Made by a program: the position numbers and the translations under genes. A stretch of 64,000 bases of DNA. Origin: Raineyella fluvialis (GTDB taxonomy: Bacteria > Actinomycetota > Actinomycetes > Propionibacteriales > Propionibacteriaceae). This document shows positions 1-64,000 of this stretch, one piece after another (the first letter of the stretch is position 1; the number at the start of each line of letters is the position of its first letter). Location of the stretch: contig NZ_CP045725.1 of NCBI RefSeq assembly GCF_009646095.1, forward strand, positions 3,224,001 through 3,288,000, given 5' to 3'. Below the pieces are notes generated by a model. That model saw only the letters and a list, made by a program, of their open reading frames with translations. It was not told where the DNA came from and searched no databases.

Positions 1-351
1 GCGATCGAACTGCGCCAGCTCGGCGGGGCGGTGAACCGTCCGGCTGCCGGAGGAGGTGCCCTCGACCATCTGGACGGGTCGTACGCGGGGTTCTTCCTCG
101 GCATGGCCGTCACGCCCGAGATGGCCGCGCAGGGGAGCGCCGACGCGGCCCGGGTCGTCGACGCCGTGTCCGGATGGTCGACGGGCGGCCACTACCTCAA
201 CTTCGCCGACACCACCGTGGAAGTGCGGGACGCGTACGCCACCGAGGACTGGCTGCGGCTGCGGGCGCTGCGGTCCCGGGTGGACCCCGACGGCCTGTTC
301 GTGGCCAACCATCCGATCACCGGACTGCGCGGGGCCGCGGAGCGCGGCTGA
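1..351 (+). CDS. FAD-linked oxidoreductase, berberine-bridge type, C-terminal part
   Basis: This is the last 116 codons of a gene that begins before the window. The tail has the pattern of the berberine/berberine-like C-terminal domain that closes FAD-dependent oxidases of the BBE family: a YLNFAD segment (about residue 75 of the visible part), then a WLRLRALRSRVDPDGLFVANHPI-type stretch in which the conserved Asp-Pro precedes the final strand. Such enzymes oxidise alcohols, sugars or amines with covalently bound FAD. The FAD-binding half and any covalent His/Cys lie outside the window, so the substrate cannot be told. The frame is open from base 1 to the TGA. Confidence 0.8.
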   Translation, partial: AIELRQLGGAVNRPAAGGGALDHLDGSYAGFFLGMAVTPEMAAQGSADAARVVDAVSGWSTGGHYLNFADTTVEVRDAYATEDWLRLRALRSRVDPDGLFVANHPITGLRGAAERG

Positions 352-462
352 GCCCCTCGCGGCAGGTCCCGGGTGGCGACGTGGATCGAGGTCGTTCCTG
401 GGTATTCGACACGTAACCATCCCGCCCGACCTCGAACCTGGAATCCGTCGCCGAGGAGCATC

Positions 463-935
463 GTGTCCGCAGTCATCACCACGTATCTGAAGGACCACCA
501 CGCCGGAGTCACCGCAGGTCTGGAGGTCTTCGACCGCGTCGCCTCCTCCCACAGCGACCTGCAGGTCCGCGAAGCCGTGGCGGCCATCGCCCGAGAAGTC
601 CGGGAGGATCGGCAGAGTCTCGAGGACATCATGCAGACCCTGGGAGTCGAACCCTCACTCCTCAAGGACACGGCGAGCAGCCTGGGGGAGAAGGTGACCA
701 GGCTGAAGCCCAACGAACACCTTGCCCAGCGATCGCCCTTGTCCGACCTCGTGGAACTGGAGGCCCTGGTCCTGGGCGTACGCGGAAAGCGTCTCCTCTG
801 GAAGTCGTTGCTGGCTGTGGGCGACCCGCGTCTGGATCACGGCCGACTCAACGAACTCGTGGAACGTGCCGAGACCCAGGAGAACCAACTCGAGGCGCTG
901 CGCCTCTCCCAGGCCCCAAGCTGCTGCAGTCGTGA
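463..935 (+). CDS. Small helical hypothetical protein, frame broken near its end
   Basis: The start is GTG 463, preceded by GAGGAG at 453-458. The protein is all-helical and charged (TTYLKDHHAGV at the N terminus, then ELEALVLGVRGKRLLW at about 105-120), like small actinobacterial proteins of unknown function of about 155-160 residues. In the start frame the open reading runs on without sense through position 1623, into the next gene. One base added to the C4 run at 914-917 instead ends the protein at once with a Lys-Leu-Leu-Gln-Ser tail and TGA 933-935, giving 157 residues. I annotate that end. The function is unknown; the two-helix-pair look suggests a cytoplasmic helical bundle. Confidence 0.6.
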
Positions 936-1032
936 CAGCTCCGTGTCACGTACGGCACCGCCGGTGAATCGGGGCCCGGGTCGGGCGAAGGGGCACCGGA
1001 CCAGCCACCCGACCGGTGGGTCTGACGGGCTC

Positions 1033-1203
1033 CTATTCGCCTTCGGCCTGGGAAGGCCTGTTCGTATGCGGATCGGCGGTGCCCTCGTCGTCCGGATCGT
1101 TCGTCACGTCGAACGGTTCGTCCATGACCTCGTCCGGGTCACCCTCCGCCGACGAAGGGCGTACGGGGTTGGGGTCGGGGTGGTGCTCAGCGCTGTCATT
1201 CAT
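1033..1203 (-). CDS. Small acidic hypothetical protein (56 aa)
   Basis: ATG at 1201-1203 is preceded on the minus strand by GGAGAG with four bases of spacing. The 56-residue product is rich in Asp, Glu, Pro and Asn and has no membrane segment or cysteine, so it is probably intrinsically disordered. It converges on the preceding gene and diverges from the ABC ATPase gene at 1352. No family is recognised; the strong ribosome-binding site is the main reason to call it. A longer upstream reading to 1368 would overlap the ABC gene and lacks a ribosome-binding site. Confidence 0.5.
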   Translation of the reverse strand: MNDSAEHHPDPNPVRPSSAEGDPDEVMDEPFDVTNDPDDEGTADPHTNRPSQAEGE

Positions 1204-1351
1204 GGTTCTCTCCGATCGAGATTCCTGCGTCCCCGACTTCCAGCGTACGAAGCCGTGAGGAACGTCACAAGGTGGACCGGGCCGGCGAGCCAGCGCATCC
1301 GGCGGGCGAGGGAGGGCGGGAACGCTGGTCCGGAATGGAACACTGGTCTGG

Positions 1352-2071
1352 ATGAGTGCGCACGCCACACCGGCCCATGTCCGTGTCGAGGGACTGTCGC
1401 GTCACTTCGGCACGGGAGAGTCACGCGTCGAGGTGCTGCACGACGTGTCCTTCTCCGTCGCGCCCGGAGGCCGCTGCGTGATCGTGGGGGCTTCCGGATC
1501 GGGCAAGTCCACGCTGCTCAACGCCATCGGAGGGCTGGACAGCCCCGACGCCGGGAGCATCCACGTCGCCGGCCAGGAGATCACCGCGCTGTCCCCTCGA
1601 GGGCTGACGCGCTACCGGCGTGACCACGTCGGCTTCGTCTTCCAGTTCTACAACCTGGTGCCCGACCTGACCGTCCGGGAGAACGTCCAGGTCACCGCCC
1701 AACTCGTCCGCCGGCCCTTGGACATCGACGACCTGCTGCACCACCTCGGTCTGGACGAGCATCGCCACAAGTTCCCCGCCCAGCTGTCCGGAGGTCAGCA
1801 GCAGCGCTGCGCGATCGCCCGGGCCCTGGTCAAGGGATCCGACCTGCTGTTGTGCGACGAACCGACCGGGGCCCTTGACCGCCACACCTCCCAGCAGATG
1901 CTGGAGGTGCTCGAGGACGTGCACCGGCGCTACGGGACCACGCTGGTCATGGTCACCCACAACGAGGCGATCACCGCGCTGGCGGATCAGGTGATCGAGC
2001 TGCGCGACGGCCGGATCGTCCGGGATGAGATGAACACCCACCCGCGCGCCGCGGAAGAGCTCGACTGGTGA
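1352..2071 (+). CDS. ABC transporter ATP-binding protein, LolD/MacB type
   Basis: A 239-residue ATPase of the MacB/LolD/FtsE class that drives an FtsX-like permease. Visible motifs in order: Walker A GASGSGKST near residue 46, Q-loop FVFQFYN, signature LSGGQQQR near 145, Walker B LLLCDEPTGALD and the H-loop VTHN. It is cytosolic and couples to the permease encoded next, whose GTG start overlaps this gene's TGA (GTGA at 2068-2071), so the two are translationally coupled. This class exports or extracts lipids, peptides or lipoproteins; the substrate is not shown by sequence. Confidence 0.93.
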   Translation: MSAHATPAHVRVEGLSRHFGTGESRVEVLHDVSFSVAPGGRCVIVGASGSGKSTLLNAIGGLDSPDAGSIHVAGQEITALSPRGLTRYRRDHVGFVFQFYNLVPDLTVRENVQVTAQLVRRPLDIDDLLHHLGLDEHRHKFPAQLSGGQQQRCAIARALVKGSDLLLCDEPTGALDRHTSQQMLEVLEDVHRRYGTTLVMVTHNEAITALADQVIELRDGRIVRDEMNTHPRAAEELDW

Positions 2072-4445
2072 CCACCTCTGCCGTCCGCCTCACCGCGGTG
2101 CGCAATTGGCGCGGATTCCGGACCACCTGGGCACGCTGGAGCGCCATCGTCGTGCTGCTCACCGTCGGTCTGGGCGTCGTGGTCGGCCTGCTCGCCTCGG
2201 CCACGTCGACACTCCAGGGGATCGAGCGAGGAGCCCGGGAGGGCCGGCTCGCCGATGGCATGGTGATCACCGAGGTCCCGCTCACGCCCGCCCAGCTCGC
2301 CGACGCCCAAGCCGTCGGGGCGAGGATCGAGCCCACGCCGTACGTGGACGTGCCCGGCCGCTCGGGGGACCAGGACACGACGGTACGGGCCTTCCGGGCC
2401 GACCAGAAGGTCAGCCGACCCACGCTCGATGTCGGGGCCCTGCCGGGCCGCACCGACGAGGTGATGGTCGAGAAGAAGCATGCCGCCGCCCACGATCTGC
2501 GGGTGGGGGACACGGTGATGGTCGGCGGGCGGCAGCTGCGGATCAGCGGGATCGGCAGCCTGCCCGACTACACGCTGGCCAGCCCCCGGCTGGGGCAGAC
2601 GAGCGACCCCGCCACGTTCGCCCTGATGGTGGTTGATCCCCGTACGTACGAGCAGCTCGCCGCCTCCCACCCCCGCGACGAGGTCTACGCCTACGGCTAC
2701 GTCCTCACCGGCGCCAGCCAGGACCGACTGCGCCAGCACCTGCAACAGATCCCGCTCGATCCCGACCGGGCCCGCGACCCGTACGTCACCCGGGCGATCG
2801 AGGCGGCCCGGCAGGGTGGGGTGCCACTCAGCTACCCGGCGATGTCGTTGTTCCTGCCGTCGGGGGACAACCCACGCATCACCGGAGCCATCTCGGACGC
2901 CCGCACGACGATGGTCGTGACGCTGGTGACGACCGTGCTGGTGACCCTGCTGGTGGCGTACGTCCTCGCCGAGTTCTCCCGGGACCGGATCCTGCGCGAT
3001 GCCGTGGTGATCGGCACCCAGTCGGCGCTGGGGACGGGAGAGGCCGCGTTGCTGCGCTACTACCTGATCCTGCCGCTCGTCGTGACCGTGGTCGGTGCCG
3101 GGATGGGGACCATCCTCGGCCGATTGATGGCCCCGTCCCTGGGTCTGGTCACCGGCTACTACTCGTTCCCCGCGATCTCGGTCGAGCCGACCCCACTCAT
3201 CGTGGTCGCCACTATCGCGGTCCCCGCCCTGGCGGTGGCGCTGGTCAACATCCTGGTCATCCACCGCGCTCTGGACCGACCGACCCAGGAGTTGCTGCGC
3301 CGCCAGGTCTCGGCGGGCCCGAGCCTGCCGCTGCGACTGGATCGGCTGCCGTTCGTGACGATGTTCCGCCTACGCCAGGCCCTGCGCACCCTGGGCAGCT
3401 ACCTGCTCATCGCCGCAGGGTTGTTCCTGTGCAGCCTGCTGATGGTGTTCGGGCTGGGGATGCGCAGCTCGATGGACGCCTATCTCGCCCGGGCCGAGGC
3501 CGACCTCACCTTCCACGACTACTACACGTTGCGCTTCCCCGACCTGACGAAGGTCCCCGCCGGCGCCCATCCGGCCGTTGCCGTACCGATGCAGGTGCTC
3601 GACCGGGACGGGCGAGCGGGCAAGTCACTGACCGTGCTGGGGATAGCGCCGGGCGATCCGTACTTCCCGATCGACGTCAGCCGACTCGGGCCGCACGAAC
3701 TGGTCCTCTCGAAGGCTGCGGCGCAGAAGTACCGGCTGGACGTGGGGGACACCCTGGCGTTGAGTGACGGCTCCACGCTCAACTGGGCGTTCCGGGTCGT
3801 CGGGGTGGCCGACTACGACGCCATCGCCTTCGGCTTCACCACACCGGCCCGTGCGGAGGAGTTGCTGGACCCGGCCATCCCGGTCGCCGCGCGGCGGATG
3901 AGCGCGCCGGACGGGGGAGTGGTGGTCCCGTACTACAACGCCCTGTTGTCGGACCAACCGCTGGATCTCGACCCCGATCGGGTGCTGAGCCACGCCACCC
4001 GGGAGGAGATGCTCGGGGGGTGGTCAAGTTCAATGCGTTGCTCTCGCGCATCGTGTCGCTGGTCACCTGGTCGTCGATGTTGATCATGGTCGTCGTGCTC
4101 TACGTGCTCGTCCGTCTGGTCGTCGCCCGGCAGCGCTACTCGATCTCTCTGCTGAAGGCCCTCGGCTACTCCGACCGGCAGGTGAGCCGGCTCTACCTCG
4201 ACAACTACCTGTGGCTGGTGGTCGGCGCGATGACCGTGTCCATCCCGGTGTCGCTCGCGATCATGAGCCAGGTCTGGCGGCTGATGATCGTCCACTTGCC
4301 CCTCGGCATCCCGTTCTTCGTCACGTTGCGCGACGTCGCGGTGATGGCTGGGTTGGCCCTCGGGGCGTACGCGGTGGTCCGGCTGGCCACCTCGCACGAC
4401 ACCCGATCGGTGCCGGTGACCGAGGTGCTGAAGTTCCGGGAGTGA
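2068..4445 (+). CDS. FtsX-like ABC transporter permease, frame broken once
   Basis: Partner of the preceding ATPase. The layout is a transmembrane helix near residues 25-50, a large periplasmic-type domain, three helices about 285-400, a second helix and soluble domain from about 455, and a final block of three helices. This is the duplicated FtsX/MacB permease arrangement (expected 792 residues). The reading frame stops shortly after 4020 in one frame, while the last FtsX block continues in another frame to TGA 4443-4445. Adding one G to the G6 run 4015-4020 joins them as Gly-Gly-Val-Val-Lys-Phe-Asn. The gene ends one base before the convergent permease stop at 4447. Confidence 0.85.
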
Positions 4446-4446
4446 G

Positions 4447-5208
4447 TCAGGAGAACTTCGCCCGATAGGCCATGCCGGCCAGGACGTACGCGACGACGAG
4501 GATCCCGACGCACCAGGCGAGGGCGACCCAGAGGTCGCTGCCGACGGGCTGCTGGGTGAACAGGTCGCGGATCGCGTTGACGATGGAGGTCACCGGCTGG
4601 TGCTCGGCGAAGGCACGCACCGGACCGGGCATGGTGGCGGTGGGCACGAAGGCCGAGCTGATGAACGGCAGGAAGATCAGCGGGTAGGAGAACGCACTCG
4701 CGCCGTCCACCGACGTCGCCGTGAGCCCGGCGATGACGGCGATCCAGGTCAGTGCCAGGGTGAAGAGCACCAGGATGCCGACCACCGCGAGCCAGGCCAG
4801 CACCCCCGCTCCGGAGCGGAAGCCGATCAGGAGCCCCACGAGGATGACGATCCCGACCGAGACCAGATTGGCGACCAGGGACGTCAGCACGTGGGCCCAC
4901 AAGACGGATGATCGGGTGATCGGCATGGACCGGAACCGCTCGACGATCCCGCCCTTCATGTCCAGGAAGAGCCGGAAGGCGGTGTAGGAGATGCCCGAGG
5001 CGATCGTGATCAGCAGGATGCCCGGCAGCAGGTAGTTGACGTAGCGGTCCGCCCCGGTGGTGATCGCGCCGCCGAACACGTAGACGAACAGCAGCAGGAA
5101 GGCGATGGGCATGATGGTCGTGGTGATGATGGTGTCCAGGCTGCGCGTGATGTGACGCAGGGACCGCCCGAGCAACACCGCGGTGTCGCTGGCGACGTGT
5201 GTGGTCAT
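4447..5208 (-). CDS. ABC-2 type permease (DrrB-like)
   Basis: A 253-residue integral membrane protein with about six helices and the ABC-2 fold used by daunorubicin-type exporters; IMPIAFLLLFVYVFGG lies near residue 35 and a polar PGILLITIASG loop follows. It pairs with the ATPase encoded just upstream: its ATG overlaps the ATPase TGA at 5205-5208. It is the last gene of the operon padR-DUF1048-ATPase-permease, so the exporter probably answers to the PadR repressor. The substrate is unknown; the family moves drugs, lipids or polysaccharides. Confidence 0.9.
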   Translation of the reverse strand: MTTHVASDTAVLLGRSLRHITRSLDTIITTTIMPIAFLLLFVYVFGGAITTGADRYVNYLLPGILLITIASGISYTAFRLFLDMKGGIVERFRSMPITRSSVLWAHVLTSLVANLVSVGIVILVGLLIGFRSGAGVLAWLAVVGILVLFTLALTWIAVIAGLTATSVDGASAFSYPLIFLPFISSAFVPTATMPGPVRAFAEHQPVTSIVNAIRDLFTQQPVGSDLWVALAWCVGILVVAYVLAGMAYRAKFS

Positions 5209-6002
5209 CGGAGTTCCTTGCTCTGGGTCGCCGCGCTGCCGTCGGCAGTGGTCTCGCCGACGAGGGCGAGGAAGACGTCCTCGAGCGTCGGCTGCTTCTC
5301 GACGTACTCGACCGTGGCGGGCGGCAGCAGTCGCCGGAGCTCGGCCAGCGTGCCGTTCACGATGATCCGTCCCTCGTGGAGGATGGCGATCCGGTCGGCG
5401 AGCTGCTCGGCCTCGTCGAGATACTGCGTGGTGAGCAACACCGTGGTGCCGCCGGCAGCGAGGCTCTTGACGGCCCGCCACACCTCCTGACGCGCCTGCG
5501 GATCGAGCCCGGTCGTCGGCTCGTCGAGGAAGACGACCGGCGGAGCCCCGATCAGGCTCATGGCGATGTCGAGCCGTCGGCGCATACCGCCCGAGTACGT
5601 CGACACCTTCCGCGCCGCCGCATCCGTCAACGCGAAACGTTCCAGCAGCGCATCGGCGATGGCCACCGGATCCTTGACATGGCGCAGACGAGCAACCAGG
5701 ACAAGGTTCTCCCGCCCAGTGAGCACGTCGTCGACCGCGGCGAACTGTCCGGTGAGGCTGATCAACTCGCGCACCTGCGCGGACTGCGTGACCACGTCGA
5801 AGCCGTTGACGGCGGCGCTCCCCGCATCGGGCCTCAGCAGGGTGGCGAGGATCTTCACCACCGTGGTCTTGCCGGCGCCGTTCGAGCCGAGCAGCGCGAA
5901 GATGGTGCCGGGCGCCACCTCGACGTCGACACCCTGCAGCACCGCCAGCTTCTTGTACGACTTCGTCAGGCCCTGCGCGTGGATGGCGGCCATGGCAGTC
6001 AT
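5205..6002 (-). CDS. ABC transporter ATP-binding protein (DrrA-like)
   Basis: 265 residues from ATG 6000-6002, which overlaps the stop of the DUF1048 gene (ATGA). Motifs: Walker A GSNGAGKTT near 45, signature YSGGMRRRLDIA near 142, Walker B VVFLDEPTTGLD, H-loop TTQYLDEA. The C-terminal extension after the nucleotide-binding domain, with a VEKQPTLEDVFLAL segment, is typical of DrrA/CcmA drug-export ATPases. It energises the permease encoded next. A further in-frame ATG eight bases downstream is possible as start. Confidence 0.92.
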   Translation of the reverse strand: MTAMAAIHAQGLTKSYKKLAVLQGVDVEVAPGTIFALLGSNGAGKTTVVKILATLLRPDAGSAAVNGFDVVTQSAQVRELISLTGQFAAVDDVLTGRENLVLVARLRHVKDPVAIADALLERFALTDAAARKVSTYSGGMRRRLDIAMSLIGAPPVVFLDEPTTGLDPQARQEVWRAVKSLAAGGTTVLLTTQYLDEAEQLADRIAILHEGRIIVNGTLAELRRLLPPATVEYVEKQPTLEDVFLALVGETTADGSAATQSKELR

Positions 6003-6367
6003 TTCTTGTCCCCTCGTTCGGCCCGCTCGATCGTCTCGGTGAGCCGGGCCCGTTCCTTGTCGATCCATCGCTTTCCGACGTAGGCCTGGACGAAAGCCTC
6101 GGCGAACTCGACCGGGTCCTCGCCGACGATGTCGCGCACGGGTGTCGCGTCGATGGCCGCACGCTCCCAGAGTTCCGTGAAATCTCCCAGCATCGTCACG
6201 GCGACGTCACCGTCGGTGGTGCCCGCGCTGTACATGAAGTACCGGTACAGGGCCTTCGCGACCGTGAGGTACGGCTCGGGAAGCGCATCGAGGCGGGCCC
6301 GGTAGGCCCGGTACTGCTTCTTCTGCTCGAGCGATCCCGTCAGCTGCTCGATCCATTTGGCTGCCAT
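5999..6367 (-). CDS. DUF1048-family protein
   Basis: 122 residues from ATG 6365-6367, one base after the padR stop. The helical sequence (WIEQLTGSLEQKKQYRAY at the start, then ALPEPYLTVAKALYRYF) matches the DUF1048 family, which is commonly encoded between a PadR regulator and a drug-type ABC exporter. The biochemical role is unknown; it is cytosolic, with no signal peptide or membrane helix. The tight spacing on both sides indicates one transcript with padR and the exporter. Confidence 0.8.
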   Translation of the reverse strand: MAAKWIEQLTGSLEQKKQYRAYRARLDALPEPYLTVAKALYRYFMYSAGTTDGDVAVTMLGDFTELWERAAIDATPVRDIVGEDPVEFAEAFVQAYVGKRWIDKERARLTETIERAERGDKK

Positions 6368-6368
6368 G

Positions 6369-6698
6369 TCAGTTGCCTCCTTGGCGGAGCTGTTCCAGTC
6401 GTTCTGCAAGGAAGCTCCACGTCCCCCAGAACTCATCGAGGTAATCCCGTCCCCGGCCGTTGAGCGAATACACCTTCCGCGGTGGCCCCTTCTCTGACGG
6501 GACCTTCTCGACGTCGACGTAGCCACGCTGCTCGATCCGGACCAGCAGGGCGTAGATCGTGCCCTCGGCGATCTCGGTGAAGCCCTGTTCCCGCAACCAG
6601 GCGGTGATCTCGTACCCGTACGCGGGACGTACGGACAGGAGGGCGAGGACGATGCCCTCCAGGGTCCCCTTGAGCATTTCCGTCAGCTGCTTGCCCAC
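6369..6698 (-). CDS. PadR family transcriptional regulator
   Basis: 109 residues from GTG 6696-6698 with a near-perfect AGGAGGTG upstream. It has the PadR winged helix: LTEMLKGTLEGIVLALL as first helix, AYGYEITAWLREQGF as recognition region, GTIYALLVRIEQRGYV as wing approach, and KVYSLNGRGRDYLDEF leading to the C-terminal dimerising helix. PadR proteins repress neighbouring exporter genes and release DNA on binding the exported compound. It heads the exporter operon, and a 9+9 inverted repeat lies just upstream of its start, suggesting autoregulation. Confidence 0.92.
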   Translation of the reverse strand: MGKQLTEMLKGTLEGIVLALLSVRPAYGYEITAWLREQGFTEIAEGTIYALLVRIEQRGYVDVEKVPSEKGPPRKVYSLNGRGRDYLDEFWGTWSFLAERLEQLRQGGN

Positions 6699-6710
6699 GG
6701 AACACCTCCT

Positions 6711-6750
6711 GCGCTACTAAGCAATACTGACTACAAGTACATAGTAGCGC
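6711..6750. promoter_or_regulatory. Candidate PadR operator (inverted repeat)
   Basis: GCGCTACTA at 6711-6719 is repeated exactly in inverted form at 6742-6750 (TAGTAGCGC), with 22 bases between that are AT-richer than the surroundings. It lies 13-52 bases upstream of the padR GTG on its template side, where a promoter would be. Position and symmetry suggest the PadR binding site; this is inference. Confidence 0.5.
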
Positions 6751-6816
6751 TAGGTAGCTTGATGGCAAGCCCTGCCGATGATGCGTCGTGATTCGCGCTG
6801 TCGCTGTCCGCGCTGG

Positions 6817-7521
6817 TCAGCTCGACGAGGCAGTGCTTTCCGGGACGGCCCGCCGACGGACCATCTCGGTGACCCAGAGGGGCACGTACGGAGACGTGCA
6901 GCCCGGGGGAGTCGGGTAGTCCTTGAGCACCGCCAGGCGCTCCCCGATGGCGACCACGCGGGCGCGATGTTCGGCGTGCTCGATCCCGATGTGGCCGAGG
7001 CACTCGTTCATCGCCCATTGCAGCCGTACCGGGGCGTCCTTCATTCCTGCCTCGATGACGTCGAGCAGGGCCACCAGGTCGAGCCCCGCTGACGACTTGC
7101 GCACCCGCTCCGAGGTCAGGGCCCACCCGGCGCTGGCGACCGACGGATCAGGATCGGCAAGCCACGCCTGCCGCAGGGATTCGGCGTGGGGGCTCTTCTT
7201 CACCACGTAGCCGACGAGCCAGTCCTGCACCTTGGGCGTACGCGATCCGCGCACCATCGCATCCAGTTCGTCGCGCTCGTACGCCTTCGGGCGGCAGACC
7301 AGGATCGCCAGTAGGCGCGCCGCCGAGTCCCCGGTCGCCCAGAGTAGGCGGGCCAGGTCCTGCTGGGTCTTCAGCCGCTTGGCGAGGGCGCGTAGGGCCG
7401 TGAGGTTCACGGCATGGTCGTCACCGTGTCTGGCGTTGACCTCGCCGATCCTCGGATCGGCGAGGCCTGCCAACTCCGCCATCACCTCGGCCAGCGCCGG
7501 CGTCGTCGCTGCCTGCGTCAC
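6817..7521 (-). CDS. DNA alkylation repair protein, AlkD-like HEAT-repeat glycosylase
   Basis: 234 residues of alpha-alpha repeats, with a VNLTALRALAKRL segment near 40 and WLADPDPSVASAGWAL near 120. These fit the AlkC/AlkD DNA-glycosylase family, which removes bulky alkylated bases such as N3- and N7-alkylpurines. The GTG start overlaps the TGA of the SPFH gene (7518-7521), so it is the third gene of the nfeD-SPFH-alkD run. No signal or membrane segment is seen; cytosolic. The assignment rests on overall repeat pattern rather than on a single motif. Confidence 0.72.
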   Translation of the reverse strand: MTQAATTPALAEVMAELAGLADPRIGEVNARHGDDHAVNLTALRALAKRLKTQQDLARLLWATGDSAARLLAILVCRPKAYERDELDAMVRGSRTPKVQDWLVGYVVKKSPHAESLRQAWLADPDPSVASAGWALTSERVRKSSAGLDLVALLDVIEAGMKDAPVRLQWAMNECLGHIGIEHAEHRARVVAIGERLAVLKDYPTPPGCTSPYVPLWVTEMVRRRAVPESTASSS

Positions 7522-8600
7522 CGCGGTTCCTCGGAGAGGTCGGCGACCGGGACGGGAGCCTCGACCGGGGCGACCAGATCCTCCACCGGCAGGCCACCGG
7601 TGGTCAGCGCAGGGGTGGTGGTGTCGTCGAGCCCGGTCGGCCCCTCGTCCTCCTCCGGTTCCTCCCCCTGGGGTCCGTCGTCCTCGACCGGGCGCTCGGG
7701 CGCCGGCGGGTGCACCTCCGTACGGGACCGATCGGAGAAGGCCTCGGTGACGGTCTGGATCGCCCGGGTGAGTTCGCCAGGGATGACCCAGAGGGTGTTG
7801 TTCTCACCCTCGGCCAGTTGCGGCAGCATCTCGAGATACTTGTAGGCCAACACCTTCGGGTCGGCGTCGTTGCGATGAACGGCTCGGAAGACCAGGTCGA
7901 TGGCCTTCGCCTCGCCGTCGGCCCGCAGGATCGCCGCCTGCTGGTCGCCCTGCGCCTCGAGGATCGACTGCTGCCTGGTGCCTTCGGCTGTCAGGATCTT
8001 CGCCTGCCGTTCACCTTCGGCGTGCAGGATCGTGGCGCGCTTGTCACGCTCGGCGCGCATCTGCTTCTCCATCGCCTCCTTGATGGTGGCCGGGGGATCG
8101 ATCGCCTTGATCTCGACGCGGTTCATCCGGATGCCCCACTTGCCGGTGGCGTCGTCGAGGACCGTCCGGAGCTGCGCGTTGATCTCCTCACGCGACGTCA
8201 AGGTCCGCTCCAGGTCCATGCTGCCGATCACGTTGCGCAGCGTCGTCACCGTCAACTGGTCGATGGCCTGAAGGTAGTTGGCCACCTCGTAGACCGCGGC
8301 GCGCGGATCGGTGATCTGGTAGTACAGGACGGTGTCGATGTTGACGACCAGGTTGTCCTGGGTGATCACCGGTTGGGGTGCCGAGGTGAAGACCTGCTCC
8401 CGGATGTCGAGGCGGCTGTTGATCCGATCCGCCAGCGGCACGATGAAATTCAGCCCCGGTTGCAGGGTCGTTCGGTAGCGCCCGAACCGCTCGATGATGT
8501 ACCGGCGGGCCTGGGGGACCACGCGTACGCTCCCCAGGACGAGGAAGGCGACCAGGATCGCCACGACAATGATCGGCACCAGGACCAGATTCATCGCCAC
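7518..8600 (-). CDS. SPFH/stomatin-like band 7 protein
   Basis: 360 residues: one N-terminal membrane helix (about 4-25), then the SPFH domain beginning VRVVPQARRYIIERFGRY, then a coiled-coil with the EKQMRAERDKRATILHAEGE pattern typical of QmcA/stomatin proteins, and a disordered acidic Pro/Glu-rich tail after about 290. Such proteins form membrane microdomain scaffolds and usually work with an NfeD partner, which is encoded just upstream. The start may be GTG 8600 or the ATG six bases inside; both fit GGAG spacing. Confidence 0.92.
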   Translation of the reverse strand: MAMNLVLVPIIVVAILVAFLVLGSVRVVPQARRYIIERFGRYRTTLQPGLNFIVPLADRINSRLDIREQVFTSAPQPVITQDNLVVNIDTVLYYQITDPRAAVYEVANYLQAIDQLTVTTLRNVIGSMDLERTLTSREEINAQLRTVLDDATGKWGIRMNRVEIKAIDPPATIKEAMEKQMRAERDKRATILHAEGERQAKILTAEGTRQQSILEAQGDQQAAILRADGEAKAIDLVFRAVHRNDADPKVLAYKYLEMLPQLAEGENNTLWVIPGELTRAIQTVTEAFSDRSRTEVHPPAPERPVEDDGPQGEEPEEDEGPTGLDDTTTPALTTGGLPVEDLVAPVEAPVPVADLSEEPR

Positions 8601-8622
8601 TCATCTCCGTTCAATGTGGGTG

Positions 8623-9060
8623 TCACGGTAGAAGTTCGCGGGGGTAGACGACCACCCGAGCGCCGTCGATCTCCAGGACCTCGACGGTCGTGCCCTCAGG
8701 GATGACCTGCGACTCGTCGAAGGAGCGGGCGGACCATTCCTCGCCCGCGATCTTGACCAGGCCCTGCGTCGCGCCGACCTGCTGCAGCACCACCGCGGAG
8801 CGGCCGATCAGTGCCTCGGTGCCCTCACGCGACAACGGGGGAGTGTTCAACTGCCGCTGGGCGATGGGACGGATGACCAGCAGGCCGAGGGCCCCGGAGA
8901 TCGAGAAGGCGAGGACCTGTGCCAGCAGTCCGCCTCCGAGCCCGGACACCACGGCGGCGACCAGCGCGGCGGCGGCGAGCAGTCCGAACGCGAAGGTGAG
9001 GGTGAACACCTCCAGGACACCGAGCGCTCCAGCCGCGATCAACCACAGGAACCACGGCAT
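8623..9060 (-). CDS. NfeD family membrane protein
   Basis: 145 residues from ATG 9058-9060. Three or four hydrophobic helices occupy residues 3-75 and are followed by a soluble OB-fold tail (IGRSAVVLQQVGATQGLVKI, ending VEVLEIDGARVVVYP), the short NfeD1b form without the serine-protease domain. It lies 22 bases upstream of the SPFH gene on the same strand, the usual arrangement; the pair is thought to organise membrane microdomains. It starts 75 bases after selB ends, so it may have its own promoter or read on from selAB. Confidence 0.88.
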   Translation of the reverse strand: MPWFLWLIAAGALGVLEVFTLTFAFGLLAAAALVAAVVSGLGGGLLAQVLAFSISGALGLLVIRPIAQRQLNTPPLSREGTEALIGRSAVVLQQVGATQGLVKIAGEEWSARSFDESQVIPEGTTVEVLEIDGARVVVYPRELLP

Positions 9061-9135
9061 GGCTTGGGCCTCCCCTCTGAGGGCTACCTCAAATCTACCG
9101 GAGAGACGCAACGGCGAGTCCCGGCGACGCGACCT

Positions 9136-10893
9136 TCAGCGGACCACCTCGCGGTGCCCGGCGTCGAGGCGCCGGGTCCAGCCACGATGATCGAGGTGCT
9201 CCAGCAGCGGGATGACGACCCGGCGCGTCGTATCGAGAGCCTGCCGGGCCTCGCTGGTGGTGAAGGGCTGGGGCAGGCTCGCGAGTCGCCGCATGGCGAG
9301 TGCGGGGGCCGTCGGGGCCAGCACGATCTGATCGCCGAGGTCGAGTAACCTGCCCAGGCTCACCGCCGCAGCGATCTGGCGCGGGCCCAGCCCCAGCTCC
9401 GTCAGCTCCTGCCGCTCCGGGGCCAGGAACGGCTGTCGAGCCAGCCTGCGCTCGATCTCCACCAATCCGGGTTCGGCCGGCCCCAGGGTGGGCCGGGTGC
9501 CGGGCCGGGCGACGTGGCCCTCACACAGCTCCAGGCCCGCGTCCTCTGCCAAGGGTGCCAGCAGGGCACGGTCGGGCAGGCCGAGGACACCGGCGGCGGC
9601 AGCCATCGGCATCCGGGGACGCAACGGGTTGGTCGCGGCGTACGCGGCGACGCTCTGGCGCAGGGCCTCAGCCCAGCCCTCCCAGACCTCTCCGTCGATC
9701 AGGTAGTGACCGCTGCGGTGAACGCCGGCCAGTACCTCGTCCGGGGATCCGCCGAGGAGCTGCAGATCGTGGCGGGTCATCCAGCCGCGCCGATGCACCT
9801 CCCGCGCGGGATCCAGGTGGTGGGAGGCGTCTTCCAGCTCCGCTGCCCGCTGCCGGGCGGCGCCGCGCCGGTCGAGGTCCGGCGGGTCGGCGTCGAGGAC
9901 CACAGCACCGGCCAGCACGCGCTGCTGCCCCGGGTCGCGGAGCACCAGACGGTCACCTGCCTGCAGCGGCAGCGCCGCCCGCCAACTGATCCGGGCGAAG
10001 CGGGTCCCCAGCAGACGGACGTGCACCGCCCGGGAGGTCGTGCCGACGTGGGCCATCAGGTGGCCGGGAAGCCGGTCGGGGACGGGATTCAGGGCCACGT
10101 CGACGACCTCGCTGTGATGCCAGGCCCCCGTGAGCAGCGTGTCGCCGCGCACCACCTCGTCTGCGGCGACGTCGCGCAGGTTCACCGCCACGCGCGCCGG
10201 AGCCGACACCTGCGGATGGTCCTGGCCAAGGCTCTCGAGAGCGCGGATGCCGACCGTACGACCGGGCAGCTGGACGCGGTCCCCGACCCGCAGGGTGCCG
10301 GATTCCAGAGTGCCGGTGACAACAGTGCCGGCACCCCGGATGGTGAACGAACGATCGATCCACAACCGGACCCTGCTCGACGGGGCCGGTGCGGGCAGGC
10401 TTGCGATGAGCCGCGTCAGCGCGCCACGCAGCTCCTCGACCCCGTCGCCGGTCATTGCCGACACACTGACCGCCTCGCAGCCGGCCAGCGGGGTGGACCG
10501 GAGTCGCTCGCGGGCCTGCCCGAGCGCTGGGGCGGGGTCGGCCAGATCCTTGCGCGTGATGACCAGGAGCCCGTGGGAGATGCCGAGGGCGGTGATGGCG
10601 TCGAGGTGCTCCTGGCTCTGGGCACGCCAGCCCTCGTCGGCCGCGACGACCAGCATCACCGCGGGGACGGGTCCGAGCCCGGCCAGCATGTTGGCGATGA
10701 AACGCTCATGACCCGGCACGTCGACGAACGCCACCTCCTCGCCGGACGCGAGTCGCGTCCAGGCGAAGCCGAGGTCGATGGTGAGACCACGCGCCCGCTC
10801 CTCGGCCCAGCGATCGGGCTCGATCCCGGTCAGCGCCCTGACCAGGGTCGACTTGCCGTGGTCGACGTGGCCGGCGGTGGCGATCACCCTCAT
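9136..10893 (-). CDS. selB: Selenocysteine-specific elongation factor SelB
   Basis: 585 residues. The N terminus is an EF-Tu-like GTPase: GHVDHGKST (P-loop), [10 protein letters not shown] (switch I), DVPGHERF (G3) and TRKD (G4). Beta-barrel domains follow at about 170-340. The C-terminal half carries winged helices that read the SECIS hairpin; the last ends [16 protein letters not shown]. It carries Sec-tRNA-Sec to the ribosome at recoded UGA codons such as the one in fdhA nearby. Its ATG overlaps the selA stop (ATGA at 10890-10893). Confidence 0.96.
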
Positions 10894-12194
10894 CCGGCAT
10901 CTCCCGTGGTGGTGAGGGCGGCCAGGATCGCGTCGCGCAGGGCGTCGTCATCGGCGGTGGGGACACAGCGCAGGTCGACCAGACACCGCCCCGCATCCAC
11001 CCGGGCGAGGACCGCCGGCTCGCCTCGACGCAGGAGCTCCGCCACCCTGCTCGGGAGGGCCACGGCGTAGCCGCTGAGCGCGACGCCAGGGGCACCGCCA
11101 CCGCCGACCCGGCCGGCCGATTCGACGATCTCCCCGCCCACCGCTTCGGCCAGCTTCCAGGTCCGGCCACGCAGATCCTCGGGGCGCAGGTGCCGCATCC
11201 GGGTGACGGGCGGTTCGGGGCCCGTCAGGGTCGCCTCCAGTGCGGCCAGGGTGAGCTTGTCCACCCTCAGCGCCCGGGCGAGCGGATGCCTGCGCAGCCG
11301 CTCGACGAACGGGGCGGCGCCGAGGACGATGCCGGCCTGCGGGCCCCCGAGGAGCTTGTCGCCGCTGGCCGTGACCAACGCCGCCCCCTGCCGCAGCGTC
11401 GTGGTGGCATCGGGCTCGTCCGGCAGGGCCGGGTCGGGTCCCAACAGGCCCGAACCGATGTCGGCGATCACGGGCACGCCGAGCCCGGCCAGCTGCGCGA
11501 TCTCCACACCGCTGGTGAAGCCCTCGATGCGGAAGTTGCTCGGATGGATTTTGAGGAGGCAGCCGGTCTCGGGACCGATCGCAGCGCGGTAGTCGTCCAG
11601 ATGCGTACGGTTCGTCGTCCCGACCTCGCGGAGCCGTGCGCCGGTCGAGGCGATCAGGTCGGGCAGCCGGAAGCCGTCCCCGATCTCCACCATCTCCCCC
11701 CGCGACACCACCACCTCCCGCCCCGCGGCGAGAGCTGTCGTCGCCAGCACCAGGGCGGCGGCACCGTTGTTGACCACCAGAGCCGCCTCGGCCGGCACAA
11801 CGGCGGACAGCAAGGCGTCGAGGACGCCACGACCTCGCCGAGAGCGCTGCCCGCTGGCCAGGTCGAGTTCGACGTCGACGTACCCGGCAGCGATGACCAA
11901 CGCCTCCACCGCGGCGGGGGACAGCGGTGCCCGTCCGATGTTGGTGTGGATCACGACCCCGGTGGCATTGATCACTGGTCGCAGGCTCGTCGCCCTGGTC
12001 GGCAGGGCGGCCAGGGCATGGCCACGGACGGACTCGGGAGGGATCTCGCCGGCGCGGGCACGCTGTTGCGCCTGGACGATCGCGGCCTTGACCCTGGCGG
12101 GTCCCAGCCGGTCGATCGCCGCGCGGAAGCCGGGCTCGTCCATGAGCACATCCGTGCGGGGTATGGCACGCCGCGGATCACCGGCCACCGGCAT
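10890..12194 (-). CDS. selA: L-seryl-tRNA(Sec) selenium transferase SelA
   Basis: 434 residues. SelA is a PLP enzyme that turns Ser-tRNA-Sec into Sec-tRNA-Sec with selenophosphate. Visible: the actinobacterial N-terminal [10 protein letters not shown] motif, then [20 protein letters not shown], the [13 protein letters not shown] substrate loop and the PLP lysine in [12 protein letters not shown]. The DPRR motif fixes the start at ATG 12194, 13 bases downstream of the tRNA-Sec CCA end; longer readings would run through the tRNA gene. The ribosome-binding site is weak and crowded against the start, so expression may depend on the tRNA transcript. Confidence 0.95.
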
Positions 12195-12207
12195 CCCTTC
12201 GTGGTGA

Positions 12208-12302
12208 TGGCGGAGGCGGACGGGAATCGAACCCGCCAGGCCGAGATACCCGGCCTCACCGGTTTTGAAGACCGGGGGACCACCAGGTACCCATACGCCT
12301 CC
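12208..12302 (-). tRNA. selC: tRNA-Sec (anticodon TCA)
   Basis: 95 bases including encoded CCA at 12208-12210. The anticodon loop CTTCAAA carries TCA between CCGGT and ACCGG stem halves. The long variable arm and extended acceptor/T stack are those of a selenocysteine tRNA, and the length matches E. coli selC. The seven outer acceptor pairs are perfect (GGAGGCG with CGCCTCC); the expected eighth pair is a T-C mismatch. Discriminator G73. It is the first element of a tRNA-selA-selB transcript, reading UGA in fdhA. Confidence 0.95.
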
Positions 12303-12454
12303 CTCGGCCAGGAGTCTAGCCGGAGGGCGCGGCTCGGCCAGGGGGAAATGCGTGCACACGTGTCGATCGGCGAGAACCCATGCCGCGCCCCTGTCGCGCC
12401 CGGCACTCCGCGCTTCCCCTGTCCCGGGGCCATGCCGATCGTTAGGCTCGTCAC

Positions 12455-13440
12455 ATGAGTGAGACCCGGCTGACCCAGTTCGCCCATGGGGGAGGGTGCG
12501 CCTGCAAGATCCCGCCCGGTGAGTTGGAGGAGATGGTCGGCGGTCTGGTGGGCCGCCGCGATCCCCGACTCGTCGTCGGACTCGATGACGGCGACGACGC
12601 CGCCGTCGTCCGGCTCCGGGACGCCGGTGACGAGGTGGTCATCTCCACAGCTGACTTCTTCACCCCCGTGGTGGACGACGCGTACGACTGGGGCCGGATC
12701 GCCGCCGCGAATGCCCTCAGCGACATCTACGCGATGGGCGGCCTGCCGACGATGGCGATCAACCTGCTCGGATGGCCGCGCGGCGTGCTCCCGACGGAAC
12801 TGGCCAGGGAAGTGCTGCGGGGCGCGCTGGACGTCTGCGACCAGGCGGACACCCCCTGGTCGGCGGCCACAGTATCGACTCCCCGGAACCGACCTATGGT
12901 CTCGCCGTGACGGGGGTGGGACGTGCCGATCGCCTCCTGCGCAACGATGCGGCCCGGGCGGGGACACCGATCAGCCTGACAAAGCCGCTCGGCGTCGGGG
13001 TGCTGAACAACCGTCACAAGGCCACCGGCGAGGTCTTCGCGCACGCCGTGGAGTCGATGGTCGCCCTCAACGCCGCTGCTTCGGCGGCCGCCCTTGCCGC
13101 CAGGATCACCGCGGCCACCGACGTCACCGGGTTCGGGCTGCTGGGGCACCTGTACAAGATGGCCCGGGCCTCCGGGGTCACGGCGGTCGTGGACGCGGCC
13201 GCCGTCCCGTACCTGGCCGATGCCCGTGAGTCGTTGGCCGCCGGGTTCATCCCGGGCGGCAGTCGCCGGAACCTGGAGTGGGTCAGGCCGTGTCTCGACA
13301 GCCGAGTGGGCGAGGACGAGTTGCTGCTGCTGGCTGACGCGCAGACCTCCGGCGGCCTGCTGCTCGGCGGGGAGATCGCCGGAGCGCCGGTGATCGGAGA
13401 GTTCGTCCCGGCCGGTCCGGCGGCCGTGGTCGTCCGCTGA
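12455..13440 (+). CDS. selD: Selenide, water dikinase SelD, frame broken once
   Basis: Makes selenophosphate from selenide and ATP for SelA. The N terminus has the catalytic Cys motif GGGCACKIPP (Cys form, not Sec), followed by LVVGLDDGDDAAVV and ANALSDIYAMGGLP. The frame breaks after CDQADTP: GGHSIDSPEPTYGLAVTG and the rest, up to the C-terminal half, are in the next frame. One base added to the C5 run 12852-12856 restores a 328-residue protein of normal length. It diverges from tRNA-Sec/selA and converges with the formate dehydrogenase operon. Confidence 0.92.
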
Positions 13441-13455
13441 CCGCGGCCGGTCCGC

Positions 13456-14614
13456 TCAGGCCGAGGGCGATCGCACCTCGTCCCCCAGAGGCATGTCCCC
13501 GGGACCGCGGCTGGCCCCGGCGCCACCCCCGACGACGTCGTTGCTCGCGGCCAGTCACCGCCCGGCTGGGTGATCCCGTGTCCCTCGGCCGCCACGCGCT
13601 CGGCGCGGGCCCGCTGCGGCTGGACCGTGTAGCGCGGATCCTTCGCGGACTCGATCCCAGCGCGGAAGATCGCGAAGCGGGTGCAGACCGAGCCGGCCAT
13701 CAGCGCCAGACCGCTGATGGCGGCCCCCGCACGATGGCGGCCCAGCACGGCCGCCCCCAGCGCTCCGGCAACGGACAGGGCGCGGGCCGCCGCGTTCAGC
13801 CTGCCGGCGTCGCCCTCATGCAGGGGCTGGGCGAGATCGCCGAGGTCGCGCTTCATCAAGGCGTCCGCGGCCAGGTCCGCGGCGACGGCGAGGACTGCCG
13901 TCGTACGTACGGGACCGGTTTCGGCCGGGGAGTGGTGACCAGCGCCAGCCCGCTCCCGGCGGCAAGGGCGGAGGCGACGAACACGAAGGGCAGCTTCGGG
14001 TAGGCCTCGTGCCAGGTGGGCGACGCGGTGTCCGCCAGCAGCACCGCCGTGTAGGCCGCCAACGGCGGGGCGAAGAACGCCGTCCCGGCACTGGCCAGGC
14101 CGTCGACGAGACCTATCGCTGAACGCAACGTCGAGCCGCGCGGCACCATCGCGCAGGCCACCTCGGTCGCGATCCCCGTTCCCGCGGCGGCGCTGAATCC
14201 GGTCAGGATCCAGGTGCCGACGGACATCGGCGAGGTGAGCTTCACCGTGCGGATCATGTTGATCGCCCGCTCGGGGCGACCCAGATCCTTCATCAGGGTC
14301 AGACCGCTCGCTGCGGCGCCGAGGATGGCGGCGATCCGGGCCCGCCGCCGCAAGCGAGGCCGCCCCGTCGCATGTCCCCCCGCCGCCAGCAGCCCGGAGC
14401 CGGCCGCGAGACCGCCGATGAACAGGTACGTCGGGATGGGGTTACCCCACGGCGCCGGCTTCACGACGTTCCGCCCGTAGTAACTGGTGAAGTCAGCCTC
14501 CGGGACAGTGGCGTTCGGATCCGCCCTGCGCCGGCGCCGGGCGTCCTGACCCGGTGAGGCCGGGCGACGCGGCGGCTCGGGTGGGCGGTCCTGGTCGAAC
14601 GGGCTCGTGCTCAT
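13456..14614 (-). CDS. NrfD/PsrC-type membrane subunit of formate dehydrogenase, frame broken twice
   Basis: Third gene of the formate dehydrogenase operon; its ATG overlaps the fdhB stop (14611-14614). Hydrophobic helices begin at about residue 60 (IPTYLFIGGLAAGSGLLAAGG), with the NrfD-like LKDLGRPERAINMIRTVKLTSPMSVGTWIL-type loop after them. It is the quinone-facing anchor taking electrons from FdhB. The first frame ends at 13856, but the family sequence continues in another frame. One C in the run at 13927-13930 and one more at 13497-13500 give a 386-residue protein ending at TGA 13456-13458, 15 bases from the selD stop. The second correction is less certain. Confidence 0.75.
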
Positions 14615-15639
14615 CTCATCCTTCCGGTCCCCGCGAAGATCGCGATCACGGCGCCGAGCATGGCGGTGCCGGCGATCCCGGCCCGGGTGAACATCGCCCC
14701 CAGGTCAGCGGTCGGCACCACCGGGTCCGGCGGCAGGCCGTACGCCTCGGGTTCGTCCATCAACAGGAACACCGATCCGGTGCCACCGACGCCGTCCTCG
14801 GGGTTCGCGCCGTACAGCCGGGCCTCGGTGTGGCCCTGGGCATGGAGCGTCGCGAGTCGCTCCCGCGCGAGCTTCACCATCTCGTCGTGGTCGCCGTACT
14901 TGATGCTGGTGGTGGGGCAGGTCTGGGCGCAGGCGGGGGTGCCGCCGACGCCGATCCGGTCGTAGCAGAGGGTGCACTTCTGCGCGACGCCGGCCTTGGG
15001 GATCGCTTCACGTTGCCCGTTGCCGACTTCGACGGTGCCGGCCTCACGGCGGCCGATCACACCGAAGGGGCAGGCCGCCACGCAGTAGCCACAGCCGTTG
15101 CAGACGTCGTCCTGGACCACGACGGTGCCGAACTCGGTACGGAACAGCGCCCCGGTCGGGCACACGTCGAGGCACCCGGCGTGCGTGCAGTGCTTGCAGA
15201 CGTCCGAACTCATCAGCCAGCGGACGTCAGGCAACTCCGCCTCGGCCCCGACCGCCGCGCCGTCGGAGGGTCCAGGGGGAGTGGACGTCGCAGCCGCGGC
15301 GGGCTGCCCGATCGTCGGCATCCCCAGCGAAACCGCGCCCGAGCGGCGGGCCCTGGCCAACTGCTCGGCGTCCTGTTCGACGAAAGCGACGTGTCGCCAG
15401 GTATTGGCGCCCAGATGGCCGGTGTTGTCGTACGACGAGCCGAGCATCTGCAGGCCCCCCTCGTCGACCGGACGACCGGGGACGTGGTTCCATTCCTTGC
15501 AGGCCACTTCGCAGGCCTTGCAGCCGATGCAGATCGAAGTGTCGGTGAAGAAACCCTTCCTCGGCCGATGCGGCTCCCAGTTCGCATCGGCGGCGGGATC
15601 GGTGGGGCCCGTGAGTTGCCTGCGCCAGAATCCCATCAC
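14611..15639 (-). CDS. Formate dehydrogenase iron-sulfur subunit FdhB
   Basis: 342 residues of a ferredoxin-like electron-transfer subunit. Four cysteine clusters are visible: CIGCKACEVACK near 37, CKHCTHAGCLDVCP near 150, CNGCGYCVAACP near 182 and CTLCYDRI...CAQTCP near 220-240, enough for four [4Fe-4S] centres. A hydrophobic C-terminal helix (about 318-335) could anchor it next to the NrfD-like subunit. The GTG at 15639 overlaps the fdhA stop; an ATG follows directly. It passes electrons from FdhA to the membrane subunit. Confidence 0.94.
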   Translation of the reverse strand: MMGFWRRQLTGPTDPAADANWEPHRPRKGFFTDTSICIGCKACEVACKEWNHVPGRPVDEGGLQMLGSSYDNTGHLGANTWRHVAFVEQDAEQLARARRSGAVSLGMPTIGQPAAAATSTPPGPSDGAAVGAEAELPDVRWLMSSDVCKHCTHAGCLDVCPTGALFRTEFGTVVVQDDVCNGCGYCVAACPFGVIGRREAGTVEVGNGQREAIPKAGVAQKCTLCYDRIGVGGTPACAQTCPTTSIKYGDHDEMVKLARERLATLHAQGHTEARLYGANPEDGVGGTGSVFLLMDEPEAYGLPPDPVVPTADLGAMFTRAGIAGTAMLGAVIAIFAGTGRMR

Positions 15640-18600
15640 TCCTCCTCCGCTTCGTGGACGTCGGTGCCCGGGGCGCTCTCCTCGGCATCGCCGGGTGTCC
15701 CCGCGAGGGCGCTCCCGAGTGCCGCGTTGCTGGTCTGGGGGGTGATGCCCGCCCGGCGGCGATACTCCTCGACCAGCTCCAGCAGGGCAGGGCCCCGCGG
15801 CCGTCGACCCGGACGGATGTCGCAGGAGGCGACCTTGGACTCCTGGATCTGGACGTTCGGGTCGAGGACGACACCGAACAGGTCGTTGGCCGCGTCCCCG
15901 CTGACGATGGCCTGGTTACCCGTTGCCCAGTGGTACGGCATGGCGATCTGGTGCACCGTACGACCCTCGATGGTCAGGGCCGATATCCGGTCCGTCACCA
16001 TCACCCGGGCCTCGATCGCGGCCCGAGCCGAGATGATGGTGGCCCACCCCCGGTCCTCCAGGCCCCTTTCGGCGGCCAGTTCGGGCGACACCTCGCAGAA
16101 CATCTCCGGTTGGAGCTCAGCGAGGTAGGGCAACCAACGGCTCATCCCGCCGGCTGTGTGGTGTTCGGTGAGTCGGAAGGTCGAGAAGACGTACGGATAC
16201 ACTTCGGCCCCCGGTGCGTTACCGGACGGAGCGAACAGGTTGTCGGGACGCCGGAACGTCCCCCGCGCCGGATTGGACTGCTGGGTGTAGAGCGGATTGA
16301 CGATCGGCGACTCATTCGCCTCGTAGTGGGTGGGGAACGGCCCGTCCACCAGGCCCTTCGGGGCGAAGAGCCAGCCCTTGCCGTCGGCCTGCATGATGAA
16401 CGGATCGATGCCGTCCAGGCCCTTCGGTCCTCCCGTGCCGTCCGGTGCACGGTAGGAGGGCGCGGTCTGGGGCGGGAAGTCGGGTACGTCCTTGCCGGTC
16501 CACTTGCCAGTCTCCTCGTCCCACCAGACATACTTCTTGCGCTCGCTCCAGGGCTTCCCGTCCGGATCGGCGGAGGCACGGTTGTAGAGGATGCGCCGAT
16601 TGGCGGGCCAGGCCCAGCCCCACTTGGAGGCCACCAAGTCCTGCTCGTCGGCGGGCACCCGGTTCGCGGCATGGTTGGTGCCGTCGGCATAGACGCCGGT
16701 GTAGATCCAGCAGCCGCCACTCGTCGAACCGTCCGCTGCCATCTCGGTGTAGGCGTTGAGCAGTTGACCCGCCTTCTCCCCACTGAGGTGGCGGCCGTTG
16801 ACCTCCATCAGGACGGACTCCGGGACGATCTCACCATGCTCGTCGACCGGGTAGTCCCAGGTGACGTCGAGCAGGGCGCGGTCCCGTGGGTCACCCGAAC
16901 CGGCCACCTTCTCCCGCAGCTTCTTGCCGAGCAGGTAGAAGAACTGCAGGTCGCTCATCGCCTCGCCCGGCGGCGACACCGCCTTCTCCCGCCACTGCAG
17001 CAGGCGCTGGGTCTGGGTGAAGCTGCCGGCCTTCTCCACGTGGGTGGCTGCGGGCAGGAAGAACACCTCGGTGCCGATGTCCTCGGTGACGAGCTCACCG
17101 CTCTCGATCTCGGGGCTGGCCCTCCAGAAATCCGCGGTCTCGATCAGCTGGAAGTCCCGGACGACCAACCACTTCAGGTGGGCGAGGCCGAGCCGCTGCA
17201 TCTTGGCGTTGGCCGAGCCCACCGCGGGGTTCTGCCCGATCACGAAGTAGCCGGCGATCTCGTCGCGCAGCATCGACATCACCGTCTGATAGGTGCCGTG
17301 GGCACCGGTCAACCGAGGGAGATGGTCGAAGCACCAGTCGTTCTCCTTGGTGGCGGCGTCACCCCAGTAGGACTTCATCAGACTGACCATGTAGGCGTCG
17401 GCGTTCGCCCAAAAGCCCTTCTGCTGCTTGGACGCGATGTTGGCGAGGTACTCCTCGAAGGTGTCCTGCTGACCGGCCACCGGCATCGGCAGGTAGCCGG
17501 GCAGCAGGTTGTACAGGGTGGGGATGTCCGTGGACCCCTGGATCGAGGCATGACCACGCAGCGCCATGATCCCGCCGCCGGGACGGCCCATGTTGCCGAG
17601 CAGCAACTGCAGGATCGCCGCCGTACGGATGATCTGGGCCCCCATACTGTGCTGGGTCCAACCGACCGCGTAGCAGAAGGCGGTCGTGCGCTCGCGCCCC
17701 GAGTTGCTGGTGATCGCGTCGGCCAGATAGGCGAAGTCCTCCGGGGAGATGCCACACGCCTGCTGCACCATCTCGGGGGTGTAGCGCCGGTAGTGCTTCT
17801 TCAGCAGTTGGAAGACGCACTGGGGGTCGGTCAGCGTCTCGTCGCGCTCCAGTTCGGCGTGCTCCAGGGACGGTCCACCGGACCCGTGGCTCTCGCCCGC
17901 GGAGCTGGTGCTGAGGTCGCTGCCATGAGGATGACCCCCGGACGGCCCGGCGACACCGCCCAGCTTGCCGCCCTCGAGGGACTCCACGTCACCCTCCGAC
18001 TTGTACGCCCAGCTGGTCAGGTCGTACGAGTGGCGGTCCTCGTTGAAGCCGCTGAACACGCCATCCAGGTCCTCCGTGTCGCGGAAGTCGTCGTTCACGA
18101 TCGTCGCGGCATTGGTGTAGTTGAGCACGTACTCGTGGAACCACAGATCGTTGCTCAGCACATGGTTGATCAGGGCACCGAGGAGAACGATGTCACTGCC
18201 CGCCCGGATCGGCAGGTGCCGATCCGCCTGCGCCGACGTACGGGTGAAGCGTGGGTCGACGTGGATGATCTTCGCCCCCCGCAGCTTGGCCTCGGTCACC
18301 CACTGGAAACCGACCGGATGGCACTCGGCCATGTTGGAGCCCTGGATGACGATGCAGTCGGAGTTCGACAGGTCCTGCAGGTACTGCGTGGCGCCACCGC
18401 GCCCGAACGAGGTCCCCAGACTGGGGACCGTGGCGGAGTGTCAAATACGCGCCTGGTTCTCGATCTGCAACGCCCCTGCGGCGGTGAAGAGCTTCTTGAT
18501 CAGGTAGTTCTCTTCGTTGTCGAGAGTGGCCCCGCCGAGGGCGGCGATGCCCATCGTGCGGTGCAGGGCATGACCCTTGTCGTCGTGCTCCTGCCAGTAG

Positions 18601-19010
18601 TCGTGGCGGGCGGCGAGGAAGCGGTCGGCGATCATGTCGATCGCGGTGTCCGGGTCGAGGTGTTCCCACTCGGTGCCGTGCGGTCGCCGGTACATCACCT
18701 TCGTGATCCGGCTGGGGGAGTTGACCAACTGTTCGCTGGCCGCCCCCTTCGGGCACAACCTGCCGCGGCTGATGGGGGACTCGGGGTCTCCCTCGATCTG
18801 GGTGACCTTGCCGTCCTGGACGAAGACGCGCTGTCCGCAGCCGACAGCGCAGTAGGGGCAGACACTGCGGGCCACGCTGTCCGCGGTCTGCGTCCGCGGA
18901 ACGATATTCCGCGTCTTTTCGCTGGTAACCGCAGGACCGCGGCCGAGCAGATCACCGGTGCGCAACTGGCGCACGATCGGCCATTCCAGAAACGTCTTGC
19001 CCATGCCCAT
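15636..19010 (-). CDS. Formate dehydrogenase catalytic subunit, selenoprotein (UGA = Sec190)
   Basis: 1124 residues when TGA 18441-18443 is read as selenocysteine. It oxidises formate to CO2 at a Mo/W-bis-pterin centre. N-terminal [4Fe-4S] motif CPYCAVGC...CPKG near 58-95; the UGA follows ENQARI and precedes HSATVPSLGTSFGRGG, the exact site of Sec in E. coli FdnG/FdhF. The frame is open on both sides (15636-18440 and 18444-19010). A Gly/Ser/His-rich linker, unusual for the family, lies near residues 330-370. No twin-arginine signal is seen, suggesting a cytoplasmic-facing enzyme. The start at ATG 19010 is chosen for the GGAGGG upstream and the family-like KTFLEWPIVRQLRTGDLLGR start. Confidence 0.93.
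18400..18443 (-). promoter_or_regulatory. Bacterial SECIS hairpin with the Sec UGA
   Basis: Directly after TGA 18441-18443 on the coding strand, 11 bases lead to a perfect 7-bp stem: GGTCCCC and GGGGACC (18411-18417 with 18423-18429) around the loop AGTCT. The distance from UGA to loop (about 18-22 bases) and the GU-containing loop resemble the E. coli fdhF SECIS bound by SelB. Confidence 0.85.
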
Positions 19011-19205
19011 CTCGGCATCCCTCCATGAGAGGCAACTCACGCTGGTGGTGTCAGCCTAGGGCGGGGTGGCGGTGGATGACCATAGCCTGCGGCGAAATCC
19101 TCTGGACGTCGCGTCCGTCGACCGACGGGCCTGCGGGGACCGGACGAGCAGGGACCGGACCAGCTGGGCCGGACAGCCGGTATCCGCTCCCGGTCCCCCT
19201 ACGCT

Positions 19206-19940
19206 GTGCCTGTGATCCTGCTGCTGTTGATCGTCGTAGGGGTGCTGGGGAGGTTGGGACAACGCCGGCGATGGCGCTGGAGCGTCGGGCTCGTCGAGCA
19301 GTGGCATCGGCTTCGACCGCCCGTGTGGACGTGGGTCCGCACCGCACCGTTGACCTATTCCTATCTGGGGCTGCTCGCGTTCACCACCTGGCTCCTCGTA
19401 CGGACGGACACCGGGCTTCGTACGGCCTTCCTGGCCGCTCAGAGCACGAATCTCCACGAGCTGAGCATCAACCCCATCCCCGTGCTGCTCCGCAGTGTGT
19501 TCTACGTGACGCCACTCGAGTTCGCCATGTGGGTCGTGGCGTTCACCGTCGTTCTGGCCCCGCTGGAGCGCTGGATTGGGGTGAAGCGATGGCTGATCGT
19601 GTTCTGGGCGGGTCACATCGGCGCAACGCTGGTCACCGCGGTCGCGGTCGCCTGGGGCGTCGGGGTGGGAAGGCTACCGACGGATGTCGCGTTCGTCGTC
19701 GACGTCGGCGCCAGCTACGGCTTCGCCGCCCTCCTCGGACTCGCCGGCTACTGGTTCGGCGGCCGTACCCAGTGGTTGTGGGCGGCGGTTCTCACCCTGA
19801 TCTGGATGATGATCTTCGTGCTGGCCCCGCAGACCACCAATGCCGGTCACCTGGTGGCGTTCCTGCTGGGGGTGGCGATGCGCCCACTCGTACGTGGCCT
19901 GCACCCCAGGACCCCGGTCCTCTCGTCACCGTCCGTCTGA
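19206..19940 (+). CDS. Rhomboid-like membrane protein
   Basis: 244 residues with about six or seven hydrophobic helices, beginning with VILLLLIVVGVLG. The segment DVGASYGFAALLGLAGYWFGG (about 158-178) and the later NAGHLVAFLLGVAMRP fit the Ser (GxSxG-like) and His helices of rhomboid-fold proteins found in actinobacteria. Whether it is an active intramembrane serine protease is not clear: a Ser and a His are present in plausible places, but the loop is not the canonical GxSG. It starts at GTG and stands alone between the fdh operon and an MFS gene. Confidence 0.65.
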   Translation: MPVILLLLIVVGVLGRLGQRRRWRWSVGLVEQWHRLRPPVWTWVRTAPLTYSYLGLLAFTTWLLVRTDTGLRTAFLAAQSTNLHELSINPIPVLLRSVFYVTPLEFAMWVVAFTVVLAPLERWIGVKRWLIVFWAGHIGATLVTAVAVAWGVGVGRLPTDVAFVVDVGASYGFAALLGLAGYWFGGRTQWLWAAVLTLIWMMIFVLAPQTTNAGHLVAFLLGVAMRPLVRGLHPRTPVLSSPSV

Positions 19941-20042
19941 GGATCAGCCCCGGCAGGCACAACGCCGAGGGACGTCGACACGAGTGCGGACAGGCCAACG
20001 GGGGCGGGAGCAGCTGTCCGCCGACGCGTCGGGCCGCGGCTC

Positions 20043-21500
20043 TCACGCCTGCTGGAGTCTCCGCCGCCTGCCGTCCAGTACGGCGATGGTGAAAGCCACG
20101 AGGAAGCAGACCTCCGTGACGTGGAGGGACATCGAGAAGGCACCCGAGTAGGTCGCGTTCTCGATGCCGCCCGCATGGCCGCCTTGGCGCGCGACGGCCG
20201 GCAGCGACGCATAGAAGGCCAGCGTCATCGCGGTGATCGAGATCGTCGCGCCGATACGCCCCATGGTTTGCTGAAGGGCGGCGGCCGTCGATGACCGTGA
20301 GACCGGGACCTCCTCCAGGGTCAGGGCGACGTTCGGTGTGATGACGGCGCCGGAGAACCCGCCCGTGACCAACAACAGCGCCGCGAGCAGCCACGGATTC
20401 ACCGAGTCCGGGTGCAGGTTCGTCATGAGGTCGACACTGGCGAACCCGAGCAGGACCCCGGCCAGACTCGTCGTCACCAGTCGGCGTCCCCAGGTGTTGA
20501 CCCAATGGCCGGCGCGGGCAGCGGCAGCGGCGGAGCTGACCGCGAACGGCATCTGGATCAGGCCCGCTTGCCAGGCGGGCAGCCCGAGCCCGGCCTGGAG
20601 GTAGAGGGCGAGGGAGAGGAAGAACCCAGCGAAGCCGAGGAAGTAGAACATCCCGATGACGGTGCCGTAGACGTACGACTGAGTCCGGACGAGTTCCCCG
20701 GGAGCGATGACGGAGCGGCCCGCGCTGTCCTCGCGACGCTCCCACAGGACGAACAGGACGATGCCGACCAGGGCGACGACGATCAGCCACCAGGGCGCGT
20801 CCGATACACGTGCCATCGACGTGGCGAGCACGAACGGCAGCATGACCGCGACGGTGATCACCGAGACCAGCAGGATGCCGGGGACATCGAGGCGGAGGTT
20901 CTGGCGATCCTCGCGCCGGTCCTGAGGCAGTCGGCGCAAGGCCAGCGGCACGATCACCGCGGCGATCGGGACGTTGATGAAGAAGATCGACCGCCAGCCG
21001 AGATAGTCCGGCAGGGCGGAGACGAGGAACCCGCCCAGCACCGGTCCGACGGCGGTGGACACGCCCACGACCATGCCGAGATAGCCGAACGCACGGCTCC
21101 GGGGCGGGCCGGTGAACAGCTGCTGGATGAACCCCGACACCGTGGGAATCAGGACGGCACCGAACACCCCCTGGACCAACCGCATCGCGATGAGCATCGC
21201 CGGGGTGGGGGACAGGCCACAGAGCAACGAGACCAGGCCGAATCCGCCGATGCCGATCACGTACATACGCTTGCGTCCGTAGACGTCCGACGCCCTCCCG
21301 GCAGCGGCGAGGGCGAGGGCGAACGACAGGGAATACCCGGCGACGATCCACTGCTCGTGGGTCGGATTCGCCCCGAGGTCACGACTCAACGTCGGCAGGG
21401 CCACGTTGACGATCGAGGTGTCGAGCAGCGCCATGAATGACGCGGTGACAATGATCGTGAACAGACCCCAGGGTGGTTCGTCCGGATCGTCGGCGCTCAC
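20043..21500 (-). CDS. MFS drug/proton antiporter, DHA2 (EmrB/QacA) family
   Basis: 485 residues with 14 predicted helices. DHA2 hallmarks: ASFMALLDTSIVNVALPTL in helix 1 (motif D1), ASDVYGRKRMYVIG between helices 2-3 (motif A) and GWRSIFFINVPIA after helix 5 (motif C region). It exports drugs or other small molecules with protons across the cytoplasmic membrane. It starts at GTG 21498-21500 with GGAGAG nearby and diverges from the gene at 21631. No local regulator is adjacent, so the substrate is unknown. Confidence 0.92.
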   Translation of the reverse strand: MSADDPDEPPWGLFTIIVTASFMALLDTSIVNVALPTLSRDLGANPTHEQWIVAGYSLSFALALAAAGRASDVYGRKRMYVIGIGGFGLVSLLCGLSPTPAMLIAMRLVQGVFGAVLIPTVSGFIQQLFTGPPRSRAFGYLGMVVGVSTAVGPVLGGFLVSALPDYLGWRSIFFINVPIAAVIVPLALRRLPQDRREDRQNLRLDVPGILLVSVITVAVMLPFVLATSMARVSDAPWWLIVVALVGIVLFVLWERREDSAGRSVIAPGELVRTQSYVYGTVIGMFYFLGFAGFFLSLALYLQAGLGLPAWQAGLIQMPFAVSSAAAAARAGHWVNTWGRRLVTTSLAGVLLGFASVDLMTNLHPDSVNPWLLAALLLVTGGFSGAVITPNVALTLEEVPVSRSSTAAALQQTMGRIGATISITAMTLAFYASLPAVARQGGHAGGIENATYSGAFSMSLHVTEVCFLVAFTIAVLDGRRRRLQQA

Positions 21501-21630
21501 CTCTCCGAGGCTAGCCCGACGGGCCGCACCTGCGCGTTAGCATTCGGACGTTCACGGCTTTCGGCGAAGAAGGTGACCTTGCTGAGGAACGCGCGGAATC
21601 GCACGGCGTCCACCTCGCTGGTGATGCCCC

Positions 21631-22758
21631 GTGTCTGAGGTGCTGGCCTGGCTCGCCGTCGTGGCGGGTCTCGCTGTGGTGGCAGGAACCTCGATGAGCA
21701 TCATCGGGGCCCTCGTCGTTCCGCGGCGCGTCGATTCGTGGGTGACCGCGGTCCTCGACACGTCGATCGACCGCGCCTTCCTGCTGGCACTGCGCCCCAT
21801 CGCCTCGTTCGACCGACGCGACCGGATCCTCGGCTGGCAGGCGCCCCTGACGCTCGTGGTCCGCCTGACGCTCTGGATGGGGATGCTCGTTGTCGGCTAC
21901 GCGCTGGTGATGCTTCCCGATACCGGCGGGAACTTCGGGGCCGCACTCCAGGACGCCGGGTCATCGGTGTTCACGCTCGGCTTCGCCGTCCCGCACGGCG
22001 GCGGGGGACAGTTCACCGCCTACCTCGCGGGCTTCACCGGCATGGCCGTCATCGGCCTCCAGATCGGCTACCTGCCAACGGTGTACGCGGCCTTCAACCG
22101 GCGCGAGACGGAGGTCAGCCTCCTCGTCGCGCGGGCAGGGGCCCCCGCCTGGGGGCCCGAGATCCTGCTGCGTACGCACTGGGGGACTGGCACCAGCGAC
22201 TCCGGACCCGTCCTCAGCGACCTCTTCGTACGCTGGGAACGCTGGACCGCCGAGGTTGCCGAATCGCACAACACGTACCCGACTCTGCTGCGTCTGCGGT
22301 CGCCGAGGACCAACTCCCACTGGCTGACCTCGCTGATCGCCGTCATGGACGCCGCCGCCCTGCACCTCGCGCTGGCTCCGCACTCGGACCCCAAGATCAC
22401 GGCACGCCTGATGCTGCGCATGGGCTTCGAAACCCTGAACGAGATGGCCAAGGCCTCGAAATTGGCCGTCCCGGACCTCGCCCGCTTGGCCACCCACCCG
22501 CTGCCCATCTCGGTGACCTTCGAAGAATTCTCCCAAGCGGCGGCATCCCTGCGCTCGGTCGGCTATCCGGTGACCGAGACCGACGAGGATGCCTGGCCCC
22601 ACTTCACCGGTTGGCGCCAGAACTACGACCGGGCCGCCCTCGCACTGTGCCGCGAACTCGACGCCCCGCCGGCCTTGTGGACCGGGCCCCGCCGGTGGCC
22701 GTCTGAGCCGACAGCTCCGCAGCGCCCCAGCCCGGGCAGGAAGCGCGCCCAGGACTGA
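21631..22758 (+). CDS. Membrane protein with channel-like pore loop, uncharacterised
   Basis: 375 residues: hydrophobic helices at about 8-30, 70-95 and 130-155, then a long soluble helical C-terminal domain. Between helices two and three lies AGSSVFTLGFAVPHGGG, which resembles a P-loop and selectivity filter (TLGFA against TVGYG of potassium channels). The layout TM-pore-TM plus a cytosolic tail suggests an ion channel, perhaps K+-like, but it lacks the canonical filter and I recognise no named family. It starts at GTG with a weak ribosome-binding site. A large hairpin follows the stop. Confidence 0.5.
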   Translation: MSEVLAWLAVVAGLAVVAGTSMSIIGALVVPRRVDSWVTAVLDTSIDRAFLLALRPIASFDRRDRILGWQAPLTLVVRLTLWMGMLVVGYALVMLPDTGGNFGAALQDAGSSVFTLGFAVPHGGGGQFTAYLAGFTGMAVIGLQIGYLPTVYAAFNRRETEVSLLVARAGAPAWGPEILLRTHWGTGTSDSGPVLSDLFVRWERWTAEVAESHNTYPTLLRLRSPRTNSHWLTSLIAVMDAAALHLALAPHSDPKITARLMLRMGFETLNEMAKASKLAVPDLARLATHPLPISVTFEEFSQAAASLRSVGYPVTETDEDAWPHFTGWRQNYDRAALALCRELDAPPALWTGPRRWPSEPTAPQRPSPGRKRAQD

Positions 22759-22778
22759 GGTGCAACCTCCCGACCTCG

Positions 22779-22842
22779 CCGCGGACGTTGCTTGGTTCCC
22801 GCGGATACCCCGGTATCCGCGGGAAAGGACCAAGGTCCGCGG
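22779..22842. repeat. Long nested hairpin in intergenic DNA
   Basis: Three sets of arms nest: CCGCGGAC 22779-22786 with GTCCGCGG 22835-22842; CTTGGT 22791-22796 with ACCAAG 22829-22834; and 13-base arms 22797-22809 with 22812-22824 around CC. Only a 4x4 internal loop interrupts it. It could terminate transcription of the upstream gene, though no T-tract follows, or be an interspersed palindromic element. Confidence 0.7.
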
Positions 22843-22930
22843 CAGTGCGAGATCACCGCGGTGTTGACCGTCGCAGACAGCCTCACGCTCCGTTATCCGG
22901 ATCACAGGCCCGTGTCCGTACGATCCAGGC

Positions 22931-24193
22931 ATGGGTGAACCCGCAGTCAAGGGAAAGCGCCGGTGGGTGCGGTGGGTCCTCTGGATGGCGCTCGTACTCG
23001 TTCTCGTCCTCAGCGGCTACATCGGATACGTGGCGACCCAGACTGCGCAGCCGGTCACGCTGCCCGTTCCGACCGGCTCCTACACAGTCGGTCGGACCCT
23101 CGTCGAATGGACCGGTAGCACCCGTACCGATCCGCTCGCCCCGCGACCGGGTGAGCCACGGGAGCTGTCGGTCTGGCTGTGGTACCCGGGTGTCCCCGGC
23201 CCCGGCGCGCAGCAGGCGGCCTATACCCCGGGCGCTTGGGCGGGATTGCATCTGAGCGGTCCGGCCGGTCTTGGCGAAACCAGCTTCGCGGACATTCACG
23301 TCCACTCATACGCCGACGTCCCGGTCGCCGAGGGCAGTTTCCCCATTGTCGTGCTGGAACCGGGCATGGGCCTGGCAGCCGCCCAATACACGACGCTCGC
23401 GGAAGACCTGGCCAGCCATGGCTACCTGGTCGCCGGCGTCACCCCTACCTACAGTGCGAACCTCACCGTCCTCAACGGACAGACGATATCGGCAACAGAG
23501 GCCGGTAAACCACGGGCGACCGACACCGCGAACGAGCACGCGGGCGAAGCCCAGGCCTCGGGCGATCGGCTCGTCGCCATCTGGGCCGCCGACGACCAGT
23601 TCGCCGCCACCCAGCTCGCGGCGCTGAACGCCAGCGGCCGCTTCGCTGGCCACATCAACGCCAGCACGATCGTCTATGCCGGTCACTCCTTCGGCGGGGC
23701 AGCCGCATTGGAGGCGTGCCGCACCGACCCACACTGCGTAGGCGCGGCGGACCTCGACGGCACCCAGTACGGCGCGGTCGTCCACACCGGGCTCGCCAAG
23801 CCGATGATGCTCATCGGCAGCCAGAACTCCTGCATCACCGGTACCTGCCGACCCGCCGACGACGGCGAACAAGCCAGCCGGGACACCGCCCAGACTCTGC
23901 TGGCTGCTAGCACGGGGGAGGCCTGGTGCTACCAAATCAGGGGCACCGAGCACTTCAGTTTCAGCGACTACGGCTCCTACTACCTCGCTGCACCGATCCG
24001 GTCCCAGGTCCCGCTCGGTCCTATCAACGGCACCAAAGCGCTCACCATCACCAACGCCTATCTGAGCGCATTCGTCGACCACGTGAGCCAAGGGCAGCCC
24101 GAACCACTGCTGACCGGCCACTCGCCCTATCCGCAGGTCGACGTTCAGCACACCGAGACTGTCAGATTAACGGTGTGTAGGGGACCGGTCTGA
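22931..24193 (+). CDS. Secreted or anchored alpha/beta hydrolase, 3' end replaced by IS
   Basis: 420 residues as written. A basic N terminus and a helix at about 16-35 look like a signal anchor, so the catalytic part is outside the membrane. The nucleophile elbow is GHSFGGAAAL (Ser about 256), in a PAF-acetylhydrolase/dienelactone-like layout, with DLDGTQYG and a GTEHFSFSDYG His region following. The family hydrolyses esters; the substrate is unknown. The last about 11 codons are read from the left end of the IS256-family element (from 24160). If the element is removed, the frame would continue for a few codons (Thr-Gln-His-Thr-Pro-Ser) and stop at TGA near 25549. Confidence 0.75.
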   Translation: MGEPAVKGKRRWVRWVLWMALVLVLVLSGYIGYVATQTAQPVTLPVPTGSYTVGRTLVEWTGSTRTDPLAPRPGEPRELSVWLWYPGVPGPGAQQAAYTPGAWAGLHLSGPAGLGETSFADIHVHSYADVPVAEGSFPIVVLEPGMGLAAAQYTTLAEDLASHGYLVAGVTPTYSANLTVLNGQTISATEAGKPRATDTANEHAGEAQASGDRLVAIWAADDQFAATQLAALNASGRFAGHINASTIVYAGHSFGGAAALEACRTDPHCVGAADLDGTQYGAVVHTGLAKPMMLIGSQNSCITGTCRPADDGEQASRDTAQTLLAASTGEAWCYQIRGTEHFSFSDYGSYYLAAPIRSQVPLGPINGTKALTITNAYLSAFVDHVSQGQPEPLLTGHSPYPQVDVQHTETVRLTVCRGPV

Positions 24194-25528
24194 TCCGAGA
24201 GGAGATGGCCGTGTCGGACACGACCGGAGCAACACCGGAGGTGATGATCGATCCCGTGACCGGGGAGATCATCGATCAGAAGGGCCTGGCCGAGCTGCTG
24301 CTCGCCCAGGCCAAGGAGCAGGGCATCAGCCTGGTCGGGCCAGGAGGCCTCCTGTCCGGGCTGACGAAGCAGGTGCTGGAGACGGCTCTGGAGGCTGAAC
24401 TGACCGAGCATCTCGGCCACGAACACGGACAGACCCCGCTCGGGGCCAACGTGCGTAACGGGACCCGGTCGAAGACCGTGTTGACCGAGATCGGCCCGGT
24501 CCAAATCGAGGTTCCCCGCGACCGCGACGGCTCCTTCGAGCCGGTGATCGTCCCCAAGCGGAAGCGACGCCTGGACGGGATCGACCAGATCGTGTTGTCG
24601 CTGTCCGCGCGGGGGCTGACGACCGGGGAGATCGCGGCGCATTTCGAGGAGGTCTACGGCGCCAGGGTCTCCAAGGACACGATCTCCAGGATCAGCGAGA
24701 AGGTCGCGGGCGAACTGGCCGAGTGGTCGTCGCGCCCGCTCGATCCGCTCTACCCGGTGATCTTCGTCGATGCGATCGTGGTCAAGGTCCGCGACGGACA
24801 GGTCCGCAACACCCCGTTCTATGTCGTCATGGGCGTCACCGTGTCCGGGGAACGCGAGATCTTGGGGATCTGGGCCGGTGACGGGGCCGAGGGCGCCAGG
24901 TTCTGGCTCCAGGTCTTCTCGGAGCTGAAGAACCGCGGCATCCAGGATGTGCTCATCGCGGTCTGTGACGGGTTGAAGGGCCTACCGGAGGCGATCACCA
25001 CGGCCTGGGAGCACACGGTCGTCCAGCAGTGCATCGTGCACCTGATCCGCAACAGCTTCCGCTACGCCGGCCGCCAGCACCGCGACGGGATCGTGAAGGC
25101 CCTCAAGCCCGTTTACACCGCCCCGTCGGAGCAGGCCGCGAAGGACCGCTTCGCCGACTTCGCGGCCGAGTGGGGTGACCGGTACCCGGCGATCATCAAG
25201 CTGTGGGAGAGCGCGTGGGCCGAGTTCGTGCCCTTCCTGGAGTACGACGTGGAGATCCGGCGGGTGATCTGCACGACGAATGCGATCGAGTCGATCAACG
25301 CCCGCTACCGGCGGGCGGTCCGCGCCAGGGGCCACTTCCCCAACGAGGCGGCCGCCCTGAAGTGTCTGTATCTCGTCACCCGATCACTTGACCCCACCGG
25401 CGGAGGAAAGGCACGCTGGGTAATCAGGTGGAAGCCCGCGCTGAACGCGTTCGCGATCACCTTCGCAGGCCGGTTCGAGAGAACCACTCACTGAAAACGC
25501 CCGGCCCCCACACACCGTTTATCTGACA
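24160..25528 (+). mobile_element. IS256-family insertion sequence
   Basis: 1369 bp bounded by imperfect terminal inverted repeats of about 29 bases, each starting TGTCAGATNAACGGTGTGT (left 24160, right ending 25528). One transposase gene fills it. The flanks (caccgagac at the left, cacccagca at the right) do not show a clean 8-9 bp target duplication, so this end pair may have been rearranged or the insertion is old. Confidence 0.92.
24205..25494 (+). CDS. IS256-family (mutator-type) transposase
   Basis: 429 residues from ATG with GAGAGGAG upstream. DDE residues fall in VIFVDAIVVK (first Asp), AVCDGLKGLPEAI (second Asp) and TTNAIESINARYRR (Glu), with the VVQQCIVHLIRNS helix between, all typical of IS256/mutator transposases. 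A normal full length and intact frame make it probably active. Confidence 0.96.
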   Translation: MAVSDTTGATPEVMIDPVTGEIIDQKGLAELLLAQAKEQGISLVGPGGLLSGLTKQVLETALEAELTEHLGHEHGQTPLGANVRNGTRSKTVLTEIGPVQIEVPRDRDGSFEPVIVPKRKRRLDGIDQIVLSLSARGLTTGEIAAHFEEVYGARVSKDTISRISEKVAGELAEWSSRPLDPLYPVIFVDAIVVKVRDGQVRNTPFYVVMGVTVSGEREILGIWAGDGAEGARFWLQVFSELKNRGIQDVLIAVCDGLKGLPEAITTAWEHTVVQQCIVHLIRNSFRYAGRQHRDGIVKALKPVYTAPSEQAAKDRFADFAAEWGDRYPAIIKLWESAWAEFVPFLEYDVEIRRVICTTNAIESINARYRRAVRARGHFPNEAAALKCLYLVTRSLDPTGGGKARWVIRWKPALNAFAITFAGRFERTTH

Positions 25529-25584
25529 CACCCAGCACACCCCCTCCTGAGCGGACGGTGCCTTCCCGTAGGCAGAAGTGTCAA

Positions 25585-26334
25585 TCACCGCGTCGGGCTG
25601 ACCTCAAGGAGCAGGAGCGCCAATTCCTGCGGTGCGATGATCATGGCGTCATGGCCCGAGCGGAGTGTGCGTCGTTCCCAGCCCGGCCCGTACTGGGGGA
25701 GGGCTCGACGCATGATCCTGCGCATCAGCGCGACTGCCGCCCCACGGTCCGTGCACTCGATGAAGGTACGCGGGATCGCGGCGAGGGCTTCCGGGTGAGA
25801 AAGGTGCAAGGTCTGGAGGAAGGTCTTCAGCGGCTGGGGCGTCACTCTGGAGCGTACGAGACCCAGGTCCGGTTCCCGCGTGACATCGAAGAGCCCGCCC
25901 TTGCCGGGACGCCGTTCCCCCGGCGGGTTCACGCGCCAGCCATCGCCATGCCTTCTCGCCGCATAGCGGAGGAGCGCTCCGAGGTGTGCAGCACTGGCCA
26001 TGGACTGCCCGTCGCGGGGGACGACTGCATCCAAGTAGACCAGACGAGCGATCCGGTCCGGGAGACTGTCGGCGACGCCGGTGATGACCATCCCCGAGTA
26101 GCTGTGGCCCACGAGGATCACCTGCCGCAGATCGTTCTCCTCGATGAGGTCCGTCACGTCCTGGATGTGGGTGTCGAGCCCGATCCCAGGAGCCAGGAGC
26201 GCCGCTCTTTCGCCCACTCCGGTGAGTGTGGGCGTGTAGGCGCGATGACCGGCGGCTTCCAGGAGGGGGACCAGCTTGTCCCAGCACCAGGCACCGTGCC
26301 ACGCACCATGGACCAAGACGTAGTCAGCCATCAC
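25585..26334 (-). CDS. Alpha/beta hydrolase, plant-esterase-like
   Basis: 249 residues of the alpha/beta hydrolase group related to plant methyl-esterases and hydroxynitrile lyases: YVLVHGAWHGAWCWDKLVPLLEAAGH at the start (oxyanion HGAW), the nucleophile in VGHSYSGMV (Ser about 83) and the catalytic His in SGHDAMI near the C terminus. Cytosolic. A likely start is GTG 26334 or the ATG next to it. It was probably unaffected by the IS256 insertion beside it. The substrate is unknown. Confidence 0.85.
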   Translation of the reverse strand: MMADYVLVHGAWHGAWCWDKLVPLLEAAGHRAYTPTLTGVGERAALLAPGIGLDTHIQDVTDLIEENDLRQVILVGHSYSGMVITGVADSLPDRIARLVYLDAVVPRDGQSMASAAHLGALLRYAARRHGDGWRVNPPGERRPGKGGLFDVTREPDLGLVRSRVTPQPLKTFLQTLHLSHPEALAAIPRTFIECTDRGAAVALMRRIMRRALPQYGPGWERRTLRSGHDAMIIAPQELALLLLEVSPTR

Positions 26335-26411
26335 GCGTCAGTCCCTTCAGGCTCCGCTACACAGTCTGTGGCACCAGGCATGTGGGGTCCACCCCGTCAG
26401 CCTGTTCTGAC

Positions 26412-26425
26412 ATAATGTGCATTAT
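26412..26425. promoter_or_regulatory. AT-rich palindrome upstream of the hydrolase gene
   Basis: ATAATG-TG-CATTAT is a perfect two-sided palindrome in a GC-rich surround, 78 bases upstream of the hydrolase start at 26334 and after the hemerythrin stop. It could be an operator overlapping a -10 (CATAAT). No regulator gene is adjacent, so this is only a candidate. Confidence 0.35.
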
Positions 26426-26496
26426 CGGTCATCCGCTCGAGGGGCGGCCAGGGCCCATCAGACCACCGACGGGCCCCCACCTACCGCCGACAACAG

Positions 26497-26955
26497 TCAG
26501 GTCGCCTTCGCGCACGTCCAGCCGTATGGCATGGTTCCCGAGGCCAGGAAGTCCTTGACCACCTGGGCGTCGAAGTCCGACAGCGCCGTCGTGGTCACCG
26601 GATAGACGATGGGCTCCTCCTTGGCGTTGTGGCTCGCCAGCAGTGTCGTCAACGCCTCCAGGTTCTTGGAGACGTCAGTACTGGCCGAGTCGTCTGCGAT
26701 CTCAGCATCCAGCGCATCCAACAGGCCCCAGATCTCCCCGTGTTCCCGCTCCATCACCATGATGGGCATCATGAGGCCGGCCTCGCGCAACTGTGGAAAC
26801 ATCATCGCCTCCTCGACGTAGATGTGGCGACGCAGCAGGTCCATCGAACGCCGGAACTCCTCGACGGATATCGATCCGCTGGCGAAGCGCTCGATGTCCT
26901 CGTCGATGAGCTGGTGCTCGGCTTCGAGGATCGGGACGATCGTCCGCTCAACCAT
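26497..26955 (-). CDS. Hemerythrin HHE-domain protein
   Basis: 152 residues from ATG with CGGAGG upstream. His and acidic ligands of a di-iron hemerythrin helix bundle: EAEHQLIDED (His14), RRHIYVEEAMMFP (His44, Glu48), REHGEIW (His72) and ASHNAKEEPIVYP (His109). It probably binds O2 or NO or serves iron-centre repair in the cytosol. The AT-rich inverted repeat at 27080-27098 upstream may regulate it. No membrane segment is seen. Confidence 0.9.
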   Translation of the reverse strand: MVERTIVPILEAEHQLIDEDIERFASGSISVEEFRRSMDLLRRHIYVEEAMMFPQLREAGLMMPIMVMEREHGEIWGLLDALDAEIADDSASTDVSKNLEALTTLLASHNAKEEPIVYPVTTTALSDFDAQVVKDFLASGTMPYGWTCAKAT

Positions 26956-27079
26956 TGATCAACCTCCGTGGATCGTGCATCCTGTACCTGACCTTCGACC
27001 TCGAGCGCACGGGTTCGAGTAGCAGCACCGCTCCACACAACACGCCAACCGTATGAACGTGTCTCAGGACATCCCTAAA

Positions 27080-27098
27080 TTACACGGAGCAATTGTAA
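27080..27098. promoter_or_regulatory. AT-rich inverted repeat upstream of the hemerythrin gene
   Basis: TTACA at 27080-27084 and TGTAA at 27094-27098 form a dyad in the only AT-rich island (about 27075-27106) of this 390-base gap, about 125 bases upstream of the hemerythrin start. It may be the promoter with a regulator site. The rest of the gap holds a GC hairpin and a tandem repeat listed separately, and no gene. Confidence 0.35.
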
Positions 27099-27109
27099 AT
27101 ATTCTAGGT

Positions 27110-27133
27110 GTCCACGTCTCCACGGACGTGGAC
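27110..27133. terminator. GC-rich hairpin, possible terminator of the DJ-1/PfpI gene
   Basis: GTCCACGTC 27110-27118 and GACGTGGAC 27125-27133 pair perfectly around a 6-base loop. It lies downstream of the minus-strand gene ending at 27349. No T-tract is seen, so termination is only likely. Confidence 0.45.
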
Positions 27134-27244
27134 GTGGCCCCACGGCGGGCCGCTGGAGCCCTACTACACCGCACTCCCCCGGATGTCGCCCAGGACGTCG
27201 AGATCATCCTTGCGTGGGGCTGAACGAGGCTCCCCTGCACCGGA

Positions 27245-27273
27245 TGTACGGAGTCCATATGTACGGAGTCCAT
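27245..27273. repeat. Two-copy 15-base tandem repeat
   Basis: TGTACGGAGTCCATA is followed directly by TGTACGGAGTCCAT. It is in the gap between the hemerythrin and DJ-1 genes; no function is evident. Confidence 0.6.
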
Positions 27274-27348
27274 GCAGGAGGCACCCGCGAGGACTCCGGA
27301 TACCAGCGCATCAACACGCGGCTCCGATGACAGTCAATGCCCATCACA

Positions 27349-27882
27349 TCAGAGTGCGTCGATGGCCCTCACGAACGCGTCCAGGTCGTGCGGATTGCGC
27401 GAGGTGACCAAGGTCCAGCCGTTCGCATCGCTGGTCACCACCGGCTCGTCGTGCCAGGTGGCCCCGGCATTCACGGTGTCGGTGCGGATCGAGACGTACG
27501 AGGTCAGGTCCTTGCCGCGGGCCAGTCCGGTCTCGACGAGCACCCAGGGGGCATGACAGATCGCGGCGATCGGACGGCCGGCGTCGGCCTGGGCCTTCAC
27601 AAGGCGGCAGATGTCCGCGTCCATCCGCCCCTTGTCAGCGTTCAACGCCCCACCGGGCAGGACGATGACGTCATAGTCGTCAGTGACGTCGGCGACCTTG
27701 GTGTCAGCCGGGACCCGGTCGGTGGGGTGCTTGTCGCTCTTCAGGGTCTGGACCGCTCCCCCGTTCGGGGTCGCGAGCGTCACTTGGTGTCCCAACTCCT
27801 TCAGTCTCTCCAATGGGACGATCAGCTCGTCACGCTCGGTGCCGTACTCCGTCGACAGGATGAGGATCTTCTTGGCCGTCAT
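27349..27882 (-). CDS. DJ-1/PfpI family protein (class I amidotransferase-like)
   Basis: 177 residues of the DJ-1/PfpI fold: ILILSTEYGTERDEL at the start, DYDVIVLPGGALNADKGR near 70 and the nucleophile elbow AAICHAPWVLVE with Cys near 109. The family holds stress proteins, glyoxalase-III-like deglycases and intracellular peptidases of the PfpI type; the AICHAPW form is close to PfpI/YhbO. Cytosolic. It stands alone with its own start, followed by a hairpin. Confidence 0.9.
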   Translation of the reverse strand: MTAKKILILSTEYGTERDELIVPLERLKELGHQVTLATPNGGAVQTLKSDKHPTDRVPADTKVADVTDDYDVIVLPGGALNADKGRMDADICRLVKAQADAGRPIAAICHAPWVLVETGLARGKDLTSYVSIRTDTVNAGATWHDEPVVTSDANGWTLVTSRNPHDLDAFVRAIDAL

Positions 27883-28068
27883 GTGTCGGGTCCCTTCACT
27901 CGGATGTGACCGTCATCCCGGCCTTCGGCTCGACCGGGCGTACGTCCACCGTAGGTCGCGGTGTCCGCGATCTTCAACGATCACACGTGGGCTGGTCGCC
28001 ACCCACGGCACTGCCACGGACCTGGGACCCCGACACCTCCTGCCGATCGAGGTCCCAGATCGCGCCGC

Positions 28069-29739
28069 TCAGTTCTTGCCCTGCCCCTTGCCCTGCTCCG
28101 CATCGCGCCGCGGCCGCTGCAGGGTGAAGGTGTCCGAGACCTTGCACTCCCCGCCCACTCCGGTCACGGCGTAGTACGTCACCCGGATCGACGTCGTGCC
28201 ACCGGGCTGGCCGGGGTCGACGTCGAACGCCGCGAAGCCATAGGCGTTCTCGGCATCACGCACGGCCGACCACGGGGCATCCTCCTGCACGTACACCGGC
28301 GGGCGCTTGCCGTTGGCCCCCGGAGCACCCACGCTCGTGATCACGCGGCAGGCCGGCGGGGTGAAGAACAGCTGGTTGCTCGGCACGCCGGTACCGCCGC
28401 TGCCGATGACCATGTGCACGGTGCCCTTGCTGGTGTCCACGACGTGGGTGTCCGTGCCGGCGGGGACAGGCGTCAGCGTCTGGTTCTGCTGGGCGCCACG
28501 CAGGGGGTGCGAGCGTTCGTAGTGGTGCTCGTGACCGCAGACGACGAGGTCGACACCGTACTCGTCGAAGAGCGGGACGAACTCCTGGCGGATACCGAGA
28601 TCCGCTCCGTTGAACTTGTCCGCGGTGGAGATCACGACCTGGTGCATGGTCACGACGATCCAGTCGATCTCATTGTTGGCGCGGGTGGCCTTCAGCTCGG
28701 CCTCGAGCCACGCCTTCTGCGCCCCGTGGCTGTAGCCCCGGACGTACGAGTCGCCGCCGTCCTGGTAGCAGACGTCGTCGTTGTTGATCGAGATCACCCG
28801 CACCGAGCCGGCGGTGAACGCGTACCAGAGGCCACGGAACTCCTCGGCCTGGTCGGCGACCGGCGGCAGGTCGAAGTACGTCTGGTAGGCCAGGAAGCCG
28901 AAGCCGTTGCCCTTCTCGTTCTCGTGGTTGCCGGCGGACGGCATCCACGGGCGGTTGCGCGCGGAGCGCGTGTTGTTGTTCCAGAAGTCCCACCAGGTGC
29001 GGACCCTGTCCTGGGCCAGGTTCGCGTAACAGAGGTCGCCGTTGAAGAGGTGGAACAGCGGCTCGGCCCGCTCGACCCCCGCCACCGTATCGGCGGCGAA
29101 GGGCGAGCCCAGATTGTCATTGACGTACGGCGGATTGGGCAGCGTGACGCCGGCCGGCGGGGTGTAGCGCTTGCCGATGGTCGGCGTGGCCTGGTCACCG
29201 AAGCTGGTGAACCGGAACGCCTGACGACCCCGGGGCGCGGTCCGGAAGGTGCCGGACTGCGCCGTCGCGCCGTCATGAACGGCCAGGTAGACGTACTCCT
29301 GCGCGTCCTTGAGCGCGCCGACCCGCGCATGGTGCGCGTACACGGTCTTGCCCGACTTGGCGTCGCGGTAGCTGCGGGTGGCCGCGGCGACAGAGCCGTG
29401 GTAGCCGGAGTTCTCCGTGCCGACCAGCACGCGGGCGTTCGAGACGGGCTGCATCGTGTGCCACGACACCGTCATCTGGCTGGACGCGTCCAGGCCGAAC
29501 TGGGTGTGGAGGCCCTCGACGGGCGGCGTGGTGACCGGATCAAGACCGGCGAGGTCGGATGCCGGGCCGGAGGACGGAGCAGCGAACGCGGCGGCGGCGC
29601 CGAACGGGGCGGACACCGCCGCGCCGACGAGGCCGGCGGCGGCAAGGAATCCGCGCCGACCGAGGCTGGCACGGAAGAGCGCACCATCCGTCTCGTTCGG
29701 AACGGGGCGGACGGCTTCCTGGGAGGAGGACGAGTTCAT
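28069..29739 (-). CDS. Secreted purple acid phosphatase-like metallophosphoesterase (Tat signal)
   Basis: 556 residues. The N terminus has a twin-arginine signal (SLGRRGFLAAAGL at about 26-38) and a hydrophobic stretch ending in AFAAPSSG, so it is exported folded. An Fn3-like purple acid phosphatase N-domain comes next, then metal-binding motifs: GDLCYANL near 215, GNHENEKG near 255, VTMHQV and GHEHHYERSHPL near 395-415. These bind a dinuclear Fe/Zn centre that hydrolyses phosphate esters, probably to scavenge phosphate. It diverges from the cupredoxin gene. Confidence 0.92.
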   Translation of the reverse strand: MNSSSSQEAVRPVPNETDGALFRASLGRRGFLAAAGLVGAAVSAPFGAAAAFAAPSSGPASDLAGLDPVTTPPVEGLHTQFGLDASSQMTVSWHTMQPVSNARVLVGTENSGYHGSVAAATRSYRDAKSGKTVYAHHARVGALKDAQEYVYLAVHDGATAQSGTFRTAPRGRQAFRFTSFGDQATPTIGKRYTPPAGVTLPNPPYVNDNLGSPFAADTVAGVERAEPLFHLFNGDLCYANLAQDRVRTWWDFWNNNTRSARNRPWMPSAGNHENEKGNGFGFLAYQTYFDLPPVADQAEEFRGLWYAFTAGSVRVISINNDDVCYQDGGDSYVRGYSHGAQKAWLEAELKATRANNEIDWIVVTMHQVVISTADKFNGADLGIRQEFVPLFDEYGVDLVVCGHEHHYERSHPLRGAQQNQTLTPVPAGTDTHVVDTSKGTVHMVIGSGGTGVPSNQLFFTPPACRVITSVGAPGANGKRPPVYVQEDAPWSAVRDAENAYGFAAFDVDPGQPGGTTSIRVTYYAVTGVGGECKVSDTFTLQRPRRDAEQGKGQGKN

Positions 29740-29970
29740 GGGCGCGATGCTCGCCGATCCGAGTGACCGCTCTCACACGGCTGGGTAACCGTTCGCGCCG
29801 TCCCCGGTGAACAATGCACCAACGCGCAGCAACGCCCTGCATGACATCGCCGAGCCCGCCCGTACAGCCGTGACACAGCGCGTCACTGAGAGATGGCTGA
29901 GGCGCCCTGGGCAAGCTCACTGGAATGCCGATCCATTGCTATGGACAGGATGGAGTCCAGGGTGAAGGGT

Positions 29971-29986
29971 TGTGACGCAGCTCACG
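29971..29986. promoter_or_regulatory. CRP/GlxR-type operator candidate
   Basis: TGTGA-N6-TCACG at 29971-29986 differs by one base from the CRP/GlxR consensus TGTGA-N6-TCACA. It lies 112 bases upstream of the cupredoxin start and is shared with the divergent phosphatase gene. A 14-base palindrome (CTGGCGGCCGCCAG) at 30006-30019 sits beyond it. Confidence 0.5.
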
Positions 29987-30097
29987 TGGGCGTCTGACGT
30001 GTGAGCTGGCGGCCGCCAGGCACCTGGGGAGGCCTCGCCAGGTACCGGGCGGATGTCCACAGGCACAACGATGTGCCGCTCTCGGAAGGAGCATCAG

Positions 30098-31074
30098 ATG
30101 CTCATCCACACCCACCGACGCGCCCGCGTACGGCTCGTGAGGCTGCTGGCGGTCCTGATCACGGCGACGCTCGTGGCCCTCGGCGCCGCGCCAGCCCAGG
30201 CCGCCACCGGCAGGACCTGGAATGTGATGGTCGGCCAGCAATCGACCGACGGGGCGATCCAAGGGATGGCCTTCGCCCCCAGGACATCTGGATCGACGTC
30301 GGTGACACCGTCCACTGGGTCGCCAATTCCATGGAGATCCACACCGTCAGCTTCGTCGACGCCACGCATCCCCTGGGACCGTTCGGTGCGCCCTACATGG
30401 TTGCTCCGACTCCGGAGACCACCATCACCGCGCCCGGTCAGTTCCGGAACTCCGGCATCATGTCGACCGACGCCGGGGGCATCACCTCGTATGACCTGCA
30501 GTTCACCGGGGTCACCGGGGACTACCACTACATCTGCTACGTGCACGGGCAGATGATGACGGGCATCGTCCACGTACGGTCGGCGGGCACCCCGTATCCC
30601 TACTCCCAGCAGCAGTACAACGCGCAGGCCAACCAGGCGAAGGCAGCCGCCCTGTCGGCCGGCTACCAGCTCCGTGCCAAGGCTCAGGCGACCTCCGACT
30701 CCCACCACGTCTACGTCGGGGCCGCGAACGACAAGGCTCTGGTGATGCGCTTCATCCGTCCGACCGTCCGTGTCCGCGCCCACGAGTCGGTGACCTTCGA
30801 CATGGGGATGAACACGGGGCTTCCGGTCCCGCACACCGTCACCTTCGGGCAAGAGAAGATCGGGCCGAACGGACCTGACTTCGCCCCCTACGGCACGCCG
30901 ACCGCCTACTCCGGCGGCGATCTGTCCTCCGGCATGATGCTCCCGCCGCCCTACAACACCTTCGCCCACGTCCCGTCCACCTTCACGGTCACCTTCACCA
31001 AGCCCGGGACGTACCACTACATCTGCATGTTCCACGACACCATGGGCATGGTCGGCGACGTCATCGTCGAGTGA
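30098..31074 (+). CDS. Secreted two-domain cupredoxin, frame broken once
   Basis: ATG at 30098 is preceded by GGAAGGAG. An N-terminal Sec signal (RLLAVLITATLVALGAAPAQA) leads to two plastocyanin-like copper domains. Each ends with Tyr-His-Tyr-Ile-Cys, then His and Met ligands: YHYICYVHGQMMTG in the first and YHYICMFHDTMGM in the second, with upstream His in EIHTVSF and PHTVTF. It may carry electrons outside the membrane or act in copper handling. The frame breaks at the C5 run 30276-30280; one more C joins GMAFAP to QDIWIDVGDTV for a 325-residue protein. Confidence 0.82.
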
Positions 31075-31095
31075 CCCATCCCACAACCGCGTGAA

Positions 31096-33942
31096 TCACC
31101 GCGACCGGGTCGCCGCCACGGGTCCTCGCCCGTGGTCGGCGGCCCCGCCGCTGTGTGGTCCGATTCCGCGTCGTACGACCCACCGGCGCGCCTCGTCCAG
31201 CGCCACCATCACCACCGGCAGTACGCTCAGCGCTGCCCAGTCCCTCATCCTGAGCGGCGCGGTGCCGAAGACGCCCTGAAGCATCGGGACGTAGCTGAGG
31301 GCCGCCAGCAGGATGATCTCGACCCCGATCCCGACCATGATCCGCCGGTTGGAGAAGAAGCCGATCCGGCCCAACGAGTCGGCTCTCGTCCGGCAGCCGA
31401 GTACCGCCCCGATCTGTCCGAAGATGATCGCGCCCAGCGTCATCGTCGTGGCGCGCGCGTACAACTCCCCCGAACTGGCCAGCGGCACCGCCGGCCAGCC
31501 GTGCTCCACGTTCACCAGGACGTACGCCGCCATCGAGAACGCCGCCTCCAGCAGGCCGTACCACCCGAACGCCAGTGCCAGGATCCGCCGATCCATCAGC
31601 CGCTCGCTGCGGGGCCGGGGCGGACGCTCCATCACCCCCGGCTCCGGTTTCTCGGTCCCCAGGCCGAGGGCCGGCAGCAGATCGGTGCCCAGATCGATGG
31701 TCAGGATCTGCATCACGGTCAGGGGCAGCGGTACCAGCCCTCGCGACATCAGGAAGACCGCCGACGGGACAGCCTCCGCCACGTTGCTCGTCAGCACGTA
31801 GATCAGGAACTTCCTGATGTTGTCGTAGACGCCTCGCCCCTCGTCGATGGCCCGCACGATCGAGCCGAAATGGTCGTCGGTCAGGATGACATCCGCCGCC
31901 TCCTTGGACACGTCCGTGCCGGTCCGCCCCATCGCGATGCCGATGTCGGCCTTCTTGAGGGCGGGGGCATCGTTCACACCGTCGCCGGTGACCGCGACGA
32001 TCTCCCCCATCGACTGCAGTGTGGCGACGACGCGGTACTTCTGTTCGGGCGCCACCCTGGCGAAGATCACCTCTCCCCGCAGGGCCTCGACCAGCTCGTC
32101 GTCGGGCATCAGTTCGAGGCGGGACCCGGAGATCACGCACAGCGTGTCCCCGCGCACGATGCCGATACTGCGTGCGATCGACTCGGCCGTCAGGCCGTAG
32201 TCGCCGGTGATCATGATGATCCGGATCCTGGCGCGGTGGCAGGTGGCGACCGCCTCGGCGATCCCTTCCCGGGGCGGGTCCTCCATCGCCACCAGGCCCA
32301 GGAAGGTCAGGTCCTGCTCGACCTCGTCGGCGCTCAGTACGGCGGGATCCTGGTCGCCGTCGAGCGTACGGACGGCGACGGCCAGCACCCGCAGCCCCAG
32401 TCGGGCGAGCCGGTCGTTCGCCGCGGTGATCTCCGCCCGGTCGTCGGCTGTCATCTCACGCCGCATCCCGTCGCGGACGAGCGAGGTGCACCGCGCCGGC
32501 AGCGACTGCGGGGCCCCTTTCACGTGGGCGACGTATCGGCCGTCCACCCGGTTGATCGTCGCCATCCGCTTGCGGCGCGAGTCGAACGGCACCTCACGGA
32601 CCCGAGGATTGTCCCGATCGAGGTCGCGGAGGTCGAGTCCCGCTTTGGCTGCGGCCACGAGGAGACAGGCCTCCGTCGGGTCGCCGTGGACGGTCCATTC
32701 TGTCTGGTCGGTCTGCGGCGGGTACACCGCACTGTTGTTGCACAGGCCTGCCGAGGTGAGGAGCGCCCGCACCCCCGGATCGCCGGCGGCAGCGCCCCGG
32801 GGCCCGGACCCTGGGTCCCCGCTCCGACGGATCTCCCCCACGGGTGCGTACCCGCGTCCTTCGACCTCGTAGGTGACGCCGGGGAGCCAGAGACGGGTCA
32901 CGGTCATCTGGTTCTGGGTCAGCGTGCCGGTCTTGTCGGAGCAGATCACGGTCGTGCAGCCGAGCGTTTCCACCGAGGACAGCTTCTTCACCAGAGCGTT
33001 CTGCTTCGCCATCCGCTGTACCGCCAAGGCGAGTGACAGGGTGACCGTCGGCAGCAGGCCCTCGGGGATGAACGCGACGACCATGGCGAGTCCGAAGATG
33101 AAGGCCTTGGCCCATGGTTCACCGACGAAGAGGACCGCCACCCCGACGAAGACCGCCCCCAGGCCCAGCGACAGCGCCGAGAGTTGGCGGGTCAGCCGCC
33201 CCAGCTCCTTCTGCAAGGGGCTGCGGTCGTCCTGCACCGCCTGGGTGAGGTCGGCGATCCGCCCGAACTCGGTGGCCATTCCCGTGGCGGTCACGACGGC
33301 GCGCCCATCGCCGTTCACGACGTTGGTGCCGGCGAAGACCATGTTGTGCAACTGGGGTGCGGGAAGGTCCGCATCCTCGGCCCACGAGGTCTTGTGCACC
33401 GCCCGGGACTCGCCGCTCAGGGTCGACTGGTCGATCTGCAGATCGTTGGCCACGATCACCCGGGCATCGGCGCCGATCCTGTCCCCCTCAGCGATAACGA
33501 GAAGATCACCGGGGACCAGATCCTGCGTCGGCACCTCGAGGATCTCGCCGTCGCGGACGACGCACGCGTGCGTCGACAGCATCTTCTTGAGCTCCTCGGT
33601 GGCTCGCTCGGCGCGGTATTCCTGCCAGAAGCCGAACACCCCGTTGATCACGTTGACCGCGAAGATCGCGACGCCGAGCTCGGCGATGCCGGCCACGAGC
33701 GCGACGAGTCCGGCCGCCCACAACAGCAGCGCCATCGAACTGGTGAACTCGGACAGGAAAGCCAGTGCCAGGGGACGTCGGGCCGGCTCGCGCAGGAGGT
33801 TCGGCCCGTGGGTGCTCAGCAGCTCGTCCGCCCGCGCGGCCGTGAGTCCCGTCTCCGCGGACCCCAAGGCATGCAGGGCCTCGTCCGCGGTGAGGCGGTG
33901 AACGCCATCAACCGTGGCCGTCCTGGATCGCGTCGCGTCCAT
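31096..33942 (-). CDS. P-type cation-transporting ATPase (P2 type)
   Basis: 948 residues, the usual P2-ATPase length. An N-terminal actuator region follows helices 1-2 (SGES in STLSGESRAV), helix 4 has PEGLLPTVTLSLALAVQ, the phosphorylation site is CSDKTGTLTQNQMTVTRLW and the hinge is VTGDGVNDAPALKKADIGIAMG. The PEGLLP form of helix 4 is shared by Na+/K+- and Ca2+-type pumps; I cannot tell the ion. The C-terminal domain holds helices 5-10. It starts at ATG with GGGAG upstream and is the only pump gene here. Confidence 0.94.
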   Translation of the reverse strand: MDATRSRTATVDGVHRLTADEALHALGSAETGLTAARADELLSTHGPNLLREPARRPLALAFLSEFTSSMALLLWAAGLVALVAGIAELGVAIFAVNVINGVFGFWQEYRAERATEELKKMLSTHACVVRDGEILEVPTQDLVPGDLLVIAEGDRIGADARVIVANDLQIDQSTLSGESRAVHKTSWAEDADLPAPQLHNMVFAGTNVVNGDGRAVVTATGMATEFGRIADLTQAVQDDRSPLQKELGRLTRQLSALSLGLGAVFVGVAVLFVGEPWAKAFIFGLAMVVAFIPEGLLPTVTLSLALAVQRMAKQNALVKKLSSVETLGCTTVICSDKTGTLTQNQMTVTRLWLPGVTYEVEGRGYAPVGEIRRSGDPGSGPRGAAAGDPGVRALLTSAGLCNNSAVYPPQTDQTEWTVHGDPTEACLLVAAAKAGLDLRDLDRDNPRVREVPFDSRRKRMATINRVDGRYVAHVKGAPQSLPARCTSLVRDGMRREMTADDRAEITAANDRLARLGLRVLAVAVRTLDGDQDPAVLSADEVEQDLTFLGLVAMEDPPREGIAEAVATCHRARIRIIMITGDYGLTAESIARSIGIVRGDTLCVISGSRLELMPDDELVEALRGEVIFARVAPEQKYRVVATLQSMGEIVAVTGDGVNDAPALKKADIGIAMGRTGTDVSKEAADVILTDDHFGSIVRAIDEGRGVYDNIRKFLIYVLTSNVAEAVPSAVFLMSRGLVPLPLTVMQILTIDLGTDLLPALGLGTEKPEPGVMERPPRPRSERLMDRRILALAFGWYGLLEAAFSMAAYVLVNVEHGWPAVPLASSGELYARATTMTLGAIIFGQIGAVLGCRTRADSLGRIGFFSNRRIMVGIGVEIILLAALSYVPMLQGVFGTAPLRMRDWAALSVLPVVMVALDEARRWVVRRGIGPHSGGAADHGRGPVAATRSR

Positions 33943-34148
33943 CTCGCCACTCCCTGGGCGGAAGGCCCGGCGACCCGGCCCTCCGCCCTACCCGACCACT
34001 CTATCCCCGGGCGCCGCCAGGAGGCCGGTCGATGGCCGCGCCGACGATCTGGCGGCCGGGTCGGCCGAGCTCCGGAGGCGACCCCGGCTCTCCCCCATTC
34101 CTCCCTCGGCACGGCACCGGTGGACCCGGCAGGCGTCACCATGGAGAC

Positions 34149-34568
34149 ATGCAGTCCGATCCGTACGCCAATCGACCGTACGATCCTCGTCTCGGTCACG
34201 CGTCGAGCATGACCGATGGCGAGGAGCGTTCCGTCGCCGCCCTGGCCCACCTGTCCGCCATCATCGCCATGGTCCTGAGCGCCGGCTGGCTCAGCTTCGT
34301 GGGACCCCTGATCGTCTGGTTCCTCTACAAGGACCGCAGCCCGTACGTCCGCAACGCTGCCGCCGGTTCGTTCAACTTCAACGTCTGGGCCTGGGTGATG
34401 AGCGTCGTCGCCTGGATCATGGCGTTCACCGTCATCCTGCTGCCCTTCGCCGTGATTCTGTGGGTGATCGCCGGGTTCCTGACGCTCTGGTGCCACATCC
34501 GCGGCGCACTCAAGGCCACCCGCGGCGAGGTCTACCGCTACCCGGCCAGTATCGGCCTGCTCCAGTGA
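34149..34568 (+). CDS. DUF4870-family membrane protein
   Basis: 139 residues. A soluble Tyr/Asp-rich N terminus (about 1-28) is followed by three helices: the first near AALAHLSAIIAMVLSAGWLSFVGPLI, the last two near 80-125 with the conserved short loop YKDRSPYVRNAAAGSFNFN. This is the DUF4870 pattern; the function is unknown. A longer reading from 34032 has no supporting ribosome-binding site. Confidence 0.85.
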   Translation: MQSDPYANRPYDPRLGHASSMTDGEERSVAALAHLSAIIAMVLSAGWLSFVGPLIVWFLYKDRSPYVRNAAAGSFNFNVWAWVMSVVAWIMAFTVILLPFAVILWVIAGFLTLWCHIRGALKATRGEVYRYPASIGLLQ

Positions 34569-34651
34569 TTCAGCAGCTCCCACGACACCACTCCCCTTCG
34601 ACCTCGTCGGTACGGAAGACCGCCGGGCCACCCTCGGCCTAGGCTCGTCGC

Positions 34652-34939
34652 ATGACTGATACGTCGCTCGAGGAGCTGCACGCGGTGGTGCACGGCCACG
34701 TGCAGGGCGTCGGGTTCCGGTTCTGGACCGAACGACAGGCGGCCCAGCTCGGGCTCGTCGGCTGGGTCGCCAATAGGTCGAACGGGACCGTCGAGATCCT
34801 CGCGCAGGGTACGCACGAGCAGGTGGTCGAGCTGCTGCGCAAGCTCAAGTCGCCGATGACCCCGGGCGCCGTCGAGTTCCTCGATCGTGAGATCCGCACC
34901 CCGACGCAGCGCTACCACAGCTTCGACATCAGCTACTGA
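34652..34939 (+). CDS. acyP: Acylphosphatase
   Basis: 95 residues. It hydrolyses carboxyl phosphates such as carbamoyl and acetyl phosphate in the cytosol. The family block HGHVQGVGFRFWTERQAAQLGLVGWVANRSNGTVEI carries the catalytic Arg (about 23, in GFRFW) and Asn (about 41, in VANRSNG). Full length with no extension. Confidence 0.95.
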   Translation: MTDTSLEELHAVVHGHVQGVGFRFWTERQAAQLGLVGWVANRSNGTVEILAQGTHEQVVELLRKLKSPMTPGAVEFLDREIRTPTQRYHSFDISY

Positions 34940-35014
34940 CAGCCCTCCGGACGCACACCCCACACCGACACGCGGCATTGTCCACACCCGGTCGGTCGTC
35001 GGGGAGATGCGACG

Positions 35015-36258
35015 ATGAAGCGTGTGAGTCGTCGTGCGTGGTCCGTGTGGAGTGTCGGGGTTTTCGTGTACGGCATGGCTGTCCTGCAACGCTCCAGCTT
35101 CGGGGTCGCCGGGATCGAGGCGTCCCGGCACTTCGGGGTCGGGGCGGGCCTGGTCTCGATGTTCGTCGTGCTCCAGCTCGCGGTCTATGCAGCGGCCCAG
35201 GTGCCCGTCGGCCTCGCACTCGACCGGCTCGGGTCGCGCTCGGTGGTCACCGCCGGCGCGCTGGTGATGGCTGTCGGCCAGCTCCTGGTCGCCACCACCC
35301 ATTCGATCACCGTCGCCATCATCGGCCGAGTCCTCGTCGGACTCGGCGACGCGATGACGTTCAACTCCGTGATCCGGCTGGTGCCCGCTTGGTTCCCCCC
35401 TCACGTCGTGCCCGTGGTCACGCAGCTCACCGGCCTGCTCGGACAACTGGGACAGATCCTCAGCGCGATCCCGTTCCGGGCCGCCCTCGCGAGCTATGGA
35501 TGGCAGCCGGCCTTCCTCGCAGCCGCCGGTGCCTCACTGCTGGCGGCAACCCTGATGGGGACGTTCACCCGCAACGCCCCGCCTGGCCGGTGGCAGCCCG
35601 ACACCTCCGGCTCCTTGGGCGCCATCGTCGCCAGCATCCGCGGGATCGGAGCCGAGCCAGCCACCTCCCTCGCGTTCTGGATCCACTTCACCGTCTGCTT
35701 CTCCACGATGATGTTCCCGCTGATGTGGGGCTATCCGTACATGACGGCCGGCCTCGGGTACCCCCCGCGCTCGCCAGCGGACTGCTGACCTTCTTCGCCG
35801 CCGTGGCCGTCCCGGCCGGCCCGGTCGTGGGGCGGCTGACCGCTCGCTACCCGCGGGACCGCAGCAGGTTGGCGCTCATCCTGGTCTGGATCCAGGTGGC
35901 CGCCTGGGCGGTGACCCTGCTGTGGCCCGCCACCCCGCCGGTCTGGCTGCTCGTCGTGCTCATCGTCGCGATCGCCATGGGCGGCCCGGGATCCAACATC
36001 GGCTTCGACTACATCCGTACGTCCCAGCCGCTCCAGCGCGTCGGGACCGGCACCGGCATGGTCATCATGGGGGGCTTCATCGCCTGCCTGGTGAGCATCC
36101 TTCTCGTCGGTCTGGCCTTGGACGCACTCACTGGCGGAGCCGGCTACGACCGCCGGTCCTTCACCCTGGCCCTGAGCACCCAGGCACCCATCTACCTCGT
36201 GGGGCTGGTCGGCATCTATCTGTCCCGGCGCCGGCTCCGGGCCCGGACCAGCAACTGA
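35015..36258 (+). CDS. MFS transporter, frame broken once
   Basis: 12-helix major facilitator; ATG at 35015 has GGGGAG eight bases upstream. Helix 1 region GVFVYGMAVLQRSSFGVAG, motif A-like VGLALDRLGSRSVV between helices 2-3 and LVGLGDAMTFNSVIRL in helix 4. The frame ends after GLGYPP but the second half (helices 7-12, starting LASGLLTFFAAVAVPAGP) continues in another frame to the TGA at 36258. One C added to the C6 run 35761-35766 makes a 414-residue protein. The substrate is unknown; several such proteins are glucarate/nitrate/sugar-acid carriers. Confidence 0.83.
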
Positions 36259-36413
36259 GCCTCCGATCGGACGGGCGCTCCGCCGAACTGTTCCGCCATG
36301 GGTGACGTTGTCGCCCGGCGGGCGGCCATGTTTCCCGCGTCGGCACGATAAGGCCCCTTCCCGCGAGCGTCCTTGAGATAGTGGGCGACGACCGAGCTGA
36401 ACGGAGCAGTCCT

Positions 36414-37367
36414 GTGCCCACCCGATCCCCCGTGGAGACCCTGCGGTTCCTCGCCGCACCCACCGACGTTCTCTTCGACGGGGAGGACATCGTCAACGGG
36501 GGCAGGATCCTGGAGTGGATCGACAAGGCGGCGTACGCCGTGGCCGCCGGGTGGAGCGGCCACTACTGTGTCACCGCCTACGTCGGGCACGTCTCCTTCC
36601 GGCACGGGATCCCCTCAGGCCACCTCGTCGAGGTCGAGGCCCGGATCGTGTACACCGGCCGCACCTCGATGCACATCCACTGCACCGTACGTAACTCCGA
36701 CCCCAAGACTCTGCACTGGACCGAAGCGACCAACTGCTTGGTCATCTTCGTCGCCACGGACGGACAGGGACATTCGGTGCCCGTCCACGAGTTCGACCCG
36801 ATCACCGCGAAGGAGCGGGCGCACGCCAAGGGCGCGGTCGGCCGCGCCGGGATCCGCCGGGAGATCGAAGAACAGATGGCCGAGCAGGTGTACACCGATG
36901 CGGGCACCGCCCCGAAGGTCGTCACCCGGTTCCTGGCCCAGCCCACTGACGTCAATTGGGGCGGCAAGGTCCACGGTGGCACGGCCATGGAATGGATCGA
37001 CCAGGCGGCCTGGCTGTGCGCGAGCCGCTGGTCGGGCATGACGCCCACCGTCGTCTACTCCGGCGGGGTCCGCTTCTACCGTCCGATCCACATCGGCCAC
37101 GTGGTCGAGCTCGAGGCCCGGCTGCTGCGGACGAACCGCAAGACGATGGACATCTCGGTGCACGTACGCTCCGGCGACCCACGCAGCGACCAGCGCGATC
37201 TGACCACGCACTGCGCCATCACCTACGGTGTCCGCGGCTCCGACGGCCGCCTCGTCGACATCCCGCAGTGGCAGCCGGTCTCGGACGAGGACCGGGCCCT
37301 CGCCGAGCACGCCCACCAACTGCGCAAGATCCGCGGCCGGCGGGTCCCTGGTCTGGCCACCGGCTAG
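36414..37367 (+). CDS. Tandem hotdog acyl-CoA thioesterase
   Basis: 317 residues in two hotdog domains. Each carries the catalytic helix pattern: NGGRILEWIDKAAYAVAAGW near 30-50 and HGGTAMEWIDQAAWLCASRW near 195-215. The family (YciA/BACH-like cytosolic acyl-CoA hydrolases) splits fatty acyl-CoA to acid and CoA. I choose GTG 36414 because GGAG lies eight bases upstream; an in-frame GTG at 36381 has none. The stop codon TAG 37365-37367 lies in the target duplication of the IS481-family element that follows directly. Confidence 0.88.
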   Translation: MPTRSPVETLRFLAAPTDVLFDGEDIVNGGRILEWIDKAAYAVAAGWSGHYCVTAYVGHVSFRHGIPSGHLVEVEARIVYTGRTSMHIHCTVRNSDPKTLHWTEATNCLVIFVATDGQGHSVPVHEFDPITAKERAHAKGAVGRAGIRREIEEQMAEQVYTDAGTAPKVVTRFLAQPTDVNWGGKVHGGTAMEWIDQAAWLCASRWSGMTPTVVYSGGVRFYRPIHIGHVVELEARLLRTNRKTMDISVHVRSGDPRSDQRDLTTHCAITYGVRGSDGRLVDIPQWQPVSDEDRALAEHAHQLRKIRGRRVPGLATG

Positions 37368-38383
37368 CTGTATTGACCCGCCAGGTTGGGTACGCGGTCG
37401 GCTGGTGAGGCGCCTTTGAGTGCGGTGTGGCCGCGGTCGTGATTGTAGGCGTGGAGGAAGGCGGGGAACGCGGCGACACGTTCGGACTCGCTGGTGTAGG
37501 GGCGGGCGTAGGCCCATTCCTCTTGGAGGGTCCGGTTGAACCGTTCGACCTTGCCGTTGGTCTTAGGCGTGTAGGGACGGGTCTTCTTGTGGACGATCCC
37601 GTTGTCGGCCAGCAGTTGGGCGAACAGGTGTGAGCGGTAGCAGGACCCGTTGTCGGTCATTACCCGGGCGGTGGTGATCCCGATCGCGGCGAAGTGGTCA
37701 AGTGCCCGGGCCATGAACGCGGTCGCGGTCTGTTTCGTCTCGTCGGTCAAGATCTCGGAGTAGGCGTACCGGGAGTAGTCATCGACCGCGTGGTGGAGGT
37801 AGGCGTAGCCGAGGTTCGGGCGTCCGGGGGCCTTTCGTTTCCTGTTGGGGTCACGGTGGGCGCCGGAGTTCCGCACGCCTTGCGCGCGGCCCACGGCACG
37901 GTGGCCGCCGCCGTCGGGGATCCGGCCGAGTTTCTTGATGTCGACGTGGATGAGGTCGCCGGGCGCGTCGCGCTCGTAGCGCACGACCTGGCGGCGACGG
38001 GCGCGCACGGGCGCTCCGGTGGCCGGGTCGGTCCAGCGCAGCAACAGGCAGCCGTAGCGGGTCAGGATCCGCTGGACCGTGGCCGGGTTCATGCCCAGGT
38101 GGTAGGCGATCCGGGCTGGGCCCCACCGGTGGGTGACGCGGAGCCCGACCACGCGTCGTTCGCGTCGTTGGCTGGTCTGGTGCGGACACGATCGGGGACG
38201 ACTGGACCGGTCGACCATGCCGGCGGGTCCGGACGCCCGGTACCGGTCGGCCCACCGTTTCGCCGTGGTGACCGAGACCGAGAACCGCTCAGCGGCACGG
38301 CGCAACGGCCAGCCGTCCTCGACGACACAGCGAGCGAGTAACAGCCGCCCTCGCGGGGTCAGCAAAGCGTTAGCGTGGGACAT
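37364..38383 (-). CDS. IS481-family transposase
   Basis: 339 residues from ATG 38381-38383 with GGAGG upstream (a longer start at 38425 is possible). N-terminal helix-turn-helix (PLRRAAERFSVSVTTAKRW), then the rve catalytic core: HVDIKKLGRIPDGGG (first Asp), MTDNGSCYRSHLFA (second Asp) and PKTNGKVERFNRTLQEEWAYA (Glu). It ends YS with a TAG at 37364-37366 inside the flanking target repeat. Intact, so probably active. Confidence 0.95.
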   Translation of the reverse strand: MSHANALLTPRGRLLLARCVVEDGWPLRRAAERFSVSVTTAKRWADRYRASGPAGMVDRSSRPRSCPHQTSQRRERRVVGLRVTHRWGPARIAYHLGMNPATVQRILTRYGCLLLRWTDPATGAPVRARRRQVVRYERDAPGDLIHVDIKKLGRIPDGGGHRAVGRAQGVRNSGAHRDPNRKRKAPGRPNLGYAYLHHAVDDYSRYAYSEILTDETKQTATAFMARALDHFAAIGITTARVMTDNGSCYRSHLFAQLLADNGIVHKKTRPYTPKTNGKVERFNRTLQEEWAYARPYTSESERVAAFPAFLHAYNHDRGHTALKGASPADRVPNLAGQYS

Positions 38384-38496
38384 GAAGGCCTCCGGGACGA
38401 GCGAGTGGGTGCGTGGTTGCTCCACACCTCACCCGGAGGCCTTCCCCATGTCACGCCGACAGGCCGAAGCCGTACCTAACGTCCCGGGTCAATACA
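37369..38496 (-). mobile_element. IS481-family insertion sequence
   Basis: 1128 bp. Terminal inverted repeats start TGTATTGACCCG at both ends (left 37369, right ending 38496). The flanks are the perfect 6-base direct repeat GCTAGC (37363-37368 and 38497-38502), which fits the IS481 target consensus NCTAGN. The insertion sits at the stop codon of the thioesterase gene without disrupting it. Its transposase stop codon is supplied by the target TAG on the other strand. Confidence 0.93.
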
Positions 38497-38624
38497 GCTA
38501 GCTAGCCGACCCCGGCCTGGGGTGCCCGTCGGCGCGGCGGCGCGCCCATGTCACCCTCAACGGACCGTCGTGTCCCCCGATGGCTAGGCTGACGCCAGTG
38601 CGGCAGGCAGGCAACAGGAGGGGG

Positions 38625-39971
38625 ATGACGATGTCCTCGGCAGTGCTCATTCCGATGGCGCAGCTCATGCAGGAGATGGCCGACGGCACCATCAAGCAGG
38701 TCAACCCGTTCAGCGGCACCGAGGTGTGGACCGTCCCCGGTCGTGGGCATCGCCCCCTCGGGATCAGCTACCCCGATCCACAGCCTCTCCGTACCGAGGA
38801 CGAGGGTCGTTGGTGTGCCTTCTGTGAGAACCGCTACCTGGAGACCCCGCCGGAGAAGTCACGGGTGATCCGGGAGGGTGAGCGCTGGCTCCGTCTCGAC
38901 GGGCTGGGCGCCGACCACATCCACGACTCGATCGCCGAGTTCCGCCGGATCCCCAATCTGTTCGAGATCGTCTCCTACGACTACTGGCACCAGAACTACG
39001 GCTACGCCATGCCCCCCGACGCGCAGCGCCGGATGGACGACTACCTCGCCACCACCATCGGGCGCGACCACGTGCTGCGGATCCTCCAGGCGAAGCTGCG
39101 GGCCGCCGGGCACACCAACAGCGAGTGGGCGGCCCTCACCGAGGAGGAGCGGCGGTCCCAGGCGGCCGGCTTCTTCGGTGGCGGCCACGACGTGATCGTG
39201 GCCCGGCGTCACTTCGTCGAGGGGGCCTACGACGACTCGATGCTGGCCTCCTCGGGCACGCTCAGCCCGGAGGAGCACTACCAGTACATGGCCTTCAGCG
39301 TGGACGCGATGAAGCAGCTCTACAAGGCCAACCGTTACGTCCGCTACGTGGCGGCCTTCCAGAATTGGCTGAAGCCCGCCGGCGCATCCTTCGACCATCT
39401 GCACAAACAGCTGGTGGCCATCGACGAACGCGGCGTCAACAATGAGCTGGAGATCGAGAGGATCAGGGCCAACCCGAACCTCTACAACGAGGCTGCCGTG
39501 AATTACGCCGGGTATCACAACCTGGTGATCGCCGAGAACGAGCATGCTGTCGCCTTCGCCGGTTTCGGGCACCGCTACCCGACGCTCGAGGTGTACTCCA
39601 AGAGCGCGGCGGCGGTCCCGTGGAAGGCGACCGACGAGGAGGTCCGCGCGATGTCGGACCTGCTGCATGCCTGCCACGCCGCCACCGGCGCCGACGTGCC
39701 CACCAATGAGGAGTGGTACCACCGTCCGATCGACGTGCTGGAGCCGATGCCGTGGCGGATCATGCTGAAGTGGCGGGTGTCCAACCTGGCGGGCTTCGAG
39801 GGCGGCACCAAGATCTATCTCAACACGCTGTCGCCGGTCACCGTACGTGACCGCGTGGTCCCCAAGCTCTACGAACTGCGCGACCGTGGCCGGATCGCGA
39901 ACATGCGGATCGCCACCGAGGCACTCTGCGAGCCCAACTCCCTGCGCTACATCGAGCAGACCAGGCACTGA
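38625..39971 (+). CDS. DUF4921 family protein, GalT/HIT-like fold
   Basis: 448 residues from ATG with AGGAGGGGG immediately upstream. An N-terminal zinc-like motif CAFCENR lies near 65 and a nucleotidyl-transferase-like ASFDHLHKQLVA (about 255-266) resembles the HxHxQ/HIT catalytic strand. This places it with the DUF4921 proteins related to galactose-1-phosphate uridylyltransferase. The substrate is unknown. It stands alone between the IS481 element and the convergent dienelactone hydrolase gene. Confidence 0.82.
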   Translation: MTMSSAVLIPMAQLMQEMADGTIKQVNPFSGTEVWTVPGRGHRPLGISYPDPQPLRTEDEGRWCAFCENRYLETPPEKSRVIREGERWLRLDGLGADHIHDSIAEFRRIPNLFEIVSYDYWHQNYGYAMPPDAQRRMDDYLATTIGRDHVLRILQAKLRAAGHTNSEWAALTEEERRSQAAGFFGGGHDVIVARRHFVEGAYDDSMLASSGTLSPEEHYQYMAFSVDAMKQLYKANRYVRYVAAFQNWLKPAGASFDHLHKQLVAIDERGVNNELEIERIRANPNLYNEAAVNYAGYHNLVIAENEHAVAFAGFGHRYPTLEVYSKSAAAVPWKATDEEVRAMSDLLHACHAATGADVPTNEEWYHRPIDVLEPMPWRIMLKWRVSNLAGFEGGTKIYLNTLSPVTVRDRVVPKLYELRDRGRIANMRIATEALCEPNSLRYIEQTRH

Positions 39972-40043
39972 GGCCCGGCAGCCGGACGTGCGACGGGCGG
40001 CGGGGCCGACACCGCCACCCGGCGCTGGTCTTTCCTGGTCAGT

Positions 40044-40742
40044 TCAGTGGACCCGGTCCTTGAGGAACGCGACGGCGCGTTCCCAGGCGAGCTTCGCCTG
40101 CTCCGGGTCGTAGTTGCCGGCGAGGTTCTCGTCGTTGTGGAAGGCGTGCCCGGCCGGATAGTAGAAGTACTCCACGTCGACGCCCGCCTCGTCGCGGATC
40201 TGCTGCTCCTGCCGGCGTGCGTCGGCCACCGGGAACATCGTGTCCTTCTCCGCGTAGTGACCCTGCACCGCAGCCGTCAGGCCGGTGAACGAGCCGGGCA
40301 CGGCTTGGCCGACGCCATAGAACGGCACCGCGGCGCTGACCTTGTCGCCCTGCTGGACGGCCATCGCCAGGACGAAACCGCCGCCCATGCAGAAGCCGAT
40401 CACTCCGACGGTGTCGCTGGTGACGAAGTCCTGGCCCAGCAGGTAGTCGACCGCACCGCCGAGCAGGCGCGCCCCCTCCTCCGCGGGAAGATCGGCCATC
40501 ATCTGCCCCGCCTCGGCGGAATCGTGCGTCACCCACCCACCGAAGAGATCCGGTGCCAGCGCCACGAATCCCTCGGCCGCCAGCCGGTCGCAGATGTCAC
40601 GGATGTGGTCAGCGATGCCCCACCACTCCTGGACCACGATCACGCCGGGTCCTTCCCCGGTCGAGGGGCGGGCCAGATAGCCGTGTGCCTCCCCCTCGGT
40701 GCTCGGGAAGCTCACGTTCTGGTGCGGGGTCCTGAAGGCCAT
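40044..40742 (-). CDS. Dienelactone hydrolase family protein
   Basis: 232 residues from ATG with AGGAGGACCC upstream. Dienelactone hydrolase layout: IVVQEWWGIADHIRDI near 35, the Cys nucleophile in VIGFCMGGGFVLAM (about 117), Asp in YAEKDTMFPV and His in YPAGHAFHND. The family hydrolyses lactones and related esters in the cytosol. Full length, no signal peptide. Confidence 0.93.
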   Translation of the reverse strand: MAFRTPHQNVSFPSTEGEAHGYLARPSTGEGPGVIVVQEWWGIADHIRDICDRLAAEGFVALAPDLFGGWVTHDSAEAGQMMADLPAEEGARLLGGAVDYLLGQDFVTSDTVGVIGFCMGGGFVLAMAVQQGDKVSAAVPFYGVGQAVPGSFTGLTAAVQGHYAEKDTMFPVADARRQEQQIRDEAGVDVEYFYYPAGHAFHNDENLAGNYDPEQAKLAWERAVAFLKDRVH

Positions 40743-40821
40743 GGGTCCTCCTGCGCTGGCTTGATGGCTCGGTCGTACGGCCCTGAGAGCAGGGCGTGGT
40801 CAGTCTAGGAACCGAGGCGGC

Positions 40822-41442
40822 TCACTGGAAGGGCGTCGGGTCCCCCGCCCCCACGCGGTCGACACTGACCTCGTCCCCGGTGAAGTTGACCACTGTGGTC
40901 GGCTCCACGCCGCAGTCGCCGGAGTCGATCACGGCGTCGACCTGGTGGTCGAGCTCCTCCTTGATCTGCCAGCCGTCGGTGAGCGGATCGACGAAGCCGG
41001 GCAGCAGCAACGTGCTGGACATCAGCGGCTCGCCGAGGGCGTCGAGCAGCGCCAGCGCGGTGATGTGGTGCGGGACCCGGACACCCACGGTCCGCTTCTT
41101 CGGGTGCACCATCGCCTTCGGCACCTCACGGGTGGCCGGCAGGATGAACGTGTACGGGCCCGGGGTGGCGGCCTTGACGGCCCGGAAGACCGCATTGTCC
41201 ATCTGGACGTACTGACCGAGCTGGGCGAAATTCGAACACACCAGGGTGAAGTGGTGCTTGTCGTCGAGCTTGCGGATCTGCCGGATCCGGTCGAGACCGT
41301 CTTTGTTCCCCAGCAGGCATCCGAGGGCGTAGCAGGAGTCGGTCGGGTAGGCGACCAGTCCCCCGCCGCGCAGGATGTCGACCGCCTGCTGGATGGACCG
41401 CGACTGCGGGTTGACCGGATGGACGTCGAAATACTTCGCCAT
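40822..41442 (-). CDS. Sua5/YciO/YrdC/YwlC family protein
   Basis: 206 residues of the YrdC/YciO fold: GGGLVAYPTDSCYALGC near 28, KLDDKHHFTLVCSNFAQLGQY near 58 and a TVGVRVPHHITALAL region. It is nearer YciO than the threonylcarbamoyl-AMP synthase TsaC/Sua5, since the YPTDSCYALGC form replaces the YPTxTxYGLG motif of the tRNA-modification enzyme. It binds dsRNA or ATP in related proteins; its exact role is unknown. Confidence 0.88.
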   Translation of the reverse strand: MAKYFDVHPVNPQSRSIQQAVDILRGGGLVAYPTDSCYALGCLLGNKDGLDRIRQIRKLDDKHHFTLVCSNFAQLGQYVQMDNAVFRAVKAATPGPYTFILPATREVPKAMVHPKKRTVGVRVPHHITALALLDALGEPLMSSTLLLPGFVDPLTDGWQIKEELDHQVDAVIDSGDCGVEPTTVVNFTGDEVSVDRVGAGDPTPFQ

Positions 41443-41501
41443 GACCGGACAGCCTACCGCCGGGCCCCTCGGGAGGGCAGGAGGCGCACTAGTCTGCAGG
41501 G

Positions 41502-42643
41502 GTGACGTACGAGATCCTCACCGTTCCCCTGGCCGAGCTGCGCACCCGCACATCGATGAAGTGGCGCCGCTACCCGGAGGACGTGCTGCCGCTGTGGGTG
41601 GCCGAGATGGACTGTCACATCGCACCACCGGTGGCCGCCGCCCTCCACGCCGCCATCGACCGCGGGGACACCGGCTACCCGGCCGGCCCGGTCTATGAGG
41701 AGGCGGTGGCACGCTTCGCGCTGGACCGTTGGGGCCTGTCGCTGGACCCCGCCCTGATGGGCCTGATGCCCGACGTCATGGGGGCATCCGCAACGCCATC
41801 CTCGTCACCACGCACCCCGGCGACCACGTGGTGGTCAATCCGCCGGTCTACCCCCCGTTCTTCGCCGCCGTCACCGGGACCGGCCGCGCGCTGCTCGAGG
41901 TCCCGATGGCGCCGAACGGGCATCTGGACCTGCCCGCCCTGGAGGCCGCCTTCTCCGGCCGAATGGGCGTACGCCCGACCGCGTATCTGCTCTCCAGCCC
42001 GCACAACCCGACGGGGCGCGCGCACACGGCCGAGGAACTGAGCACCGTGGCGCATCTCGCCCACGAGCACCACATCCGGGTCATCGTGGACGCGATCCAC
42101 GCCCCGCTGACCGACCCGGGCGTGCCGTACGTGCCGTACCTGTCCCGATCGGGGGCTGAGGATGCCCTGGTGCTGTTCAGCGCGTCGAAGGCCTGGAACC
42201 TCGCCGGGCTCAAGGCCGCGGTGATGGTCGCCGGCCCGGCTGCGGCGAAGGACCTGGCGGCCGTCCCGTACGACGCGGCCCGCGGCGCAGCGAGCCACCT
42301 GGCGGTGCTCAGCCACACCGTGGCCCTCGACGAGGGCCGGTCCTGGCTCGAGCAACTGCGCTCCGAGATCGCCGCCAACCGGGGCCTGCTCGATCGACTG
42401 CTCGCCGAGCACCTCCCGAACGTCACCCAACTGCCTGCCGATGCGACCTACCTGGCTTGGCTGGACTGCTCCGCGCTGGGACTGGACGATCCGCAGCAGC
42501 ACTTCCTGGACACCGCGCGGATCGCACTCAACCCGGGCCCCGCCTTCGGCTCCGTCGGCCGTGGGCACGTACGCCTCAACCTGGCGACGTCCCCGCAGAT
42601 CCTCACCGAAGCGATCACCCGGATGGCGGCCTCGCTCCGCTGA
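41502..42643 (+). CDS. MalY/PatB-type aminotransferase or cystathionine beta-lyase, frame broken once
   Basis: PLP fold-type I enzyme of the MalY/PatB class: LPLWVAEMDCHIAPPV near 30, GDTGYPAG near 55, LLSSPHNPTGRAH near 165, VDAIHAPLTDPG and the PLP lysine in FSASKAWNLAG near 228. These convert cystathionine or cysteine conjugates to thiols. The frame breaks at the G5 run 41780-41784; adding one G makes VMGGIRNAILVT and a 380-residue protein. It starts at GTG 41502. Confidence 0.85.
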
Positions 42644-42681
42644 ACCGCCCACTCACCCGGCTGACCGGGTTGGGGGTGCGC

Positions 42682-43155
42682 TCACGGGACCCGGACCAGG
42701 TCGGCCGTGGCCGATGCGTGGGCCCGTACGCTGCCGATGCCGATCACCGAGAGGAAGACGGTGGGGGCCTCCGCACTGGTCTCGACCCGGACGCGCAGAC
42801 CGGGCAGGACGGTGACACTGCCTCTGACCTCCGGGTCCGACGCCAGCACGGCGCGGGCCGCCGAGCCCGCGGCTCGCGGATCCGGTGACCCTTCGAGCGC
42901 CGATGCCGCGGCGGCATCGGTGGCGGCCCGCGCGGCCTGCTCGGCCACGGCCGTTGCCCGCCGGGAGGCGGCGACCTGACGTCCCCCATCGACGACGAGA
43001 CCGGCCATCAGCCCCAACGCGGTCGTGACCACCAGCACCATGGCCGACAGTGCGTGCCCCCGCTGGTCCCGGGGCCGGCGCGCCGCCCCGGCCGGTGCCG
43101 GCAGCGTGGTCGTCGTGTCGGGCCCTGCGGGCGTGGTCGGCGTGTTCCTGGTCAT
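42682..43155 (-). CDS. TadG/TadE-like pilus assembly protein
   Basis: 157 residues from ATG 43153-43155 with GGGGGAG upstream. The N terminus has QRGHALSAMVLVVTTALGLMAGLVVDGGRQVAASRRATAVAEQAARAA: a type IV/Flp-pilin-like hydrophobic start followed by an amphipathic helix, as in TadE/TadG proteins and rv3660-type membranes. No other pilus genes are nearby, so the target system is unknown. Confidence 0.65.
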   Translation of the reverse strand: MTRNTPTTPAGPDTTTTLPAPAGAARRPRDQRGHALSAMVLVVTTALGLMAGLVVDGGRQVAASRRATAVAEQAARAATDAAAASALEGSPDPRAAGSAARAVLASDPEVRGSVTVLPGLRVRVETSAEAPTVFLSVIGIGSVRAHASATADLVRVP

Positions 43156-43318
43156 CGGGCTCCCCCTCGTGTCTCCCGTGACGGCCATGGGCATGATGGC
43201 ACGGCGCCGGGCCGCCCGGAGGGTGGCAGGCGAGCCCGCGGATGCACCCCGCCGCCGAGCGGCGAAGGGAGGCCACTTAGGCTGGTGCCGTCCTCCTTCA
43301 CGAACGAAAGGTATCCAC

Positions 43319-44545
43319 ATGCCGGGCAAGGTAGCTCTGTTGACGGCCGGCGGCTTCGCCCCGTGCCTGTCCTCCGCCATCGGCGGTCTCATCCAGCGCT
43401 ACACGGAGATCGCCCCTGAGCGCGAGATCATCGCGTACAAGCACGGTTACCAGGGTCTCCTGCAGGGTGATTACCTCACCATCACCCAGAACGTCCGCGA
43501 GAGCGCCGGCCTGCTGCACACCTTCGGCGGTTCCCCGATCGGCAACTCCCGGGTGAAGCTGACCAATGAGAAGGACCTGCTCCAGCGCGGACTGATCCAG
43601 CCGGGTCAGAACGCCCTCCAGGTCGCGGCCGACCGGCTGGTCGCCGACGGGGTCGAGATCCTGCACACCATCGGTGGCGACGACACCAACACCACCGCCG
43701 CCGATCTCGCCGCCTACCTCCACGAGCACGACTACGAGCTGACGGTCGTCGGGCTGCCCAAGACCATCGACAACGACGTGATCCCGATCCGCCAGTCCCT
43801 GGGAGCCCAGACCGCCGCCGAGATGGGCGCCCGGTTCGCGCAGAACATCGTCGCCGAACACAACTCCGTCGGGCGCGAGCTGATCGTGCACGAGGTGATG
43901 GGGCGCCACTGTGGGTGGCTCACCGCCGCCACCGCACGCGAGTACCGCAACTGGCTGGACACTCGGGCCTGGCTGCCGGAGATCGGCCTGAGCCGGGACG
44001 CCTGGGAGATCCACGCCGTCTACGTCCCCGAGGACGAATTCAGCATCGAGGACGAGGCCGTCCGCCTCAAGGAGATCATGGACCGGGTCGGCAACGTGAC
44101 CATCTTCCTGTCGGAGGGTGCGGGCGTCGAGGCGATCGTCAAGGAGTTGGAGGACCGCGGCGCCGACGTGCCGCGTGACGCCTTCGGTCACGTCAAGATC
44201 GACAAGATCAACCCGGGCAACTGGTTCGCCAGCCAGTTCGCCGAGCTGATCGGCGCCGAGAAGGTCCTGGTCCAGAAGTCCGGCTACTACTCGCGGTCGG
44301 CGGCCCCGGTCGAGTACGACGTCGACCTCATCTCCTCGATGTGCGACCTCGCCGTGGAGTCGGCGATCGCACACGTCCCCGGCGTCATCGGCCACGACGA
44401 GGAGAAGGGCGACGAACTGCGCGCCATCGAGTTCGAGCGAATCAAGGGTGGCAAGCCCTTCGACGTGACCACCGAGTGGTTCACCGAGATGCTGCGCCAG
44501 ATCGGCCAGCCGATGCCGAAGTCGACCAAGCCGCTCGAGGACTGA
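43319..44545 (+). CDS. pfp: Pyrophosphate-dependent 6-phosphofructokinase
   Basis: 408 residues. It phosphorylates fructose 6-phosphate with PPi, reversibly, in place of the ATP enzyme. The phosphoryl-donor site is TIGGDDTNTTAADL near 117-130: the second Asp of GGDD, where ATP-enzymes have Gly, marks PPi specificity. PKTIDNDVIPI follows near 149. The protein matches actinobacterial PPi-PFK in length. The ribosome-binding site is GAAAGG. A bidirectional-type terminator follows. Confidence 0.94.
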   Translation: MPGKVALLTAGGFAPCLSSAIGGLIQRYTEIAPEREIIAYKHGYQGLLQGDYLTITQNVRESAGLLHTFGGSPIGNSRVKLTNEKDLLQRGLIQPGQNALQVAADRLVADGVEILHTIGGDDTNTTAADLAAYLHEHDYELTVVGLPKTIDNDVIPIRQSLGAQTAAEMGARFAQNIVAEHNSVGRELIVHEVMGRHCGWLTAATAREYRNWLDTRAWLPEIGLSRDAWEIHAVYVPEDEFSIEDEAVRLKEIMDRVGNVTIFLSEGAGVEAIVKELEDRGADVPRDAFGHVKIDKINPGNWFASQFAELIGAEKVLVQKSGYYSRSAAPVEYDVDLISSMCDLAVESAIAHVPGVIGHDEEKGDELRAIEFERIKGGKPFDVTTEWFTEMLRQIGQPMPKSTKPLED

Positions 44546-44572
44546 GCCGGGCCACCGGGCACCAACTCGCCT

Positions 44573-44604
44573 CGTGGGGCGGTCGCTTCGGCGGCCGCCC
44601 CACG
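44573..44604. terminator. Bidirectional terminator between pfp and the YihY gene
   Basis: CGTGGGGCGG (44573-44582) pairs perfectly with CCGCCCCACG (44595-44604) around 12 bases. It lies between the pfp stop at 44545 and the convergent gene ending at 44622, so it can serve both. Confidence 0.6.
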
Positions 44605-44621
44605 CCGCGTTCGAGGCGCCC

Positions 44622-45884
44622 TCAGCGGCGCCGCGACATCCGCCGCGTCCCTGCCGTCAAGAGGGCTCCGAGCCCCATCCCGGCTGCGGCGCCGGTGACC
44701 CATCCGGTCCGCAGGGCAGCCCGCGCCGCCCGAACGGCTGTGCTCCGACCGACAACGGGCGTGCCCGGCGGGGAGGCCATCGCCTCCTGATAGCGGCTCC
44801 CGGAGGCAGACTGCGAGGCCGAGGGCTGCGCCACTGCCGGAGTAGGCTGCGCCCCTGCCGGAGTGGGCTGCGTGGGTGCCGACGTGGGCTCCGTCGGTGC
44901 CTGGCTGGGCGCCTGCGTCGCATCCGACCGGTCGCTCGAGTCGTCGTCCGGCGGGAGGATGCCCAGGGGCGCGTCGATGTCCTGGACCTTGAGCGGATTG
45001 GCCTGTTGCACGGCGGTGGCCATCCAGGCTGCGACGTAGAGGATCAGCCGGGCGAAGAGGTTGAAGAAGAGCATCAGGACGATGACCGGGCCGAAGAGCG
45101 CCGCCGCCGGGTTGCCGGTGAAGGCGCCGACCAGGAAGCTTGCCAGATACTCCAGCAGGGTGAGGCCGACCGTCCCGATCACGGCCGCCCACGCCGTCAC
45201 CCGGAAGGGGAAGCGCTTCTCCGGGAAGACGGTCAGGATGTAGACGAACAACAGCCAGCCCGCCGCGATGGAGGCCACAGGTCCGATGATCCGCACAGCC
45301 ACGCCGGCACCGGGGACCGCCTCCAGGTGGAGGACGCCGAGCACCCATCCCGTGAGCACGGTGGAAGCGTTCGCCAAGGCCAACGTGACCGGGATGAGGA
45401 CGATCAGCCCCAGCAAGAGGGCGATGTTGATCAGGGTCTCCAGGACGATGTTGCGACGGGACTCCCCCAGGTCGAACTCCGCCCGGGTCTGGGCGCGGAT
45501 GGCGCTCTTGAGGTTGCCGGCCCACCCGGCCGCGGAGTAGAGCCCGGAGAGCAGGCCGACCACGCCGATGGCACCCCAGTTATTGAGGAACCGGGCGACG
45601 ACGGCCGAGATCTGCTGTTGCAAGGCGGTGCCCATGCCCGCGAGTCGTCGCGCTACCTCGGCATCCACGACCTGCAGGAGCTCGGGGCGTACGACAGTCA
45701 AGGTGAACCCGATCCCCGAGAAGGCGACCATCAGCAGGGGGATCAGGGCCAGCACCGAGAAGTAGGTGATCGCGCCGGCGAACTGGGTGCCGAGTCTCGT
45801 GCCGAAGCGGTCCTGCATGCGCAGGACGTGGGCGATCCAGGGCGTACGTTTCGCCCTGGCGAGGAGGTCCTTCAACTTCTTCAT
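44622..45884 (-). CDS. YihY/BrkB-type inner-membrane protein
   Basis: 420 residues. About six helices at residues 35-285 with the YihY pattern: GAITYFSVLALIPLLMVAFSGIGF near 38 and GAFTGNPAAALFGPVIVLMLFFNLFARLIL near 255. A long tail follows, with a basic/Pro-Thr-Ala-Gln repeat (QPTPAGAQPTPAVAQPS near 365) and a helix at the C terminus. The function is unknown; sometimes called virulence factor BrkB. It has no ribonuclease BN active site. Starts at ATG 45884. Confidence 0.88.
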   Translation of the reverse strand: MKKLKDLLARAKRTPWIAHVLRMQDRFGTRLGTQFAGAITYFSVLALIPLLMVAFSGIGFTLTVVRPELLQVVDAEVARRLAGMGTALQQQISAVVARFLNNWGAIGVVGLLSGLYSAAGWAGNLKSAIRAQTRAEFDLGESRRNIVLETLINIALLLGLIVLIPVTLALANASTVLTGWVLGVLHLEAVPGAGVAVRIIGPVASIAAGWLLFVYILTVFPEKRFPFRVTAWAAVIGTVGLTLLEYLASFLVGAFTGNPAAALFGPVIVLMLFFNLFARLILYVAAWMATAVQQANPLKVQDIDAPLGILPPDDDSSDRSDATQAPSQAPTEPTSAPTQPTPAGAQPTPAVAQPSASQSASGSRYQEAMASPPGTPVVGRSTAVRAARAALRTGWVTGAAAGMGLGALLTAGTRRMSRRR

Positions 45885-45923
45885 CGCTGCTCCTTCGGGA
45901 GGAAGCGGCGCGGGTGGATCGGC

Positions 45924-46505
45924 TCAGCTGGCCTGCCGACGCCGGCGCCGCACCGCCAGTTCGTCGCCCGCGACGGCGGGGCTGCTTTCCCCAGCGTTGC
46001 GTTCGGCGGGCAGTTCGGACAGTGAACCCTCCACGTCGCGCCAGACGGATCCGATGGCGATGCCGAACATCCCCTGGCCGCCCTTGAGGAGGTCGATCAC
46101 CTCGTCGTCACGCGTGCACTCGTAGACGGACGCGCCGTCGCTGATCAGGGTAACCTCGGTCAGGTCCTCCACGCCGCGGTCCCGCAGGTACTCCACGGCC
46201 GTGCGGATCTGCTGCAGGGAGACGCCGGCGCTGAGCAGGCGCTTGATCACCTTCAGCATCAGGATGTCGCGGAAGCTGTAGAGCCGGGCACTCCCGGAAC
46301 CATTGGCGTCGCGTACCCCGGGGATGACGAGCCCGATCCGAGCCCAGTAGTCGAGCTGGCGATAGGTGATGTCGGCGGCCTTGGCTGCCACCGGGCCGCG
46401 GAATCCCACGTCCTCGGGGACCGGGGCGAAGTCACCGTCGAAGAGCGTGCCCTGTGCCACCGAGGGCTCGCCGGAGGGTGTCGGGGTGCTCGTCGTGCTG
46501 CTCAT
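45924..46505 (-). CDS. MerR family transcriptional regulator (Rv1830-like)
   Basis: 193 residues from ATG 46503-46505 with GGCGGAG upstream. The MerR helix-turn-helix is at about 35-100: ITYRQLDYWARIGLVIPG and the KVIKRLLSAGVSLQQIRTAVEYL dimerisation approach. It is the last member of the gcvH-garA-ftsR-bfn-merR group, the same order as Rv1826-Rv1830. The tail is basic (RRRRRQAS). No metal ligands are seen. Confidence 0.88.
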   Translation of the reverse strand: MSSTTSTPTPSGEPSVAQGTLFDGDFAPVPEDVGFRGPVAAKAADITYRQLDYWARIGLVIPGVRDANGSGSARLYSFRDILMLKVIKRLLSAGVSLQQIRTAVEYLRDRGVEDLTEVTLISDGASVYECTRDDEVIDLLKGGQGMFGIAIGSVWRDVEGSLSELPAERNAGESSPAVAGDELAVRRRRRQAS

Positions 46506-46648
46506 GATCTCCGCCTTCCGACGACCTGCTCGCTGTCTGCTGACGACGTCGACACTAGCTATCTCGGCCCTCTTGGGCCGGTGGCCACGGACGACACGCC
46601 CATGCCGCACCTCAAGCTGAGGGAGGGGTTGAGGGTTCAGGTCAGACT

Positions 46649-47197
46649 CTACGCCGGCCCGTCATCGTCGGCATCCTCCCCGCCGTCGGCATCTCCCCCG
46701 TCGGGGGGCTGCTGGCCCTCGTCGCCTTCTTCACCTTCGTCGCTGAAGTCGTCGGCACTCACGTGGTCGAGGAATTCGCGGAACTTCTCGACCTCCTCCT
46801 CGGCTTCCTCCTCCTCCTCGAAGCCCGCGGCCTCGAGCACGTCTTCGGCGCAGTAGACGGGCGCCTGGCAGCGCAGTGCCAGGGCGATGGCGTCGGAGGG
46901 ACGGGCGCTGATCTCGACACCGTCCACCAGCAGCACGGCGTAGAAGGTCCCGCCCTCGAGTTCGGTGATGTGCACTTCCTTGAGGGTGTGCCCCAGGCCG
47001 GCGAGAGTGTCGACCATCAGGTCGTGGGTCAGCGGGCGCGGCGGACGCAGCCCTTCGAGGGCCTCCGCAATGGCGTTGGCCTCGTTCCAGCCGATCCAGA
47101 TGGGGATCATCCGGTGCCCGCCCACCTCGCGCAGCAACACGATGGGCTCGTTGTTGGGCATCTGGGCCCGAACACCGACGACGTCCATCTCACGCAT
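46649..47197 (-). CDS. Bifunctional nuclease family protein (DUF151/BFN)
   Basis: 182 residues. The DUF151 core includes MDVVGVRAQMPNNEPIVLLREVGGHRMIPIWIGWNEANAI (about 4-43) and GGTFYAVLLVDGVEISARPSDAIALALRCQAP. A Glu/Asp-rich tail is added at about 127-182, acidic and probably disordered. The family includes a DNase/RNase in plants, and in actinobacteria it is a conserved partner of ftsR-garA. Starts at ATG 47197. Confidence 0.92.
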   Translation of the reverse strand: MREMDVVGVRAQMPNNEPIVLLREVGGHRMIPIWIGWNEANAIAEALEGLRPPRPLTHDLMVDTLAGLGHTLKEVHITELEGGTFYAVLLVDGVEISARPSDAIALALRCQAPVYCAEDVLEAAGFEEEEEAEEEVEKFREFLDHVSADDFSDEGEEGDEGQQPPDGGDADGGEDADDDGPA

Positions 47198-47270
47198 GCC
47201 CCCACACTACCCGGGGCGGCCCGTTGCGCCAGCCCCTCCGAGTGGACCCATCGGCCCGCTCCGCAGGGAT

Positions 47271-48023
47271 TCAGCCGAGTTCGCGCTGGACCCCCGAGCG
47301 CACCATCGCCAGGTGGGTGACGTTGATCAACCGGGTCAGTTCCTCGATGGTCTGGCGCGAGCTGCCCCGACGGGTGTGCGCGGCGGTCGCCTGGTTGATC
47401 AGGCCGACCTCCTTGTCGGCGGCGATCTTGATCTGGCGCAGGTGCCGAGGATCGATCCCGTAGCTGGCGAGCTGCTTCGCGGCGACTGCGACCGCGAAGG
47501 CGTCCTGGTCGTAGTAGTGCGTCCCCCGACGTGGCGTGATGACCAACAGCCTCTCCAGCTCGGCGAGGATCGGCTCGGCGAGGCCGGACTTCTCGATCAA
47601 CTCGGCCCGGCTGAGCCGGACAGGCCGGCGCCGGCGCTCCTCCTGCGGGGAACGTGGTGGATCACCGGCGGGCGGCGGATCGACAGGCCTGACGCGGCGC
47701 GGGGGCCCGGCGACCGGCTCTGGCGGCGGATCGGGCACGGCCGGGCTGGGCGTGTCGATCCGCGGCGGGGTGAGGCCACGATCGATCTGATCCAGATGCT
47801 CGCGGATGATCTTCAGCGGAAGGTAATGCGTCCGCTGCATGGTCAGGATGTAGTGCAGGCGCTTGACATCCCCCTCCGTGTACTTGCGGTACCCGGAGGG
47901 AGCTCGCTCGGGGCTCAGCAGTCCTTCGGTCTCCAGGTAACGAATCTTGGAGATCGACAGATCGGGGAACTCGGGCGTGAGTTCCTTGACCACCCACCCG
48001 ATCGAGTGTCGGGCCTCGGCCAT
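47271..48023 (-). CDS. ftsR: FtsR-like MerR family cell-division regulator
   Basis: 250 residues. The N-terminal MerR domain is SIGWVVKELTPEFPDLSISKIRYLETEGLLSPERAPSGYRKY, with a dimerisation helix at about 60-80, then a Pro-rich linker of about 50 residues and a C-terminal domain ending TIEELTRLINVTHLAMVRSGVQ. Rv1828/FtsR of actinobacteria controls ftsZ. Its ATG overlaps the garA stop by one base (TGATG at 48021-48025), so the two are coupled. Confidence 0.85.
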   Translation of the reverse strand: MAEARHSIGWVVKELTPEFPDLSISKIRYLETEGLLSPERAPSGYRKYTEGDVKRLHYILTMQRTHYLPLKIIREHLDQIDRGLTPPRIDTPSPAVPDPPPEPVAGPPRRVRPVDPPPAGDPPRSPQEERRRRPVRLSRAELIEKSGLAEPILAELERLLVITPRRGTHYYDQDAFAVAVAAKQLASYGIDPRHLRQIKIAADKEVGLINQATAAHTRRGSSRQTIEELTRLINVTHLAMVRSGVQRELG

Positions 48024-48517
48024 CAGCGGGAGCCGCGTCCGCCGGTGAAGTAGATCATCCGGAACTTGCCGATCTGCACCTCGTCGCCGTCCTTGAGCAC
48101 GACGTCACGGTCGACCAGGGTCCGGTTGACGTACGTCCCGTTCAGGCTGCCGACGTCGCGAAGGAGGATGCCCTCGGGGCGGCGCAGGAAGGTCACATGG
48201 TGGCGGGACACGGTGATGTCGTCGAGGAAGATGTCCGAGCGGGGATGGCGTCCCGCGGTGATCTCGTCACGGTCGAGCAGGAAACGCGCGCCGGCGTTGG
48301 GGCCGCGCCGGACCACGAGCAGCGACGAGCCGGAGGGCAGCGCGGTGACGGCCGCTTTCTCCTCCGAGTTCAGCTCGTCGACGTCGTTGTCATCGCTGAA
48401 GGCGGGAATGACCTTGGTGGTATCGGTCAGCGCGACCAAGGGCTCGCCGCACTGGGAGCAGAACTTGCTGCCTTCGGTGTTCTCGTAGCCGCAGGATGGG
48501 CACAACATGTCAGTCAA
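48023..48517 (-). CDS. garA: FHA-domain protein, GarA/OdhI-like
   Basis: 164 residues. A zinc ribbon (CPSCGYENTEGSKFCSQCG) opens the protein; a short phosphoacceptor-like DTTKVIPAF region follows near 32; then the FHA domain with GRHPRSDIFLDDITVSRHH (phosphothreonine-binding Arg/Ser/His) and SLNGTYVN. In actinobacteria GarA/OdhI, phosphorylated by PknB/G, inhibits 2-oxoglutarate dehydrogenase and glutamate metabolism. Here the phospho-site is DTT rather than ETT. Confidence 0.88.
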   Translation of the reverse strand: MTDMLCPSCGYENTEGSKFCSQCGEPLVALTDTTKVIPAFSDDNDVDELNSEEKAAVTALPSGSSLLVVRRGPNAGARFLLDRDEITAGRHPRSDIFLDDITVSRHHVTFLRRPEGILLRDVGSLNGTYVNRTLVDRDVVLKDGDEVQIGKFRMIYFTGGRGSR

Positions 48518-48542
48518 TTCCTTGCTCTCGGGGGGTGAGCTT

Positions 48543-48926
48543 TCAGGACTCGATCAGGTCGCCGTAGGCGTCGGCGTCCAAGAGGTCGTCCAGGCCGTCG
48601 TCGTCGCTCAGTTCGACCTCGAACAGCCAGCCATCGCCGTACGGGTCATCGTTCACCAGCTCGGTGTTCGCATCGAGGTCGGGGTTGACGTGAGTCACCA
48701 CGCCGGAGACGGGGCTGAGGATGTCACCGGCGCTCTTGACCGACTCGACCTCCCCGATCACGTCGCCGACCGTCACCTCGTCCCCCGCCGTGGGTAGCTC
48801 GATCGACACGACTTCACGCAGCTGGTCGGCGGCGTACTCGCTGAAACCGATCCGGACGGACCGGCCGTTACCCGACCTGACCCAGAGGTGTTCCTGGCTG
48901 TACTTGAGGTCCTCGGGGAGCTCCAT
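48543..48926 (-). CDS. gcvH: Glycine cleavage system H protein
   Basis: 127 residues from ATG 48924-48926 with AGGAGG upstream. It carries lipoate on Lys64 (GEVESVKSAGD) and shuttles the aminomethyl group of glycine between P, T and L proteins. An acidic tail follows (DDDGLDDLLDADAYG). No gcvT or gcvP is in the window; the gene stays next to garA as in mycobacteria. Confidence 0.95.
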   Translation of the reverse strand: MELPEDLKYSQEHLWVRSGNGRSVRIGFSEYAADQLREVVSIELPTAGDEVTVGDVIGEVESVKSAGDILSPVSGVVTHVNPDLDANTELVNDDPYGDGWLFEVELSDDDGLDDLLDADAYGDLIES

Positions 48927-49044
48927 CCATCCTCCTGCGTCTGGGATGACCAATCGTCGCTGAACACTGAACCTTAGCCTAACGCCGAGGGATCGGCCGC
49001 GCTCATGCGGTGATGAGGCGCCTGACACGCGGCGCTGGGTGGGC

Positions 49045-50298
49045 TCAGCCGCCCGATCCGGTCCCCGCGGAGGCGCTCGGATCGGCACGGGCGAAGCGAG
49101 GGGCCTCGGTCGAGTGCAGGGAGGTGACGGTGAGGTGGTCGGACTTGGTGATGGTCACCTGCCCGCCCACCCGCGGGTCCGTGATCTGACTGACCAGTCC
49201 GCCGCGGAACCGTGCCGCCTCCTCCAGAGCGTGCGGGTCGCCGATCACGTCGAGGGTGATGGGCGTCGACACCGCTTGGCCGTCGACCACGATGCCCGAG
49301 GAACCGCTGGCGACCCAGGTGCTGGCCACCACACGGATCCTGCCGTTGATCTGCATGACCTCGCCCCCGGCGTCACGCATCTCCTCGAGCGCGTCGAGGA
49401 TCATGCCGGCCTTCACCTTCCCCTGCGGATCGGTGATGGTGATGGTGATCCCGGTCCCCTGGGCGGGAATGGTCCCGGCGAGGATGCCGAGCGCGGTCAG
49501 CCGCTCCTCGGCCTGCGCGCGAGCCAGCGCCTCGTTGTTCTTCCCCGACTCCAGCTGGCTACGCGCCGTCTGCAGGGATTCCAGCTCGCTCTGCAAGCGT
49601 TGGGACTCCTGGTTGAGCCCGTCGAGCATGCCGACCAGGTCGGATTGACGCAGTGAGCTGTAGGAGTCGACCGCACTGCGGGCGCGGACCTGGGTGACGA
49701 GCCCGAACGCCACGACCGCGAGCACGAGTGCGACGACGACCTGGCTCCGCTCCGGACGCAACCAGTCGCGGAAGGTACGGCGGCTGCCCTTCGGTCCGGC
49801 CGCAGGCGGTACCGGCTCGGGCTCGGACTGCTCTGGCTCGGGCTCTGGCTCGGGCTCTTCGGAGTCGGACGCCCTGGAGCGGTGATCGTCGTCCGCGGAC
49901 CAGTCCTCGGCCGCGACCTCGGGCACCTCGCCCACGACGGCGTCCTCCGCGCCGATCTGCTCCCCGACCGGCTCCTCGGAACCGAGCTCCGCAGGGACGT
50001 CGTCCTCCGGTGCGCTGACGGGCTCCGGCTCGCTGTGCCCTGCCGCGGGAGCATCGTCGGGCCGCGTCGCCTCGGCCGCAGGGACGTCGGATGCCTCAGC
50101 CGCGGGCTGGGCGGGCGTACGCTCCCCCGGCTCCCGCGACTGAGTGCCCTCGACGGCCGCAGCATCGCCGGGGACATCCACGCTCTCCACAGCCGGGGTG
50201 TCGGCGTCGTCGTTCGCCGGCTGCACCGTCTCGGCGGCCGCCGGCTCGTCCTCCGGACGCGGCTCCTCGTCGCGGCGGCGCAGCTCTTCGTCAGGCAT
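49045..50298 (-). CDS. DUF881 family membrane-anchored protein (with long acidic extension)
   Basis: 417 residues from ATG 50296-50298. The first about 165 residues are an acidic Pro/Glu/Ala-rich extension, not part of the usual family. A membrane helix follows (SQVVVALVLAVVAFGLVT), then a coiled coil and the DUF881 domain with LGILAGTIPAQGTGITITI and VVASTWVASGSSGIVVDGQ. It is the second of two DUF881 genes around sbp. The start overlaps the sbp stop by eight bases. Confidence 0.85.
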   Translation of the reverse strand: MPDEELRRRDEEPRPEDEPAAAETVQPANDDADTPAVESVDVPGDAAAVEGTQSREPGERTPAQPAAEASDVPAAEATRPDDAPAAGHSEPEPVSAPEDDVPAELGSEEPVGEQIGAEDAVVGEVPEVAAEDWSADDDHRSRASDSEEPEPEPEPEQSEPEPVPPAAGPKGSRRTFRDWLRPERSQVVVALVLAVVAFGLVTQVRARSAVDSYSSLRQSDLVGMLDGLNQESQRLQSELESLQTARSQLESGKNNEALARAQAEERLTALGILAGTIPAQGTGITITITDPQGKVKAGMILDALEEMRDAGGEVMQINGRIRVVASTWVASGSSGIVVDGQAVSTPITLDVIGDPHALEEAARFRGGLVSQITDPRVGGQVTITKSDHLTVTSLHSTEAPRFARADPSASAGTGSGG

Positions 50299-50623
50299 GG
50301 AAGATCGACCGCCTGATCGAGGCGACGTTGGTGAAGATACGGATGCTGAGCACGACCACCACGCCGGTCGAGAGCTGCGACCCGACACCGATCTGATCGC
50401 CGACCCAGACGATCATCGCGGCGATCAGGACGTTGGAGAAGAACGAGACGACGAAGACCCGGTCGCTGAAACGACCCTCGAGCCAGGCCCGGAACGCCCC
50501 GAACATCGCGTCCATCGCCGCGATGATGGCGATCGGCAGGTACGGCTGGAGGGCCGTGGGAACGTCGGGCTGGAAGAAGATCCCGAGGACGATACCGGCG
50601 ATGAGCCCGATGATGGGGATCAC
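50291..50623 (-). CDS. sbp: Small basic protein Sbp (DUF1290)
   Basis: 110 residues from GTG 50621-50623 with GGGAGG upstream. Three hydrophobic helices (IPIIGLIAGIVLGIFFQP, YLPIAIIAAMDAMFGAF, SDRVFVVSFFSNVLIAAMIVWVG) are typical of Sbp/DUF1290. The GTGA overlap at 50620-50623 couples it to the upstream DUF881 gene, and it sits between the two, as in other actinobacteria. Probably part of a cell-division or envelope complex. Confidence 0.88.
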   Translation of the reverse strand: MIPIIGLIAGIVLGIFFQPDVPTALQPYLPIAIIAAMDAMFGAFRAWLEGRFSDRVFVVSFFSNVLIAAMIVWVGDQIGVGSQLSTGVVVVLSIRIFTNVASIRRSIFHA

Positions 50624-51390
50624 GAGGTGCCTCCCTTCGCGTGGCGGAGCGTGACCCTGGTGGCTGCGGGTAGCGACACGCTCTTCGGCCGGGTGACCGT
50701 CACCCGGATCCCGATGTTCTTCTCCAGGTAGTTCCACCAGACGCCGCCGTCGGTGCTGATGAACTTCTGCTGGAGGGTGTTGGGGTCACCGATCACCTCG
50801 ATGGTGTACGGCCTGGTCAAGGAACGATAGTCGACGGTGATGGCGTCACCGGCACCCCGGATGGCGGTGAGCGTGGTGAGGCGATGGCCGTTGACGGCGA
50901 TCCCCTCGGCCCCCGCCTGCCACAGCCCGTTGGTCAGCTGCTGCAGGTCGGTGTCGATCACCCGAGCGTCGGCGGCACCGGACGGCGAGTCGTCGACCAC
51001 GAAGACGATCCCGGCGCCGGTCACGGCGGTCGCCCCCGTCGGCACCGACAGCTGGTCCAGCTGGGCGGCGATCCTGGCGTTGCCGGCGTTGCTCGCGAGG
51101 CCTTGTTGCTGCAGGGCGTTCACCTCGGACTGGGTGGTGGCGATCTGCTTGCGCAGGGAGTCCTGCTGCGCCTGGGCGGCCTGGACGGCGGCGATCGTCG
51201 CCGCCCGGTCCTTGGCGACCTGTGGAGCGGCGCGCGTGGTCATCACGGCCGACATGGCGAAGAGCATGGTCGCCACCACGAACACGGGCAACTGGGCCCA
51301 CCGATGCCCGTACCCACCCTGCACCCAGGCCCGCTCCCTGGTGTAGTCCGGGTCGACGGCGGTCGCCTGGATCTCGCGCAGCAGGTCCAT
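50620..51390 (-). CDS. DUF881 family membrane-anchored protein
   Basis: 256 residues from ATG 51388-51390. One N-terminal anchor helix (QLPVFVVATMLFAMSAVMTT), then a coiled coil (about 65-105) and the DUF881 domain with ALTGATAVTGAGIVFVVDDSP and AEGIAVNGHRLTTLTAIRGAGD. It is the first of two DUF881 genes flanking sbp and lies 46 bases after the lnt stop. The function is unknown. Confidence 0.88.
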   Translation of the reverse strand: MDLLREIQATAVDPDYTRERAWVQGGYGHRWAQLPVFVVATMLFAMSAVMTTRAAPQVAKDRAATIAAVQAAQAQQDSLRKQIATTQSEVNALQQQGLASNAGNARIAAQLDQLSVPTGATAVTGAGIVFVVDDSPSGAADARVIDTDLQQLTNGLWQAGAEGIAVNGHRLTTLTAIRGAGDAITVDYRSLTRPYTIEVIGDPNTLQQKFISTDGGVWWNYLEKNIGIRVTVTRPKSVSLPAATRVTLRHAKGGTS

Positions 51391-51436
51391 GCTGTCGAGG
51401 CGCGGCCGGACCGACGCCTGGCCCCCCGCTCCCCGT

Positions 51437-53080
51437 TCACACCGACAGCCTAGGCGATGCCGTCGAGGAACCCGGGAGTCGATGCCGCCGGACCTGGGTG
51501 ACGGCCGCCGCGGACAGCAGTCCGACGAGGCCGACACCGGTGCCGATCCCCTGCAGGAGCGCACCGAAGCGTACGGCCGGGGTCAGCGTCGTCGAGAGCG
51601 GGACATCGACCACCATCGCCTCCGGGGTGTACCACGGCACCCGTGCCAGCACCCGCCCGTCCGGCGCAAAGGCGGCGGTGTGACCGACGGTGGAGACCTG
51701 CACCAACGCGCGACCGGTCTCGACTGCGCGCAGCCGGGCGAAGGCAAGCTGCTGGTCGAGTTCGTCGGTGCGGCCGAAATCGGCGTTGTTCGTCGGCGAG
51801 AGCAGCCATTGGGCGCCGTCGTGGACCGATTCGCGGGCCAGTGCGTCGTCGATGATGTCGTAGCAGATGGCCAGTCCCACCCCGGTGGTGCGGCCGTCAC
51901 GGGTCGTCACCGACAGCACGGGATCCCCGGTCCCAGGGACCACGTCGCGACCGATCAGCCCGATCAGGGCCGGGGCGATCTTCGCGTACGTGTCGCGGTC
52001 GGGGACGTACTCCCCGAAGGGCACCGGATTCCGCTTGTCGTAGATCTCGCGCTGTCCCCCGGTCATCGGCCAGACGTATTCGGACTGGTAGGTCTTGCCG
52101 CCCCGCTCCGTCGACGATCCGAGCAGCAGCGGCGCCCCGAGCGCCGCCGACAGGTTGTCGAAGCGGCTCTGCAGTTCCGGCCACTCGGCCGGATCCCATT
52201 CCGCGGCGCCTTCGGGCCAGGCCACCACGTCGGGGTTCGTGCCGGGAGCGATGAGCCTGGAGGCCCTCAGGTGTGCGGCGAGCACGTCGCCGGGTTGGCC
52301 GCCCATGAAGTAGCCGGCCCGTTCGTCTCCGCCCTGGATGCCGGCCACCCGGATCGTCCCCTGGGTGGCCACCGGGAAGGCGGGCACCGCGACGAGTCCC
52401 AGGACGAAGGCCAGCAGGGCGGTGAGAGGCAGGACACGTCGCGATGGCGGCGCCCCGGGACGGACGAGTCGGCGTGCCACCGGGACGGTCCAGGCTGCGA
52501 CGAGGCAGAGGACGAATCCGGTGCCGGCCAGCCCGAGCCAGGTCACGAGGTGGAGCAGCTGGCTCCAGGCGAGCGACTGCGCAAGCCGCCCCCAGGCGAA
52601 GCCGCGGTAGGGCCAGGAACTCGACGCGGCGTCGCGAGCGGTCCACACGCCAGCCGTGACCAGTGGCGTGAGCAGCCACGTCCCTACCGGCCCCGGCCAG
52701 GCGGTGCGTGCCCAGCGATGCAGCCACCAGATCGCCAGGTAGCCGAGGCTCCACCACAACGCCATCTCCGTGCCCAGCGCCAGCCAGGGAAGCCAGCCCA
52801 GGAAGAGCGAGGCCCAATGCACCAGGGGCAGGTAGAACGCCAGACCACTGAGCAGGCCGATCGGCAGGACGGCACGCCGACGTCTGATCGGCACGGCAGC
52901 CGAGCCGAGGACGAGGGCCAGGCCGGGCAGCAGTAGCGGCCACCATCCCGGCTGGGGGAAGGCGAGACGCATCGCCAGGGCTCCGGCCACGGCCATCGCG
53001 GCGGAGACCCACCACGGTGTCCATTGGTCGGGGGCCGGTTGTGTACGCACCGGCGCGGGACCGGTGACGACGGTACCCAT
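51437..53080 (-). CDS. lnt: Apolipoprotein N-acyltransferase
   Basis: 547 residues. N-terminal seven or eight helices (residues 20-220) and an extracytoplasmic nitrilase-like domain. The catalytic triad is visible: Glu in VVAWPEGAAEW, Lys in IYDKRNPVPFGEYVPDR and Cys in GLAICYDIIDDALA. It adds the third acyl chain to the N-terminal Cys of lipoproteins. The ATG overlaps the pgsA stop (TGATG at 53078-53082) and AGGAGGGTTG lies upstream, so it is translationally coupled to the phospholipid gene. Confidence 0.92.
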   Translation of the reverse strand: MGTVVTGPAPVRTQPAPDQWTPWWVSAAMAVAGALAMRLAFPQPGWWPLLLPGLALVLGSAAVPIRRRRAVLPIGLLSGLAFYLPLVHWASLFLGWLPWLALGTEMALWWSLGYLAIWWLHRWARTAWPGPVGTWLLTPLVTAGVWTARDAASSSWPYRGFAWGRLAQSLAWSQLLHLVTWLGLAGTGFVLCLVAAWTVPVARRLVRPGAPPSRRVLPLTALLAFVLGLVAVPAFPVATQGTIRVAGIQGGDERAGYFMGGQPGDVLAAHLRASRLIAPGTNPDVVAWPEGAAEWDPAEWPELQSRFDNLSAALGAPLLLGSSTERGGKTYQSEYVWPMTGGQREIYDKRNPVPFGEYVPDRDTYAKIAPALIGLIGRDVVPGTGDPVLSVTTRDGRTTGVGLAICYDIIDDALARESVHDGAQWLLSPTNNADFGRTDELDQQLAFARLRAVETGRALVQVSTVGHTAAFAPDGRVLARVPWYTPEAMVVDVPLSTTLTPAVRFGALLQGIGTGVGLVGLLSAAAVTQVRRHRLPGSSTASPRLSV

Positions 53081-53691
53081 CAACCCTCCTGCAGGACTTC
53101 CGCCTGGGCCTCGACGGCCGCCAGTCGTTGCCCGACCGTGACCGTGCCAGCGAGGGCCAGCAGCACCACGGCTCCCTCGGCGGCCCACGGCACGCCCAGT
53201 CCCGCCAGCAGCAGCCCGAGCAGGATGACGACCAGACGGTCGGCCCGCGCGGCGATCCCGACGTCGGCCCGGAAGCCCTGCGCCTCGGCCCGGGCCTTGA
53301 CGTAGGACGTGATCTGCCCCATCGCAAGGGCCCATCCCGCCAGCCCGACCATCCACGGGGAGGCTCCGGTGCGGGCGAAATGGATCATCACGGCGGTCAT
53401 CACGGCGGCGTCACTGACCCGGTCCAGCGTGGCGTCGAGGAACGCGCCGTACCGCGACTCCTTGCCTCCGAGCCGCGCCATCTGCCCGTCGACCGAGTCG
53501 GACATCACCAGCACCCCCATCGCCAGGGCACCCTGCCAGAGCAGCCCGAGCGGGACGGTGAGGAAGGCGACGATGACCAGGAGCACCGTCCCGACCCAGG
53601 TGACCGTGTTCGGATGCACCCCCAGGCGCAGCAGGAGTCGGGCCGGGGGCGTCATCACACCCCGCCAGCCGTGGCGGAAGCGCTCGAGCAT
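53080..53691 (-). CDS. pgsA: CDP-alcohol phosphatidyltransferase (phosphatidylinositol-phosphate synthase-like)
   Basis: 203 residues from ATG 53691. Membrane enzyme that joins CDP-diacylglycerol to an alcohol. The catalytic motif is complete: DSVDGQMARLGGKESRYGAFLDATLDR (D-x2-D-G-x2-A-R-x8-G-x3-D-x3-D). Four more helices follow. Downstream of the HIT gene, as in the thrS-HIT-pgsA unit of mycobacteria where the product makes phosphatidylinositol phosphate; the same is inferred here. TGATG overlaps on both sides. Confidence 0.9.
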   Translation of the reverse strand: MLERFRHGWRGVMTPPARLLLRLGVHPNTVTWVGTVLLVIVAFLTVPLGLLWQGALAMGVLVMSDSVDGQMARLGGKESRYGAFLDATLDRVSDAAVMTAVMIHFARTGASPWMVGLAGWALAMGQITSYVKARAEAQGFRADVGIAARADRLVVILLGLLLAGLGVPWAAEGAVVLLALAGTVTVGQRLAAVEAQAEVLQEG

Positions 53692-54335
53692 CAGGCATCC
53701 TGTCCCGAGGGTGCCACCGGCCAGGCCGCCGCCAGCAGTTCCCGGGTCTGCCCGAGCAGTTGGGGAATCGCCTTGGTCCGGGCCACGATCGGGAAGAAGT
53801 TCGCGTCGCCCCGCCAGCGCGGAACCACGTGCTGATGAAGGTGCGCCGCGATGCCGGCTCCGGCGACCTCCCCCTGGTTCATCCCGAGGTTGAAGCCCTG
53901 GGCGCTGCTCACCGTCCGCAGCACGGTCATCGCCGTGCGGGTCAACTCGGCGACCTCGATCACCTCGTCGGTGGTCAACTCGGTGTAGTCGGGGACGTGC
54001 CGGTAGGGGCACACCATCAGGTGCCCCGCGTTGTAGGGGTACAGGTTCAGCAGGACATAGGCCAGGGCACCGCGGTGGACGATCAGGCCGTCCTCGTCAG
54101 AGCCGAGCGGTGCGGTGCAGAACGGGCAGGCGTCGCCGGCGGCCGTCCGGGGGTGCTTGTCCCCACCGACGTAGGCCATCCGATGCGCGACCCAGAGCCG
54201 ATCGAAGACGTCGGGGTCGCCGGCCAGCGTCGAGGCATCGACGCTGATCGGCTCGGTCGATGCCTCGCCCCCTGCCGGCTGCCCGTCCCGCAGCCCCTCG
54301 TCCGGCCCGCCCGTGTGCTCAGGCTGCACCCCCAT
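53691..54335 (-). CDS. HIT domain protein (Ap4A phosphorylase-like)
   Basis: 214 residues from ATG 54333-54335. A zinc-binding CPFCTAPLG near 70 leads to the HIT core, with NAGHLMVCPYRHVPDYTEL and the histidine triad AAHLHQHVVPRW. These nucleotide phosphorylases/hydrolases split dinucleoside polyphosphates. It lies four bases after thrS and overlaps pgsA at TGATG, the arrangement conserved in actinobacteria. Confidence 0.92.
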   Translation of the reverse strand: MGVQPEHTGGPDEGLRDGQPAGGEASTEPISVDASTLAGDPDVFDRLWVAHRMAYVGGDKHPRTAAGDACPFCTAPLGSDEDGLIVHRGALAYVLLNLYPYNAGHLMVCPYRHVPDYTELTTDEVIEVAELTRTAMTVLRTVSSAQGFNLGMNQGEVAGAGIAAHLHQHVVPRWRGDANFFPIVARTKAIPQLLGQTRELLAAAWPVAPSGQDA

Positions 54336-54339
54336 GCGG

Positions 54340-56342
54340 TCAGACCTGGGCCTTCGACGCGATCGCCGCGACGATCTCGTCGATCGCATCGTCGATCGGC
54401 ACGCCGTTCTTCTGTTCCCCGTCGCGATAGCGGAACGACACCGCGCCGGCGGCCCGGTCGTCCCCACCGGCGATCAGCATGTAGGGGACCTTCTGCTTCT
54501 GGGCGTTGCGGATTTTCTTCTGCATCCGGTCGTCGGAGGAGTCCACCTCGACGCGGACCCCCGGGCGCGGAGCTTCTCGGCGACCTCGTCGAGGTAGCCG
54601 GTGAACTCGCCGGCGACCGGGATCCCGACCACCTGGACAGGGGCCAGCCAGACCGGGAAGGCGCCCGCGTAGTGCTCCAACAGAACGCCGAAGAACCGCT
54701 CGATCGAGCCGAAGAGGGCCCGGTGGATCATCACCGGCTGCTGGCGGGAACCGTCCGCGGCGGTGTACTCGAGCTCGAACAGCTCCGGCTCGAAGAAGTC
54801 CAGTTGGATGGTCGACAGCTGCCAAGTCCGCCCGATCGCATCCTTCGCCTGGACCGAGATCTTCGGGCCGTAGAAGGCGGCGCCGCCCGGGTCGTCGACG
54901 AGCTCCAGACCGGAGGCCTGGGCGACCTCGGCGAGCGTACGCGTCGCCTCCTCCCAGGTCGCGTCATCACCGACGGACTTCTCGGGGTCACGGGTCGACA
55001 GCTCGAGGTAGAAGTCGTCCAGGCCGTAGTCCTTGAGGAGGTCGAGGACGAAGGTGAGCAGCCGGGTCAGCTCGTCCTTCATCTGCTCGCGGGTGCAGTA
55101 GATGTGCGCGTCGTCCTGGGTGAAGCCGCGGGCACGGGTGAGTCCGTGGACGACACCGGACTTCTCGTAGCGGTAGACCGACCCGAACTCGAACAGCCGC
55201 AGCGGCAGCTCCCGGTAGGAGCGCCCGCGCGAGGAGAAGATCAGGTTGTGCATCGGGCAGTTCATCGGCTTGAGGTAGTAGTCGATGCCCGGCTTGACGA
55301 CGTTGCCGTCCTCGTCGCGCTCCTCGTCGACGCGCATCGGCGGGTACATGCCGTCGGCGTACCAGTCGAGGTGCTTCGAGGTCTCGAACAGGTGCCCCTT
55401 GGTGATGTGCGGGGTGGAGACGAAGGAGTACCCGGCCTCGAGGTGGCGCTGGCGGGAGTAGTTCTCCATCTGCATCTTGATCAGCGCACCCTTGGGGTGG
55501 AACACCGGCAGGCCGGAGCCGATCTCGTCGGGGAAGGAGAACAGGTCGAGTTCGCTGCCCAGCTTGCGGTGGTCGCGCTTGGCGGCCTCCTCCATCCGAG
55601 TCTGGTAGTCCTTGAGCTCCTCCCGGGACGGCCAGGCGGTGCCGTAGAGGCGCTGGAGCTGCTGGTTCTTCTGGTCACCACGCCAGTACGCGGCCGATGA
55701 CCGGGTCAGGGCGAACGCCGGGATGTAGCCGGTGTGCGGCACGTGCGGACCGCGGCAGAGGTCCTCCCAGGCGCGCTCTCCGTTGCGCCGGACGTTCTCG
55801 TAGATGGTGAGCTCGCCCGACCCCACCTCCATCGCGGACCCGTCCTCGGCGTTCGCCGACCCCTTGTCGATGATCAGCTCGAGCTTGAACGGCTCGTCCG
55901 CGAGCTCGGCGCGGGCCTCCTCGTCGGAAACCACCCGGCGACGGAAGCTCTGCTTCTCCTTGATGATCCGCTGCATCTGCTTCTCGAGCGCCTTGAGACC
56001 CTCGGGGGTGAACGGCTCGTCCACCATGAAGTCGTAATAGAAGCCGTCGGTGATCGGCGGGCCGATGCCCAGCTTCGCCTCCTCGTGCAGGTTCTGCACG
56101 GCCTGGGCGGCCACGTGGGCGCAGGAGTGGCGCAGGATGTTGAGGCCCTCAGGGCTGCCGATCAGGACCGGTTCCAGCGTGGCGCCGTCAGGCACCGGGA
56201 GGTGGAGATCCCTGATCTCCCCGTCCACGCGACAGGCGACGATCGTACGATCCTCGCCGAACAGGTCCAGACCCGTGGTGCCGTCGTCGAGGACCTCCTG
56301 CGAGGTGTCAGACGTCCGGACCAGGGTGACGGTGATGGACAC
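54340..56342 (-). CDS. thrS: Threonyl-tRNA synthetase, frame broken once
   Basis: Class II synthetase. An N-terminal TGS region, the editing domain ([25 protein letters not shown], with His/Cys zinc ligands), the catalytic core ([58 protein letters not shown]) and an anticodon-binding tail. The frame breaks in that tail at the C5 run 54558-54562; one more G on the coding strand makes [14 protein letters not shown] and a full 667-residue protein. The start is GTG 56340-56342 with GAGAGG upstream. Essential, so the break is almost certainly an assembly error. Confidence 0.93.
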
Positions 56343-56528
56343 GGCGGTTTCCTCTCTCCCCGCACGGGTGTCGCATACATACCTGGCATGCGTCCGGACG
56401 GGCTCGTGTTCGCCGGCGCACCGGGCGGCGCCGCGTCCGAAGCTTACCGCGCCCACCGACCGCGTCCCCTCACCGCTGCCCGGGGGACGCGCCAGCGCCA
56501 CGGGGCTGGGCCGGGAGCCGGCCCGCTG

Positions 56529-57245
56529 TCAGCCGACGTCAGCGAGGTGGCGCTGGGCGGAGCGTACGAAGCCGCGCACCAGCGTGCCGGTCCGGGCGGC
56601 GAGGGCGATCCGGTGTTCCTGCAGGGCCCGTCGATCCGCCTCCCACTCGGCGTCGTCGTCGGTCGGCGCGCCGGCAGTCGCGCTGAACGAGGTCCGCCAT
56701 ACGTCGAGGGTCGCCTCCGTGGCCTCCGGGTGGAACTGGACCCCGAGGTGCGGACCGTAGCCGAAGGCCTGGACGGACGCCGCACTGGTGGCGATGACAT
56801 CGGCCTCCGGCGGCGGGACGATCTCATCGCGGTGATGGGCGTACCAGGGACCCGCCGGGACGCGATCCACCTGTTCCGAGCTGACGTCGACCATGCCCCG
56901 CTCCATCGCGGCTCCGGGCAGCACCCTGCCGCCGGTGAGGCCGGCGAGGAGTTGGGCGCCGAAGCAGATCCCCATGACCGGTACGCCGCGCGCGATCGCT
57001 GCGGCGACGAAGCGACTCTCGTCGTCGAGCCAGGGCAGGCTCCTGTCGGTACTCGAGTCGCGGGAGCCCATCACGACAAGCATGCGGACTCCGTCGAGAC
57101 TGATGCGGGGTCGTGGTCCTCCCGTGAACGAATGCGTGCCGATGTCGTGGCCGCATCGGGCAAACGCAGCGGTGAGATGCCCGAGGACGCCGTCCTCGTT
57201 CCCGGGGGCTACACCGTGCAGCAGGGCGATGACTGAATGAGCCAC
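56529..57245 (-). CDS. Class I glutamine amidotransferase-like protein
   Basis: 238 residues from GTG 57243-57245 with GAGGAGG upstream. GATase-1 fold with the nucleophile in MGICFGAQLLAGL and His-Glu in LGVQFHPEATEA. It resembles GMP-synthase-like amidotransferases that lack the synthase domain; a free-standing glutaminase for a partner, or a gamma-glutamyl hydrolase-like enzyme, is possible. It lies immediately after the first tRNA cassette, on the same strand, and could be read from its promoter. Confidence 0.88.
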   Translation of the reverse strand: MAHSVIALLHGVAPGNEDGVLGHLTAAFARCGHDIGTHSFTGGPRPRISLDGVRMLVVMGSRDSSTDRSLPWLDDESRFVAAAIARGVPVMGICFGAQLLAGLTGGRVLPGAAMERGMVDVSSEQVDRVPAGPWYAHHRDEIVPPPEADVIATSAASVQAFGYGPHLGVQFHPEATEATLDVWRTSFSATAGAPTDDDAEWEADRRALQEHRIALAARTGTLVRGFVRSAQRHLADVG

Positions 57246-57396
57246 TGTCGTCCTCCTCGATCCGGGAAGGTTTCGACCATCGTGACCGATTAGGGGGCCC
57301 ATAGGTTACGGTCGCGTGTCCATCGCGCTGTCTGTCCCGTCACACCGTCGGGGAGGGCTCGAAGCGGCGGAACCAGGGGAGTCCATGATTGCCGCG

Positions 57397-57471
57397 TGGT
57401 GGGCGGTACTGGGTTCGAACCAGCGACCTCTTCCGTGTCAGGGAAGCGCGCTACCGCTGCGCCAACCGCCC
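57397..57471 (-). tRNA. tRNA-Val (anticodon GAC), first cassette
   Basis: 75 bases with encoded CCA. Anticodon loop CTGACAC holds GAC; acceptor GGGCGGT pairs with ACCGCCC, A73. One base separates its 5' end from the tRNA-Cys 3' end. Confidence 0.95.
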
Positions 57472-57472
57472 G

Positions 57473-57543
57473 AGGTGGAGACGGGATTTGAACCCGCGTG
57501 CACGGATTTGCAGTCCGTTGCCTCGCCTCTCGGCCACTCCACC
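57473..57543 (-). tRNA. tRNA-Cys (anticodon GCA), first cassette
   Basis: 71 bases without encoded CCA. Anticodon loop CTGCAAA holds GCA; acceptor GGTGGAG pairs with CTCCACC, U73. Second of the Gly-Cys-Val set. Confidence 0.95.
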
Positions 57544-57606
57544 AGGTGGGAACCTCACCCTGGTGGAGGGCGTACGAGTCCGCCCCTGGGGGCGGGACCC
57601 GCTCCG

Positions 57607-57679
57607 AGCGGACGACGGGATTCGAACCCGCGACCCTCACCTTGGCAAGGTGATGCTCTACCAGCTGAGCCACGTCCGC
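57607..57679 (-). tRNA. tRNA-Gly (anticodon GCC), first cassette
   Basis: 73 bases without encoded CCA. Anticodon loop TTGCCAA holds GCC; acceptor GCGGACG pairs with CGTCCGC, U73. Transcribed first. Confidence 0.95.
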
Positions 57680-57751
57680 ATTGCCTCCGGCCGACCGTTT
57701 GACCGGCGACCTTCAACCATTCTCCGCCTCCACAATCGCTTGGTGAGGCGT

Positions 57752-57766
57752 TCAGGAACTCTAGCA
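57752..57766 (-). promoter_or_regulatory. Probable promoter of the first tRNA cassette
   Basis: TCAGGAACTCTAGCA is repeated exactly at 59006-59020 before the second cassette. Read on the minus strand it gives TGCTAGAGT, an extended -10 (TAnnnT), about 75-80 bases upstream of tRNA-Gly. Conservation between the two cassettes supports the call. Confidence 0.5.
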
Positions 57767-57924
57767 GAGGTCACCCGGGATGGCGCAAATCAGGCGCCAG
57801 CCCACCTCACGCTGAGTATTCCCTGAGTAGTCCCCTCGTCAATAGTTCAAGATTCAAGTTTCAGTGCTACTGTTCTTTGCAGGGCAGGCGACAACCTGCC
57901 GACACCTGGAACGAGGAGATTTCC

Positions 57925-58548
57925 ATGAACAACGTCACTGTGATCGGGACCGGAAACGTCGGTTCGGCCGTCGCCGGCATGCTGGCCAAGGCCGGCGCCG
58001 GGCTGCAGATCCTCGACCGCGACAAGGAGAAGGCCGCGGCGCTCGCGGGGCAGGTGAACGGCACCGCGGGCACCGTCGGCGAGGCCCTCACCGGCGATGT
58101 CGTGGTGCTGGCTGTTCCCTACCCCGCCCTGGCCGAGATCGCCGGCATCTACTCCGGTGACCTGGACGGCAAGACCGTCGTCGACGTGACCAACCCCGTG
58201 GACTTCGAGACCTTCGACGACCTCGTCGTCCCGGCCGATTCCTCCGCGGCCGCCCAATTGGCGAGCCTCCTGCCGAAGGCCAACGTCCTGAAGGCCTTCA
58301 ACACCACGTTCGCCGGAGTTGTCGGCGCTGGCTCGCTCGGCGGCAACGACGCCGTGGTGCTGGTGGCCGGTGACGACAACGGCGCCAAGGAGACCCTGAT
58401 CCGCCTGGTCGAGGCCGGCGGGCTGAAGGGTGTCGACGCGGGCAGCCTCAAGCGTGCACGCGAACTGGAGGCACTCGCCTTCCTGCAAATGACCCTCGCG
58501 GCCAAGGAGACGATCTCCTGGAACGGCGGCTTCGCGCTGGTGAAGTGA
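57925..58548 (+). CDS. NADP/F420-dependent oxidoreductase (F420-NADP reductase-like)
   Basis: 207 residues from ATG with CGAGGAG upstream. An N-terminal Rossmann P-loop VIGTGNVGSAVAGMLAKAG and AFNTTFAGVVG region match the F420H2:NADP+ oxidoreductase and related dehydrogenases of the NADP_F420 family. It transfers hydride between NADPH and a cofactor; whether that is F420 is not shown. It is enclosed between two Gly-Cys-Val tRNA cassettes read on the other strand. Confidence 0.88.
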   Translation: MNNVTVIGTGNVGSAVAGMLAKAGAGLQILDRDKEKAAALAGQVNGTAGTVGEALTGDVVVLAVPYPALAEIAGIYSGDLDGKTVVDVTNPVDFETFDDLVVPADSSAAAQLASLLPKANVLKAFNTTFAGVVGAGSLGGNDAVVLVAGDDNGAKETLIRLVEAGGLKGVDAGSLKRARELEALAFLQMTLAAKETISWNGGFALVK

Positions 58549-58580
58549 CACGGCCCGGTCACGGGACCGGCCCAGACAAC

Positions 58581-58618
58581 AAAGACGCCCTCCGCGCTGC
58601 TGCGCGGAGGGCGTCTTT
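58581..58618. terminator. Strong bidirectional terminator
   Basis: Perfect 17-bp stem (58581-58597 with 58602-58618) with a 4-base loop and A- and T-rich ends. It ends transcription of the oxidoreductase gene on the plus strand, and on the minus strand lies one base after the CCA of the second tRNA-Val. Confidence 0.9.
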
Positions 58619-58619
58619 C

Positions 58620-58694
58620 TGGTGGGCGGTACTGGGTTCGAACCAGCGACCTCTTCCGTGTCAGGGAAGCGCGCTACCGCTGCGCCAACCGCCC
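58620..58694 (-). tRNA. tRNA-Val (anticodon GAC), second cassette
   Basis: Sequence as in the first cassette, 75 bases with encoded CCA. Its CCA end is followed one base later by a shared terminator. Confidence 0.95.
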
Positions 58695-58695
58695 G

Positions 58696-58766
58696 AGGTG
58701 GAGACGGGATTTGAACCCGTGTACACGGATTTGCAGTCCGTTGCCTCGCCTCTCGGCCACTCCACC
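58696..58766 (-). tRNA. tRNA-Cys (anticodon GCA), second cassette
   Basis: Same 71-base form as the first copy, with two base differences in the variable/T-arm region (GTGTAC against GCGTGC on the plus strand). One base separates it from tRNA-Val. Confidence 0.95.
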
Positions 58767-58868
58767 ACGTGAAGGACCCCACCCGGACCACCTGCACGAT
58801 CCGGGTGAACCCGCCAGCATGCAGGAGACAAGCTCCTACCGGGTTCCACAAGGGCGAGACCCTCTCCG

Positions 58869-58941
58869 AGCGGACGACGGGATTCGAACCCGCGACCCTC
58901 ACCTTGGCAAGGTGATGCTCTACCAGCTGAGCCACGTCCGC
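58869..58941 (-). tRNA. tRNA-Gly (anticodon GCC), second cassette
   Basis: Identical in design to the first copy, 73 bases without encoded CCA. The spacer to tRNA-Cys is longer here (102 against 63 bases). Confidence 0.95.
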
Positions 58942-59005
58942 AATGAATCCGGATGACCCGCGGGCCAACCCTCTTCATCATGCCCCCCGGGACCCCGAGG
59001 CGCGA

Positions 59006-59020
59006 TCAGGAACTCTAGCA
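59006..59020 (-). promoter_or_regulatory. Probable promoter of the second tRNA cassette
   Basis: Same 15 bases as 57752-57766. Here a TTGGTG at -35 is spaced 17 bases from the TAGAGT -10 on the minus strand. Confidence 0.55.
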
Positions 59021-59174
59021 GGCTTCCCACAGGCCACCAAATCCGCTCGAACCGGATCAGCCTGCCCGTCGCCAGCCTTGCTCCTGACGATCGCCGCCCG
59101 TTTCCGTGCGGCGAGAGAGAGGTCTACCAGAGCAAGTCACACCGATGCAACTTTCCCCACGCTCGGCGGCCGGT

Positions 59175-59204
59175 TTGCTGATTCGCGTTGAGCATGGCTA
59201 TTGT
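59175..59204 (+). promoter_or_regulatory. Promoter of tRNA-Val(CAC)
   Basis: TTGCTG at 59175-59180 and TATTGT at 59199-59204 are 18 bases apart, with the tRNA starting 12 bases after the -10. Confidence 0.5.
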
Positions 59205-59216
59205 TGGCTCTCGCAC

Positions 59217-59288
59217 GGGCGGTTGGCGCAGTGGTAGCGCACTTCGTTCACACCGAAGGGGTCGCTGGTTCGAATCCAGTACCGCCCA
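59217..59288 (+). tRNA. tRNA-Val (anticodon CAC)
   Basis: 72 bases without encoded CCA. Anticodon loop TTCACAC holds CAC; acceptor GGGCGGT pairs with ACCGCCC, A73. It reads GTG codons. It is the last host-type gene before the integrated element and a plausible integration site. Confidence 0.95.
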
Positions 59289-59300
59289 CCCATACGAAAC

Positions 59301-59345
59301 CCGCTCTGACTAGGTGATTCACCGGTCAGGGCGGTTGTCGTTTTC
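59301..59345 (+). terminator. Rho-independent terminator after tRNA-Val(CAC)
   Basis: A nested stem (CCGC, CTGAC, GGTGA with TCACC, GTCAG, GCGG at 59301-59334) is followed by TTGTCGTTTT. It lies 12 bases after the tRNA. Confidence 0.7.
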
Positions 59346-59450
59346 CCGGGTGCAACTTCTACGCAACGCAAGGCCTCCGAAGCGGGGCCAGGACGTGACG
59401 TAGGACACGTACCGGTGCAACCTTCCCGGCCAGGGGCCAACCAACAAGAC

Positions 59451-59488
59451 GGCCCCCGGGAGCGTTGCAACCGCTTCAACCGGGGGCC
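59451..59488. terminator. GC-rich inverted repeat before the first element gene
   Basis: GGCCCCCGG (59451-59459) and CCGGGGGCC (59480-59488) around 20 bases. It could terminate transcription or be a regulatory hairpin just upstream of the 59512 gene. Confidence 0.45.
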
Positions 59489-59511
59489 TAGGACAGCAGA
59501 GGACGCTGACC

Positions 59512-59700
59512 ATGGGCACAACCGTACCTGCCGACCGCGACTGGGACCGCATCGAAGCGGGCCACCAGGCCATCGACGCCCTGAACAACATCGTCGGGGA
59601 GCTGCGAGGCACGCTCGAGCACGACCCTGAAGCGGTCACCCAGCTCGAGGCGTCCCTCGCCGTCCTGTTCGGCACCGCCAACGCCACCCCGACCGTATAG
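59512..59700 (+). CDS. Small hypothetical protein of the element (62 aa)
   Basis: 62 residues, mostly helical (WDRIEAGHQAIDALNNIVGELRGTL), weakly acidic, no cysteine or membrane segment. GAGGA lies ten bases upstream. No family is recognised. After it, 59701-59967 holds no gene I can support. Confidence 0.5.
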   Translation: MGTTVPADRDWDRIEAGHQAIDALNNIVGELRGTLEHDPEAVTQLEASLAVLFGTANATPTV

Positions 59701-59967
59701 CCGTCCACCTGGGCGGCCTGACAGCGCTCCCCGCCCGCTCCCCCTCGAGGTCGAGCACACAAGGATGCACCCGGTATTGCTCCCCTGGGCGCCGAACCGG
59801 CGGCGCCCGTCCCTCCCCAGCGTGGCCACGCGACGGGAGAGACCAGACGTATGAGCCTGCCGCCCCTGGGACGGCGGGCCATCGGGCGTGGGTCGACAAC
59901 GCGGGAGCGGCAACAGGGGAAACCCACTGGGGGGGTCGAAGACGAGGCCGCGAAGCCTGCATGCTCG

Positions 59968-60839
59968 TCAGGGGGCCTCCACTCTTTTCGCCACTACCGA
60001 AAGCGAGGCCATGGTGGCGTGAAGCGCCAGCCTTGCCCGCTCGGTCCGATCAGCCCCAATGACTCTGCTGCGCCGCCAGTCAAGCGGCTTGGCCGGGAGT
60101 GGCCAGATGCAGTGCACCCCTGGGGCGACCATCTTCCGCAGCGGTATTTCCCTGACCATTACAGCAGTAAGGTCGTGAAGAGGATAATTAGCCCCGAACC
60201 ACTGTTCAAATATCACAAGACCATCGATGGCCAAGTATGCCGAGCCGCAGTTAGTTCCGTGCTCCCGCACATACTTCGCGCCATCTACCCCGGCCGGTAC
60301 GAGTGTCCTGGAATCGCTCCAAATTCCGAAGCCTGCATAGGGGCTATTGCTCTTGGCGATGAAGATATGCGTGTCGCTGGTTATCGCTCGTTTCTCGTAA
60401 AAGTCGCGGTACTCGCTCGCAGGGTACCGACGGTCCCCCGGGTCACAAAATTGGTCGTACATCATGAACGTCTTGTGGGCCCACACCGCCAAGTCGCACA
60501 TTTCCGCAGGGGTTATAAACTCCCTGCTCCCGTTGCGGGACATCTCATAAATTAAGGGCTTGATCCCCCTTTCCAGGGTGCTCATCCACCCAGAATTGCA
60601 GGAACGGCACACAACCTTCACCTGCACTTCATGTAGGATCGGGGTTTTCTTACCGCGCGTTACCTCATACTCGACCAGTTCATCTTCATCTGTGAACCCC
60701 CAGGTTAGTTGAGGGATAGATTCTTGGTACGCCCCATGCTCAGCGATGTACTTAGATGGTGCATCAAACTTGCGTAACCATTGGGGATAAACATGCTCCT
60801 TTGAGTCCGCCAGCCCCCACACCAGATGCACCTGCGCAT
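59968..60839 (-). CDS. HNH-like zinc-motif protein, AT-richer cargo gene, frame broken once
   Basis: ATG at 60837-60839 follows GGGGGAAGG. The first codons give MRRCIWCGG; adding one base to the C5 run 60814-60818 joins this to LADSKEHVYPQWLRK, after which comes CRSCNSGWMSTLE near 100. The set CxxC, EHVYPxW and CxxCNxGW is the pattern of HNH-type zinc-binding nuclease-like proteins, and 290 residues is a plausible length. The rest (about 110-290) is unrecognised. Its base composition is visibly AT-richer than the neighbours, so it was probably acquired recently. Role in defence or toxicity is only possible. Confidence 0.6.
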
Positions 60840-60929
60840 TGCCTTCCCCCTGAAGAGTGCACTCACCCACCCTGCTCATGATATAGCGAGAGGCTATGCG
60901 CATCGGCGTGCCTAGGCGACAGGGACCCT

Positions 60930-61048
60930 ATGGAACAGCGCGGAAACGTTCAACCCTATGGAAGAGGCGTCCAGCCGCCCCGGACGCGCTCCGGGAGTTC
61001 GCTGGGGTGGTCCTCGAGGCGGCGGACCGGCTCGAGGCCATCGGGTGA
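60930..61048 (+). CDS. Possible tiny protein, frame broken once
   Basis: ATG 60930 starts a run that joins, after one base is added to the C4 run 60978-60981, to a frame reading PDALREFAGVVLEAADRLEAIG with TGA 61046-61048 (39 residues). A terminator follows at 61069-61098, which supports a transcribed unit. The call is tentative; no family is recognised. Confidence 0.3.
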
Positions 61049-61068
61049 CACCCTGAGAACGACGAGAC

Positions 61069-61098
61069 GCCCCCGCCCGGGAGTATCTGGGCGGGGGC
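61069..61098 (+). terminator. Terminator after the tiny gene
   Basis: GCCCCCGCCC (61069-61078) and GGGCGGGGGC (61089-61098), perfect 10-bp stem, 10-base loop. Confidence 0.6.
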
Positions 61099-61181
61099 AC
61101 TGTTCATGCCTGAACGGTCAGACGAACCGGAGTCCGGCGGTGCTGCCGTCACGCGTCACGCCAGTCGAGGACCACTCGGGG

Positions 61182-61880
61182 TTACGCCGGGCGGACCAGC
61201 CAGGGGCTACGCCGGGCCTGTTCCTCGGATTCGGCCGTGGCGCGGTCGATGTCCTCCAGGGCGCGGGCCCTCATCCGCTCGACCCGGTCCCGCTCGGCGG
61301 CATCCTCCCGGGCACGCCAGGCCGCGTTCGCGGCGGCGGTCCGGGCAGCCACGCACGGCGCGTACCCGTCGATCTGCAAGGCGGCGGGCAGGCGGTCGAG
61401 CGGACACACGGTGGTCGGGTCACCCCCGTTGGCGGCGACCCTGAGAGCGTCCCGCTGGCCGGTCAGGTAGGCCAGGTTCGCGGCGAGCTGCTCGCCGTTG
61501 GGATCCTCGAGGGTCACCTCCGTCCCTGCCAGTTCGCCGAGTCGATTGAGGAGGTCGGCGACCTGGGCGGCGTGCTTGTCGTGGGCCTCCTGGGCGGCGG
61601 TGATGGCCGGGTCCAGGGCGGCGGCATCGGCGTTCAGCCGGGCGGTGAGCACGTCCTTCTCGGCGGCTTCAGCGGCCGTCTGGGCGGCCTGCAGCCCGTC
61701 GCGGTAGATGGATACGAGTTCGCGTGCCGTGACGCGCTCACGGGCAACCTGGGCCGCCTGCTCGGGGTCGGTGACGGGCGCGGCGAGGCGGTTCACGTCT
61801 GCTTCGGCGGCGGTGAGTTGCTCTCGCCAGTTCTTGACGGCGGCGCGGGCGGCTGCGAGGGCGGCGGTCGGGGTCATCAT
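61182..61880 (-). CDS. Coiled-coil hypothetical protein of the element
   Basis: 232 residues, Ala/Glu/Arg-rich and almost wholly helical, with long coiled-coil stretches (ALAAARAAVKNWREQLTAAE near the start and DAAERDRVERMRARALEDID near the end). A Cys pair (TVCPLDRL, YAPCVAAR) is in the middle. No family is recognised. The start is the second ATG after a repeated leader (61884-61900) that also precedes the next gene. Possibly a DNA-binding or structural phage protein. Confidence 0.7.
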   Translation of the reverse strand: MMTPTAALAAARAAVKNWREQLTAAEADVNRLAAPVTDPEQAAQVARERVTARELVSIYRDGLQAAQTAAEAAEKDVLTARLNADAAALDPAITAAQEAHDKHAAQVADLLNRLGELAGTEVTLEDPNGEQLAANLAYLTGQRDALRVAANGGDPTTVCPLDRLPAALQIDGYAPCVAARTAAANAAWRAREDAAERDRVERMRARALEDIDRATAESEEQARRSPWLVRPA

Positions 61881-61883
61881 GAT

Positions 61884-61900
61884 GGGGTTCCTTTCGTAGG
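61884..61900 (-). repeat. 17-base repeated leader, copy 1
   Basis: Exact copy of 62220-62236. On the minus strand it reads CCTACGAAAGGAACCCC and contains an AAAGGA ribosome-binding site directly ahead of the coiled-coil gene start. Confidence 0.7.
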
Positions 61901-62218
61901 TCAGCTGGTCGTGGTGTCGAGTTCGGCGCGGACGGCCGCGCCAAGCTCCCGGTATCCGGCCTGCAACTGGCGGTCGGACACGGACGCGGCCATGCGTTCG
62001 AGGTGCTCGAGGTGGGTCTGCTTGGCCCGCCGGGCGGCGTTCCTGGGCGCCCGCTTCAGCAGTACCGTGTCCGCGGCCACGGCGCCCTTCCGGGCCTGCT
62101 CGAGCTCGGCGCGGAGCCGGGCCAGCTCGGCCTTCTGGCGGGCGGCTGCCTGCCGGACGGCGGCGTCGATCATCTTCTCGACGGTCGCGCGGTCAAACGT
62201 TGTCTTCGGGACGGGCAT
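61901..62218 (-). CDS. Small coiled-coil hypothetical protein of the element
   Basis: 105 residues from ATG 62216-62218, highly helical and basic, with an AARQKAELARLRAELEQA coiled coil near 25-42 and a AKQTHLEHLERMAA region. No family is recognised. The repeated leader lies directly upstream. Confidence 0.65.
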   Translation of the reverse strand: MPVPKTTFDRATVEKMIDAAVRQAAARQKAELARLRAELEQARKGAVAADTVLLKRAPRNAARRAKQTHLEHLERMAASVSDRQLQAGYRELGAAVRAELDTTTS

Positions 62219-62219
62219 C

Positions 62220-62236
62220 GGGGTTCCTTTCGTAGG
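62220..62236 (-). repeat. 17-base repeated leader, copy 2
   Basis: Identical to 61884-61900; holds the ribosome-binding site of the 105-residue gene. Confidence 0.7.
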
Positions 62237-62241
62237 CGGTA

Positions 62242-62287
62242 GGGGGCCTCCATGAGGTGTTGTCATTCCGGGGGGCCTCCATGAGGT
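62242..62287. repeat. Iteron-like repeats, copies 1-2
   Basis: GGGGGCCTCCATGAGGT at 62242-62258 and 62271-62287, 29 bases apart. They belong to the same family as the three copies at 62577-62649. Confidence 0.7.
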
Positions 62288-62296
62288 CGGGTGTGT

Positions 62297-62527
62297 CTAG
62301 TCGGGCTCGTAGGGGTAGGCGGCGACCGCGGCGAGGAAGGCCCGGGCGGCCGGGTCGGGGGCGGGCCGCTGGTAGCGGCGGCGGGCCGCAAGGACGGCGA
62401 GCTGGTCGGTGGTGGTGTTCTGCCCGGCGTCCTGGCGGCGAACCAGGTCGGCGTACAGCCGGTCCAGGTCGGCGAGGGTGCGGGCGTCGTCCTCATCGCG
62501 GGTCGCGGGCGAGTCGGGGGCGATCAT
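62297..62527 (-). CDS. Small hypothetical protein of the element (76 aa)
   Basis: 76 residues from ATG 62525-62527 with GGAG upstream; acidic-then-basic helical sequence (DEDDARTLADLDRLYADLVRRQ). It ends about ten bases from the iteron-like copies. No family is recognised. Confidence 0.6.
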   Translation of the reverse strand: MIAPDSPATRDEDDARTLADLDRLYADLVRRQDAGQNTTTDQLAVLAARRRYQRPAPDPAARAFLAAVAAYPYEPD

Positions 62528-62576
62528 GACGGGTGGTCTCCTGTCTGGCGTAGCGGTTGGGTCCCGGTCATCCCAA

Positions 62577-62649
62577 GGGGGTCTCCATGGGGTTCAGGCG
62601 CGCGGGGGGTCTCCATGGGGTTCAGCCATTCCGGGGGTCTCCATGGGGT
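62577..62649. repeat. Iteron-like repeats, copies 3-5
   Basis: GGGGGTCTCCATGGGGT at 62577-62593, 62605-62621 and 62633-62649, spaced 28 bases. A partial copy (GGGGGCCTCCA) is at 59971-59981. They lie between two element genes. Confidence 0.75.
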
Positions 62650-62915
62650 CACCTGCGGAACGGGGACGTGATCGGCGGTGTCCTGGGGGCGTTTCGGGGT
62701 GTCGGGCGCGACTCGTACCGGACCCCGCCGGGCCAGTCGACGAACGCGGCCCGGACGGCTTCGAGCGCGGCGACGGGGACGACCCACCGCATCCCCCGGC
62801 GGTCCCAGCGGCGGCCGGGGATCGTCTGAACCCTTTCCAGTGCCGAGTAGGGCGAGACGATGAGGGCGACGTTCCGGCCGACGGTGACGACGACGGGCCC
62901 GGTCTGGTCGGTCAT
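62649..62915 (-). CDS. Small protein with HARP-like segment
   Basis: 88 residues from ATG 62913-62915. It has TVGRNVALIVSPYSALERVQTIPGRRWDRRGMRWVVPVAALEAV, a segment like the HARP domain found at the start of SNF2-type helicases, but no ATPase domain follows. Its ATG overlaps the stop of the 65-residue gene upstream (62912-62915). Possibly a helicase accessory or a relic. Confidence 0.6.
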   Translation of the reverse strand: MTDQTGPVVVTVGRNVALIVSPYSALERVQTIPGRRWDRRGMRWVVPVAALEAVRAAFVDWPGGVRYESRPTPRNAPRTPPITSPFRR

Positions 62916-63109
62916 CGGGTCACCCCGCGAAAGTACGGGCACGAGTTGTCGTGGTAGGTCGTCACCCGGTAGATGCCGCTGCTGTCGCGGGTCATGGTCT
63001 GGTAGGCGTGGCAGTCGTCACAACCGCCGGGGAACGACCGTCCGACGAGGGCGTCCAGGGCGGCGTTCCCGGGGGCTTTGCGCGCGCGGCGGCGGCTCAC
63101 GCCGAACAC
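62912..63109 (-). CDS. Small cysteine/histidine-rich protein (65 aa)
   Basis: 65 residues from GTG 63107-63109. CDDCHAYQT and HDNSCPYF suggest a zinc-binding site (C-x2-C-H with H-x3-C). It overlaps the 3' end of the RepA-like gene by 13 bases and the next gene's start by four. No family is recognised. Confidence 0.6.
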   Translation of the reverse strand: MFGVSRRRARKAPGNAALDALVGRSFPGGCDDCHAYQTMTRDSSGIYRVTTYHDNSCPYFRGVTR

Positions 63110-64000
63110 CCCATGTGCATGGTGTCGCCAGCAGCGACAAGGGACGGGTGGAGGGGTTCACCGCACCCCGTGCAGAAGAAGGTGTCCGAAGTGTCCGTTG
63201 TGTCCGTTTGCGCACTCCGCCCTTCCTCGGTTCGGACACTTCGGACACTTCGGACAGTGGTTTCGGACGGGGTGAAGATTCCTCGGCCAGTCTTCGTGAT
63301 CCGTCCGGACTCCGCGAGGCGACGCAGGTACTTACCCGCCTTGTCGGCGTCGATGTCGAGGGCCTCGGCCACGTCGGCGGCTCGGACACCCTCGGGGTGG
63401 GCGTTGACGTGGCGGAGGATGTTGCCCTGATCGTCCCCCAGGTTGCCCTGCTCGCGGCGCGTGGCGGCCTCCCGGGCGGCCTGGGCGAGGTTATCCCCCA
63501 CGACCGTCCACTGCCCGTCGAAGTGGAGCGCGTACTCGTCTTCGTCCACGTCACGCCCCGTGACCCGAATGATCCCGTCAGCCTCCTGCCGCTTCCGGGC
63601 GAGCAACAGAATCGAGTCGGCGGCCCCGGCGATGCCGTTGGTGCCGGACACCTGCTGCACGAAGTCGTCGGCGCCCATCTTCCGGTCGTGGTGGAGTGCC
63701 AGCAGCGCGGACCCGGGCCAGTCGTCCACGATCCGCTTCAACGACGCTGTGAACAGGTAGTCATTCACATAGCCGGACTCCCCCGACCGGGTCGGGGGCA
63801 TCGCCTTGCCCAACGTGTCGAGAATGACCAGGGGTGCGGGGCCGCAGTTCGGGAGCCGCTCCATCCACGCTTCGATGGTGTCCACGACGAGGGCGGGCTT
63901 CACGTCGGTGAGGTAGTCCAGGCCATTGGGCAGCGCCCGACCGAGGGTGAGCTTCCGCATCCGTTCCTGCAGTCGCCGGTCGCCGTCCTCGAGGGCCATC
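63097..64000 (-). CDS. RepA/DnaB-like AAA ATPase of the element, 5' end outside the window
   Basis: 301 codons are visible. RecA-type Walker B PLVILDTLGKAMPP and ADSILLLARKRQ-type core segments point to a hexameric RepA/DnaB-like replication helicase; the P-loop lies further upstream. A winged-helix domain follows (GNILRHVNAHPEGVRAADVAEALDIDADKAGKYLRRLAESGRI), then a Ser/Val/Arg and Thr/Asp repeat stretch, and a C-terminal zinc motif CTGCGEPLHPS...HMGC. It would drive replication of the integrated element. Confidence 0.78.
   Translation of the reverse strand, partial: MALEDGDRRLQERMRKLTLGRALPNGLDYLTDVKPALVVDTIEAWMERLPNCGPAPLVILDTLGKAMPPTRSGESGYVNDYLFTASLKRIVDDWPGSALLALHHDRKMGADDFVQQVSGTNGIAGAADSILLLARKRQEADGIIRVTGRDVDEDEYALHFDGQWTVVGDNLAQAAREAATRREQGNLGDDQGNILRHVNAHPEGVRAADVAEALDIDADKAGKYLRRLAESGRITKTGRGIFTPSETTVRSVRSVRTEEGRSAQTDTTDTSDTFFCTGCGEPLHPSLVAAGDTMHMGCSA
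63182..63248. repeat. Inverted repeat of 9-base iterations inside the RepA-like gene
   Basis: GTGTCCGAAGTGTCCG at 63182-63197 is inverted exactly at 63233-63248; the right arm is part of three TTCGGACAC iterations (63231-63256). It encodes the Thr-Asp and Ser-Val-Arg repeats in the protein tail. Confidence 0.7.

Follow-up and report, generated by a model that had tools for sequence, protein, structure and literature searches.

Do the frame-broken genes in this part of a Raineyella chromosome record gene decay, are their products rescued or switched by the cell, or are the letters themselves at fault? The window analysed here, 64,000 bases long (G000:C1:3224001-3288000), lies in the chromosome of a Raineyella sp. 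(Propionibacteriaceae) assembled as a single contig of 3,649,865 bases (~3.65 Mb; GC ~69%). Among the best 80 records, the closest named one to the thrS gene of the window is that of Raineyella antarctica LZ-22 (92% identity over the best segment); no genome paper on the Raineyella organism was found in the literature searched, judged by titles. The first-pass annotation of the window had listed eleven runs of G or C, each said to lack one base and thereby to break the frame of a gene. All eleven runs exist as written, with lengths of 4, 6, 5, 4, 4, 5, 6, 5, 5, 5 and 4 in the window letters.

The breaks themselves were judged against relatives. Stop-to-stop ORFs from the matching 80-95 kb of three other Raineyella genomes (G001, G002 and G003) were compared with the window by tblastn; these congener stretches cover the window poorly at about 9-31 kb and 59-64 kb. 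For sites where no congener matched, homologues were sought in other genomes, and at most 12-14 ORFs were compared per site. Related proteins support eight of the eleven proposed breaks (4015, 12852, 13927, 30276, 35761, 41780, 54558 and 60814); that at 914 is tentative, and those at 13497 and 60978 are not supported. The proposed direction, a loss in every case, holds at the eight supported sites, where the assembly lacks one base, counted modulo 3, and also at 914 if that break is real. Five of the eight sites could be read against congeners:

About 2068-4445, plus strand: FtsX/MacB-type permease gene, one base short at the G run 4015-4020.
Gene ending at 31074, plus strand: cupredoxin-domain protein gene (PF00127), one base short at the C run 30276-30280.
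Gene ending at 36258, plus strand: MFS transporter gene, one base short at the C run 35761-35766.
About 41502-42643, plus strand: PatB-type C-S lyase/aminotransferase gene, one base short at the G run 41780-41784.
About 54340-56501, minus strand: thrS, one base short at the run 54558-54562 (C on the plus strand, G on the minus strand).

The frameshifts are not common to the relatives: the permease, MFS, PatB-type and thrS genes are each a single open frame in all three congeners, and the cupredoxin gene is so in G003, the sole congener stretch matching it. The position at which the window departs from this frame falls at or beside the run in each case, namely at 4017-4020, 35764-35767, 41780-41783, 54558-54561 and 30274-30280, respectively. 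Domain matches tell where the frames part: PF12704 and PF02687 flank the permease break, one on each side, and PF07690 matches both frames of the MFS gene, the downstream one below cut-off. The G003 copy of the PatB-type gene matches TIGR04350 below cut-off. In thrS the frame breaks at residue 649, about 73 residues short of the true end, and the TIGR00418 match reaches position 499 of 565 in the copy of this genome. No further coding-supported breaks were found in the parts of the window covered by G003. In all, supported breaks number 8 in 64 kb (9 with 914).

Three more sites were judged by more distant homologues, which likewise cross them without a change of frame:

About 12455-13440, plus strand: selD, selenide water dikinase gene, one base short at the C run 12852-12856.
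Formate dehydrogenase cluster, minus strand: nrfD-like membrane subunit gene (PF03916), one base short at the run 13927-13930 (G on the plus strand, C on the minus strand).
About 60836 down to 59968, minus strand: gene without a name, one base short near its 5' end at the run 60814-60818 (C on the plus strand, G on the minus strand).

In selD, the AIRS (PF00586) and AIRS_C (PF02769) domains fall in two different frames, with the change at about 12847-12856, and a single frame is found in 10 of the 12 homologous ORFs compared (8 distinct genes, two counted twice); of the two exceptions, one aligns downstream of the break but not upstream, and the other is an ORF in the wrong frame. The frame of nrfD changes at about 13916-13928 relative to 10 of 12 homologous ORFs, which represent 7 distinct genes; the two remaining ORFs are out of frame. 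The unnamed gene carries a Cys-x-x-Cys-Gly motif and a following EHV.QWL region in two frames; both lie in one frame in five of the 14 homologous ORFs compared (L203, L207, L208, L211 and L215, from 4 genomes), and the remaining nine align weakly or on one side. 'Zinc-finger-like' would be a label given by this analysis alone.

The selD and nrfD genes belong to a selenocysteine cluster at 9136-19040, which comprises selB, selA, tRNA-Sec (12212-12302, RF01852), selD and formate dehydrogenase; for these two genes, matches in the three congeners are absent or distant. The formate dehydrogenase alpha subunit gene of this cluster is interrupted by a TGA at 18441-18443, which the G017 homologue shares, and this codon is very probably a case of genuine recoding, neither an error nor the mark of a pseudogene. 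At the other end of the window, an array of tRNA-Val, tRNA-Cys and tRNA-Gly is duplicated (57397-57679 and 58620-58941), with an extra tRNA-Val at 59217-59290. From about 59.3 kb, beside this tRNA-Val, there is no long blastn match in the congener stretches compared, and the neighbourhood is perhaps an integration site.

The remaining three proposals fared less well:

About 463-935, plus strand: small protein gene, with a possible one-base shortfall near its 3' end at the C run 914-917.
13497-13500, minus strand: claimed second break in nrfD, unsupported.
60978-60981, plus strand: claimed break, unsupported, in a 53-aa ORF at 60887-61045 (to 61048 with its stop) that is already open.

The small protein gene is present in 15 of the 37 genomes searched, its own counted, and homologous ORFs end near 914. 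The tail of the closest homologue (G004; its DUF892 match is weak and below cut-off) reads KLLQ, which is what the next frame gives here, a match of 4 residues and 12 bits. The tail matches to L192 and L196 are just as weak and lie in another frame; with L195, the alignment continues without a shift, at low identity. A one-base shortfall at 914-917 is thus a tentative reading of these tails. For 13497-13500, no relative covers the site, and the closest NrfD homologue ends at about 13548 of the window. The unshifted nrfD frame stays open to 13014-13016, across selD, which makes a further loss plausible without fixing its position: any loss between 13557 and 13459 would stop the frame. Alternatively, the tail may differ. 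The break claimed at 60978-60981 is unnecessary, as the 53-aa ORF needs no frameshift. A convincing homologue of this ORF was not found (best E = 0.005 in 196 other genomes of the family, with no plasmid match; at the search threshold of E = 1, 180 of 197 genomes gave some match).

We then extended the comparison beyond the window, using an extra 1.16 Mb of the chromosome and 1.26 Mb of G003, with genes compared in both directions. The stretches examined (0.44-0.84, 1.14-1.5 and 3.2-3.65 Mb) make up about one third of the chromosome (1.22 Mb), with one congener as reference. In the forward direction there were 477 gene matches, 415 of them above 150 bits and spanning 545 kb; they contained 84 frame changes, 79 strong enough to score, and 35 with a coding codon signature on both sides. 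Of these 35, 34 fell in the one-base-short class and one in the one-base-extra class. The last filters drop events that are better explained in the opposite direction or that exceed 8 bases, and all 28 events left after them belong to the one-base-short class: 25 are exactly -1, two are -7 and one, at position 626866, aligns as +2. Two genes carry two of the 28 events each, and four events are the window sites 4015, 35761, 41780 and 54558. That all 28 should fall in one sign class has a chance probability of 4e-9. The reverse direction, with 519 gene matches and 78 scored changes, gave none (0/78) that passes the same filter. A raw clean list comprised 35 losses as against 7 gains; no gain passes the coding-frame test (0/7), and a number of losses fail it too.

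A run of at least four of one base adjoins 23 of the 28 events, as against 22% of random gene positions (P about 2e-11), and the longest adjoining run is always of C or G; the other five events have no run of four or more nearby. Events occur in all three large stretches examined. Twenty-eight events per 545 kb of compared genes is a lower limit, since the filter is strict, and extrapolation gives roughly 190 to 500 breaks per chromosome. We also tried run-length counts as a reference-free test of under-calling. Compared with the congeners, this chromosome shows no visible shortage of long G/C runs (of 5-6); any shortening must therefore be confined to a minority of runs, and the counts are uninformative at such an error rate. 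A/T runs rarely reach five or more bases in this chromosome.

Several of the genes hit are housekeeping genes. Intact G003 counterparts match the aconitate hydratase, citrate synthase, acetate-CoA ligase, TreZ and thrS models above cut-off. The proS gene is split over two frames, which cover positions 1-240 and 249-559 of the proline-tRNA ligase model, with the break in mid-gene. For thrS, only one match was found in the genome. Loss of threonyl- or prolyl-tRNA synthetase is incompatible with life, although the thrS shift lies so close to the gene end that it might leave some activity. In the best-conserved cases, identity before and after the break is 91 and 88% (thrS), 93 and 95% (aconitase) and 94 and 93% (citrate synthase). 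In another member of the same taxonomic order (G021:C1:1200249-1201992), thrS is likewise matched as two overlapping pieces in different frames, and similar errors may thus exist in other one-contig genomes.

Repeats within the genome offer a further view. An intact IS256-family transposase gene occupies 24205-25494 of the window, and its copies at 0.01 and 0.91 Mb are frame-split; a second copy, 99% identical to that of the window, spans 1286 rather than 1287 nt and lies in two frames. The first copy of a 585-bp tandem repeat near the contig start (12.1-14.3 kb) reads CCC at a place where three others read CCCC, and the aligned stretches show no substitution. Both differences fit length errors, but either could instead be real. 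This repeat, of about 3.7 copies, adjoins an array of twelve perfect tandem copies of a 264-base unit (L137, 14486-17647), which is open for 1,083 and 1,099 codons in two frames and probably encodes a repeat-rich protein.

Sequence comparison thus leads us to conclude, with high confidence, that the frame breaks are residual homopolymer under-calling in the consensus and that the living cell most likely carries these genes intact, as the first-pass annotation had proposed in preference to decay. What speaks for this reading is the single sign of the events, their G/C-run context, their spread over the chromosome and the essential or housekeeping nature of genes among those hit. G or C runs with a true length of about 5-7 would have been called one base short, shifting the frame of otherwise intact genes, and the missing bases would be present in the cell; the cause would be a consensus of the long-read type that did not receive enough accurate polishing. 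Counting against under-calling are the 5 of 28 events away from runs, the +2 alignment at 626866, the single one-base-extra event among the 35 before the last filters, the undiminished overall counts of long G/C runs, and the stronger effect on A/T than on G/C runs reported in PMC12007338.

Read literally, the sequence would describe real pseudogenes, in a mutator or relaxed lineage whose genes are being lost to deletions of one base in G/C runs. The 1286-nt IS256 copy could be true decay of a mobile element, and shifts near 3' ends, as in thrS, are tolerable according to PMC3711429, which regards a shift close to the 3' end, in a gene that stands alone, as likelier a real indel than an error; the positions of the thrS and 914 sites count against the error reading in this respect. 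Such a lineage would have had to break thrS, proS, citrate synthase and aconitase, and the nearly equal identity on the two sides of the breaks, in the best-conserved cases, is not what relaxed constraint past a break would leave. Natural slippage, moreover, yields gains as well as losses, and there is no one-base gain among the 28 final events. We consider decay very unlikely. If the breaks were real and the products restored by programmed ribosomal frameshifting or by slippage during transcription, this would agree with the position of most breaks at homopolymer runs, which permit slippage. However, four of the same proteins are encoded unshifted in all three congeners, relatives are unshifted at all eight supported sites, so that the shift site is not conserved, and the genes are unrelated and differ in local sequence at their breaks. 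In PMC3711429, conserved programmed sites appear as clusters of homologous shifted genes, and singletons, such as those seen here, point to indels or errors. The probability left to frameshifting or slippage is minimal. Phase variation has in its favour that G/C tracts are its classic switches, but the tracts here, of 4-6, are short, the genes hit include housekeeping enzymes, and a mix of signs would be expected where 28 of 28 events share one class; we find it scarcely credible. It is just as improbable that all run lengths are real, with the lineage carrying hundreds of one-base G/C-run deletions and essential enzymes restored by efficient slippage in transcription or translation.

Under-calling also has close counterparts in published assemblies. 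PMC8812927 reports that long-read-only bacterial assemblies can retain hundreds of residual errors, mostly homopolymer indels that lead to frameshifts, and PMC12007338 that most deletions follow runs of four to five. The pattern in Raineyella is alike: indels of a single base, which are losses here, lie within or beside short runs and break many genes of one genome, with relatives intact. It differs from the Pss508 assembly (a 59% GC genome) described in PMC12007338, where A/T runs are about twice as affected as G/C runs; that G/C runs are affected here would be explained by the GC content of ~69% and the rarity of A/T runs of at least five. As with the singleton frameshifted genes of prokaryotic surveys (PMC3711429), which are read there as indels or sequencing errors, the frame transition is confined to one genome and absent from the homologues; unlike for those singletons, the number of breaks within a single genome and their common sign class single out error as the cause.

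The breaks are thus very probably ordinary data error and biologically ordinary. Annotation of this chromosome would probably present the affected genes, with thrS, proS, citrate synthase, aconitase and selD among them, as pseudogenes or as split ORFs, and the genome needs polishing before use. Such false pseudogenes would mislead studies of gene loss as well as metabolic reconstruction of the organism, for example of its selenocysteine/formate dehydrogenase cluster.
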